Origin: Sipunculus nudus
Lineage: Eukaryota > Annelida > Sipuncula > Golfingiida > Sipunculidae
DNA length: 64,000 nucleotides
Direction: 5' to 3'
Assembly (NCBI GenBank): GCA_026874595.1
Contig: CM049307.1
Span: forward strand, 53,980,370-54,044,369
How positions within the stretch are numbered: the stretch's first letter is position 1; every line of letters starts with the position of its first letter. Shown piece after piece: positions 1 to 64,000 of this stretch. Under the pieces are notes generated by a model that searched no databases, had not been told where the DNA came from, and saw only the letters and a list, made by a program, of their open reading frames with translations. A program made the translations under genes and the position numbers.

Positions 1-1102
1 GTTCGTGTGTGTGTTTGTCTGTGAGAATAATGATTTTGAGAATATTATGAGAATAATTAGTTGTTAAGTAGGGTTTATAATTAATAAGATATAAATGTTA
101 GAATCAGTATGTACCTGAACATATTTGTTTTGTTACCATGACCCAATGTCAGGTTTCAAAGGAGATTTGACTAGGACCTCCCTGGATTTACAGTTCAAAG
201 TTTCTAGGTCTAACCATTACAATTTGTGCCTTGATAACGGATCGACTGCTTCACCTGAAGGTCTCAAAAATAGAGGAAAAATTGCGTAAAAATTACAGGT
301 GGCACCACCAGTCTTCGGAAAATGATGTAACACACAATGATCAATATGCATGGAAGGAATCATGGGAATCCATGCATTAGTTATTCAGATACTGGAGCTT
401 TTGTATCAGATAGGATATAGGTCACAGTGAACTAATTCACGTTTCCGACGAAGGATTATTCATAGATCTCCAAGGATGTAATTTTAGTAGATTCTAGGCC
501 TAGTGGATACAAATTGTGCCCCATCTGATTGACTGGATGCAGGTTTCAAGCATGAAGTTTGCAAAATAAAGGTCACCATGACCTAATTTCAGGTTTCCAA
601 GGAAACTGGCCTAGGACCTCCCTGGATGTACAGTTAGAAGTTTCTAGGTCTAACGGTTACAATTTGTGCCCTGTTAACGGACGAATTACTTTATCTTAAA
701 GTCTGAAAAATAGAAAAAAAATGTATAAAAATTAGAAAAAAATAGATGGCGCCCCCAGTCTTCAGGAAATGATAAAAAACTCCATGATCAATATTCATTG
801 AAAAAACCTTTGCAGTCAATACATCAGTTATTCCGATATTGGAGCTTTTGTATCAATTTTTTTAATATTTGGGGGGGGGGGATTCCGAGCCCCATATTGT
901 GGAGAATATAGGTCACACTGACATAATTTCAGGTTTCCAAGAAGATTTTTTATGGACCTCTATCGGTTTTCAGTATGACGTTTCTATGTCCAGTGATCAC
1001 GAAATGTGTCCTGTTGACGGACAGACAAACACACGGACAAACAGACGGACGACGGACAAAGAGTGATTTCTATAGCTCAGATAACTTTCAGTCAGCTGAG
1101 TA
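1..1102 (-). repeat. AGCTCAGCTGAC-type interspersed element, reverse copy A (left part off window)
   Basis: The right edge reads CAGTCAGCTGAGT, the reverse complement of the family start. Inward are the diagnostic blocks seen in the other copies: GGACAAAGAGTG, a run of GGACAGAC-type repeats, and CAGGTTTCCAAG followed by GACCTC. The CAGGTTTC block recurs at about 149, 541, 591 and 930, so the copy contains internal repeats of a few hundred bp. No coding capacity is visible. Confidence 0.7.
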
Positions 1103-2081
1103 AAAAAAAAAAAAAACAGAGCAAATTTTCGTGGCTCATTAAGGTTTAACTGCCTGCCTAATGTGGAGTAATACGGCATAATGTATCTGTTTTGTTCCAC
1201 ATCCAAGCTTGTTTTCATCCCTCTTGAGCTTTTGCAAATAATGGGAAGTCAGCCAGTCTTAAGATTTGATTAAAGTTTCATTACTGAAACATTATACGCT
1301 TAAAGCACTGGAATATTTATGAGAATAAGCTGTTATTTAGTAGGGGTTTATAAATAATGAGATTTAAATGTTGGAATCCGTCTGTTGAAAAAAAGAAGCA
1401 GTACATCTAGGAGTATGGGTAATGATCTTATTATGGCTAATTCCATTTGTGAAGGACGTTCAGCGAGTCCTAAAATATTTAAAGTGATGGTCGTCAGGAT
1501 GGTACGAGAAAAGCCCTAGCCGTGATCCCTGAGTTCCCAGAGTGAAGTGATTCGATGTCTTGGGTTATCAGTATACATGTCATTTTCGTACGTGCATTCG
1601 CGTGGGGGTTGGGTTGGCGGTTGGGGGGGGGGGGGGTGTCGTCGTCTTCATAAAACCTGTCATTTTTTGGTCCATTATTGTTCTGTCCTCAATATTTCAT
1701 GATTGCTATTTCAATAACATGGGGTCTTCTCCCTGACAGTAAACGCACCTATTAATTATCATAAAATACTATATATGTACGCGAGAGCGCGTATGCGGGC
1801 ACGGTTGACTCCACAAAGCCTGTTAATTTATAATCATTATTAATCATATTTCCATCTACTAAAAATTACAGGATAGGTATTTCAGATGGCTCGTCTCTGA
1901 AAGAAAATTCAGCTTAGTAAACAAAAGTTACTAGTGCAGTGTTGAGCCCTTAGTATAACTTACGTTTACCATAATTTTCCAAACCACCGCTGGCGTAGGG
2001 CGACAGAAGGCAGTGCTGCATATTTCGTTTTTATTTATCAGAGCTCTGTCGGTCTAATTGACTGATCGAACCAACTTCCCA

Positions 2082-2396
2082 TCAGCGCCTACAGCGACGT
2101 AAAGCACCTTTAACGATCCTCATCAACAATTCAACCTTGGACTCTTTATTTATACATCTCCTGGCTGCCGGGGGAAGGCTCTGTTTTAAGCGCCAACACG
2201 GAAGCCTTGTCGCTGGATTACTAGATGCTGCCGGGATTCTGCTAGTTAAGGAATGTCTTACAGCACTCTGGTTCCGGTATCGGTACAAATACTTCTCAAA
2301 TATCTTCCCCTGCCGGTACTCCTCCAGCCACTTTGACAAAGTACGCTTGCATTTTGGCAGGTACAGCCTTGGGAATATAGAAGGGCACATTTTCAT
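2082..2396 (-). other. Unrecognised open frame in a GC-richer block
   Basis: About 315 nt are open on both strands (- 2082-2396, + 2137-2454). The - frame is Arg/Lys/Pro-rich (CKRTLSKWLEEYRQGKIF). No splice context or known domain supports either. It could be an old repeat. Confidence 0.2.
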
Positions 2397-2448
2397 TTCA
2401 TTTTATTTAAATTTTGTAATCTATGTGTTTTATTATTATTTTTATTTG

Positions 2449-2497
2449 AAGTAGTAGTAGTAGTGGTAGTAGTAGTAGTACTACTACTACTACTAGA
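2449..2497. repeat. GTA/TAC trinucleotide microsatellite, self-complementary
   Basis: A run of GTA units switches to TAC-type units (GTAGTAGTACTACTACTACT), so the tract can fold on itself. Confidence 0.8.
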
Positions 2498-3172
2498 AGT
2501 AGTAGTATTAGAAGTATAGTTAATCGTCCGGGTCGGGTTATCCATGGCCGAGTTCACTGGCGTAGTTTCTGATAGATGGTAACATTTTTCAAAGAATGTG
2601 AATTTCCTCTTCAAACTTTCCCCCTTAGGATCCTTCGTTTCCGACACTTCATTACAAAAAAGGGAAATCTTGCGACACCACTTTGAGACGTCACTGTACG
2701 ACGTAATTTTCCCTTATACGTCAGGCATACGTAAAATGATCACTATTACAAAACGTCACGTCAAAATGTCTTCGTCACTCAGTGTCACAAAACCCAGATG
2801 AGGTGTTATGCATGCTGTTTTTAAGTCTAAACATTCAGCCTGCATTCATTAGAATGAGGTAATTTGGTACGACCCCAACACCCGTCTTATATGCAAATTT
2901 ACAGGAGGTGTATATAAATTACCTCAAATTACCTGACAGATGGCGAGGTCGCATAAAGACAGCTATTCAACTGTCTTTTTTTCTTTAGAATAAATGTGTC
3001 TCCTGGATAAATATGCTGTACATCTATTACAAACTGCATGATATGTATGTAATTTCCTGTTAGGAAAATTCTTATGGCGCTTCCGTGACGGATATGTCAG
3101 ATTGTTTATCTACAAGCTGTTAATAAACACAGTATTTTAGATGTTGACAAACAGAAAACCAAGTAACCTAAT

Positions 3173-3239
3173 ATGGCTGCTGGCATAAGTGCGGAAGTTG
3201 AAAGGTTACTAGCTGCAAAATATCATTTACAAAAGTTAG
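3173..3239 (+). CDS. Possible first coding exon of an unidentified gene
   Basis: The ATG (A at -3, G at +4) opens MAAGISAEVERLLAAKYHLQ and then KL before TTAG|GTTCGT. The composition is that of a coiled-coil or helical N-terminus. I found no convincing second exon; read-through gives a stop after nine more residues. A chance frame is possible. Confidence 0.28.
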
Positions 3240-5605
3240 GTTCGTCTTGTCCTAGATGCCCATGTTGAATATGTTTGGATTATTTTAGCAGGTCATCCAC
3301 GTGTTATAATCCTGCGCGTATCACGACTCTTAAAGGCCATAAATTTCACCATTTTTTTTAATGCCTAAATCAAGTGTTAATAATTGAATGACGTATACGG
3401 CCGAAAATTGAACAAAATTCTTTTTGCACAATAAAAATACATATTTCCTTATGTGTTGTGGAATTGAAGAAAGTTATGAAATTCTGGTTGTGGGGTTTTG
3501 TCCTGTTTGATTTGAGGGGGAGGGCGAATCGTCCGGAGATTTTGAGCGAGTGTCCCTATTTCCAGGGGAACTGGAAGGCCTACAGTCAGGTCTCTACCTC
3601 CCATTTTCTGAACAAACAAGGCCTATAACCCTAGGTTCATTTCCATTTCAATCTTTAGCCAAGTCTTCCCGACTTTTCTCAGTCTGTCAAAAAATCCAGA
3701 TAACTGCCACCTCTGGCGTTATAAAATGAATAATCCTTAAAATTTACTTGCGATATTTCATGAACGTTCTGCGAACTACCCATAATCAAGTGCGATTTTG
3801 GTACGATCTTATAGCATTTCGACTGAATCTGGTAATTCCAACGATCGGCAAGTTTACCATTCCTGCGGCAGGACTGTACCGCAGAGGGACTCGATATTCT
3901 GCAATTTCGCGAAAAAAAAACAGCATAAGAAATTCCCTTAACTGATATTGAGGAGGTATAACTGAACAAAGGAGCACAAACTCAGTATTACCAAGGTTTA
4001 AATATAGTGGAAAACATTCAAATGTAGTAGGCTGAACAAACTCCACGTATTTCTAATTTTTTTTTAATTTGTATCATACAATGCATTCTCATATTATCTC
4101 ACATCGATCCTCATTCTGTTTGCATATCGCTCTCCTTCCATGCAGAACAGAATGCACCATGCTATCACGGATTTATAGTTTTCCTGGCATTGGACTTGGA
4201 AGAGGGGTAGGAGATCTCTCATGCTGCACTTGATAATTTTGATTCTGTGATGAAAGATCTCACGGAAAATACAACAACAGATAAACTCTATATATGCAAA
4301 GAAATCGCAGATATATTAAGAAAGGAACTTATTATTTTGTTGTTCATATCGTTGACATCAAAACATGCGGAACAACACGTAAAACGTGGTAAAACAGAAT
4401 AAAGAATATTTATAAAAAAATTATTGGGACGGGTCTGGGCTGTGCTATTTAGCAAAACAAAGAATAAATACATAACATGTTTGAAACGGTTGGTCAAAAC
4501 AGATAAAAGGAAACAATTTATAAAAACTAAATGTAATTGAAACGTTAATGTAAACATTGATTGAACAAAGATTTCAATACATGTATGGCCGGAAACGGGC
4601 GCAGGTCCTAGTGCAACCATGCACGTTTTAGACGCTTTAATATTTTATCTACTCTTTGGTTCCACATTATGGTTTTAAAAAATAAATTCATCTAAAACAC
4701 ACGAAAACCTACCTCCTGTCAGTCCAGAAAGTGTAACCTCCGTGCCATGTCACACATCAGTTGCAGGCAGGTCTCGCCAAAACCAGCAAAACGGGTATGG
4801 ACATAGTGCATGATTAAATCGTGAACGGTAGCGCTTTTTACAAGCTCATCACAGGCCCTGTTAAATCGCACAAGGCGGCAAGTGGCGGCAGGCCAGATCG
4901 TTTGCTAGAATAATTAATAATGAACTTATCTGAGGGAAGAAAAAAGGACCGGCGGGTATTGATTGTCAACTGGGGATTTTGAAGTCTCTCACAACATCGT
5001 ATGGCGCCCGCCCAAATCCCATCAAACCTAACACCAGCACGACATGTCGTAAATGAGCCGTTTTACGTTTCTAAATAACTAACTCAAACCCGAAAACCCA
5101 CGTGACTGCGTACTTTTCCCGGCAACAAATGAGACGCCAGGATTACTAATGGCCATTCTACTGCCTTTTGATGATCGGTCACTTCCATCTGCGTGCCCCA
5201 TTCCCTAATATGTCAAAGGCCGTGTCCTCGTCGCCACTGACTGAGTAGGTCATCTAGGTATGGAATGACATTGGGCCTCGGTATGTCGCTGGTTTGATTC
5301 CGTATTTATCAGCGGGGTCTAGGTCTTATGTCAAGCGCGTTATTACTGTCAGAGGTCTAATGTGTTTTCCTGTGCGGCATGTGCTTTATGCACGGGGATG
5401 GGAGGTGTGATTCTCATTACACAGGCAGCAATTACTGCCCTAGTGGGGCTCATCGTAACGCAGACATGGTACAGAACAACGGATACCACGCGTGATGTTG
5501 TTCCTAATAACACAGACAGGAGACAATGCATTACCCAGTGGTCTATATATGTAAAAAAGAAACAGAAAAAGAGTAACCAAAGTGAATACCACAATAATAA
5601 AAACT

Positions 5606-5667
<62 letters not shown>

Positions 5668-5761
5668 ATTTCCCCCTATTTGTGTATGTGCTTGAGAAAA
5701 TTGTTACCAATCTCACTACACATTTCTTATCACTGCAAAACTCAAACTCTCTTTTCTCTCT

Positions 5762-5811
<50 letters not shown>

Positions 5812-6734
5812 TGTTATTATTGTTTTTATCATTTTTGATCAAATCACAATTACTAACGAAACGCAGATCTACGGGAGGGAATTAAACTAACAAATGTTGT
5901 AATTCTTTTGGTTTTATCAGCGCTTAGTGGTCATTGTGATTTTTTTTTATTCTATAATTGATACTAAAATTGCTGATAATTTTGTAAATGCACACAGAAT
6001 CCGGGGGGGGGGGATCTAGGGTATCCGGACTATCCCCCCCCGCCCCCCCCCCCCCTCCTTCAGCCGAAGCAACTTTTTTTGAAGGAATTCAGTCCAATTT
6101 GCGTCCTGGAAACACCCTTCAGACCCATTTGCGTCCCGGAATGACTTACCCATATAATTGGTACCTTTATTAATACTTTACACTTAACTTTGCTATTTTG
6201 AGTCTGTCCATGGATGTTGAACCAGACTATAACCTCCAAGTTGATTGAATGTGTTTGCAGATGGATAATAAGGTCGTTTCGGAACTGTCTACTGCAGGTT
6301 GTTCACGTTGGAGCGATGAGTGTCTAGATGGCAGAACTGGCTGTCATTGCGTTCTGTGTTGTTCTTGATTGACTGTCTGGGGACATGTATTTTTTCCAGG
6401 TTTCAAGGGGGAGGCCGTTCGAAGCTGTTCAGGGGTCTTTTACACCGAGACTGTTTTTGTATCGCAGCTTCGGCCACCCAAAATGGCGTATGCCCTCTGT
6501 CAGGGCATAAGTACAATGGCAAATATGGTCTTTCTAAACGGAATGGAAAGCCTTGAAAGGTGGCGACGTCTGTGTCAGAATTTAGATACACCCCCCCCCC
6601 CCTCTTTTTTTTACATTATGCGGAACACACGATGAAAATACTTTCCTAAAGCTATCTATTTGTGCATGTCACAGTATAATTTATAAATATGTCCCTCAAA
6701 CAATTTGACGTAAAGAGGATAATTTGTTTCTGTT
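3240..6734. other. Non-coding stretch
   Basis: Contains TC/CA microsatellites at 5.6-5.8 kb and G/C tracts at 6.0 kb beside a TATCCGGA-type fragment resembling the GCGGATCC MITEs. Open frames at 3.7-4.0 kb lack splice or domain support. Confidence 0.5.
5608..5808. repeat. (TC)n-(CA)n and (TC)n compound microsatellites
   Basis: TC repeats at about 5608-5643 run directly into CA repeats to about 5668, and a second TC tract lies at about 5761-5806. Frames across these (SLSLSL, THTHTH) are not genes. Confidence 0.9.
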
Positions 6735-7215
6735 ATATACTGCAGATGGCGGTAGCAGTCATAATTTTGCAAAAGCCTGAATGAGTACATGGGATCTGAT
6801 TAATGTTCCTACTTTTGAAGTCAATGCTTTTTTCTGTGTTACAAATGTTTAAATAATCCATGCGAATAACGACACGTAAATGCAAAAGTATCTCCTTCTT
6901 TCGTCTTTCACACGGGACAGCCACACTGGAAAAGGGTTGGGTCTATCCAGCTGTGGGCAGCCACGCAGACCCTCCATTTCACGTGTCATTAAATTAAGTT
7001 AGTTTAATTTAACTGATTTGCACATTCAGTTGCACATTCTAAGGAAGAATTTTACAGCGTTTAATGCATGGCGTTTCACGCTACGCAATCTAGTCTACAA
7101 TAATAAAAAAATAACATTAAACACCGCCAAAAATAACATTTTATACAAGCACAGCCATCACGTCTCTTTGAAGAACATAAGCTATTTGTAGTGCCAGGAA
7201 ATGGTCTAATGGTCT
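6735..7215. repeat. Diverged duplicated segment, copy 1
   Basis: It shares ordered blocks with 8045-8365: GCAGATGGCGGTAGCAGTCA, TGAATGAGTACATGGGATCT, GCACATTCTAAGG, ATGCATGGCGTTTCACGCTA, TCTCTTTGAAGAACAT, TAGTGCCAGGAAATGG. Either an old tandem duplication or two copies of one interspersed repeat. Confidence 0.55.
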
Positions 7216-8044
7216 GACTCCCGTTTGATGACTGGACCAAAAATAATTAATCGATCAATTATCATTTAATGTAATCTCTTTATGATACGAAATTAAAGAA
7301 AATCATGCACACGTTTGTTTGGTCAATTTTAAGTAGAGCACCAATGAAAACAACGCATGTGTATGGTAATACGGAAAGGTCAGGGTCAGAAAACGGTAAC
7401 TGACACATTTTCGACTGGTGCTCGATGATCAGTTTATTGTTGCTTGCAAATTTATTTCCGTCTTCCGTGTGTTTCTGGCAGGACGGAATGATTTTCCCCC
7501 CAAATGATATAAATCTTTGCTTGTGCATATTACTGCATACATGATTCGATCATTTGTGGAAAAAAAATCTATTTAATGGATCATGCTAAAAAGAGCAATC
7601 ATTTTACCTGCACGATTAATCTGCACAATACTAGTTATTCGTCTTGTAATTTATTTTCCCCCTTATTCCTTGCATAACTTTTGTCCAGCTTTCCTGTCTT
7701 TGTCACAAGGTGCTCAAATTTGCCGAGGTGCAGGGTGTGAGTTTTTTTTAATAAAAGGGCTAAAACTGATAGCTAAATTTGACCTGGAGTAGCTGATAGA
7801 TAAGAACTTGCGGACCCGGGACTCTAGTGTTACAGCGGGACTAGATAGAAGACGAGGCACACAATCTCTTGTTCGTTTGTATCAAAATAAAAATTTCAGG
7901 CCTTGAGCTTGATTGAATATATTTCCGTACAGCTAACATGTCATAAGACAATTATAATAATTGTGAAAGTCTCGATACACGTCCTTCCAAATACTTTTGG
8001 ATTAAAATGACCATTGAACTCTGAGGATACATTGTTTCTGATAT

Positions 8045-8365
8045 ATGCAGCAGATGGCGCTAGCCGTCATAACTGAAAAGATTAAATGAGTGCATGGAAT
8101 CCAATATATGTTATCCCCTTTGAAGTCCATTTCTTTTATTCATATAATAAATGCTCAGTTCTATGTGGCATTCAAATTTACACAGTTTATTAGGTCTGAC
8201 TCATTTCAACTTGTCTGAACATTTGGTTAAGCATTCTAAGGCAATAATTAACAATGCATGGGTGTATTTCAGGCTACGCTGAAGACAACTGAAAATAAGA
8301 TTTTGCATACAATTCTCTTCGAAGGACATTTAGCTATTCGCGGTGCCAGGCGCTGGTTTTAGCTC
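8045..8365. repeat. Diverged duplicated segment, copy 2
   Basis: The blocks parallel copy 1: GCAGATGGCGCTAGCCGTCA, GAGTGCATGGAATCC, AGCATTCTAAGGCAATAA, GCATGGGTGTATTTCAGGCT, CTCTTCGAAGGACAT, CGGTGCCAGGCGCTGG. It then runs into AGCTCAGCTGAC copy B. Confidence 0.55.
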
Positions 8366-8560
8366 AGCTGACGTAAAGTCATCTAAGCCATAGCAATTGG
8401 CCTTTTTCCGTCTTCAAGTCGTCCGGCCAATAACAGAGCACATTCGTAATCGTTAGACAAGACACATCTAAACTAAAACCAGGGAAGTCCATGAGAAATT
8501 TCCTTGGAAACCCGAATTCGTATCATAGTGTCCTATATTCTGAGAGCGACAGTGTGAAAT
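8357..8560 (+). repeat. AGCTCAGCTGAC-type element, truncated copy B
   Basis: It begins TTTTAGCTCAGCTGACG and continues through degenerate versions of the AGTCATCT, TAGCAATT and CCGTC blocks, then CCATGAGAAATTTCCTTGG. It loses similarity near 8.56 kb with no right terminus. Confidence 0.6.
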
Positions 8561-9582
8561 AGGATTTTGAGCACCTTGAAAGTCAAAACTCTTCCTTATA
8601 TCAGAGCTTGCCGGGGAAAATATGTTGTGTTTGTTCTTGATATATATTTAAATAATATGCGTTATCTATCCCTTTCAGATTATTAACATACAAAAATAGA
8701 ATAGAATCGGAAGAGGGTCTTTTCGAGGTCTATTGCGATTGATTGCAATATTTGACGATATTATGTGTTTGCTTACAGTCGTAATATAAAAGCTGTTACT
8801 TTGTATCTCAGGAATGTCAGTTGTCAGCTCCATACTTTTCAGTATTTATTGATCATGTGAATGTTTATGTAATGTAAGATACAGATGGTACCACTTTTTG
8901 TGAGCAAAAATGTCATATATTCTACTTTTCCAAGTTTAAACAGAAAATATCACGAATATCAGTGAAAACTATTCAGTTGGGGGGGGGGGGGGAGGGGGGC
9001 TTTACCGAACAGTACATTTCGATTATCATAAATTTTGACGATTTCATGTGTTTACATTCATTGTGTTATTCTGTTATACTCAATTTACCTGGAACTGGTC
9101 GGGCAATGAGCACTATACCTTTTACGTGATCCTGTGACTGATGTGACAGTTTAAGTTGCAGGTGGCGCCACTTATGTTTACATTTCTATGAGACAAAAAG
9201 TCCTTCACCTCTTCCTATTTTTTTTAGCTTTTTCCTATTCAAAGTCAGGAAAAATAAACCGTTAGCTTACAGGTTATGGGTATTCATTCGAGTGAGTAGA
9301 ATCAAATGGGTGTGAATTCAAATGACATTACACAAAATATCTGTTTTCTTGGACTTTGATCTTTACGTATTCTATGTTTGATGATATGCGTTTGCTTATA
9401 AAATGCGGTGCCACTTATGGCGACCTTTTCTCTCTGTGCAAAAATGGTATGTTTCACATTTTGGTCTGTATTGAATGCAGAGGGAGTCTGTGGGTGACAC
9501 CAGTTTTGCTGGATCATGGCTGAGATTTTACAAATAAGGGACATTCCAATGTCAATAAAACTATCCTTAGAGTGCCACATTC

Positions 9583-11010
9583 ATGAAACAAACATGTTTT
9601 GATCATTTGCTAATATAGCACACCATGAAACAAACAGGTTTTGATCATTTGCTTATATAGCAAACCATGAAACAAACAGGTTTTGATCATTTGCTAATAT
9701 AGCACACCATGAAACAAACATGTTTTGATCATTTGCTAATAAAGCACACCATGAAACAAGTAGGTTTTGATCATTTGTTCATATAGCACACCATGAAACA
9801 AACATGTTTTGATCATTTGCTAATATAGCACACCATGAAACAAACAGGTTTTAATCATTTGCTAATATAGCACACCATGAAACAAACATGTTTTAATCAT
9901 TTGCTAATATAGCATACCATGAAACAAACATGTTTTGATCATTTGCTAATATAGCATACCATGAAACAAACAGGTTTTGATCACTTGCTAATATAGCATA
10001 CCATGAAACAAACAGGTTTTGATCATTTGCTAATATAGCATACCATGAAACAAACAGGTTTTGATCACTTGCTAATATAGCATACCATGAAACAAACAGG
10101 TTTTGATCATTTGCTAATATAGCATACCATGAAACAAACAGGTTTTGATCATTTGCTAATATAGCATACCATAAAACAAACAGGTTTTGATCATTTGCTA
10201 ATATAGCATACCATGAAACAAACAGGTTTTGATCATTTGCCTATATAGCACACCATGAAACATACATGTTTTGATCATTTGCTAATATAGCATACCATGA
10301 AACAAACAGGTTTTGATCATTTGCTTATATAGCACACCATGAAACATACATGTTTTGATCATTTGCTAATATAGCATACCATGAAACAAACAGGTTTTGA
10401 TCATTTGCTAATATAGCATACCATGAAACAAACATGTTTTGATCATTTGCTAATATAGCATACCATGAAACAAACAGGTTTTGATCATTTGCTAATATAG
10501 CATACCATGAAACAAGCATGTTTTGATCATTTGCTAATATAGCACACCATGAAACAAATATGTTTTGATCATTTGCTAATATAGCATACCACGAAACAAA
10601 CAGGTTTTGATCATTTGCTAATATAGCATACCATGAAACAAACATGTTTTGATCATTTGCTAATATAACATACCATGAAACAAACATGTTTTAATCATTT
10701 GCCAATAAAGCATACCATGAAACAAACATGTTTTAATCATTTGCTCATATAGCATACCTTGAAACAAACATGTTTTGATCATTTGCTAATATAGCATACC
10801 ATGAAACAAACATGTTTTGATCATTTGCTAATATAGCACACCATGAAACAAACATGTCTTGATCATTTGCTAATATAGCACACCATGAAACAAAGATGTT
10901 TTGATCATTTGCTAATATAGCACACCATGAAACAAACATGTTTTAATCATTTGCTAATATAGCATACCATGAAACTAACATGTTTTGAACATTTGCTAAT
11001 ATAGTATACC
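9583..11010. repeat. 42-bp minisatellite, exactly 34 units
   Basis: The unit begins ATGAAACAAACATGTTTTGA, then TCATTTGCTAATATAGCACA and CC. The array is 1428 bp, which is 34 x 42 with no length change. Units differ mainly at ACATGT/ACAGGT, GATC/AATC, CACACC/CATACC and CTAATA/CTTATA. Because 42 is divisible by three, the - strand shows long open stretches of a 14-residue repeat (MFVSWYAILANDQN) at 10325-10687 and 10745-10939. These are broken where units carry TTAATC, CTTATATAG, CTCATATAG or CCTATATAG, so coding is unlikely. Confidence 0.95.
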
Positions 11011-12071
11011 GCTTTAACAAGACCATTAGAAACTTTGATGGTGGATGTGCTACGCCGAAGTTGCCTACGTCAACAGTTGCCTTCATTTTAAGAGGCAATT
11101 AATGTGACACAAAATAATGCTATTTTTTTAAGCGAGCGCGATTTGGTTCTGAAGTATGAAATTCAGTAAAATCCTTTTGGACATATTGATAATTTATATG
11201 TTGTATTTTCTATCCCAGAATATATGAGCTCCTTTGCAATTTTTTCCTGTCAAGTGAATTAGGTTTTCACTTTTAATTCGATCCTTCGTATATATCAGCT
11301 TGTAAATCGCATTTCATCACAAGTATGATATTAAGTGAATATTAGCGGTTGTTTGGAATGTATTTTTTCCATTTCTTTGAAATCAAAGCAGGACAGATGG
11401 TTAACATACCTCATAAATTCTCAACACTTCCTTGTCACATAATACTCATCTATATACCTGGTTGACTGCATGACTGCGTTGAGAAATGAGTCTCTCATTC
11501 TTTGCCATGCAATAATTGGTTACGAGCCTTGCATCTGTTATGGACCGTTGACAGCTCATGTTTTCACAGAGTCCAGTTCCGTTTGTCTGGTTTTCCTATT
11601 TTAATTGAGTTTCTTTGCGGCATAAGCATTATGCTTAGCATAAATATGAACGGCTTTTGAAGTATATGTATCGAATTTAATCACTGAGAAGCCAGTCGTG
11701 AAATAACCTATTAAAGCCACACCCTTCATTAGCATATCATTTGTTATCCCGTTTACTGCGCGTCTTTGTGTTAGATTATGTAAAAACATAATGTTCAAAG
11801 AACGCATGTTTCAAATACACCTTTCAAAATGTGTACCTTTGCATGTCTGTGTGTAAAACTTTATTCGGCAGGCTGTTATATCCTTATAACTTTGTTATAT
11901 GATTACACTTAATACAATCACATACACACGTACATATAGTTACTCCTTGCAGTTGTTGTCCCATCGGCAACAAAAAGTGATCAAAGGGAGTGATTAAGTT
12001 GACAAATTCTGGTATCAAACATGAAATTATCTCTTTCAAATTAAAAAAAACTAGGTGGAGCAGATATTCAG

Positions 12072-12270
12072 AAGCGGATCCAGATGGGGGGGGGGGGGGC
12101 CCCCCCCCCCCCCTTTTTTTCATCAGAAACGTTTTTTAAGGGCTTCAGACAAAATTTTGCCGCCTGGACCCCCCCCCCCCCTTTTCAGACCTGAGGACCT
12201 TTTTCAGGGTTTTCATTTGTCCTCCTTGGTTGGACCCCCCCCCCCCTTTTCCTAAATCCTGGATGCGCTG
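12072..12270 (-). mobile_element. GCGGATCC-TIR MITE with G/C tracts, copy 1
   Basis: The left end AGCGGATCCAGA and right end CCTGGATGCGCT are inverted repeats. The interior carries long G then C tracts, TTTTCAGACC and GTCCTCCTTGGTTGGACCC, the reverse complement of blocks in copies 2 and 4. Confidence 0.65.
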
Positions 12271-12286
12271 ATAAATACTGATATTT

Positions 12287-12370
12287 CGTGTCTTGCGTTT
12301 ATGGTAATACTGGAAAGGGAAACAGTTGAAACTGTTTCCTCTTCCAGTTTTGCCATAATTGTAAGACACG
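12287..12370. repeat. 84-nt near-palindromic hairpin
   Basis: CGTGTCTTGCGTTTATGG... pairs with ...CCATAATTGTAAGACACG, and the centre is GGAAACAGTTGAAACTGTTT. The 41-nt arms have about eight mismatches and a minimal loop. It sits just right of MITE copy 1 and could be a foldback element or a transcribed hairpin. Confidence 0.75.
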
Positions 12371-15057
12371 CTATGAGGTGACTTCTGGCAAGCTACTAAG
12401 ATAAATCTTACTTTCTGTTTATTATACTTTCCCCTCTTTCTTAGTCCTCTGTGTCTCTGTTTGGAGAAGAGCCCCCCCCCCCCCCCCCCCCCCAGTTCTT
12501 GTTATACTGGTATTTTCGCCCAACCATAGAAACAGTCGTCGCATGTTCCCCTCGGACTTTGGATTTTCGACTTGGAAAAGTATTTGGACAGTATTTATGC
12601 ATGTTATGAATATTCATGAACCCCATGATTTTCCGCAGGCGGACCTTAGCAACATCAAGACCTCGGATGTTGTGTTATGAAATTTGCCGAGTCTGATGTG
12701 GCGGAGAGTATTTGATAGTGATGTCTAATGAACACAACCTGTAGGTCCACTGGAACAATTCAGTGGTTATATACTGTCTCTAGTGTCCGTGGGTTCGAAC
12801 TTTCTGTGAAAAAAAATCATTTGTTTATCGAGAGACTTATATCGCACGAAACATGTAACTTGGAATATGACGTCTTAGCATTGGTGATACTTGTGGGTAC
12901 TGTTTGTGTTATGTTGATTCTCGATTCAATGGTGAAAATGTATAGGACCAAAAAGTTCATAAATGGCTAAGTATACACATCAAAATATATCCGGTCGTGT
13001 CTTTAGTAGTAAATTGGTATTTCTGGCAACACAACCACATTCTTACCTTTATATTTTAATGAAAAATTATTCTCCAAGATCCTTGCAAGCCCGCCGTGAT
13101 TTAAACATAACAAAGTTTAGGAACTTGTTGTGAGCGGATCTTGATCAACTGGTACCCTGCACAGACCCCTATTAACGCCCGCTTTTTCCAGATCCAACAG
13201 CGATAATATCAGAGCAGGGTCCCAGTCTAAATCCCGCTGCAAAGGACGGTGGGACTGTTCATAACATGGCGGCTTCTTCTCCATGTAAACATTTGTATTC
13301 TTAATAAAATTGTGGATATATATAGGGCACTGAGCATGACATCGATGCTGAAACCTTTCAGAAGTTTCATACCTCATCCAAAGACAACGGAAAGGTTATT
13401 ATTTTATGTTGACACCGCCTAAAAAGTCACTTCTATGATTCCAAAGGGTCCCCCTATTTGGAATCATACACGGTTTATCAGTAGGGCCGAACTCAAGACG
13501 TTGGTGGAGAAGAGCAGAGCGAATCGGAATAAAGCTTCTTGGGATGAGACAATATTTAAGGCAAAGTTAACCTAATGATTTCCGTGTTGTACTGAGAAGT
13601 CGCGTGGACTGGTTTGATGAGAGGTTCCAAGACGTTGGAATACAAGAGTTTACAAGCAGAAAGTACTGTATAATGTTTGCGGTCATCTGATTGGTTGCTC
13701 GTTAGTCCAATGCTTTTATATGATAATTCATTGAATGAATATGCGATTAAGGTCACATAGAGTTCTTGGAAAGTATAATTGGCATCGTTTCCGTAATTCC
13801 AGTACCAGGAACGGGTGTTTCCGTTGGCGTGGCCGCAGAGGAGTTGCGTGACAACGGCTCAGTGCCACCACAGTCAAATATAATACAGATTGATACAAGG
13901 CTCAGCGTTCGAAGTATAAGGTAACAGGCTTATCGCTTCGATGGAACGAAACATCCAAGGTGCCGTTTAAACCTAGTAACTAACATTTTATGGGTGGCAG
14001 CTTTGTCCGGGTTAGATATATGGATGTGCCTGGCTATATTTTTCGTTTCTCCATTGAGAATTACATATGTTGACCTGGTGGTGCACTGAAGAGAGAAGCA
14101 TCTTGTAAATACTTGTCATCATATTGTATCATAGTATAATACAGTGAATACGAGGAACAGCTGTGAGTCACAAGTTGTGAATTATTGTCTGCTCGGTACG
14201 TGCTCCTCTATTTTTCTTATGTCAGGAAAGGTGATTTTCTTGACATGTCATAACCATGAATAGCAACTTTAATTGCGACCTTAAACCAAAGCTGAGTGTA
14301 TCCGAGTGTATCTACAATGCGAACATAAAATCCAATATTATTACTGATCAGTTAAAGCAAATAAAACACGCTGCAACGTTTCTGGCAGAGATTTATAAAG
14401 AAGTTTATTATCTTATTGTAAAGATCAATGGCTGACTTTTTAAGATGTCACGTATAATGTTGTCCTCTGAATCTTTTGTTTGGAAAATTAATGTTCTCTT
14501 TGCTCTTTGGTTTCGGGATCAATGAGGGACCATTACCCGGTGTCACGTATATTATTATTCTCCGAATCTTTTGTTTACAGTACGTTTAATTTGATGAACT
14601 GGCGGTAATCACCGGAATCAATGACGTGTATAATGTCATCTTCACGAGTTTTTAGCATTTTATCACCTGATGCACAAAGCAACGCAGTGACACTTTATTA
14701 CCTACGGCTTACGAGGCACCGTGCGATTATAAACGCATAATACCTTTGAGGTATACGTCAGTTTTATATCTCACTCCGTATATCAGGTACTCACTCGACC
14801 GGCATGCAAGATAACATAGATAAATCATAAACCGTTTCAAGTCCCAAGTATTGCCGTCAGATACTTTTATCCTATAACATTACTGCAACTCAGTTTTGCG
14901 GTACTGTTTTTCTCCATTCATAAATCGTACAAACTACAACCGTGGCACGTATACGCGTGTGACTGTAAATGACATAAGGATTGACGCTCATTGCAGACAG
15001 TGTGAGTTATACAGGTATATACTAAAAAGCTGTTATAAAATGCCCATGATATGATTC

Positions 15058-15240
15058 CAGTGGCGGATCCGGGATAAAGGGAAGAAAAAGGGGGGGGGGG
15101 GGGGTCCAACCCAGGAGGACTGATGACAAAGCCTAAAAAAGTCCCAAGGTCCGGAAACGGGCGGGGGGGACCATATAAATTGGTTCTGAAACCCTTATAA
15201 AGGGTCTGGACCCTCCCCCCCCCCTCCCCGGATCCGCTTC
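15058..15240 (+). mobile_element. GCGGATCC-TIR MITE with G/C tracts, copy 2
   Basis: GTGGCGGATCCGGG at the left and CCCCGGATCCGCTTC at the right form inverted termini. The interior reads GGGTCCAACCCAGGAGGACT, AAGGTCCGGAAACGGG and TCTGAAACCCTTATAAAGGG, shared with copies 3-5. Confidence 0.7.
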
Positions 15241-16057
15241 AGGGTTCCCATTGAGAGTTTCAGGGTTCCAATCGGAATTTATTCGAGCGAATATATACAT
15301 ATATTGCATCAGGAGTGTAGTCGACATTGCAGTCGAGCTTCGAGGTTCGAGTCTACGTCTGTCTTCTTCGAGTCCGTGTCACCTGGAAGCCGAATTAAAT
15401 ACAAATCGTCTTTTTAAAAAGAAATTTCACATGGAAATTTGAGAATATCATGCATATATGTTTATGTAAGCTAATACATGCTTTTAACTTGAATGTTTAT
15501 AATCACTTTTACCTCCCGAGGCCGAATTTTAGCTTGGAAAATATATTTTTGTATGTATTATATTCTGACAGTATATAGTTCGCGCATGTATTTAAGTCTT
15601 TATAATATGTGACTATTTCCGACTGGATTCAATATGTGAACTGGGCCTGAATTCTAGAGTCCTTACCTCTCCCGATCTAAAAATAACTCCGAGCTCAGGG
15701 CCCTCCAGTCCAAATCCGAGTCCCATAGTAAATTTGTTAAATTTATGTTTTATTTTATTAAATCGTCCACCGGTTCTGATCTTTGTTACACTAACGTTGT
15801 TCATGCTCGTTTCGTTTGTCACGTATTGTTTACAGTTGGAATCCGATGAAAATTCCTAAAAATACCTCTTCTTAATTCGCTTTAATTCATACATGGACAT
15901 GACAGGTTTGGAAATTAATGAGAACATCTATTCGTGCAGTATTTAGCATTTGCTTTTACTTAACATGCAATCATTTCAGCTAATATATGATGACTATCTT
16001 GGTGCACGTGATCTTAACTATTTTATTATTCTAGTGAATTGTGTGTCTTAATGATTT

Positions 16058-16430
16058 TTAGCTCAGCTGACTGCAGGTCATCTTAGCTATAGCGATCACC
16101 CTTTGTCCTTCGTCAAAGGACACAAATCGTTACAGTTGGACCCAGAATCTTATAACTTGCATCCCGGTTGACATGAAAAATCTCCTTTATCTCCTAAAAT
16201 ATTTTGCGAATTACGGGCCGAAAACGAGATTTAAAGCACCCAGTGAGTCAGATGGGGCTTATATTGTATCCATTAGGCCTATATTCTTCTAACATTACTT
16301 TCAGAGAGGTCCATATAAAATATCCTTTGTAACCTAAAATTAGGTCACTGTGAGCCCTATCCTCCGAGCTATGAGGCTCGTAAGTACCCCCAGAATAATT
16401 AAATTTTGATACAAAGACAAATATAAAAAT
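16058..16430 (+). repeat. AGCTCAGCTGAC-type element, truncated copy C
   Basis: It begins TTTTTAGCTCAGCTGACTG, with GTCATCTTAGCTATAGCGAT and CACCCTTTGTCCTTCGTC, and ends near CCCCCAGAATAATTAAA. It covers the family head and about one internal unit; the right terminus is missing. Confidence 0.65.
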
Positions 16431-16699
16431 GTTATGGTCTCACATGGAAAAGGATTACCAAATTCTCGATGGAACAAATTGCGGTATGTGTACCATGACA
16501 TTAAAGCATTACGGCGTCATAGGCCTTGGAGAAACGCATATATTTACCAAGAAATGAAACCATGTACTAAAGCAATTTCTTCGTCTAATCTAGCTTCTTT
16601 GTTACTACTCTTAAGCACTCTTGCTCTCGGTAATAAAAACAGGATCAACTAAAAATTACAAATAAATAACTGCTGTATGTTGCCTAAGTCACTTAATCT

Positions 16700-17170
16700 G
16701 TTGATCGTGCGGTGAATCACTTTTGCGGACATCTTCACGTCACATGCCCATGCGGTGCAGCTCGAGTGAGGCGGTGGTCGCGGGGACATTTATTTCAGTT
16801 TGCTGAGAGCGACACTCGTGAATAGTTCTCCATTTTACGGAGTAAGCCACTGTTAGGTTTTGCCACCAATGTAAGTAAATCCCTCGCGGTCGTGTTAGCC
16901 CAACCCCTTCCTACCTGCGCAAGTCCTGTGCACTCAAGCGGAACGGAGTATCTCTTTGACAGTGCCACAGCCGGCTGCGGGGGGACACCTGTGACACTCC
17001 GTGCGCACACAAGCCGCGGAGCGTCGAGTTGTACGGGCCGTACATGAAACTGACGCCCGGTGCCCGTGGCTCAGCTACTAAAGGAAACATGTGCCGCTTA
17101 ATTACGAACTTAAACGTGGATGTTAAATTGTTATCCTGAAATTATCTGAACTCGGAGAAAAATTTCGAAT
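16700..17170 (+). promoter_or_regulatory. CpG-richer region upstream of exon 1 (possible promoter/5' UTR)
   Basis: Between about 16.7 and 17.1 kb, GC and CpG content rise well above the flanking AT-rich DNA, with runs such as GCCGCGGAGCGTCGAG just upstream of the start codon. I see no clear TATA box. Part of this block could itself be an old repeat: on the - strand it contains TTGGTGGCAAAACC, which resembles a primer-binding-site neighbourhood. Confidence 0.35.
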
Positions 17171-17243
17171 ATGGCAGGATACCACAAGACCTCTCCGGAG
17201 CGACTTCTGCCGTCGTTCTTGTTGTTGTTCCTGCACGTACAAG
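17171..17243 (+). CDS. Exon 1: start codon and signal peptide
   Basis: The ATG has A at -3 and G at +4. It opens 24 codons with a basic n-region (MAGYHKTSPER), a hydrophobic core (LLPSFLLLFLHV) and then a GT donor (CAAG|GTAGGC) in phase 1. Joining the last G to exon 2 continues as QGAFA-QDE, which gives Ala at -1 and -3 of an ideal signal peptidase site after residue 28. That the site is reconstituted only by the splice is the main argument for linking this exon to exon 2. The exon could instead belong to another secreted protein whose later exons lie in the 27-kb interval. The sequence just upstream is CpG-richer than its surroundings. Confidence 0.6.
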
Positions 17244-17846
17244 GTAGGCCTGGCTTTAATCCACAACCACCGGATCACGTCCGACCTATATATGTATATA
17301 ATAGTATACCTAGCTTGTTTACTCTTTTCTTGTCCAGGGCTATGCCAGTCTTCGTCAGCTTCGGATTCATACCTTACTACCATCATAATACATGTTCAGA
17401 GCACCCCAAGGTGAAAATGTTTTTTCTTGACATGCTAAATAAGTAACAATAAACATACGCTCTTGATTTTTATTTGGAAGTTTAATTTATTAGATTTATT
17501 AATATATATTTTTCTACCATATAACTTAAATATAAATATGAACATATATTATATATATTATTTTAATACTATTTATATAAATATATTAATATTATTTATA
17601 TACTTATATTAAATATTATTGTATTGGTAATACCTCCAAATGCTTATTAAGGTGTGATTACATTCACATGACACCCCCAGTGTTGCCATATGACTTTTTC
17701 CGTTATCATTAAGTAACCCCTGCTAGCTAATTTCACAACGTTCGCTATGTTCTACGTCGTGACCGTATTAGCCCACAGTCGGTCCGACATTATTTTTGCA
17801 GAATTTTTATTCAGATCATTGAATAATGCAATTATTTATGAGAACA

Positions 17847-17896
<50 letters not shown>

Positions 17897-20800
17897 AGAG
17901 TGAGTAGTCTGAGACCAAGCGTGTGCTTCCGCCAGGTTTGTGCTATAGGACTACATAGCAAAAAGTAGGCCAAGAGGAAAGTCTGTCACGTTCCGATCAC
18001 AGGTGAGCGCCAGAACAAAGGCTGCCCTAATACCAGTGAATGGCTAAAGTCCTATGCAGGGATAAAGTTATCACCCTATCTCCAAGTTATATAGAATCCT
18101 TTAAATCAGAAGTTATCACTCTATATCACAGTTGTATAGAACCCTTTTATTTAAAAAGTAATTGTGATCCATATTTCTTCCAAAATACTGTATTTTGTCC
18201 CGTGGGCGTGACCCTAACGCTTTACAAAATTTCACCAGAAGCCGTTTAAAACTTTTTGAGTTAATTGCTTACAGACAAAAGAAGGAAGACAGAAATATAA
18301 CACCCCAAAGCCTCGTGGAGGTTAAAATAACAGTAAAAAGGTTTTATTAGTGTCGACTCATCATAACATCCACCACAGGGTAAGATATGATCAAGAGAAG
18401 CCAAAGTCTTGTTTGTTTCAACTAAAGGTTTCTTTTGGTTATTTTGTTTGATTTATTACAGTAATCTATCAAATGGAAAAGTATGCATATAACATTATGC
18501 AAAACAGATGATACCAGAGTATACATGACAAACGAACATAAGGTAAGGGGACATGAATAAATATTAGAAGATTACTAATGTTAGCACAATGGGCACTTTA
18601 GTATAATTATTTCCATTGCGGCCCTTATATTATTACAGATTTGTAATATAGTTCTAGATAAATATACTTGATATACCATTAAGTTATCCATGTATAAGGG
18701 ACCCACGTCTTGGTTTGATGGTACTATATAAGGAAGCATCATTTCTACTTAAAGGAAGCTTGGTTCCTCAGAAGGAAAGATTTGTACAATCCAGGATGTA
18801 TCGTTATGAATCTGTATTGTATAATCGTATAATAAGTATCTTCAAGTACATAAGAAAAATAAGAAAGAAAGAAAAAAAAAAACGCTCAGATTATCATAGT
18901 TTTTAAATGCCAGGATCAAGCCTGGAGATCTGATTTTTTTAAGTAACAATGCTCAGCATACATCCCTCAAGATTTTAAGCCACACGAAAGGCTTTTGAAT
19001 GTTATGAGGAAAGTGATCTCATTGTTCATATATGATATAGAGACCCCCACACCACCCCCTCCCCAATGAAAAGGAAAGCAAAATTGTATTTAAAAATAAT
19101 ATACATTTTGTCAATTCGTGATAGTCATGCATTATTTAAAAATGAACCATTTAATCTTCAGTACAAATTAGCAATGAAGTAAGAAAAGGCGCTTTAAACC
19201 CCTAACATCGTGTTGATATATCATAAATTGTGAGAAAATGAGCTTTGTATCAGTTATACCATTATTACTATATAGCCTCAGTATTGATTGGATAATTAAT
19301 GTTTAAATTCTGAACATTGGATACAAGATAAATATTCAGGCGTGCGGGGTTCTCGGTACACCAGCTGGGTAGATCCTGCTCATTACCATGACAACGCGTG
19401 TTTACTAAAAATTCTTACCGTTCGTCCAGATGGTCGTGCGCGTATTGGCATGGCAACAGGTGTTCACGCGGGGTCCGCCTTGACATTGTTTCGTCTTTTG
19501 CAGAGTAAACATTTTGTGTGCCCTGACCGGGAATAACTTTACGATTTCCGACATTATCCGTTGAATGAGAACCTGTAGGGTCTTATTTCGGCTCCGTGCT
19601 TGCCCATAAGTCTTCAAAGATGCTATAGGAATCTTTTCAAAATGGGAGGTCAATTACTAACAGGTTTGTGTGCACAGCATTATAGTACCAACATAATGAG
19701 GTCTAGAAAACAGCTCACACTTTGAAAAGGTCTCCTCCCCTATTTACATAATATGGTAATCATCCTATTATGGCGGTTCTTAATACGATACAGTATCGTC
19801 TTAATGGCGATACAGTATAAACTGGGCGATATACCGATGTCACTGTCTTACTTTTAATACACTCAATACTATTTCCCTATTTATATTTTCTTACGTTTTG
19901 CTTCTCCTAACAACCTTAAATGTTTGCTTAATAATTTTGTTTACTATCAGTATACATTGATTTTGGTACAGAGTATGCTATATACAGTTTAACTAAAACC
20001 TGAAAAGATTAATTATATATCACTGTATGTTAAATAATAACGCAACGCTCCATGCATTAGTATGCATTACATGTATCTGATTTAATTTTTTTTTGGAAAA
20101 CTGTGCAGTGGCCTTCCCAAAGCATCTAATCTGCATGAGCTAATGCGAAAAATGTGACTGTTTTTTTTAAGGCAGAAATGTTATCAAATTGTATTTGTGA
20201 TTTAGGCAAAGCATTCCACTCCGTGAGAGAAGCATACATGGAAGTTCGGTCCGCTAAAGATTTATATTTCATCCTGGGCACCTCCAGCGTTATGACGTCA
20301 AAGTAGCGGGTTGGATAGACAAATATTTCCCTATATTATTCCGGACGATGTCACAGTTACTTAGAACACAGACAGCGTAATCACATATTTGTCTCATATG
20401 ACGTTAATGTTATAATAATAATGCTATATTCGAATTAAATTTGTTTGATAAATATCTGCAAATGAAAAACGGCAAAATTTCACTTTTAAGCACTTTTCGG
20501 TTTGGCTGCAATGTAATGAGGTCTAAACTGGGCGATAAACCGATATCACTATCTTACTTTTAATACACTCAGTACTATTTCCCTATTTATATTTTCTTAC
20601 GTTTTACAAATACAAAATGCTTAAGTTCAGTGGTGCATCGGCCCCCCGTTGCTTGTATGCTTTAATTCATCAAGAAGCCTTGGCAGTTTTTTTTTCAAAT
20701 CATTTAATTAAAAGGAATAAAAAGCCATCTCCCTCTCTCTCTCTCTCTATATATATATATGTGTGTATGTATGTATTGTGTATTCCTTATTAAACTATAA

Positions 20801-21547
20801 CGTATTTTTGTGCAATTGTCACATGCATACAAATAATCTTCCATTAATATTTTCATATCATTGGCATCATCTCACATTTTTCCAAGTAAGATTAGAAAAT
20901 ATTAGGAAAAAAAACAAAGTTTCAAATACATGGGTCTTATTTCATGGGGGAAAGGAACTACCTCTCACACCTATAGGACGTGGGGACAAAGTATCTTTTG
21001 ACCCCCCTCACATGTTAGGGAAATGAAACATCACATCTGACAGAGCAATTTCGAGATGATTCTGTTATTCAATTTATATAATCCACATTAAAATTAGTCA
21101 GTCTTTCCATTATTCACCACAAATGGAGAAAAAGTTAGGCTATTATAATGTGCGTGATGTGCCTCATTGATGCGTCATGATGTTGTTGACTGTTTGTAAA
21201 TGGAGATGGTTTGAAATCTTAATTATGAAAAAGTTTTGAAAATTGAGCAAATAAAAAACCAATTGAAAAACCAAAATTTATTTTCCTTAATTTTTAGGTG
21301 GAATCGAAAAAAAAACTATGATATACAGGGAGGGGTGTTCTCTTTTTCATGAGGAAGATTTCCTAGTGGGGATTTGAGCGTTGGTCCTCAGATATAAATA
21401 AGTTAAAATTCCTACATGCAAGGTCTTTTATGTTGTGGCAACTGTTCGTCTTGTTTTGGAGATTAAAGATGTTACAAGAATATTGATTTTCTAACAGTCA
21501 TGATCTGATTTTCTACTGAATCTAAACAAACTAAATTTTATATACAA

Positions 21548-21594
<47 letters not shown>

Positions 21595-22270
21595 GCGTAT
21601 TGCCTTACCAGTACGCGTGCAGTCACCCCGGCACCCCTCTTCCATGTATCCAGGCTACGCCCATGCTATACTTTAGTGGACTGCACCCTCCCCGCCCCAT
21701 TTTCCCATAAAACAAGGCCCATTTTGAAATGTGTAAAAGTTCACAATGTTGTGAAAAAGTTTGATCATCATTCAGGCGCTTTACTATCCTCTATGATTGT
21801 TATGATAGATATTATCAAAGCCGAAAAGTTTATGTACTACATTCTGTTTCGCAGGCATCAAGCTGTTTATTAGTTCTTACTGAAAGTCATTTAGGTATAG
21901 GAATTGGTCTTTCGGTCACCGTTTGACACAGAAACTTTTAACTTAAGATCCAGATGAAAGGATGTAGAAATTTCCGTGGATACCGTGGTATGCGCTCCGA
22001 AGAGTGTCGTTCTGGTAATGGTCTGATTTCATATCCAAACCACGGATATGACAGGTTTAATCGAAACATTGGTTCAATGGCTTTTACGTAAACATAGGTT
22101 TAATGGCCTTTAAGCACGTTATTCAGTGACCTATGTTATGAAGTATTGTTATAGTTTATTACATTTGGTGGTTGACATAATTTATTCACATTCCTCTATG
22201 TTTTACAGACCTTTGCACAGATGCAACATAATAAGGATATATTTGTGAATAGCGTGCGTAACGGCTGGCG

Positions 22271-22339
<69 letters not shown>

Positions 22340-25300
22340 GTTAATTGGTGGTTGTCATAATTTATTCACATTCCTCTATGTTTTCCTGACCATATTTTAC
22401 ATATACCAGGACATACAACTGGATAGCACTGAAAAAATTAAATCTTATTTCCATAGTGGTACATATAGCTGCCAAGATGATATGCAAGGAGCAAATTAAA
22501 AATTACAATGATAAATAATCCGTAAATGAAGACCATATAATTTTACCATTGACTACAAGAGTACCTAAAATTGCATGGATATTTAAAGACATATCACAGT
22601 TGATGTCATATATAATATTATAAGCAATAATATAATATATTTATAAAAATTAACATATATATAAATATATATAAATACTGAATACTTGTTCATTGACTTG
22701 AAAAAAAAATCACCGTTTATAATACAAAATCTCTATTATGACAATTTGACTAGTAATTACACTTACTACAATTATAACTAGATTAGTTAGATATAATAAT
22801 ATATTAAAAGAAGGTGAATAAAAACTCAGAAGTAAATTCAAAGTACATAAGTATATGAATGAAAAAATAAAACAAGTTATTCACTGACATCAAATAAAAA
22901 AAAACACAGTTTGTAATACCTAATCTCAATTATGACAGTTTGACTATGGTGAACACAATTATCATAAGACTAATCTAGTAACAATAATATACTATAATAA
23001 TATATTTAAAGAAAGTGAGCAAATAACGCAGAAGTAAATTCAAAAGTACGTGAGAATATGAAGTAAAAAGACCTTTAAATTAGTGTTTTATTTCATAAAC
23101 GCTTGACTGAAAGAGAATCAATGGATCTGAACCATTTCGATGATAATGTCTTTTGAAAGGAATATGATATATTTATATGACAAATATGTTCTGCTGAATT
23201 TTAAGCCATTTAAAAATTCGACAGATACTAGTAACCTTTGTAATTTATTGTTATTTGTATTTCATTACAGTCGTATGTATTTGTGGCTATAGGTTAATAA
23301 CATGCATACACGTAATTTATACACAAAGGTCTTCAGACAGAACACAAAACGTTGACATATACGTCGATTTATATGTCCTTTTTTGACAACGCTCTTCTTT
23401 CGGTTAGGTCAATAGAATTTATACTTTTTATTACTTTTACAAAACTTTTTAACCTTCCCATAGGGCATCTGCTTGTAGGTTAAACACCTTAAATGTTATT
23501 TAAGAGATAAGGTTCGCACCGTGTGGATATATCTCTATATCTGTATGTAGAGACACGTATGCGTGCACGCTTTAATCGTTTTAGGAATGTCTTCCATTTA
23601 CCTCTTTATAAACCCAGTACGACTTGACATTTTATATTTGATCAGCTCTGAATGGAAACCTATACAAAGACGTACATTCATGCCAGTGGGCGCCTGCTTG
23701 GGTGTATTGTCTTTTGTGAAGAATTGCCGAGGTACGTATCATTAACTATGTACTGAAGGTATGAGAGAAATTCTTCGGGTGCTTCACAAGGATATGCTAT
23801 TGCGCCCGTATTGTTCCCATGCTCAAACGAAATCATTTCTGGAATAAAGACTTCTTTGTCTGAAGTTTTCTCATAGAGTATTAAGGATGCAGGAATGTTA
23901 TTCCGCCGGTGTCAAGTTGCCTGAATCTGCGACTTCGCCATCACCACCCGTAGGTGGTCCTAAGAGTTATGGTCTTTAATATTCAATTTTCACTACTCTT
24001 TTCCTTCTTTTTACTTTCAATAAAATTTGTCCGTGATAAACTGACTTTTTTACATCACTTTCATCAAAGGTTCAAACTTTTTTTTTGTTTCATGAGGAAT
24101 TTCTTTTCTATCTTTGTCTGCCTATGACCAAAATTAAAAGCATGGTCTAATATTTGTTGAACATTATCATTAATGACTTATTTATCAACAATTTATCAAA
24201 ATCAAATATTTTGTGGTCTTTTCTTTAGCATGAGTTATTTAACATATATTCCCAAAAATACCCTCCCCGTTTGCCATCAACTTTTTATCGGTCCTCAGTT
24301 GAAAACTTAACACTGTATATTCTCAAATGTATGATATCAACAACGTTAAGACATATTTGAGCAACAAATACTTTTATGGGCTGCCAATTCCCGACTTTTC
24401 CCTTTACTTCTCCATATTTTTCTCGATATTTTGCAAGATCTACTGCATAGACTTATTCAATTGAAATATAGCAGTATTGCTGTCTAGAGGAATTTCAATC
24501 TGACGGAGAATCTTTTAGAACTATCAAAACAACGAATTCCTTATTATTTTCTCATCATACTGATGAACGCGTTATAACATCATACTGATGTTATTTAAGT
24601 TCCTTATATATTGTGAAACGTTGCAGGTTAAAAAAAAAATAACTTATGCGGACACAAGGTGTTACCGCACGTTGAACTTATGTTTTATAAAAAAGGAGGT
24701 CAGTTGAGGTATGAGTCTCGTGAAACTGGAAAAAAAACTTATTTTTAAGGAATAGCGCAAAGAGGATGAGTGTTTGTGGTCCGGATATAATTCCGCTACG
24801 CGACACTCTGGTCATTAACATGTGAAAACCGGAAACGTGAGATCATCAGTTCTGATCACTGGAATATTTTTTCTGATAGTTGGGAATTAAATGACCTAAC
24901 CATTCAAATATTAATTAATACAGATACATTGATATAACCGTTTGATACGGATGTTCACATTGCTACTATTTTGGACTGAAGTCCGTAATTTGGTTGTTTC
25001 CTCTCAAAGATTGGATTGGGGGGGGATTATTCTTTTATATTCAGCCATGAATCAGGACCACATAATGTGTGAAAGTGTGAAATTATCATTATCCTTTCAT
25101 TCGGATATCAAAGTAATATCTACGCATTTGAATAAACCAGCTTTGAACTCAGAAGGTATCATTGACGGGTTGGTGTAGATAGTATTCTCTGAAGGGAGGC
25201 ACAGCCGTAGACTCCAAACATCAGAAAGCCATCTGCTGTACAAAAATAATCCTTCTTAGTAAAGTGAAAGTTACAAAAAGCTATATGTTGGCAAATAAAA

Positions 25301-28300
25301 TTTCATATTCATCTCTCCTTAGTAATTGATAATAATATATATAAGATCTACTATAGATCCTGCTTCCCATACTGCAGTGGACAGAAATATATGATGTTGC
25401 TGCTTTGCAAGTTTCACGTTAGGAGTGGTGATACTGGGTATATATAATGTCACTTGTAAACTTTGAACAAGGGCGAACCTGACCGCCAGTGCGTGCGAAA
25501 TGGTACAGGAATTGTGTACGAACTGCTCGCCACTCACGCACTCCACGTTATGACAAAGACATGGGATTTTCACAAATACGGATGAAATATCATGTATCGC
25601 GGGATTTGATGGACTTGGGACAACTTGTCACCATGCCATCCGTGCTGGTGGCTATTTTACGGTTTGAAACCCAGTGTTGACAGGTGACACAAAAAGGTCA
25701 GAGGTCAGAGCATAGGTATGCGAGCGAATGAGGTGGTATCTTTGTTGGTTAAGAAAGCGATGTCTTGAGTGAAACGAAAAATAACCTTGGGGTCTGGGAT
25801 ATTCAGATATTCGGTGGGTGGTAATGGCGGGTTCGTGTGTACTTTTGCGACGTAAAATGGCTTTTGGTCAGCGGTCATTGATGTTGCCCGTCTCATCACA
25901 TTCCACAACCGTGTATTTGATGAATATAAAGTGACTATAACTATTATACGCCGGGGGGACCATGAAATGTCAAGTGTAATATACAGTCCCATGTCCAGCG
26001 ATCCACGACCAGCGTCAAATTGCATGCTTTGCCATATGATAAACCTGTCAACATTTTTGGTATGTTATTCAGTGTCATCACAACCACTTTAAATTTATCA
26101 CAGGTAAATCTGTGATATTGCACAAAATGTCGCAGGATTCAGGAATTCGATTTTTCCTGGGAACGCGTTGCATTTTCCAGGTTGTTAACGTTTTCTCCTG
26201 GGTTTACGAACGTGGTTGGTCCGAGGTTTCGCGTGACCCGTGAATATCTTGTGATGACAATGTTAAATGCCGACATATTCTCACACAGCCAACTCGCTTG
26301 TTAACCTGCTGGAATAAATAACCCACCCGGGTGCAGATAAAATTCGTAACGCGTTGCCTTTGTGTTCCTTGTTTGTTTGTGGGTCTATAGTGGGTACAAG
26401 GGGGATTGTCACCGACCGGTGAAATACCGAAACGTGACACGGGTGTAATATTCAGAAATATCTCAGTTCGGTCAACTGAGTCATTTCTTTTACATTTTTT
26501 GCTGTTCTAAAATGGTATAAGGTTATTAAACCCCTGCTTTTACGTTACGTTTTAATAAGAACATTTGTCATTTGTACGTATTATATAAACTTCTTTACCT
26601 AAAAGTTTATTGAAATTTGCTTTAAAGCACTTAAATTAATTTACGTGAGGTCCGCTCTGGTTTGTCAAAATTTGGTTTGGTTCACGCCAAACGAACGAAC
26701 ATCTGCAAGAACGCAGGCTGTATTTGACAAGCTATTTGGAGTACAATATACACACAAACAGTGACTGTTTAGATATTTGACTTAAAGAGTATTCGGTCTT
26801 ATCAGACATGAGAAAATGCCTGGCATTATTTCTTTATCAATAAAATTTACACTTGTGTCTTCCAGTCGCTTATCCCAATTTCCCCACCTGTTATCTTTCC
26901 AATTACCAAGTCCACTTCCCCTTGGTTACTGAAAAGATGAATTAGTGCGTTTTAAAATCACACAGGAGGATTTTTTTTGTTAAACGTCATAAACTCACAT
27001 TAAGCTGTAAGGAAATAAGTCGAGTTCCCCTCGTTTGCTACCTTAAAGCTTAATGTAAGTTATAACTTAAAACATCTCTCCCATGTGATACTAAATTGCA
27101 CTAATTCATTTGAAAACACACCTTTCAATTCTTGTTCAACATGAAATAGAATAGAATAAGTTTTATTCAGGAAAAAGCCTCAGGCCCAAAGTTCCAAAAA
27201 AAAGAAACATCAACATAGTAATACAAAATATATATCAAATTGTCATTTTAATAAAACTTAAATAATACAATAAAATATACAATTATAATTAAGGTTATCA
27301 ATTTGCCATCAATGATTCAAGGTTAACACATAATAAATTATAAATTTAATAAATTAACTATCCAGTGATTGTTTTCTCCTTTTAAGTGAATGATATACAA
27401 ATTCTGCAACACTTGCTATCTCACATGGTTCCTTTAAATTAAAAAGTTTCTTTAAATTATGTTCATTTGGTTCTCGTAAGTCAGCTCTTAAATACTTACT
27501 CCTCAGATCTACATACATAGGACATTCAAGCATGAAGTGACTTTTTTTTTAATATGTTTAAACCTCTATTCAAACAATACATACAACTTCTTTCTTCTTT
27601 TGCTGTTCCCTGATGTCTGCCAGTTTCAATGGATAATTTATGATTTGAACATCGTAATATGGCAAGTGCCTGTCTATGACCTTTGTTAGGAACACATGAA
27701 ATGTACTTCTCTACTGTCAGCATTGATTTACAAGACGCATAGAAATCCAACCTGTTACATAAGGTTATATCTTCTTGCCATTCTTGCATTGTTAAAGCCT
27801 TTAGTCTTTGTTTGACATTTTTAATTAAAATGTTACTATTTCCTACATACCGTGCTAACCAAACATAACCTAAGCCTGTTTTAAACAATAATATCCTTAT
27901 ATGAGTTGCCCAAGTTATTTTTCCCTGTTCATCTAACTTTACCATCAAATAATATAGGTGCCTTGGGTATCCTTTGTCTGCCATACATAATATCTTTTGT
28001 TCAGAATATACCTTGTTCGGAATAACGCAGAAATCAGAGAATATAGTAAAGCAGAGAAAGTAATTCTAAAGGTTTAAGTAAGAAACGGAAAGTGATTTCA
28101 TGCAAGGGGTTGTCACTCCTGTACAGGACTTCGGGTAGCAACCTTATATATTCTAAAATTCATGAAGCTTAGACAAAGAACAATGGCATTGATGTAGGGT
28201 GGAGGGTTGGGCATTGTCAGAGTTACCGTGTAATCAGGATTACTCTGTTTGGGATATCCGTGAGTTCAAGTGTCCTGGTTGATCCAGAGCTGCGCCCGTC

Positions 28301-28669
28301 ACGGTGACGTCACAGATATGTCGCTGTCAAACCTTCAGCCAATGCTCTAACTAAAATGTTACCAGTTACAGAATCTCAACAGACCTGTTGATATTGTTAT
28401 ATTTGGAGTAAATTAATGGCAATACCTTCAGCTAGAATCTGAACAAACCATTTGATATTGTTATTTTGGCGATTCCTTCGTCTCAGTTGTCTCCTATTAT
28501 TTCAGTTTAGGGTCATAGGTTCTCAATTGAATTAAACTTACACCAGTATTAAAACACGAGGACAGTAATTTGGATGATGGTTCTGCAGATGACAAAAAGT
28601 ATACAATCATGATGCTACAAATTGCTAGTCAATTTATCTTCCAGGTTATATATATATATATATATATAC

Positions 28670-28700
<31 letters not shown>

Positions 28701-31700
28701 CATATATATATCTTTTAGCTTTTCAAATATTTCTAAATCACATTTCAAATATTTTTTCAATTAAGTTTAGGGATTTAGAAAATAAGGTTTTATGTTACAA
28801 GTATAAGTTAATTCCAAGGTTTAGATATATTTCATAGAAAACTCATGAGTCGAACCAAAGTCTATAAAAATTCTGCTTATTGATACATTTGATTTGCAAT
28901 ATATAAGTATTGTTCTCTGAACTTTGCCAAAAAGTTGGGGGAATATGTAATCCCATCCCCTCCCCCTATACTGACGCCCCTATCAAGTAACTTGGAAGGT
29001 GGTGCATGCTGGGAAGATGATGCATGATGGGAAGGAGATACATGGAGTTTAAGGTTCAACCTATCTTTCCTTCCTACTTGAATCTTAAGTCAATACAATA
29101 CAGGAATCGCTTCCTAAGCCTGTATATGAACTAAAGCAATCAAGGGAAACTAAAACAGTGTTAAAAATATCCTTTCCTCGTCATGTGCGTGCAGGATGTC
29201 CCTTGAATACCCATATCTTTGACGTATAAATGTGAACCATTGCAGAGAACTGGGTGTTGATTGTTAATCAACCGGAAGACCGGTAGTTGCCCAAGGACAC
29301 GTGTGGTTTCTAAGGACGCGGGCAAAGTATTTTACAGACAAAATGAAACAAACTTATGACTGTGTCAATATGCTCAAATTCTAGCAAGTATTACTTACAA
29401 ATTATTTCATTTCTGTCACACATTAATTTCATGTCTAACCATATACCTCTCATGGCCACCAGTTTGATTGACGTTTCATTTGCTTTCAAAGAGGTATCAA
29501 TGTCACAAGTTGGTCAAGAATCACAAACCCAAAAGTGAGTCTTAATTATCCAATTATCTATCAAGATAGGAATCAAACGCACCCGCTGAAGCACTAAGCC
29601 TTTTTTGTAACTGCAGTTCTAACCCGAAATCTGCATTCAAAGGAATGCAAACCTTCGCCTTGTGGGGGCCCCTATTGTGGGATGCTCCCAAGAAGGCGTT
29701 TGCATTCACGTGTTCTTCCCCATATTCCCATGTCATACCGTGCATATATGACTGCACATTTGTGAATATTCTTTCTGGATCTGGATCATGAGCCGGACCG
29801 ACACCAAAATCTAATCGAGTCTTCGTTGGTCCATTACAGAGGTGCCCTGAAAATTTCATGCGACTCCGTTCATGATTTCTCGAGTTATATTGTGAACAAA
29901 CACACACACGAAAGGGAATCAACGCATACCCTCACGACGGAGGCAATAAAACGGCTTGTCCAAACACTTTATGTCATGCTAGCAGGTGGTCTGGTTTCTT
30001 CTGTCGTCCAGTGCACGGTCGCCTCTTGGTACATTTTGGGGGGACTTCTTTCGTTTATTTGGGCAAAGCAAAATGAGTTTCTCTTGTGGTTAAGTTGACA
30101 ATATGGGTCGACCTTCACCACAACCAGTACCCTCTGACCCAGAATGTCTTGTGGCGCAAGCTAAACAAACGTTCCATTCAGGCCTGCCGTATACACCTTG
30201 TTCCACGCACAGGACAAACACCACATATTTGCACTTGTAAAGCAGTAGGACACGGTGGAACCGTATCCACTCCTGTGGTTCTGCTAATAAGAACCTACTC
30301 TACAACCCCGGTAAAAATAAACGCATTGTATCCTTGAATATTGGGGTAGATTTCTGGGGTGACACCGGATCTAAATAGACGCGCATTTCTAATGAAGTGG
30401 TCGAGAGCTATTTTATCATTATGAGTGCACGGTTGAATCCTTCGCACTCTGTAACTCGGAGAATATTATAAAGATCCTCTCATGACTTAGGTTTAAGTAA
30501 ACGTGTGGTGTTCTTATATATCAAAGGTGGATTTATATATAAGGAGACATGAAGAAGAGTTTTTCAAAAAGTCTTAAAGTAGCCAAAAAGCAAAACAAGC
30601 TAATAAATACAAGTTTGCTATGGAAACGTACCAACTGATTATTTTAATTTTCTTCCTTCACAGTTTAATTGCTCCTTAATCTCTTATGTCGCCTTATGAC
30701 TGATTCAGTCCACTCATATTGCCAGGTCGTTTTACTACCCATATTGCACATTTATACAGACTTCACTATTTGTTACCATACGAGTACGCTGCCAGTATTG
30801 TTGTTAGGAGGAGTGGAGCTGTTATAGATCGTGTATGCGATAAGTAATTTGATCCCGATTAGATCTTGGATCGTTCTGGGAGAAAATACGGCCATATAAT
30901 CGAACGCAGCAATATGGTTGTTAACACAAGAAAAAAGTTCCAGATCTTTACTGAAACTTCCAATAATGGGGTTCAAATAAGATGGGGGATGGGGAGGCAA
31001 AAAAAGTCATTAAAGTCAAAGAAGTATATGAAGATGAAGATATATAATGAGTCTCATAATCTCCGCGAAAAATCGAATTTTTCCAATATACTCAGGCTTT
31101 CTTATGTTTTCCATACATAAACTCGTTGATGATTGTGGAAATTTATTGTGTCAACAGTTCCTGGCGCAATCCATAACGAGTGGATATTTTGTTTAGACGT
31201 ATTTAAAGCACGCCAGGAAATAACTATGCATAATAACTGCAACTGCAACGTGGAAAATTAATGGATTGGCAGCACATGAAACTCGTATTTTATAGTTAGA
31301 CAGGCTGATATATAGGTCTGTCCATAGAATTATCCATAGAGATCTGTCATAATAAGAAATCATACACATAAAGGCACACGGCCCAAGTATATATAGTAAA
31401 GTAAAACTAATGATAAAATGGCGCAGCACCATATAGCGGTCATTCAGTGCCTTTAATATTAAGTATGGTTATAACACCGGCGTGCGCCTGTCCGATATAT
31501 CGATGAGATCTTTAGTATGTACCATGGGTTTGCGCATTAATTATGTCATACACGCATCACCGATATACCCATAACCCGGCCTTTAATAGCGAAGTTTATA
31601 ACGATAGACGCCTCGAGGAGATATATTATTACTGTCGCCTAAAAAGTAAACATCCTCTTTATCCTGAATATTCAATGAATGGAAGGACATACCTTAACAG

Positions 31701-34562
31701 ATGGCGTCATGGTTTGTTTAGCGGCTCAGTATATCTTCATGAATTTTTTTCAGTAATCTATACCAGATCATGTTTGATATCGGCTGAAAGCTGTAAGGAT
31801 AGTTCGACTTTCCTTGTATGAGGCCATTATTTGTCCAACAACGTTAATTATTTCAAAAACCAACTGGTGCTGTCAGAGGTTAGTTACTCTCTCCATAATA
31901 CCCCAAATTTCTTTATTGTCAAGCTAAGGAGGAATGTAGATATGTAAATGTGCCAAGGTTTATAATGTGTAAAGGTTTAAACATTTAAAGGAATGCCCCT
32001 CACCACATGCAAATCGAACTTCAAGCTTTAAGGGATCAAGACAAAAAAAAGGTTTGCAACTCATCGAAACTTTTTAAAATCATCAAGGGTATTGGCAATA
32101 TCGACCCGGAAAGTCTCTTCTTTTTCGCCAGTTCAGGTTCCAGCGATCAGGGTCACCATCTCAAATCAGCCAAGGGACACAAAGATCTTGGCATAAGGAT
32201 ATAATTTTCTCACAGTGTGTTATTAATCACTTGGACTCCCTCCCAGTTAAACTGCCATAGACAAACATTCTGAAGTATTGAAATACAGGGTGGAGATAAT
32301 ATACAGATTGACTTTCATGGGTCTGGGTCGATACATTTTTATCGTTGTACCGTTACCCCACGGTTAAATTAAGTTTAGATAAAAACCTTTAGTATAAACT
32401 CTTTCGGGGATTTTCAAACCATGATATGCCTTACCATGCGTTCTATATATTTACATTTCTAGTCCTCAAAATGCAATTCATTTAAGCGATATATTTAAAA
32501 AAACGCGTCACTGGTGATTCTACGAAGTTTCCCTGGGTGGGTCCATTGACATTTGTGTACTGCTAGGTTGCTTGACCAGGCTTCAGCGTACTTATTCTGT
32601 ACATATAAATATTGACAATGAGTTCATGATAATCAACTGATCTGTGTCATTGAGGACTGACCCGGCCTCACCCACATGCTCTGCCTAGGCGCGGTACTCC
32701 TGTCATAGTTTCGAGCCCTCTGACCACCATCCTATATTGTATGCGCATTGTGAACGAATTGTATACAACAAAAGAGTGGTATTATTGAAATGAAAGACAT
32801 TGATATAAAGGCGTGGCGAACTTGAAATTATTCAGGTCAATAGGTACATGGTTGGTTGGTCGACGTTCAACGTTTACTTCCTGATTTTGTTGGTTATACA
32901 TCTTTCTTCATATTTAAGATATAGATTTCTATGGGAATTTTCTATATGTAACTATTTTCTTGCATATATTCTTATTAACGAGAATTTAAGGTTACCTTGG
33001 AATAGTAACTAGGGTTTTATTTGACGTTAATTCCCAAGAAATCTTTGTAAATGATTTCCCTGTTGGTTATCTTCATATACATATTTAAATATTTATAAGT
33101 GATATATGTTATTCCCAAACATATACACTGAAACCTCGTTGTGTCGAACTCGCTTAAGTCGAAGTTACTGACTCGATATTCCGGACAACTCTAGTTAAAT
33201 TATAACCAAATAAAACCCGCTTGTGTCGAACCTCGGATGTGTCGAAGTTAGGGCTGTATCAATATATCGATATATCGATACGAATCGATACACGACTTCG
33301 ATACGATAATCAAAGTGGGTTGCATGCCGTATAGGTCGTATCGATTGATTGCTAATGCAAAGGGATATAACTCTAACTTTAAATATAACCATGACGATTT
33401 ATAGATTTAAATGCACTGTATATTTGTTGCTTTGGCTTTTAAGACTTGTTAATAAATGTATATATGCATGCACATCAGTACTTTCATGACAAGCAGGCAC
33501 ATGTGAGCGATAATAAGAGAATAATACTGACAATTCGATATAATACAAATATTTTATTTTATGTCGGTTTTTACAAACAAAGACAACATTAACCACAGGC
33601 TATTATGACCGACCACACTCTTATCATACATAAATTAAAATTAAAAAATTAAAAATATTTAAAAAAATAATAATAAAAATTCATTAACTAACATAAAAAT
33701 AATTATCACAAGTCTGATCAATTTAAAGAATCAAAGTTAAGCATAAAGTTGTATAATGCGAATAACATTTGATTTATAGTCCTTATAAATTACAGTGACC
33801 AATTCATATTGAAAAAATAATCACAATAAGGCATGAAGTGACAAAACAAATTGGAAATTGCGTACGGCCCAAAGAAGGATGTCAATTTTTACAAAGTGAT
33901 ATTAAGTATTACACAGAAAACAACCGCAGGATGCCCCTTTACAGTACGATAACTTTATTTTTGAATGCTCTAAGGGACTCTGCATTTTTATAGTCTATCA
34001 GAAGAGAATTCCATAGCATAGTACCAAAATGTTTTAGCGAGTGGGTTCCATACGTAACGCTATTTGTTACCAGCACTGCCTGTCCATAGCTAGCTAGTCT
34101 GGTGACACGGCCAGAAATAGGTGTAGTGAAGTACTATTTAAGATACACTGTACTTAGATTATGAATTACTTTGAAAATCTTTACGCAGCAAGTCATAGGT
34201 TACACTGAACTCCCGCGTTGGACATCAGATGTCAAATAAATAGTTAAAGCCTGGGGACAAATCCTGTACAAACAGGAGAGTGACTAATGGGATTCATATT
34301 CACAGAAATATACAAAACTGTGTAATTACATGACATAAAACACAGCCTATGATCTTCCCCACCAAACGCAATAAAAAAGTGTTTGTGCACGGGGGTGGGG
34401 GGGGGGGGGGGGGAGGGGAGCTAAAGGCACAAAGAAGATCCGGATTTTGGTAGTCTTGATTAGATAGATTTTGATAATTTAAATCAACTGGTCTGATTAT
34501 CTATTTAATATCAAGCTGAAGCTGCTTAAGTGCATAACATAGTAAATATGTTGTATGTTAAA

Positions 34563-34612
<50 letters not shown>

Positions 34613-34834
34613 AAGAAACAAAGCCTTTATTTAGAAATGGAAAAAAAAATGAACGTATCATCAATACGTATCGGTATTGAATTAACTGTATCGCAATACG
34701 TAATGTATCGGAAGAGGCGGACCGATACCCAGCCCTGGTCGAAGTTTTCTGAAAGTCCCTTCGACTTCGACACAACGAAATTTCATTTTAAAATGAGTAA
34801 AATTAGGAAAGTATGGTGCCTGGCAGATGGTTGG

Positions 34835-34892
<58 letters not shown>

Positions 34893-37778
34893 AAATCACA
34901 AGTTTAAAAAATTGGCAATATGACAGCAAAAGGGTTAATATTTTATGAACACTAATGTCATATGATTTCATATTTATTTTATCATGAATATTGATAAGCA
35001 CACAGTATAGAAATCCTTTAGTTCTTTACATGTTTGGCACATTCCGTGCCCAGTGTACCATTTTCAAAACCTTTGTTTCATTGTTTTTGTAAAGCGCCTC
35101 TATACAAGGACTTTGGGTTTGGTTCGGAAGTTCTGTTGCGCAGAGAATTCGAGATTTGTGTTATGGCATTCTACGTAATGAATCTTAAATATATTGCCTA
35201 TAGCTGTTAACGGTGTTATCATTATAAGACGTGTTTGCAGTTTCTCTTGTGCAGCGGCTTTTTATTTAAAGGGACTTATTTGTATATCTGTATGACGTAT
35301 ATTAATCAATGAAAATCCCTTGCACGTGTTTACGAAAATTAGGCCAGAAAACGTCGATCCCACCCAGTGTCGTTTTTATTATCGTCTTGTTTTTAATATG
35401 CGAGGGACCTGCAGCAAGTGACCTTTCAACTTTAGCACATGTGCAGCCAACCCCTTTGTCAGCATCGGCGCATGTACAGTGTTTATTAACAGTTTGTAGG
35501 TAACAAGCCCAAAAATCCTGTCTCAGAGGCGTTATAAAAACTTTTCTATACAGAATTACCAACAATTCGTAAATAATTGCACAGAGCAAGTCAGCTATAA
35601 AAAAACATTGACAGAAAAGGTTGGAAGGTCACAAGGTCGTTAGATGTGCTTGAAAACTGAATTCTTCATTTGTTACCTTTATAATTCCTTTGGGCATTGA
35701 CACCTTGTTTTGGAATGATGCTAAAAATGGGCCATGCAAATAGATGGTGACTCACGTGACATCTGTTTGAGAGAACCTGATGGATCCAAGTTCATTTTCA
35801 TACCAATGGGATATAAAGAGGGTACATTGTATTAGAACAACTGTATCCATCCCTGTTTGGTACAATACAATCCTCATACAAATACACCCACCAGGAATGT
35901 TTATCCTACGGACCCACGGTTCTCAATGATTTTTATATGGATATGGTCCCTTATAAAGCTAGTGAATGGTTTCATCACCATAGTGGAGAAGGAATTATGC
36001 CTCCGCAAACATTAGGAGCGTGCTGTCTTTGTTCGGGATGTCAAACTCGATCCATCTCATCTTGTTGACTGGCTAAAGCTGGGCTAAAAGGACCCATGTG
36101 GGCGATTTCTTGGACGTTAACATGCATTATGATGATAAATAATATTGCCGAATATAGCCTAGAATGTTATATGTGTACGCGAGCTGCACTTAACTAATAC
36201 TTGCATATGTACCCACATGATGAAATTGGTGTTTGTCCTTGGTTTTGTGTATATAATATTACAAATAGTTTTTACCATTAATAATATAGTACGTCCAAAG
36301 TGTTATGTGTCCTGACTTTGAAGACCATTTTATACACATGTTGTTAGAAATAGTAAGTCATTAATATTTTCTGCACTACGTTTTTGAAAATTCGTCAGGA
36401 CACCGACATATCAAACAATTATAAATGTGTGCCTCGAGTATTCAAAGGTATTACTCGGTACGGACTCGTCTACTCGCTACCCATTGCTACGTTCTACAAA
36501 GTAACGTTTGATTTAAAAAAATACAAATATGTATAAAGTCTTGTTGATAAAAATAAGTTGTAATAGCAATAATATTACAATGAATTTACAACTTATATGA
36601 TAAAATTAGCTAGTGCAGTTGTGTATGCTGATCCTGGAAAAAATTAGTCTGAAACCCTTAGAAAATTGCGGTGGCTAAAAAGGGGGTGGGGGGGGGGGGG
36701 AGTCGGACCCCCTGGATCCCTCCCCTGGATCCGCTTCTGCTGGAGTGCTTCTGGCAGCTCTATTTTTCGGGCCTCAAATCAGGGGCGGATATGAAGGGGG
36801 GGGGGGGGGGGTACAGGGGGCGCACGATCCCCTTTTTCGACCTAACATGTGTGGGAGTTAGAAATGTATGCGTTTAATATAAAAAAAAAACAAAGCCGGA
36901 GTTTGCAGCATGGTTCTTTTTTTTTTTAATTTCCTTACATTACAACCTTAATAAAAAATCGTTTTCACACTTTGAGAGGGGGTATCCATCTCTCATACCC
37001 TCCCCTTCTGCGCCTCACGTATTCTACAATCGGTTTTCCGTCCCTGCATATTTACTTTGTCCACGAAAGAAGGCGTATACGTGTTTAGCACGGTGTCATT
37101 CATTGAAAAAGAGTCTTCAGCTGATCATGATATAAGTGAAGTGACGTAAATGCAAAAAAAAAACCACCCACTTATTTCTAATATTTGAGATATCATTCTG
37201 TAGTGTTCTGCAGAACACGGGTATTTTCACACATCACTTGCATACGTTTGTTACACTTGCATCCACTCTGTAACATGGTGTATGGTCTTGACCTGACGAA
37301 GAACCTCATCAGTGAATATCAGCTTGCTCATGGCAATTAACCAGTGCGTGGGAGAGCGTAGCCTGTATACATTAAGTCAGGGCTGTATGAAAAGTCACGT
37401 GTTCTCTCGTATAAAGCGTAAATATGGGCGTTGAATGGTATATTTTTTTCGGAAAAGCATAGCTGAGTGACATTTTAATATTTATGAGCCTCGTTTGCCT
37501 GCCAGGCATCTTTTGACACGGGAAGTGGCTGACATGATCTGAATAAAACGGATGATTATGAATGACGAGTCGGTGACGGCCCTATACTGCAATCGCCTAT
37601 ATACACGGCACTTTTTGAAACTGGAAATGAGTCTACTTTCTGTGCGATTTTTGGTATTTTCACCAAAAAGTGCTAGATATTGTTTTGACATTGATTTTGT
37701 TTTTTCTATCTTTTCACTTCTACTTTGTTTTCTTTCTTTTCATTGTTATTACTTTTATTATTTATCGACAATGTATTT

Positions 37779-37855
<77 letters not shown>

Positions 37856-39586
37856 TATCATCAAATGCAACTATGATTAACAGAAAATAAGCCATGAAAT
37901 TACTACAAATTCATCTTCCGCTACATCGGAATACTTTTAAGGAAAGAATGTGAATATCCATGTTACCTTTTCATCATTTTTGTGGTTCAGAGGCTGGAGT
38001 AGTTTTAAAGTTCGTTCTTTCCCGTAATATTAGGTTTGACTCTGACGTCTGGCAAACGACTGCCAAATGCCATTTATGGAAAAACTTGAAAGGTGAACTT
38101 TAGTTGAACCTCATGTTGATGGATGAAGTTATAATATTCAGAAACACTCAACAACTGTGGTCCGTGATAACAGTTAATTTAGTCCGTTAGCATATCTTTC
38201 CCTGCCCCCAGCGTATAATTATAACGGCACCAGTAGTTAATTCCAGGTTATGGACGGTCGACCACCGTCATTAGCTCATCGGTTCACCGCACGTGCTACC
38301 CGACATCCTGGACGACCTGGTTCGAAACCTGAACCACAAAGACACATAAATATATAAAACTTAGATGTACGCGGAAATCTGTTGCCTGGTCGCGCTATTA
38401 TATACGTATACCTGGTAATTAAAGAAAAAAACCCATTATTTACACATTCTGGTATACAGGTGTCGTTATGCTTGCTGTCACAGACACAGTTGTACATTAT
38501 ATACGGTGTTATTTGAAAGGCTTTATGGCACGCCTCCTTTCAGTTTTTAATTATTTACGACTAGTCCTTATATTCTGGTTTATTGTCTTATTTGGGAATT
38601 TTGCTTTAGGCCAAGAGATGGCAGTTTAAGTATGACGATTATTGGATGTTAGATAAAAGATATGTCAATCTGCAGTATTCCATTTTAGGGTGAACTATTC
38701 TGGGTTTCAGATTTTTATACTCTGTTTTTTTTTCTTTTGTTAAGGATAGGTAGGTGGCGCTGTCTATTGAATGATGATGAAGGTAACCAAACGATTAGAT
38801 TTTCTAGAGTTCGTGTCATAGTTGCCGGAGTTGGGCTAATCCAGAAGTCACTGCCCGTCGTTAACACATGGAGCGAAAAAGAGATTTTTGCCGAAGACCA
38901 ACTCCATAGGTCATTAAACCTAGTCTTTTTAAGAGATAACAGTTAAATAATCATTGATGCTCGAGGGAATTGAATTGGAATGGGATTTTGGATATTTATA
39001 TAAGTAAATCCACAGCCGTGCACATTTATATGGATGGTCTTCATATCAAGAAATTGATAATTATGACTCAGGAACGCGAGGATAGGTAAGCGTCTTTGAT
39101 GCTCGAAATCTGTTTCGGACGCTCGTTCCCGGGTGTCTGAGCGTCCCATATGACGCACGATTTTCTGGCTGTAGGACAGAGAGGATGAAAGTTCTTGTGT
39201 TCGAAGCTAACCACTGGCGACTGTCTCAAACAAACCAGTGGAAACTGGGCTGTCAGGTTACCCTGATATTTCACCATAACCAGATAATCATAAGCATATA
39301 AGAACACGATATACAGTGACACGCATATGCTGAAACATAATAAAAAAAAAATGAATAAAATGTACATCAGCCTTTAAAAATTTTACAAAGATCCCCATCC
39401 TTTGGGACGCTCCAAGGTCCTATGTAACTCGAGAATGATTTGGCCTGATCCGCCCGGGCGCTCAAATTTTTCTTCCTTTTGAAAGCCATGATGCCTGCTC
39501 AACAGCATATTCATAGGTAGAATGCAAAATTCATTTGTATAAGCCAAATATTTACTCAAGGAGCAGCACCCCCTTTTCTATGAATA

Positions 39587-39651
<65 letters not shown>

Positions 39652-42600
39652 TTCCTTGGAAGTGTGCCTTTAATTTCCTTCTGTATGTCATTAGCATCTT
39701 GACCAAGTAACCCAATTGAGAGTAAGTACCAATGTCCCCATTGACTTCACTTGACTTACAGGTTCACTGGCATTAGCACAAGGTAAACTAACAGAGCATG
39801 TAGACTCCGTTCTCGCCCACCACCACAAGAATGCAGCCCGTGTTCTCTCATTGCCGGGTCCTCCCTTTAAAAGACATAATTATACACACACGGCGCATTG
39901 AAGCAAAATAGCGAAACTAATGTATTACCACCATTGATTAATTAGTGCTTAACGGTCCAGCTCCGTTTGTATGTCAGACCTTACCTGCGTGGTCTCTTGT
40001 TTTCCAGCTGTTTTAAATGGAAGCACGAGCTTCAATGTATTTTTGCAATTTATTTGATGTCAAATTTGAGCAGTTTATTAGAATCCGAGGTTACTGTCCT
40101 CTCGTACCGTCACGTTTTCATTAGATGGAAAAACAGTGAATCAAATGCCTAAAGTGACAAATTGCATGCTATCCCGTCGATATTCACTGTGTAAACAAAT
40201 ATGTTTTAGTTTCCAAAGACAAAAACAACAGGATTTATCATGTTGTTGCCAGAAATGGCCGTTCAATAGTCTAAAGATATCCTGTAACACTTTGAAACTT
40301 AAATGAACCCTTGAATAGTTGTGTGTACAGGAAGGGCATATTAACTTTAACCACCGATTATTTGAAGCACACCACACTTACTGTAAAAGACAGAAGTCTT
40401 AACTTCCTTAGAATCCCCGCTTAAATACTACGAATTTTTTCTTTAACTTATTTTTCCCATCCGATTTCAACATTCTTACTGGCTCTAGGTAAATCGATCA
40501 CCCTTTTATAGCCCTTTACTTTGGATTATTTCGTGCATTTATTATAATTGACCTTGATACCATTCGATCGTTGTCACGCAACTTCTCTGTGGCCATGCCA
40601 GGGAATGCCCGTCTTTGGTCTTGGGGTTTCGAGAATGACGTCATGTGTGTCTTAATAGGACCATTTTCCAAATTCCACCTATAATCCTGAAGAATTTGAC
40701 ATTATTTCGTGAATGATATATCGCAACGCCATCTATTAGAAACTACTATAAGGTGAACACGCTAAAAGTAATCTCAATCCACTAGTGAACTCGGCCCATG
40801 TCAGCTAAGCCCATGAAAAACCCGTCCCGCATGAACTCGCGCCAAACACAAGGATATATGTTGTTTTATAACATATGTTGAAATGAAGGTAAGTATGCAT
40901 AATGCTCCATTTACTGTCCTGGTGTTGATGCGTGGCAATTCTGAGATAACAAGACAATGTACGAATTCAGGACAATCGAATCAGATATCCTTAAGATACT
41001 ATCTGCCCATTCATAAATGGCTGAATGTACGTATGTACGAAAATCTTATCTCCATCCAAATATCAACATGTAGATTCCCACAGGTTTCTTATGATATGGC
41101 ACAGTCTACAACCATGTGACGTGGTCCAAATCTATTTCAGGATCACCTGAAAATGGGTTTCTTGTGGAAACCAGGGAATACATGATCAAATAGTTCTTGT
41201 AATTTTTAGATTGTATCAATCCATTCCAGATATACGAGGTTTATTGTCCTCCCCCCCCCCCCCCAAAAAAAAGCAATTGTTATTTTAAAATGCGAGGCAT
41301 ACAACCTTGCTAAATAAGCAGGCATTGCTTCCTGATGGTGTTTAATAATAGTGGTCTTTTGTATAAAACAATGGCAGGTCGGAGTTAATAATATTATTAG
41401 GTAATATTACAATAGGTCACGCCAACACGAGCCCCAATTGTCCAATATACAGACTCCAGAACCAAATGTAATGAGAAAATGGGCTGACTGTCTTAATTTT
41501 TTGGAGGAAACTTTCTCTTAACTAATTGCTTAAAGGAATTCAAAATTGTGCGACGATTCCAGAAATGTTACATATGAACATTGGAAAGTTTTCAATTTTG
41601 TTTCAGTAATACTGCATGACTGAAATGATTGTATTAATAGTACTTTAGGAAAGGGAAAGAGGCAAACCCAGAAATTAGCAAAACTAACATGTTATATAAT
41701 TCGTTTAGTATATGGCATCGGTTTCATTCCATATGCAATAGATGGCGCTGCACGTTGATTCATTGGATATAGCTGTAGTTTCTGACAGAAGGCGTTGCGG
41801 TAGCCAAGTCGCAAAATAATGTAGAATTTCTCAGGATTTAAGGAGATAATATGCAAAATAACCCATTTAGGACACACTTGGCATCGTTCTCAACATTTCA
41901 AGACCGACAATGGGTATTTAAAAGTCGTGGCCACAGAGGAATTGCTTGACAGCGACTGCATGAGTGCCGTCAATTATAATATAGATTAATTCATACCGTG
42001 GATTTAGTGCTAATTCATACCGAGGATTTAGTGCTCTATCACAGAAATGGAAAAAATGGGTTGTAGCCCAGGTCAATTGTTTCTTGTCAGTGTCGTTAAG
42101 AAATTGTTTTGCTTATGGGGATAAACAGAGAATCAAAGAAATTCGCACAGTCCCTTTATTTGTAAATACTCGAGATACAACCGACCTTTACTTAAGTCAT
42201 ACAAACGTAATTCATACAAGGCCAAAAAAATAAAAAGGTATGGTTCTCATGCACTTTTTGTCAGAAACCAGTGCGGGCGGGCGGTATTTTATTTTTGACC
42301 TTTTTTTGTATTTTTCGATAAAAATGTCATATGATCAGGGAAAAGCATGAAATGACATTTTTTCCCCGCTAAACAGGTAAAAACCCTACACAACAAAGGA
42401 AATAGTATCAAAATTGTATTATCTTCTTGTAGGATGAAAACCAAAATAAAAATGTTTGATGCGGGGGGTTAAAATTGATGCGGGCGGTGCCTGAGAACCA
42501 TACCTATTTTTTTTTTTTGGCCTAACCTGTTCTTTTTGCACTGAGACCGTGTGAAATATGACTGCGCGCTCGATATTAGCCAAAACTTGGCTATACCACT

Positions 42601-45600
42601 GATAATATTTAACTTGTATCGGTGTTTGCTTGCCCTGTAATTATTTAAGACCTGAACAAAACTGTACATGGCTGTGTTGACAGTTGTATGTTGTACATAT
42701 GCCACGCGGAGCTGACGGGCAAACTTTATACCGACCGCTTGAATGGCTTGACGTTGAAATGTACATGGAATTGAAATGGGCGGACAGACGAACTTCTCTC
42801 CTGCCTTTCATAAATATAAGCCCCGCCCTCTTTTCAAGTGAGTGAACACGTGATACCCCCGGACGGGTGATGTCAAATATCATATCGTTATTATGGGCCG
42901 TCCACTGGACAATTCACACTTAAATTATGCATGAGTTTCTCAGAAGAAAATGGACAAGAGGTAGCAATTTTCATGCCCCTGAAGGAAGTCTCCTGGAAAT
43001 AATAACACGCCTGTCTCTGTGAATGATTCTGAGATCCTCTGACGACTTGTGCGAATGGTGATTATCGATGCGCCTTTCATTCTTGTTGAGTGGAAGATGC
43101 TACAGAAATGGAAAGGAGATATTTCTCCCAACCGAAACTGATATAGCCATTTCGTTTCGTTTTCGTACATTCCAGTGTTATCTTAAGGAATCATGTTACA
43201 TAAACAACACATAACAGCTCACATGGTTAAGGGGGAAAGTAAATATTGAATATATTGCATTTTCTTTGTTTGATATGTATGCGAGCATGCGAAGGAACAA
43301 AGAAGAATCGTCGGCTGAAAGCTTGAAATGTTTGATATTTAAAGTACTGCCAACAGGTGGCGTGCTTGCTTTGCTTATGTTTTGCTCCACCAATTGCGCC
43401 TGATGCAAGCTATTTTCCACCTGTGCACAGGTGTAAGCAAACTGTTTAAGAACGATATGTTGGCGGATAACATTATTTATCAAGAATAAAAACATAACAC
43501 TTCATGAATATTAAACATGCCTGGTATGTGAAAGGTCCGTTTGATTTACATGGGCAGTATACTAAAAAGAGAGGTGGGTGGACCATTTTAATCGTAACGA
43601 TGACGCTGCCGTAAGCATGAATCAATGTTAAAAATAATCTGAATTGAAAAAAAAAAATAAAAAATGATCTTTTTCCATTCGCCTTTCTTCCCGGACTTTA
43701 GCCATCACTTTGCAGCTTAGAAACCCTAAATTTAGAATCTAGCCGTAACTTAGCTTCATATCACACGAGTACTAGGTCCAAATGATTGGCAGTACATCAG
43801 TATGTGTATAAGAACAAAAACCCAAAATCACTTAGCTTCCGTTCTTCTTTGGGCGTGTTTTTTTTAAGGAAACTTGCAAAATACGAATTTTACACCCATT
43901 CTTTACAGCGCCTAGACGATTTAATGCGATTTAATACTATATGAAATGCCTAATATCGGTTTCAGTATTAAAGGGTATAGAAATCGTCGACTGATTGGGT
44001 ATTGAACTAATCAATCTTGAAGAAAAAAACTAGAACGCAGCAGGGAGACGTCTCGTGGCCATTTGAAGTTTTCTGCTCTGGACTTCCGGCGCGGCATATC
44101 AGAATTTTCAGAATGTATGTAGCTTGATAGATGTTAAACTTGCAGAAACAAAACAGAGCTGAATTCTAACTTTGATTTACGTTATAGTTGATAGTTCTCT
44201 GACCACCTTCCTATATCCTTAACCTTTCAGGTGCGTTCGCCCAGGACGAGTCGCTACCGGGAACGTGGCTGTGGGTGGTGGTTGGCTGTGTGGTGGGCGT
44301 GGTGGTCGTCGCAATCATTGGAGTCATTTGTTGTTTGGTCCGAAGGTACGTTAATCCAGTCACGTGATCTAAGACTCGCCTTCCTAAGGTGGCAAGAGGT
44401 ACTATGTTTACCCGGTCTCTCTGTGTCCAGTTAAAACTCAAAACGTTCTGAACAGATTTGTTTGAATTTTCTGAAGGGTAAGGACAACCCCAAGAGAACA
44501 ATCCGTTAAAGCTGCCCATTTCATTCCTACAATCCAAAGAAATGTAAGCCTAGTCCGAGTCGGATCCAGGATTTATGGAAGGGGGGTCCAACCAAAGAGG
44601 ACTCATAAAAATAAAAACTAAAAAAAGTGGTCCTAAGGTCTGGAAAGGGGGGTCCAGGCCGAAATGTTTGGTCAGAAACCCTTAAAAAAGGTTGTGGCGA
44701 CAGAAGGGGGAGGGAGACCGGACCACATGGACCCCTTGATCCGCTTCTGCTAGTCTTGTGAATAAATTTCTTCAGTACCCCTTGATGAGAATCCCGTTGA
44801 AAAAAAAGAACTAGAATTGTCAAGTTACCGGTACATATCTTCATATGCACTGAATCAATGTTCTACAATCTTCTGAGACTTTATTCCTTTTGTACCTTTT
44901 AGCTCAGCTGACTGTAAGTCATCTGAGCTATAGCGATCACTCTTTGTCCGTCGTCCGTCTGTCCGTCTGTCTGTCCGTTAACCTGGCACAAATCGTAACC
45001 GCTGGACCTAGAACCTTGTAACTGTACATCCTGAGAGGTCCATAAAAAATCTCCGTGGACACCAGAAATAAGGTCTCTGTTACCCATATCCTTTGAGCTA
45101 TGGGGCCCCAAAGTACCCCCCAGAATATTAAAAAAATTCAGACAAAAACTTCAATATCTCATTAACAACATCACTGATGGTCATGATTTTTTGCATACAT
45201 ATTGATCATGAGAAGTTTCATCAGTTCCTGCAGACTGGTGGCGCCACCTGTATTTTTCGATTTTTTACGGATTTTTTTCTCTATTTTTGAGACCTTTAAA
45301 AATGTGAACATCTGTTAACAGGGCACAAATCGTAAAGACTGGACCTAGAATCTTAATTCTTGACACACTGAAAGACCTATGATAAGTCTCCATGAAAACC
45401 AGAAATTAGGTCTCTGTTACCCATATCCTTAGAGCTATTGGGCCCAAAAGTAACCCCCCGGAATAGTCAAAAATTTCATACAAAAACTTCAATATTTCAT
45501 AAACTACATCACTGATGGTCAATATTTTTTGCATATATATTGATCATGAGATGTTTCATCAGTGTCTACAGACTGGTGGCGCCACCTGTATTTTTCGATT

Positions 45601-48600
45601 TTTTACGAATTGTTTTCTCTATTTTTGAGACCTTTAAAACTGTGAACATCTGTCAACAGGGCACAAATTGTAAAGACTGGACCTAGAATCTTCATTCCTC
45701 ATACAATGAGAGACCTATGAAAAGTCTCCATGGAAACCTGAAATAAGGTCTCTGTTACGCATATCCTTTGAGCTGTTGGGCTCCCAATTACTCCCCAGAA
45801 TAATGGAAAATTCGGTAAAAACAAATTGCAACATCTCAATAACTACAACACTGATGGTCATGATTTTTGGCATACATATTGATCAAGAGGTGTTTCATCA
45901 GTTTCTGCAGACTGGTGGCACCACCTGTATTTGTTCGTGGTTTTTTACGATTTTTTTCTCTATTTTTGAGACCTTTAAAGATATGAACATTTGTTAATTG
46001 GGCACAAATCATAACAACTGGACCTAGAATCTTCATTCTTGACACACTGGGAGACCCATGAAAAGTCTCCATGGAAACCTTAAATAAGGTCTCTGTTACC
46101 CATATCCTTGAAGCTATAGGACTCCGAAGTATCCCTCAGAATAATGGACAATTTGATACAAAAGCTGAAGTATCTGAACAACTAATGCAGAGATCACCAT
46201 GATTCTTTGCATGGATATTGATTATGGAGTGTTTCATCAGTTTCTGCAGACTGGTGGCACCACCTGTATTTGTTCAAGGTTTTTTACAAATTTTTTCTCT
46301 ATTTTTGAGACCTTTAAGGATGCTGTCATCTGTTAACGTGGCACAAATTGTAACAACAGGACCTAGAACCTTTATGTTGTCGTGCAAGGAGGCCCATAAA
46401 AAGTGTCTATGGAAACATGAAATTAGGTCTCTGTTACCCATATCCTTCAAGCCATAGGACTCCAAAGTATCCCTCAGAATAATTGAAAATTTGATATAAA
46501 AGCTGAAGTATCTGAACAACTAATCCAGAGATCACCATGATTCTTTGCCCGGATATTGACCATTAAGTGTTTTTATTAGTTTCTGCAGACCGGTGGAACC
46601 ACCTGTATTTTTTTTTTTAAGTTTATGCATTTTTTCTCTATTTTTGAGATATATAAATACAGTCCCAATCTTGGCCTGGTGGTTAATTTGTTTGATGCTT
46701 CAGTTGAATGGGTATATACTACCATTCAGATGATAAAATTTCCTTTGGCGAATCTCTTTCCAGTCAGCTGAGTGTCATGACCCATGGGTCACTTGTTTTG
46801 AACTTCGTGGTTGCTGGCTTGGAAATTTTACCTCTTGTGTATCATCCGTATTCTCCTTCCTGAGGAGATTTATCCAATTTTTATTTGAACATGTGAATGT
46901 ACCGCTTGATTGCCTAATATACGAATGTTATACTTACTTATGTGAATTCGTCAGGGTCACATTCATTTCAGGCCGTCAAATAGGTACAAATCCAAACGAC
47001 AGTTCACCGATGAGCCGTATTCTAGTCTGCCCAAAGAGCGCAGGAAGAAAAAGAAACATGGCTACTTTGCAGGACCACTACCGCCACCTGTCGTGTGGGC
47101 CACGAACCCTGAGCTTTTCAGCAACGTCAACCCGCCCCCTCATGCAATGTACGGGAAAGCGCCACCGGGTCCACACAGACTCGAAGATGGCCATTATGTC
47201 TCAAATCCCGTGATTTACGCGAGAGGTAAGCGTGATTCTCGCAACTTTACATTTTAACTGCTTAGGGTTGCATGCGTTTCGCGTCACTGATGCAAACACC
47301 ATGTATTAATTTGGGGGCTTTATCTTTAACCAATATATATAACCAGTGGCGACTGTTCAAAAGGTTATTATAGCTATATACTCACAATGTGGGTATATTG
47401 CATATTCTCACAATGTGGTTATGTTCTTCCAAGTTTTACTGGGATAGGTGACCTTTTAGATATTCGCAACGTTACTTTACCATGCCAGGCATGGGATGTT
47501 GAGTACATGAAATACCATTGTCATGAACCTGTTTATATTGTGTGAAAAATGAAATTGAAAAAAAAACTTTCATACGCATCTTATGTACACATTTTTTAGG
47601 TGAACCACTGAAGAGAATAGATCGTATGCCATATTACATTTCCTAAATATAGTGTGATATAATTATAGTACTACATCAGTTTGACGAATGTAATGGTCCC
47701 GAATAATTGTTTCTCTGGATATAATTAGGTAATAAACAGTGAATTGGTAGCTTTCCCGTCATATGCGAGAGTTTTCAGTTAGAGTAATGTTGTCATGATT
47801 TATCCAAATTGTTACGGGGTGACATAAAAGCGGACCGAACTCAGTGTCTCGCTATTGAAGCCTGCTTTGCCAGCGAAGCGGTTGGAACGCCGGACTTGTA
47901 CGCCACCGACCTGGGTTCGACTCCCGGATCGGCCCAGGATTTTCCCCTCATCTATTTGTCTTCGTAACAAAATATATAATTTTGTCTTGAGAAAAATTCG
48001 TTCTGGTATCTTTATTATGTTTTCATGCCGGTGTTGCAATTATTCTGTGTTTTCATTACCCCTTCATGGTACCAAAGGTATAAAATTAACAAGATATAAA
48101 CACATTTTACCAATAACATTTTGTTTTTACACAAGTTTACGTTTGCTTTCTGGACCTATGTTTGCTATTCTGACGATGACGGAGATCGCGCGATCTGTTT
48201 GTAGAGGTGTGCTTGGATATTGCTTTGTCTGTAACCCTTACACCCCTTTCTCCGCTTCACTCAAACCTGCAAGGGGTCTTCATATAGATTTTAATTGTCG
48301 TTATAGAAAAGTCCATATATGTGGCTGGTTACGATGATGTTGTAAACATTTTGTACATGCGAGAAGCCTAGTTGGCTGCTCAAGCAGTGCTTTCCACACG
48401 ATGTTGATTAACGTTATGGTCTTCAATATTTCGCATCTAACATTTGTGGCTAGAATACCTAACCGTCACAGGTATTTAACATTATTCATTGGCACACAGA
48501 GTGCTGCATCTTCAGCTGTTGAAGAGAGCCGTGGTCGTAACCTGGTAGAGAACATCTTGCATGTGCGCCATAGCAGAGCCAGTTTAGATGACGTATATAT

Positions 48601-51600
48601 CTCATAGCATGGCATAACAGAATATATACTCATTGCATGGCTAAACAGAATACATTATTTCAAAACATGATCCAAAACATGATAGAAATCAGGAAAATTT
48701 AAACTTAGGAAACTTACCATATAGAGTTTTAAACAAAAGCGGACCCCTTTGTGTTATATTTTTATTTAACATAAAACGGGTTCTAGTGATTATCCCCATC
48801 TAAAACCCCATGCTGATTTGAGTGAAGTCTTCACATTATAATGACCGAATAGTAGTTAACGTTGCTTTGTTAGCCCCGTCTTCTTTCCTTGGTAGAGCCT
48901 TTCTTCCGCCGGACGGTGCGGCGCGTACTGAAAAGTCTGCCAGCGGTCTTCCAGGTCAAGCGCTTTGGTGGGTGCAGGCAATAATTGTATTTCCGTAGCT
49001 TCTTTAGATCCGAACAACCTTGTAAAAAACCTTTTTATAGCGCGGATATATTGTTACTAACGTGTGCAGCTTTTACTAAAATGTTTTGTGAGGTTTGACA
49101 TTAACTTTTGTCTCCACGCTCACGTATATGTTTACAAGATTTATCTCTTAAAAAGTAACAAAGATACATAAACTGCTTAAGACTTAAAATTAATTGAAAT
49201 TTTATTGTTCAAGTTTAATTTAAATGAAATTGATTATTTCATATATAAAACATATGGTCTACAAAAAAAAAAAATAGTTGCAGATGTGACAAAAATATTT
49301 GTGCAATAGTTTAGCTATATAATGTGTTTTAGAGTGTATTCAAAATAAATTTTCCTGTAGATTCCAAATATTTGCCGGGATCAGTTCACGCATCATCTAC
49401 ATCAAAAGAGGTGGAGGAGAGAGGACAAATCACAGAAATTGCTCCAGAGGTTGGTAAAGTTGACACAAACGAAGCCCTGAGTTCCTAATTTGTATTACAG
49501 ACATATCTGACATTTATGTGCATACCATTTACATCCTTATATACATAGTACTTATTGCGAATCTGCCACGTTGTTTTTGCATATTTTCTGTGGGTGGGTG
49601 GGCATTTGATATATGGTTATGACCACTGCCGTGTCGGAGAGACCTTTTCTTTACGGAAAAGGAATTTAACCTAAAGTAGAAAAAATATAATAAAATTTGG
49701 TTATGACTGATGATGTCCATGTGATGAATGACTCATCATATTTAGTTGCATGTAAAATGCATTCACATGAAAGAAAATATACTATTTCCGTGTACGATTT
49801 TAGGATTTTTAGTCATTCATATATTTATTCATTTACGGACAATATTACGAACACATTATATTAAGTAGATGAATACGTTTCACAAGGATGACTTATATAT
49901 CCCCCAGACAATCAGAGGTCCCGTTCACCATGAAGCCGCGGAACAAAGTGTGTCACGTGGTCGCAGTGACGTCATCTCAGCAGACGACAGCGATCATACA
50001 GCGACTGCTTTCTGTAACTACGTTAGTCCTAACGTGGCCACACAAACGGACGATGTTGACTCTTATGTAGCGAGAGCCAGGAGCAATTACAGCACCTTAG
50101 AAGACGCCAATGGAACAGGAACGCAGAAAACTGACAGTGGTTATGGTAGCAACGCCCGTCTGACGTCACTCAGTGACTGGAGTCTTGGCGGGAAAGTACC
50201 ACGTCCAGTTGTCCGGAGCCAAAGTGTCCTAGACAAGACTAATCAACTTAAACGTAATTCGGGCTCCGAGAAGAAAAACGTGAAAAGGGCCTCAAGCTTT
50301 CAAGCGCAAAACTCAGAGAAAAGTCAACTACAGTCGTACCGACCTACAATAATCCGCGAAGTGGAAGGGTCGATTTTGTCACTGAGTGATGCACAATCTA
50401 ATGTAACAAACAGTAGCAAGAAAAGACAGTCGAGAGAGGAGAAGCAGAGAGAAAAGGAGGAATCGCCACAGTCAATGATTGACCATTATCAATTCATTTT
50501 GAAGTCGTCGACGGATTTGTCTTCTCCGGCAGGACAAATAGGTGAGGACACTTACAGCCTGCCAAATAAATTGAAACGTCACTCAGACGAGAAAAAGGAA
50601 AACCTTGAGTCGCCGTCGACTCCTATTCCTCCACCCCTGCCGCCCCCTCTCCGCCAGAAAGAGGGTTTGATCAACAGGGGGTATGATGGAAGTGATGAGG
50701 ATGTGTCAGATTCAAGACAGGTCACGGTGGAAGCGGTCGTGGAAAAGACCAACCTTAACACACCGTTCACTAAACCGGACAGGGAAATGTCTTATTCTGT
50801 CAAAGGTGAGGTTTTATTCAATCGTCGGATTTTTAAAACGTAGTACACTGGAACCTGTCTGAAAGAGACCTGCCTCGTAAGACCACTTGTCTATTAAGAC
50901 CCCACTTGAGTGAACCAAAAGCATTCACATTAGTAAGAACTGTCCTGTGTTTACAAGACCATCTGTGAAATGAGACAACTACGACCAGCCCCACAGGTGG
51001 TCTCATTATACAGGTTTAGTGTGTATCCCCCATTATTATAGGAGTTCATTTGGAATACCAGTCAGCGTAAAGTGTTGGCAACAATACAAACAATGGGACA
51101 CAGCATCGTAGTATGGTATAATGGCATATCAAAGGGGCCTTAGACCAAAAATGGATGCGGTTTGAAATTAGGAATAATTCACTTTAAACTTGCATGTTAT
51201 CAAACAATTTTGAGCTAAAGGTCTAAATTACCTTTATTTTAGCCTATTTGGTTATTCTGATGGCGTGGTGTCATCTGTGAGCAGCCAACCCCACTATGTT
51301 GGTTAAAACTTTATTAAACTAGCGAAAGCTTTATTAAACTAGCGAAAACTTTATTAAACCAGCCAACAGTTTTTAAATGTATATATCATCGTGAATTTGA
51401 CCGGTGACTTTTCCTATTACCATTCGGATGGAAATGTTATGAAGATTACTGGTACTTTACTTTATTTGACCAACAGTTTACAAAGTATGATTTTCGTTTA
51501 ATTTCATTGAAAGCGAGCTAGAACCTCAATTCTTTTTGTGGGCTACCTTTGTTGAATTTATCTGTCAGTCTATAAAAATTATAGGCAAATCTCTTGAAAC

Positions 51601-52792
51601 CTTCATTGCTACGCTATTGCATAGACTGTATGAAATCCCAAAGGTTAAACAAAAGCATCGCTTTAACCTTCATAACAGTTTATATAGTGGTGCCACCGAC
51701 AAAACACCCGCTTTTTCAGTCAAAATAAATTCTCCGTTAGATAAATGCTTATTCTACTTTGATATAGAGTTAAGACAGGACCATCCAATGGCAAGCTGTA
51801 AATATGTTAAAAATTTTGTTTCAATACTCTCCTTGTATTCCACAGGTAAAAGAGTAGCTGATGACGCCTTCAGGTTCCTGGATGAGTTTGATGACACCAT
51901 GTCTTTTGGAGATGAGCTGGAAGGTAGGGACTTTGCCGTGATAGGAACGGTTACTCATGACCCAGGGTCGGATTACCCGGGGGGGGGGGTCGTGGGCGTT
52001 ATGGCGTTTGCACCCCCCCCCTCCCCTTTTAAACAAACCTTGAAAATACTTTTTTTGCAAGGCTCAACACACAGTTAATGTAGTCATTTACCTGATTCTG
52101 TTTTTTTTTTTCTAAAGCGTGTTTTGTCAGGCTTTACGCTTAATCTGTGCAGCAACCCCATGGGCGGATCCAGGATTTAGGAAAAGGAAGGTTTTAAACC
52201 GGAGGCTTGACAAAACCTTAAGAAAAATCCCCATGTCTTGAAAACAGGGTGGGGTTCCAGGCCGCAAAACTGATCTGAAACCACTGATAAAAGGTTGCAG
52301 ACGACTCCCCATTCCCCCCGGATCTGCTTCTGGAGCTGGATTAAATATCAAAAGCTTCGTCGGTGTGAATGGTTTAATACAACTTATTTCCACACGAATG
52401 CTTACCCTCCCTGCCTTGACCGACGGAACAACGCGAGGTATTGTTACTGCATTCCAATTATTAGGTTGAATCGCTTCGGTGATATTATTGAAAATGCATG
52501 GCAAGGTTCACATACCATACTTTATGAATTTGGGCTGCTTTATCCCTTTTCTTATTTCCATTGGCCTACTCTTATAGAAACAGCTACGTATAAGAATGTA
52601 CGACGTTTGATGAAGATATTTTGTATATTTTGAGAGAAAGGAAGAGTATGGCGGTTCATACAAATATACATCAACCTATAAGCTTGACATTAAGACATTT
52701 GTACGATGCTATCAGTGCTTAACATTCTCGGTCAATACATTAAGACAAAACGATGATAATTCTCGGTCTATACATTAGGACAAACGGCGGTT

Positions 52793-52873
<81 letters not shown>

Positions 52874-54585
52874 TGAGCTAAATCTTTTATCAATACTGTA
52901 TTTACCAACTGAAATTTCCTTCAGATTTTTAGCTCAGCTGACTAAATTCAACTGAGGTATAGCGATTGTCCTTTGTCTGGTGGCTGTCTGTCTGTCCATC
53001 CTTCCGTTAAACTGGCACGTTTTGAAACCGTTGGACCTACGAATCCGAAATTCAGCATACAGCTCGATGTCCTCAGGATCTCCTACTAAACTGAAAATGG
53101 GGTCACTGCAATTTCGTTCCTTCGAGAAATTAAGGAAAACCTCAATTTTCCATTAAGAAACTATTATCATACTTCATGACTGTCTAACATCAAAACCACT
53201 TATTTGTTTTTGATCATATTTAAGATAAATATTTCCTATATATTTCCTATGTACATGCATGCCTGAAATTAGGTCACTGTGATGTAATTTATAAAACATA
53301 CGGGTCCAAACATAATGATCTTTTTAAAAAAAATCAGGAAAGCTGTTTACTCACACAACATGATAAATGCTAAATCTAGACACTTTTTCCGAAGTATATA
53401 ACTTTATTAAATCAAAATTTAATCGAATATCCGAAATTAGATCAAGATCTTTTAATTTTTAAGTTTTTAGCATAAATATAAAATCAGAACCTTAAATTTT
53501 GCCCACATTTGACCATGACACATTTTTTCCCTGTAAGTATTGTTGATTTGATTTTCACATCATATACACTTATGGATATAATCTGTTAAATTCTGAAATT
53601 TGGAAAAAAAATGAAAACTTAGGCTAGTTATTGAAGTTTATTTTAGAGACATGACTGTATTCACTTGCATTGTCAAGATCCAGGCATCCCACTTCTGGTC
53701 ACTGTAAGTCATTTAATACCGCTTTGCCTGCTTCTACCTGATTTGTAATGCATCACTGGGAAGTATCCCTGCTGAAACATTTGTACAGTTATTCTCATGG
53801 CGCCGCACCATTGAATCCTTCCTCCTTTGAACTTGGGACATTAGTTTATTTTCAACTGTATAAAATTTGTATAATAAAAGAAACCAAATAGTATAATAAA
53901 CAAAAGTATGACTCAGTTGAAACATCATATATTATACTCTTGCCAAAGTAGAACAGAGATAAAATAGTCTTCTTTATTTGTCTACTTGCCTGTCTGTCGA
54001 TTTTTAAATATTCAGTAATTGTAAATCATATCTTTTCCTGTGAAATCTAATAACGTGTTTTTTTATATGCAGAGTTGTTGCAACTCCCACCATACTCCCA
54101 TTATCAATTCCTTGCACCTGTTGACTGGAAAATTAGTTCTATTGCAACTGTATATACATTTAATAAAATTGAAAAAAGGTATAATAAAAAAATTAGGCTC
54201 TAATTGAACAAATGTATAAACTGCTGAACTGTTAACAGCTATAATCAGAGCCAACCCATGATCATGGTTACAGTATAGAACTTATGTTTAGAAACTGCTC
54301 ATATGCTTCAGTTTTAAGGCCCCTTTTTCAATTAAAAAAAAACGCACAGATCTGCATGAGCTTTTAAAGGTGCGGGCATTTCTGCGGAATCCCCCACCCT
54401 CCGCATAACCTGTTTTCATAAGGGATTAGCCCGTCCCTAAGCGTTCCCGGCATTATGTCGAGCATGTTTCAGTTATGTACATCACTGTAGTCATGAATGC
54501 ATTTAAAATTTTCATTATTTTTGCAGGAACGTATAGTTTCTATCACGCCAGTGTGCTAAAAAGCATGCGGTAGCGGTCGCAGTGT

Positions 54586-54669
<84 letters not shown>

Positions 54670-55624
54670 TGGAAAGGGTATGCACAGAAAAGTGGTTCAC
54701 TGCCAGTGAACCACTTTTCTGTGTATACCCTTAACATCTATAAAACAATGGAACCAGCATGGCTATTCATACATCTATATATATATATATAATTAAAGCA
54801 GGGCAACCATGAAGTATATTTTTTAATATTATATATATATAAATATAAGTATATTTATGATATATGCTCCGGCGGCTCCAAACAGACCGAATTCGATTCC
54901 TTGACCTAAAACGCGCGTGACATGATTTACACTGGTGCGATTTTTTTTTTTTTGCGTGCGAAACGCTCGCTGAAAAATAGCGCATCGCACGATGTAAATT
55001 TCACACGCGTTTCCGCCTGCGTGGAAAAGAGATATATGATTTACAATAGCGCGATTGTTTCATGGAATAGGGCCCTAACATAAGAATACACACACCATCA
55101 GATCAAAATATTTTGCAACAATTTTCTCATCGATACAAACCCATTATAACAACCAACCATGGCCAAAAATTATCTGTTTCTCTCCTTTAACGACATTTGT
55201 TATTATTTCAGATTTTTATCGTTAAGGTCAATTTCAATTGAGTGCCGTGACCCATGGGTCTCTTAGTTTATGTTGGTACTTTGAAATGTAGGAGAAATTT
55301 CTGTTAGGTTTGTTTTGTCCTTTTAAGGGAATTTTCAGATTTTTGGCCCTTTGAAGGAAATTTTGTACTTGCAATATTTTCAGAAATAGGAACATGGAAA
55401 ATTTCATCTTTACGTGTAATAATTCATTTTTTTCCATTACAGCTCGGTAACAAGAAGAGTTTTGTCCATCCAGAACGTCCATCAACCTGCAGACAGTGCC
55501 TTGCACAAGCATTTCAACATTAGAATTGCATACGCCAGAGACATACCTTAGTCCCCGTATATATGGCGATCATTTAAGTTACTATCCTAATATATTTGAC
55601 GATCAGTTTAGTTACCTAGTGTAA
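17171..55624 (+). CDS. Eight-exon gene for a type I single-pass membrane protein with tiny ectodomain and long Tyr/Ser/Pro-rich tail (span incl. introns)
   Basis: The span joins eight exons (listed separately) in compatible phases (1,2,1,1,0,1,1) into about 595 residues. Residues 1-28 form a signal peptide, about 29-37 are outside, about 38-61 are the membrane helix, and 62-595 are cytoplasmic. The tail carries about 22 tyrosines, three YxxPhi motifs (YSSL 79, YSTL 275, YQFI 408), a DSGYGS motif at 290-295 and a proline stretch with PPLP at about 453-462. No enzymatic or globular domain is visible. The layout matches what is known of transmembrane adaptors, which recruit SH2 and other modules through phosphotyrosines; a signalling-scaffold role is inference. 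No symbol is given because I recognise no homologue. The weakest points are the exon 1-2 join across 27 kb, the exon 5 donor and the last exon. Confidence 0.7.
17480..17625. other. Extremely AT-rich stretch downstream of exon 1
   Basis: About 145 bp almost free of G and C, made of overlapping TATATTA/ATATAAATA words. No coding signal. Confidence 0.6.
17848..17889. repeat. (AAT)n microsatellite
   Basis: Uninterrupted AAT/TAA units, about 600 bp after exon 1. Confidence 0.9.
19816..19900. repeat. Direct repeat, copy 1 of 2 (~85 bp)
   Basis: ACTGGGCGATATACCGATGT through CCCTATTTATATTTTCTTAC is repeated with few changes at 20527-20608, about 710 bp away. Short spacing and length do not by themselves indicate LTRs. 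Confidence 0.65.
20527..20608. repeat. Direct repeat, copy 2 of 2 (~85 bp)
   Basis: ACTGGGCGATAAACCGATAT through CCCTATTTATATTTTCTTAC is the partner of 19816-19900. Confidence 0.65.
21551..21592. repeat. (TA)n microsatellite
   Basis: Pure TA dinucleotides. Confidence 0.9.
22167..22391. repeat. 45-bp direct repeats flanking a (CT)n(TA)n tract
   Basis: GGTGGTTGACATAATTTATT (then CACATTCCTCTATGTTTT) at 22167 recurs with two or three changes at 22345, 178 bp later. Between them is (TC)n 22275-22313 and (TA)n 22314-22339. Confidence 0.75.
22680..23070. repeat. Diverged tandem duplication, two ~195-bp units, AT-rich
   Basis: Unit 1 (from TTGTTCATTGACTTG) and unit 2 (from GTTATTCACTGACATC) share TTTATAATACAAAATCTCTA/TTTGTAATACCTAATCTCAA, TATGACAATTTGACTA, ATAATAATATAT and CAGAAGTAAATTCAAA. 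Confidence 0.6.
27147..28010 (-). mobile_element. 5'-truncated non-LTR retrotransposon: C-terminal reverse transcriptase ORF plus 3' tail
   Basis: From 27984 leftward the - strand encodes about 150 residues of a LINE polyprotein C-terminus (LCNRLDFYASCKSML, NHKLSIETGRH, RSCMYC). A shift at a nine-base A run near 27542-27550 moves the frame, and the protein resumes with HFMLECPMYVDLRSKYLRAD and ends near KRRKQSLDS. CMYC...HFMLEC has the CxxC...H...C knuckle typical of this family's tail. The 3' end reads AAACTTATTCTATTCTATTT, a short tandem terminus typical of such LINEs. The copy is dead (truncated and frameshifted). It lies antisense in intron 1. Confidence 0.85.
28647..28712. repeat. (TA)n/(CATA)n microsatellite
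   Basis: TA repeats interrupted by TACA units; the YIYIYI frames here are not genes. Confidence 0.9.
29765..29953 (+). mobile_element. RTE-type LINE (or derived SINE) 3' tail
   Basis: The order GGATCTGGATCATGAGCCGG, ACACCAAAATCTAATCG, TTCGTTGGTCCATT, GAAAATTTCATGCGACTCCG, TCGAGTTATATTGTGAACAA and a final GACGGAGGCAATAA follows the widespread RTE-like 3' tail consensus as I know it. The overlapping 122-residue - strand open frame (29554-29922) is therefore probably not a gene. Confidence 0.65.
32010..32272 (+). mobile_element. LINE remnant: C-terminal end of reverse transcriptase
   Basis: The + strand reads KLFKIIKGIGNIDPESLF, then SSGSSDQGHHLK and KGHKDLGIR. After a frame change near 32200 it continues IIFSQCVINHLDSLPVKLP and stop. 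This matches the family pattern of an RGHxxKL-like block, then FSxRVxNxWNSLP, at the end of CR1/Jockey-type ORF2. It is 5'-truncated and frameshifted. Confidence 0.7.
33939..34135 (-). mobile_element. LINE remnant inside the hAT-like element: RT C-terminus
   Basis: The - strand frame gives YFTTPISGRVTRLASYGQA, then NSVTYGTHSLKHFGTMLWNS and KNAESLRAFKNKVIVL-stop at 33939-33941. The YG..SL...G...WNSL...K....FK pattern is the usual end of a non-LTR reverse transcriptase ORF. Only about 65 codons are left; the rest is lost. Confidence 0.7.
34565..34609. repeat. (TA)n microsatellite inside the hAT-like element
   Basis: Pure TA run. Confidence 0.9.
34838..34887. repeat. (TA)n microsatellite just right of the pogo-like MITE
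   Basis: Pure TA run starting about 50 bp after the MITE end. Confidence 0.9.
35817..36068 (+). CDS. Candidate exon or ORF fragment, Tyr/Cys/His-rich (intron 1)
   Basis: A stop-to-stop frame of 83 codons reads GYIVLEQLYPSLFGTIQSSY, HQECLSYGPTVLNDFYMDMV and GACCLCSGCQTRSISSC-stop. A possible acceptor (CACCCACCAG|GAA) lies inside. Its phase does not fit the membrane-protein gene, so it would be another gene or an element remnant. A second frame over the right third is also open, which lowers confidence. Confidence 0.25.
   Translation, partial: RGYIVLEQLYPSLFGTIQSSYKYTHQECLSYGPTVLNDFYMDMVPYKASEWFHHHSGEGIMPPQTLGACCLCSGCQTRSISSC
36640..36737 (+). mobile_element. GCGGATCC-TIR MITE, truncated copy 3
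   Basis: Only the right half is present: TCTGAAACCCTTAGAAAATT, a G tract, then CTGGATCCGCTTCTGC. A second left-end fragment (GGGCGGATATGAAGGGGG) starts about 45 bp further on. Confidence 0.55.
37781..37857. repeat. (TTA)n microsatellite
   Basis: ATT/TTA units with one ATC interruption; the poly-Tyr and poly-Ile frames are not genes. Confidence 0.9.
39592..39649. repeat. (TA)n microsatellite
   Basis: Pure TA run in intron 1. Confidence 0.9.
44231..44345 (+). CDS. Exon 2: end of signal peptide, short ectodomain and transmembrane helix
   Basis: The acceptor is CTTTCAG|GT and the donor AAG|GTACGT; the exon enters in phase 1 and leaves in phase 2. It encodes AFA, a nine-residue hydrophilic stretch (QDESLPGTW), then about 24 strongly hydrophobic residues rich in Val and Gly, ending ICCLVRR. 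The Arg pair and the basic start of exon 3 act as a stop-transfer signal, predicting an outside N-terminus and an inside C-terminus. Two adjacent Cys at 58-59 on the cytoplasmic edge are plausible palmitoylation sites. Exon GC is far above the flanking introns, as expected for coding sequence here. Confidence 0.8.
44559..44750 (+). mobile_element. GCGGATCC-TIR MITE, copy 4 (intron 2)
   Basis: The left end TCGGATCCAGGATTTATGGA and right end CCTTGATCCGCTTCTGC are imperfect inverted termini around GGGTCCAACCAAAGAGGACT, GGTCTGGAAAGGGG and CAGAAACCCTTAAAAAAGG. It lies about 210 bp after exon 2 and 150 bp before the large tandem-unit element. Confidence 0.7.
44898..46799 (+). mobile_element. AGCTCAGCTGAC-type element, near-complete copy D with about five ~340-bp tandem units (intron 2)
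   Basis: The left end is TTTTAGCTCAGCTGACTG. The right end is CCAGTCAGCTGAGTGTCATG followed by ACCCATGGGTCACTTG, so the ends carry a 12-bp inverted repeat (CTCAGCTGACTG). The interior holds about five head-to-tail units keyed by GGCACAAATCGTAA-like motifs near 44987, 45321, 45660, 46000 and 46341, each followed by GGACCTAGAA and, later, CTGGTGGCGCCACCTGTATT. No transposase is present, so any mobility would be in trans. It occupies most of intron 2 of the membrane-protein gene. Confidence 0.75.
46972..47225 (+). CDS. Exon 3: juxtamembrane basic and proline/tyrosine-rich cytoplasmic segment
   Basis: The acceptor CATTTCAG|G and donor GAG|GTAAGC flank 254 nt with a single open frame that continues the Arg split from exon 2 (residues 63-147). 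It opens with basic PSNRYKSKRQ, contains EPYSSLPK, a lysine cluster, GPLPPPVVW, an NPPP segment and ends near GHYVSNPVIYAR. Six tyrosines fall in SH2-ligand-like or YxxPhi contexts. The exon starts about 170 bp after the end of a 1.9-kb repeat element that fills most of intron 2. Codon use and composition look genuinely coding. Confidence 0.87.
47862..47936 (+). repeat. tRNA-derived SINE head or tRNA pseudogene
   Basis: GGGTTCGACTCCCGG is a good B box with its T-arm stem. About 35 nt upstream GCCAGCGAAGCGGTTGG resembles an A box and D-arm. The anticodon stem does not pair convincingly, so a functional tRNA is unlikely. It lies in intron 3. Confidence 0.45.
48896..48967 (+). CDS. Exon 4: short basic cytoplasmic segment
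   Basis: The acceptor is TTGGTAG|AG. The frame carried from exon 3 gives EPFFRRTVRRVLKSLPAVF and then QVKRF before TTTG|GTGGGT, leaving phase 1. An earlier possible donor (CAG|GTCAAG after 48954) would put exon 5 into a less protein-like frame, so the later GT was chosen because it alone gives DSKYLPGS in exon 5. The segment is rich in Arg and hydrophobic residues and might form an amphipathic helix lying on the membrane; that is inference. Confidence 0.68.
49361..49449 (+). CDS. Exon 5: Ser/Glu-rich cytoplasmic segment with possible alternative stop
   Basis: The acceptor is TTTCCTGTAG|AT. In phase 1 it reads DSKYLPGSVHASSTSKEV and then EERGQITEIAPE. Exon 6 is open only from its ATG onward in phase 0, so the matching donor must follow GAG as GTTGGT, which is a weak site. 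If it is ignored, the frame runs on for 12 residues (VGKVDTNEALSS) to TAA at 49486-49488, giving a complete shorter protein of about 214 residues. Another donor, GTTG|GTAAAG, would run into a stop early in exon 6. Long and truncated isoforms are therefore both plausible. Confidence 0.72.
49869..50805 (+). CDS. Exon 6: main cytoplasmic tail exon (312 complete codons)
   Basis: This is the longest clearly coding block in the window: 937 nt open after AAGTAG| and ending GTCAAAG|GTGAGG in phase 1. Residues 202-513 of the model are Ser/Thr/Gln/Asp-rich and probably disordered. Visible motifs are DLYIPQ, NYVSPN, an ATQTDD stretch of dynein-light-chain (LC8) type, SNYSTLED, the DSGYGS degron-like hexamer at 290-295, several basic RxxS/RxS sites, DHYQFIL, an acidic/basic patch near EEKQREKEE and TPIPPPLPPPL at about 452-462. 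The exon starts with ATG, so an internal promoter could in principle yield a soluble tail. Read-through of the donor ends at a stop within 30 nt. Confidence 0.92.
50844..51025. mobile_element. Tc1/pogo-like MITE directly 3' of exon 6
   Basis: TACACTGGAACCTGTCTGAA at the left and GGTCTCATTATACAGGTTTA, then GTGTGTA, at the right are inverted versions of one another. The ends are flanked by TA. The element is about 180 bp with no ORF and starts about 40 bp after the exon 6 donor. Confidence 0.6.
51846..51923 (+). CDS. Exon 7: acidic cytoplasmic segment
   Basis: TTCCACAG|GT and GGAAG|GTAGGG bound 78 nt, phase 1 in and out. The frame gives KRVADDAFRFLDEFDDTMSF and then GDELE: Asp/Glu-rich with regularly spaced Phe. 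A symmetrical 1-1 exon could be skipped without a frameshift. G/C tracts of a small repeat begin about 50 nt downstream. Confidence 0.8.
52163..52334 (+). mobile_element. GCGGATCC-TIR MITE, copy 5 (intron 7)
   Basis: GGGCGGATCCAGGATTTAGG at the left and CCCGGATCTGCTTCTGG at the right bound sequence similar to copies 2 and 4 (TCTGAAACCACTGATAAAAG, GGTTCCAGGCCGCAAAA). G tracts here are eroded. Confidence 0.65.
52799..52870. repeat. (TA)n microsatellite
   Basis: Pure TA run ending about 55 bp before AGCTCAGCTGAC copy E. Confidence 0.9.
54592..54667. repeat. (TA)n microsatellite with one GA interruption
   Basis: The TA run abuts the 73-nt hairpin. Confidence 0.9.
54667..54739. repeat. 73-nt hairpin (36-nt arms) flanked by TA repeats
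   Basis: The arms AGATGGAAAGGGTATGCACA... and ...TGTGTATACCCTTAACATCT match with about three mismatches around GTTCACTGCCAGTGAAC. A long TA tract abuts the left side and another starts about 35 bp to the right. It is best read as a small foldback MITE that went into TA-rich DNA in intron 7. Confidence 0.8.
54925..55055. repeat. CpG-rich inverted repeat cluster in intron 7
   Basis: GATTTACACTGGTGCGATTT is mirrored by AATAGCGCATCGCACGATGT (then AAATTT), and a third related block, GATTTACAATAGCGCGATTG, follows. CGCG-rich words make the block stand out from its AT-rich surroundings. Origin unknown. Confidence 0.5.
55455..55624 (+). CDS. Exon 8 (provisional): C-terminal tail and stop
   Basis: A strong polypyrimidine acceptor ends TTACAG at 55442. 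Using it in phase 1 gives only Ala-Arg-stop. Using the next AG, 12 nt downstream (AACAAG|AAG), opens 56 codons, EEFCPSRTSINLQTVPCTSI and on, with TYLSPRIY and SYYPN, ending FDDQFSYLV and TAA. Tyr-Ser-Pro style matches the rest of the tail, which favours this reading. A third reading (phase 0 from 55443, LGNKKSFVHPERPS, 26 codons to TAG) would need an unseen extra exon. The exact C-terminus is therefore open. Confidence 0.5.
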
Positions 55625-56806
55625 ACCAGTTAAGCTAGAAGAGTGGCACTAGCTGCCAAAGGAACAAGGTTATAGGATTGTATAACCGAAGAAACGTGCC
55701 ATTCGTACAGGGGACAAATGAATTTAGTGACACTTTTGTTTCATATGGAGTTCTTTTTTTGAATCACTATATATAAATCCGGACCTTCCGACTCATCATT
55801 ATTTATTCATAGTCTTGTAGATTTTTGAGAGAAAAATGGTGTTTGCCTCATAGATGCCTCGTATCCCAATCAAAAGTGACTTAATTTATTTTGTATCATA
55901 TTATTAGGTTTTGGCAATTGTGTGTATTTTTGTAATACACGTACTGTATGGAGGTACTATATAAGAGAACTATGAGAACTTCTGACTATACCAGTGTCAC
56001 GTAATATTATTTATCAAGTAATTATCAAGATTTTCTATTCATTTCGTGTCTTGCCAACCAAGGTCCAATTTATATGGTCAAGGCATGTCTCTAAAGTGGT
56101 ACATATACGGTAGTAAGACCATTTTCCATGAATGCGGAGTGATGTGCTGAAAAGGGCACACCTAAAGGATTTTTCATTCTCCTTTTATTTCCACATAAAA
56201 GCGCATCACATAGGTTACTAAAAGAAGATGACCAAGTGAGTGCAGTGTAAAATTATGGCTATATACATGTGTAAAAATCAAAATATCATGAATTACACCT
56301 AGCCATATTTTTTTTCAATGCAGCACAAGTGTGTTTACACTGATTCAGACGGCCTGTTTTGTTGTTTAAAGTCCATCCTGTATTATCTGCCATATGTAAT
56401 GATCATAATATCCAAGGTGAGGAACCTTGTATAAAAAGGTCGAAAGGTGATGCCGCCACTAGGAAAAAGGGTTTTTGTTTTGTCGCGCATGCTTTCAGTA
56501 GTCATGGAAAAGTCTTGGCAGGTAAAGAATTTAAAAAGTCTTGGCTCAAGAGAAAGGTAAAGTATGGACGTTTGTTGTCATGAACTTATGTTTGTTTGTA
56601 TATATTTTTATATCATGGAGACCCCTTGTTTCCGTGATAATTTAATTATGCAAAATATACATATCTCTGGGGTAGACGTTTCTAGTCTCTGCAGGGTGTC
56701 AATTTCTTACGATTAAGATTTAGCACATGTTCCTGTTACCTCGTCTTTTCGTTGTGGTTGTTATATACTTTGTAAATAGACGATTGACTAATCGCTTCAC
56801 TTTTTA

Positions 56807-56812
56807 AATAAA
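56807..56812 (+). terminator. Poly(A) signal AATAAA for the membrane-protein gene
   Basis: AATAAA occurs about 1.2 kb after the proposed stop and is followed by T-rich sequence (GTTTTCAGAGTTTTTATTT). I noticed no earlier canonical AATAAA on this strand in the 3' UTR, so the mRNA end is placed near 56830. Confidence 0.5.
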
Positions 56813-56829
56813 TCACTAAACAAAGTTTT

Positions 56830-58734
56830 CAGAGTTTTTATTTCATCGGTTAATGTGTTAATCTGCACAGGTCTGATATATATGTGTGAACTTGCGTGTT
56901 ATATTTGTGTGAAAGTTTCAGTGACATTTATGGAGAGATGAGTATCCATGTGAGAGAATGATTAAAGAGACATAATCGGGATCAATATAATGCCTATTCT
57001 TTCACACTGTCAGTTCAGATTTGCTGTATACAAAGGTTTCCCAGCAGAACCATCCCAGCACACATTCTCATTTCTTCGCATACGGCTGTTTAACACCTTA
57101 CATGACTGTGCGTGTTGGTAAACACAGTCCACGTGTCTCTGTTTACCTGACAAGGTCGCGTGACCGGAGGTCCGATTAAGAGGGGGAGCACGCGGTGTTT
57201 CAGCCAGCGGGAACGTATATTTTTCTTTGGCCAAGTCAGTCGGGGCATCTCCTGATTGACACGTGTTAGGCTCCGCGCTGCATATGGTCCTATACGCATG
57301 ATGTTTATGTTGACACCAGCCATTGCGCCCGGTCCACTGTTTTTAACACTCGTTTACAGGAGTAAGCAAACGATATCAAGGCAATATTTTGGCAGGTACA
57401 TATGGAAGAAGCTATTTTTCGTGTAAACTCGACATGCTTTATAGATAATTAGGCCCCTTTAAAGTGGAACTTAAGATGGGGGGAAACGTATGAAGGATCG
57501 TTAGTATGTATGTGCATCTAGATGTCTGCCGACAAAACTGCAACTGATGGCGACATGTAGTGGAGCATCTTGGTGTCTTTTTTTATGGGTCTTAAGACGA
57601 GAGAGAGTCGATCGCTGTTGAAGGTCTTGGGAGGAGTCTTGCGAATGGTGCAGGCTTCCCGTATTAATGAGGGAATGTATGGATACAAGAAAATTAAGGG
57701 TTCTTAGTCTGAATCACAGGACCGGTAAGAATTGAACGTTATCCTGCATGCAGTAATGGTCATTTTTAAAAACTTAAATTTAATTATCATGGTTTAAGCA
57801 GTTTGTCATTTAAGAACGAACTTCCCCAACCTCTATGAAAACGTGGCATATAAGGTTGTATATACGGCACTGGATTAAAATAATCTTCGGGTGTGAGGTC
57901 GCACTGGCTTAAAATAATCTTTCGGGATTTGAGGTCAATCAGAATTTTTACATTGGCATCATGGGTATTAGCACTTCTTATCTTAAAATACAAATACCCA
58001 TACCAATGTCAAGACCCCCCTCTCAACAATTTATGAAACGCAAAATTCTGCTGGTGTTATTTTATGAATGGACAATTGTTGCAACAGTGCTGCTTTGTCC
58101 ATGGCTCTTTTGTAATTGAAACACGGTCATTAGGGTTTTTGCTCTTTCCAGTGGAGGCCCTCTATATAGCAATGAACTAATATGTGTGTGGACGGACATG
58201 TGCATAAGCGGGTTCCTTAGTTTTTTTAAATGATATCGGAGTGTAGACGCTCTTATGTATAAGCGGATTAGTTAGCTTTTTTTTAAAATAAATTTAATAA
58301 ACAACTATTTCTTCAAGAGAAGAATTGGTTCCTGGTAATAACTCTATGCAGTCCACACTACTGATGTCTTTTCACGCACGCGGACCAAAAAGTAATTTCT
58401 TGACGACAACCCCGGTTAAAGGGGCCCTTTCCATACACGGTATTTTTTTTAAATGATGGCTCCGTCCAAAACAAGTGAAAATTGGGCAGTGGCGCTTAGT
58501 TGAACTCGACGTTAAGCCAATCCAACCATTAATTATTGATATTTATGCGTGATAGAAATTTCACTTAAACTGAAATAATTTAAGTGAACTTATAAGTTTT
58601 TGTAGCATTCCTTTTAAAGTGGTCTGGACTGATTTGATTAAACTCCATTTCATGATCTAATGCAAAATATCAGTTAAGCTATCTTGAACACTGTGCAGAG
58701 CGACTTCCAGCTCAAATCATGTTTTTCCAAATAG
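56830..58734. other. Intergenic stretch downstream of the membrane-protein gene
   Basis: Around 57.0-57.35 kb GC and CpG rise and two overlapping - strand frames of about 75 codons occur. They have no recognised domain, so they are noted only as a possible regulatory or repeat block. Confidence 0.4.
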
Positions 58735-59620
58735 TTTACAGAATATAGGTCACACTGACCTAATTTCGATTATCCAAGAAGATTGAACTCCCAGGATGTT
58801 AAGTAAGACATTTCTAAGTTATGAATTGTGCCCGTTCGATTTTCATAGTGTTCAAATCATATTTTCCCCCTACAAAACTTGCAGAATACAAGTCACAAAG
58901 ACCTAATCTAAGGTTTCAAAGGAACCTTCATCAGTAACCCCTGGATTTCAAGTACGAAGGTTCTAGGTCCAACGGTTAAACGATTTGTGCCCGGATTTAC
59001 AAGGTGCCAAAAATACAGGTTAATTGGTCAATATTCACAGCAACCTCATGTGATTGCACAATTAAGATTCAGGACCTCCCTCGATCCCGAATCAGAAACT
59101 CCTATTTGTTATCATTTCTGCTCATCCGATTGTCTCGGTGATTAAATATTGCCTCCATCCCAATTCTCGGAGAATAGTGGTCACTGTGACACACGTTCAA
59201 GTACCCAAGGAGACCTCAACAGTCCCTTTCTGGATTTTACGCGATTTCCTGTAAAACGGTTACTGTAAATACAATTTGTGCCGGTCTGACTTTCAGGGTG
59301 CTCAAATCATGCTTTTTTACACCAGACCTCGCGGATTATATGTCTTTTGTCAAATGGTTACAATTTCTGCGCAGTTGACTTTCTGTGTACTCAAACCATG
59401 CTTCTTCCCATAGTTCACAGAATATAGATATCAGTGACCTAAATTCAGGTTAAGAGATTAGAAAAGGACCAGGTACCTGGATGTTTAGAAAAAAAAAGGT
59501 TCTGGGTTGATTCAACGGTTACCGATAAAACGGTGCCCTGTAAACGGACGACTATGTGGAAAAAGATGGATAAAGGGTGATCGTTATAGCATCATATCAC
59601 TTAAAGAGTAAGCGGAGCTT
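58735..59620 (-). repeat. AGCTCAGCTGAC-type element, reverse degenerate copy F
   Basis: GAATATAGGTCACACTGACC, TTCTAGGTCCAACGGTTA, GTGCCC and TAAACGGACGACTA match the reverse complement of the family. The AGCTCAGCTGAC terminus has decayed to CATATCACTTAAAGAG near 59.6 kb. Several internal units are recognisable. Confidence 0.6.
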
Positions 59621-60704
59621 AAAATTGTTTCTTAGCCAATCTTAACGAAAGTTTCAATGATATTCTTTGGTAACATTTCATATTTTTGTTTTTGATAACA
59701 TTACGTCATTTTCACAAAACCTGGGTCCAGTGCGAATATATTTAGGATAAAACAATATAAATAAGACCAAGACGGACAAAACATTCGGAAAGCCAAAACC
59801 ATTTTAGTCCAGATCTATAGTGCACTGGTTAATATTCTGCTATATTTTCCCTTCGTTTTAATTGGTGTATACACTTGCAGAAGAGCAATACGTCATGTCT
59901 TTTAAAACTTTACCGGACAAAATCGCCCAAATGGTGTTTACGACCTAAAAAGACTGAAACCTCGTGTAAATGCTTTAGCGCATGCATTCTGGACGGAGAT
60001 CTTTGTTAACGATTCTAAAAGGTGAATAACGTCTTCAACAACCAGAAGCTTCATTTCAGCCCCATGGTTAGGCGACTTTATTTAAATTTTAAACTACACC
60101 AAAATAAGGCAAAAGCACATTTTTCATCAGACAAATGTATTTTAGGGGTTCTTTGAGCAACCCCGTGAACTAAGTACGGCTCATTTGCAGTTTAAAAGTT
60201 TTCATTTAAAATTAGTGGCCTTTTCAAAGGATCTAAGGTACACGAATAATCGATTTTAAAGACGATTCCTGAATATACATTTTATTTGAATATATATTTA
60301 TAAAAAATCATGTATGAAAATCACCTGACAAGTAATGATTACCCTTTTGATTACGGTATGCAGTTACAACTTAAAACAGTACCATTCAAATTTTTATATC
60401 TCTTAAAATACAAACATAAGTGTCTCTGCTCAATCGACAAAATATAGAACTTACAAATCTATATAAAGTCTTTAGAATTCAGTTGATAAAAGAAAAATTA
60501 TGATAAATGAAACAAAAGTGTATGGAAATTATTCAGTCAGTGCTTTCACCGAAAGTCAATAATGGCAACATTTCTTTCGTATACATATTCCACTGGAAAA
60601 AATAATACAAACAAATATGCGTGTAATTATATGATAATTGATATATGGAATTTTAGTACAAACAGTTTCACATAAGTTCAGCACTCTCTTATCCATGGAT
60701 TCCA

Positions 60705-60995
60705 TCATGAATAATAAGACAGCTTTGGTCTAAAAAGTCGACTCCGTATAATAACACAATATTTTCTTTCATAGAACATGGGATCCAAATAGTGATCTTC
60801 CAAAACTGTGTTATCGATATTCCTTTTACGGATGTGTTTACCATGGTCATATAGCCAGGCGCTTAACGTGTTTGTTCTGTGCTTGTACCTTAAAATAATA
60901 ACTTCCATATCTCTGATAAACTCGAGTGTCTGTAAAAGAGCTATGTAACAAGGCGTTTTAACGTATACATCACACAGGTACTTGTGGTTAGCAAT
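60705..60995 (-). CDS. Candidate terminal exon or ORF, unidentified product
   Basis: A 96-codon frame on the - strand includes CDVYVKTPCYIALLQTLEFI, KHRTNTLSAWLYDHGKHIRK and LEDHYLDPMFYERKYCVIIR, ending KLSYYS-stop. A possible acceptor (TTTTACAG|ACACTC) puts the exon start at 60929. No domain is recognised. It could equally be 3' UTR of the exon at 61549-61583. Confidence 0.33.
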   Translation of the reverse strand: MANHKYLCDVYVKTPCYIALLQTLEFIRDMEVIILRYKHRTNTLSAWLYDHGKHIRKRNIDNTVLEDHYLDPMFYERKYCVIIRSRLFRPKLSYYS

Positions 60996-61548
60996 CTACG
61001 TGCATCCATTGGCTGCAGGTTGGTGCTTGATGCAGTTTCAATATAAAGGTTCCCATTCAAACAATAAAACTCTATTCAATACATGAAGGTAACAAAAATA
61101 GACCCAATATTTAACATGAGACAGCGATGCCAATAAACAATAATAATACATAATACTTATGATACTTAAAAATTATCAGGGCATGCGCAGTATGGCATTT
61201 ATAAACATATAAGAGCATGCTAAAGACATATTAACATGCAAGTAATTAGAAATTTAACTGAGCATGCGTGGCATGGCATATGAACAAAAACATAACAGTT
61301 AACTAATGAGACAATGTCGTGTAAGACTACAGGACAGTGTAGCGGAAAACATAACACGAGTAAAATAACACATGGCAAAAATGAAATGGCACAACCATAT
61401 TATCATGATGTGATGGATCCTGTATAATGCTGCTGGTATGGTTATTGTTAGCTACTGCATATTGATGGTAGTTACAATTGGCAATTAATTAAATGACGTG
61501 CACGGTGGTATAGGCAATGTGCTAAATAAAGATAAGACTTGACACACT

Positions 61549-61583
61549 TCATTTTTCAACTGTTGCATATATTCCTGTTCCAG
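61549..61583 (-). CDS. Candidate last coding exon of a - strand gene
   Basis: A strong acceptor (TTCTCTTTTATTTCAG|CTGG) precedes either xGTGIYATVEK-stop (phase 1; coordinates given) or a 31-residue frame, LEQEYMQQLKNEVCQVLSLF onward, to a stop at about 61488. If real, the gene runs in from beyond the right edge and its 3' UTR extends toward 60.3 kb. No other exon was found to confirm it. Confidence 0.3.
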
Positions 61584-63693
61584 CTGAAATAAAAGAGAAC
61601 AGAAGACATATTATAACATGAAAAGCCTGTTACAACAGTACTGCTAAAATCATTTATTCTTCCATTTGTTACATCTTATGGCGCGATCTCTTGAAAGGGA
61701 AACGAGGAATATTTTCTTACAAGACAACAGCCTTCTTCTGAATCAAACGCTTTTACACAATGATTTTAATTACATATATTTATTTTATTCACAAAGCACG
61801 TGGCAAAAAAAAGCAAAGGCAAAACACACAGCAAACAAAGACAAAAGAAAGCACATGGAAAAGAGAACAAGCCAAAACACAGAGAAAAAGAAAGCACATG
61901 ACAAAGAAAAAGGACAAAACTTCATATTAATACATGACAAAGCAAACAAACACAGAACCCACATTTGTTCTAAAAGAAGCAGTAAAAAACTTATTCCATC
62001 GGGATGCAGCTAATTCCAAGGAAATCTTTTTGTACTGTTATACCGAAATGTGACAAGCCATATTTGACCAGCAACCAAATACGGAATGAAATAATCCATT
62101 ATTATATGTAGCGTCATATTCATTTTAGCCTGACGCTTATTTTGCTTAAACTACAGACTAACACAGTTACACACGAATAAACAGGTCGGCTGCTTATGTT
62201 TTCATTCTCATCCCTTTCATAAAAAAAGTTTTCACCCCGACTTGGGTAAAGCGCTTTTGCCCAATCGGTTTCGATCCATGTTGTGCGTTCACACGGGCAT
62301 TACACCAATGCATCAGGCGTAAATGGGAAATAACGGTTTGAAAACGCTTTGGTTTGTTTGGCGAACGCTCTATGTGGATTCAAAACGGTATTAAACCGGT
62401 TTGAATTTGCCGTGCGAAAATTGTATCTGAAGGAGACCACCGCTATAAAAAGCTCCTTTGTTTACTTATGTGGCCAGTGTCCTTGAATAACAGCTTTGGA
62501 TTCTGGCTTTAACGTGTCATGGAATACACGACTAATTTATCAGATAATATACTTGTATATTATTTAAGGACTTTGTAGATTTTGTTCACTAGCGTGTTTC
62601 TGATAAGTTCTCGGTCTCTTATTTACAGTTCTTGGTTTCGGACGGAAATAACTTTACAGACCCCGGGTGGAGGTACAGATAAATAATACTTCAAAGCAGA
62701 TGAATCACAAATGAACCAATATAAAATTTTGTTAAACCAACACATTGTAACATAATAGCTGCACTTTTAATCCCAGGCATGGATTTTTTGCAGCTTCAAA
62801 TTGTCTGATAACCTTTCATTTTACCCTTTTCGACAACCACTTCAAATTTGTCATGACTTGAGTATATTATCTCGCAGATCCCGCATAAAATTGTCTGGCC
62901 ATTGAAATTCATTTATTAGTTGGTCTTGCATATAATTTTTCATTTTCTCTGATATCTGCATCCAAACTGGCTGTGTTTTATATAAACCATCTTCATTTTG
63001 TACCCAATGACCCAAATACTTTTATCATGTTAAGAACTCTTTAAGAACGAGTTTTATAGTTTGCATCTTTGGCTGAATAAACAAAGTTACTGGTTTGCAA
63101 ACTTTAAATATTTTAATAAAATATTTTATGAAACTATCATCCTACAGGCAAAGCTCCTTGTCCATATGAGCTGCCTATCCGCTCTTGTGAATGTGAGGTT
63201 TTCGAGGGGAAAAATAAATAAATACACATGCAGAGTGGATAAAGCAAATGTAGCACATACTCTAAATGTCAATCATACAACAAAAAGAGTAGTTCTGTCA
63301 TTGGGCCCTGAAGTGCATAATTTCTCTTCTGGCAACTATAATCAATATCTACGGTTTACCATACGACTAGTATTAGTAACTATGGTTATCAAAAATAACA
63401 GGCTGGTACATCGGCAGTTCTAATATATAAAAATATCCGGATTAAGCAGCACTTACAAGAATTTGTATCACTGAGTTTCGTGCGTTTAGTGTGTGAGGTC
63501 CTCAAGGCAGGTTCTATACACGTCAGTATCAATAACATGTTAATAAACATGCAATAAAACCTTACAACATGCAGTTGATCATTCTGATATATTTAAGAAT
63601 GTGTCCCGGCTACATGCAAACGCCGTTAGTTACAAATGCTGGGTTTTAGTAAACAGATATATTTGGTAAGCTAAGCTGGGGTTTTTCTTGTAG

Positions 63694-63869
63694 TCCCTGA
63701 TATAACATGTTATGCAAGCAGATGGATTGATGGACGGATGAACAGACAAGATTTTTGTAGCGCCCCTACCCCCTTATGGAAGGGGATAAAAAACAGCAAA
63801 CGCAAAGGAGAAGATTTTACTTCAGATAAAACCGTAGTTATTCCTACAGTCACTTTTACTTCGTCAATG
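63694..63869 (+). CDS. Candidate internal exon near right edge
   Basis: TTTTTCTTGTAG| and TCAATG|GTAAGG bound 58 open codons (PDITCYASRWIDGRMNRQDF ... KTVVIPTVTFTSSM). The GATGGATTGATGGACGGATG part is repetitive and the opposite strand is also open, so this may be a repeat with fortuitous splice sites. Confidence 0.22.
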
Positions 63870-64000
63870 GTAAGGAAAAAGATTGTACAGATAGGGTTCA
63901 AAGGCAGGTTAATATCAATGCGAACTGTATACAGTGTTTAGCTAAAGCTACTTAATCATATGCAGCAACATTACCAGGCATTTTAATTACTCTATCACCA

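Follow-up and report, generated by a model that had tools for sequence, protein, structure and literature searches.

Among the vertebrate transmembrane adaptors (TRAPs), LAT, PAG/Cbp, NTAL and LIME share a layout of few outside residues, one helix and juxtamembrane cysteines, followed by a long cytoplasmic tail that lacks a recognised domain and offers many potential sites (excerpts of PMC2803307 and PMC4861716). The excerpt of PMC2803307 gives CxxC as the palmitoylation motif of LAT, LIME, NTAL and PAG, while LAX, SIT and TRIM are listed there as having no palmitoylation sites. PRR7 is likewise described as having a short ectodomain and one helix, with SH3-type motifs in its tail (excerpt of PMC5033326), and a tryptophan, W25, and a palmitoylated C44 are described for TMIE (excerpt of PMC9605866). 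None of the matches listed in the literature concerned, by title and start of the abstract, a TRAP from an invertebrate or a mollusc.

The window considered here is the whole stretch of DNA that was analysed, 64,000 nucleotides from Sipunculus nudus (assembly GCA_026874595.1, contig CM049307.1, positions 53,980,370 to 54,044,369). It is read as holding the gene of a single-copy, adaptor-like type I single-pass scaffold with about nine outside residues and a disordered tail that would dock proteins via short motifs, and a probability of about 0.5 is given to this reading. The predicted build is adaptor-like, and nothing shows kinship to LAT or PAG. The features of the locus are the following.

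16751..17170, plus strand: GC-rich stretch, possible promoter or 5' UTR (GC 0.53 in 16751-17250, against 0.33-0.41 in the 4-kb bins of the window)
17171..17243, plus strand: exon 1, MAGYHKTSPERLLPSFLLLFLHVQ plus 1 nt, n- and h-region of the predicted signal peptide; donor top 0.46% among 3669 GT
17244..44230, plus strand: intron 1, phase 1, 26,987 bases long, in which no extracellular exon is recognised
44231..44345, plus strand: exon 2, AFA|Q, ectodomain QDESLPGTW, predicted transmembrane helix and inner-edge CC; acceptor top 0.75%, donor top 0.30%
46972..47225, plus strand: exon 3, basic juxtamembrane KERRKKKKH and a Pro-rich stretch; acceptor top 2.7%, donor top 0.16%
49361..49449, plus strand: exon 4, codon score 1.1%, with weaker sites (acceptor top 12%, donor top 3.6%)
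49908..50805, plus strand: main tail exon, inside a 324-codon open run; acceptor 49908 top 4.9%, donor top 0.14%
51846..51923, plus strand: acidic exon GKRVADDAFRFLDEFDDTMSFGDELE; acceptor top 0.47%, donor top 0.41%, codon score 5.8%
54527..54573, plus strand: candidate terminal exon A, GTYSFYHASVLKSMR and stop; acceptor 6.0, in phase, with ATTAAA at 54792
55443..55450, plus strand: candidate terminal coding end B, AR and stop; acceptor top 1.0% (5.4), in phase, the next AATAAA only at 56807
55455..55624, plus strand: C-terminus of the preliminary description, ending YLSPRIYGDHLSYYPNIFDDQFSYLV and stop, least supported; its acceptor is at least equalled by 65% of AG sites

Joined, the exons from 17171-17243 to 51846-51923, with the main exon opening at 49908 or at 49869, form one open plus-strand frame. 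The chain of about 500 residues consists of a signal peptide, a possible cleavage site AFA|QDESLPGTW, a single helix with CC at its end and a disordered tail, and the total length varies from 504 to 571 residues with the terminal exon and the main-exon start chosen. Splice sites were ranked against all 3669 GT and 3183 AG sites, the splice weights, like the Kozak weights, being approximations not trained on Sipunculus nudus. Five of the six donors fall in the best 0.5% of GT sites and the 49449 donor in the best 3.6%; the alternative start of the main exon, 49869, keeps the same phase and has an acceptor in the top 40% of the AG sites. Codon scores, which were trained on the main exon and compared with null open windows, give a clear signal in exons 3 and 4 (exon 3 is matched by 1 of 210 null windows, 0.5%) and a moderate one in exon 2 and in the acidic exon. 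The open run that holds the main exon is the longest of the whole window on either strand. By these scores the gene core holds up. The preliminary description placed exons 1 and 2 at coordinates that were reproduced exactly from the sequence, with a phase-1 junction between them, but it counted seven junctions, where the rebuilt model of seven exons has six; overall its gene core stood, and its C-terminus at 55624 and its special tyrosines did not.

A 58-base exon at 48897-48954 was considered and rejected, as with it the frame would stop after 158 residues. At 195 codons, the open run at 51491-52078 is the second longest in the window; it includes the acidic exon in frame and reaches 355 bases 5' of its acceptor. 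Inside the main exon, a strong acceptor at 50533 (7.6) and a strong donor at 50541 (5.5) are close together, so splicing alternatives within this exon are possible. The tRNA scan gave 0 genes, and Rfam gave 0 matches at gathering score.

The N-terminus was considered with particular regard to whether exon 1 belongs to the gene. The real N-terminus might instead be another exon, which would make exon 1 foreign and the protein something other than a type I protein with a signal peptide. The codon score of exon 1 is in keeping with this, being an ordinary one that is reached by 11.5% of null windows and is not decisive, and another frame scores slightly higher. On the other side, the exon 1 ATG has a purine at -3, and no further ATG separates it from the in-frame stop just upstream at 17147. 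Of the 592 plus-strand ATG..GT phase-1 chains that precede exon 2, only that of 17171 passes three filters (donor at least 3, hydrophobic core h at least 2.0, purine at -3), against 0 of 927 on the opposite strand, in a test that was framed after the sequence had been seen. When the Kozak filter is dropped and the length range widened (850 plus and 1302 minus chains), 23680-23731 also passes donor at least 3 and h at least 2.0, and 17171 is the sole survivor on either strand at donor at least 4 and h at least 2.2. With loose cut-offs 6 plus and 7 minus chains pass and the plus-strand excess is gone; therefore, the support for exon 1 sits in the stringent range. Taken together, a foreign exon 1 is considered quite unlikely. 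Large animal genomes commonly contain orphan membrane proteins whose tails are disordered.

With exon 1 retained in the scaffold reading, the exon 1-2 splice makes the predicted cleavage site AFA|Q, as the preliminary description had proposed, and the predicted signal peptide spans the junction. Cleavage at this site, which was placed by the -3,-1 rule and not by a trained predictor, would leave outside about nine residues, the QDESLPGTW between AFA and the helix, again in agreement with the earlier claim. The frame of exon 2 is the best of three, its codon score being reached by 3.6% of null windows, and the joined product has the one helix with CC at its inner edge that had been claimed, with a 19-residue Kyte-Doolittle maximum of 3.22. 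As the outside part would be too short for binding a ligand, helix and CC together, the latter probably S-acylated, would serve as a membrane anchor. The GxxxG within the helix (G43-G47) may permit pairing.

The main rival is that this chain belongs to a larger receptor, as a short isoform or a misjoined end of it; the tail would be the cytoplasmic part of that receptor, and its ectodomain exons would lie either within intron 1 or before the start of the window. Extracellular cassette exons of phase 1-1 fit phase-1 junctions. As exons 1 and 2 meet in phase 1 and their junction could accept such cassettes, missed extracellular exons were sought, and the 27-kb intron 1, with its phase-1 ends, could hold them. 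A strong-site scan (acceptor at least 2, donor at least 3, length up to 700 bases) gave two candidates in intron 1 with codon scores of -28.6 and -13.4; the former, 23585-23731, is phase 1-1, which favours the receptor, but its codon score speaks against it. Such a scan would miss weak sites like those of 49361-49449 and long exons like the main exon, and a second, looser scan gave 3 candidates with codon score at least 0, of which 0 were phase 1-1.

Pfam searches of read-through translations covered, on the plus strand, three frames of 4000-17170, 17244-44230 and 55630-64000 and, on the minus strand, three frames of 17001-47000 and two of the three frames of 55625-64000; plus 44231-55629 was covered as predicted protein only. 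No family came over the cut-off in the three plus frames of intron 1 (best MRVI1, E 0.24) or of 4000-17170, and the strongest chance-level read-through match was Oberon_cc (E 0.028, 14.8 of 28 bits). As a control of the library, 4 of 7 flank ORFs, picked by eye from 37, came over the cut-off, three of them as Ephrin_rec_like (E 3.6e-9 to 3.5e-12); these were single ORFs and not read-through frames of 4500 residues, so the control is only partial. Intron 1 thus appears to hold no convincing cassette exon and no Pfam domain, and a cleavage-like AFA|Q is already present in exon 2. A receptor tail with missed ectodomain exons is still the leading rival of the scaffold, and an unlikely one.

In the scaffold reading most of the function would fall to the tail. 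The preliminary description gave it more than 500 residues, about 22 tyrosines and no catalytic domain. A long tail with no Pfam domain is found, but it measures 445-512 residues with 16-22 Tyr, by terminal end and 49869/49908 start, and enrichment of Tyr was rejected: against an approximate background of 3%, the core tail has 17 Tyr in 456 residues (3.7%, p 0.21) and the preliminary model 22 in 511 (p 0.06). By charge-hydropathy the 456-residue core tail falls on the disordered side, and it has no second hydrophobic segment. In comparison with 2000 shuffles of it, YxxP (2, p 0.39), YxxL/I/V (3, p 0.49) and ITIM-type motifs (1, p 0.54) are at chance-like counts, YxN and YxxM are both 0, and no SH2-type motif stands above the shuffled sequences at p<0.05. 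The nearest Tyr signals are an acidic residue shortly before Tyr (14 vs 9.1, p 0.053) and Y[ST]x[VIL] (2, p 0.078), which might tilt the balance slightly toward Tyr phosphorylation; phosphotyrosine is probably not the main driver.

The other motifs of the core tail are PxxP (6, p 0.043), DSGxxS (1, p 0.024) and [KR][KR]x[ST] (5, p 0.025), these p-values, like those for Tyr, being uncorrected over the 12 patterns of the shuffle set. KRxS occurs four times, a count that 0 of 5000 shuffles reach; the test was framed after the sequence had been seen, and corrected over all dipeptide-x-S/T patterns the p-value is 0.16. The four KRxS, a DSGYGS and an IPPPLPPPLR are carried by the main tail exon, which is disordered. 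The cytoplasmic tail, disordered and about 450 residues long (longer with the preliminary C-terminus), would then dock proteins by short motifs, for which the best candidates are the four KRxS, as sites of basic-directed kinases, and the Pro-rich SH3-type ligands, and the single DSGYGS could give beta-TrCP control over turnover. In the excerpt of PMC4474599, DSGYGS is the closest-to-consensus degron given for human TRIM9, a candidate beta-TrCP substrate; TRIM9 is marked apparently stable in the same table, which leaves its DSGYGS unproven as a degron.

The tail also bears on the adaptor class to which the protein had been assigned. The tiny ectodomain, the juxtamembrane Cys and the long tail without Pfam domain agree with that class, whereas the Tyr motifs, the CxxC and a match to a TRAP model do not. 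The short ectodomain, one helix and long cytoplasmic tail of TRAPs are seen in the gene model and its hydropathy, with both transcription and topology inferred. Where the excerpted description of LAT, LIME, NTAL and PAG has CxxC, the predicted protein has CC, and the set of several SH2-binding Tyr motifs found in TRAPs is missing from its tail. Unlike TRAPs, it has a cleavable signal peptide, by prediction, and neither YxN nor YxxM. The predicted protein matched no Pfam model of the TRAP family over cut-off, and a search of the genome with the PAG (PF15347) and LAT (PF15234) models gave nothing at E<=1, which is a weak negative because in 14 control genomes the PAG model gave 0 matches and the LAT model one, in a bacterium and below cut-off. 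Genuine membership of the vertebrate TRAPs (LAT/PAG/LIME/NTAL), followed by very strong divergence, would explain why the layout is as in the excerpted descriptions; with these model searches, the CC and the absence of YxN against it, such descent is extremely improbable.

A fuller version of the scaffold reading is that of an invertebrate TRAP-like scaffold that evolved independently: its signal would be cleaved, its ectodomain nine residues long and its helix acylated, and its disordered tail would be switched not by phosphotyrosine but by Ser kinases of the basic-directed type and by turnover through beta-TrCP. In all of these parts together it is unlikely. If orthologues keep the layout, ligand-blind transmembrane scaffolds would not be exclusive to vertebrate lymphocytes and would have arisen more than once, with another phosphorylation logic; if they show an ectodomain, the locus would be an ordinary receptor tail.

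For the C-terminus, the better-scoring candidate ends after 51923 are those at 54527 and 55443. The last exon ending at 55624, which the preliminary description had proposed, was not borne out and is rejected. Its frame can be entered from the phase-1 donor 51923 at 55455 or 55458, with poor acceptors (-5.6 and -6.2) that are at least equalled by 65% and 71% of the 3183 AG; later phase-1 acceptors into it score -1.3 to -2.8, and the better acceptors of that stretch, 55474 and 55493, need another phase. The 55 codons of this frame are background-like, as 41% of 865 null windows score as high. Poor acceptors and background codons leave the PDZ-like ending -YLV, together with five previously counted tyrosines, unsupported, though conceivable. 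Between 51924 and 55442, a scan for a further in-phase exon whose acceptor and donor both exceed 2 gave none. The likeness to PRR7 extends to the short ectodomain, the one helix and the SH3-type motifs; the PDZ ligand of PRR7 has a counterpart only in the unsupported C-terminus, and no Pfam family over cut-off links the two proteins.

Another relative to be weighed is TMIE. The best Pfam family for the predicted protein is TMIE, at 13.3 bits (cut-off 27; E 0.075), followed by EphA2_TM (E 0.32) and Collectrin (E 0.34), and no family reaches its cut-off. Among PDB sequences the top match is TMIE of C. elegans, with E 0.012 for the first 159 residues and 0.069 for the full 570-residue model with the preliminary end; ACE2 comes next (E 0.086, 159-residue query), generic transmembrane segments being nearly as good, and the chance-level matches include a UrIg2 chain (residues 491-542, E 0.13). 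The likeness comprises a signal peptide, a very short ectodomain, a Trp at the outer edge and CC or Cys at the inner edge, and could mean a TMIE-like accessory subunit whose helix lies against a channel or receptor, with an acylated inner Cys and an outer Trp corresponding to the palmitoylated C44 and W25 of TMIE.

The alignment score is reached in 0.02% of 5000 shuffles when all three blocks are shuffled, but in 1.8% when WLW and CC are held fixed, and the pair was chosen from a whole-PDB search. The worm TMIE chain has 117 residues against about 500, and the predicted protein is without the RxPRT elbow: of the elbow arginines given in the excerpt of PMC9605866, R49 aligns to Pro64 and R52 to Arg67, and the conserved pair is not kept. 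A separate TMIE exon sits at another place in the same genome (contig C13, L008) and scores 52.4 bits, with a RIPRTKQEI elbow, so the predicted gene is not the TMIE orthologue. With the sub-threshold bit score and the almost equal ACE2 match also against it, a TMIE-like subunit is highly unlikely. The predicted scaffold has no second copy in the search of the 1.43-Gb genome, which scores only its best candidates: a 557-residue query gave 8 matches at E<=10, seven of them its own locus and the eighth at E 4.4. The absence of relatives is an absence from Pfam, from PDB sequences and from its own genome.

Several other features were seen in the window and its flanks. Downstream of the window, on the minus strand, three ORFs have Ephrin_rec_like over cut-off (L005 and L006), and a possible membrane-plus-tail ORF without Pfam match lies at L005:345-716 (minus). 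On the other side, the window has as a neighbour, about 13.5 kb upstream, an open frame for a galactosyltransferase at L002:5450-6550 on the minus strand (Galactosyl_T, E 4.8e-45). In intron 1, 27526-28065 (minus) is an open run of 179 codons that looks retroelement-like by eye, the minus-strand Pfam search giving nothing at E<=1. Upstream of exon 1, a tandem array at 9582-11010 has a 42-base unit in 34 copies with 93% matches, and its minus strand is largely open as ANDQNLFVSWYAIL repeats. Intron 2 holds a tandem array of a 338-base unit in 4.9 copies (44977-46649). The 15-mer TTAGCTCAGCTGACT, which we take to resemble repeats of mollusc genomes, occurs at 44899, just 5' of the 338-base array, and at 16058 and 52929.
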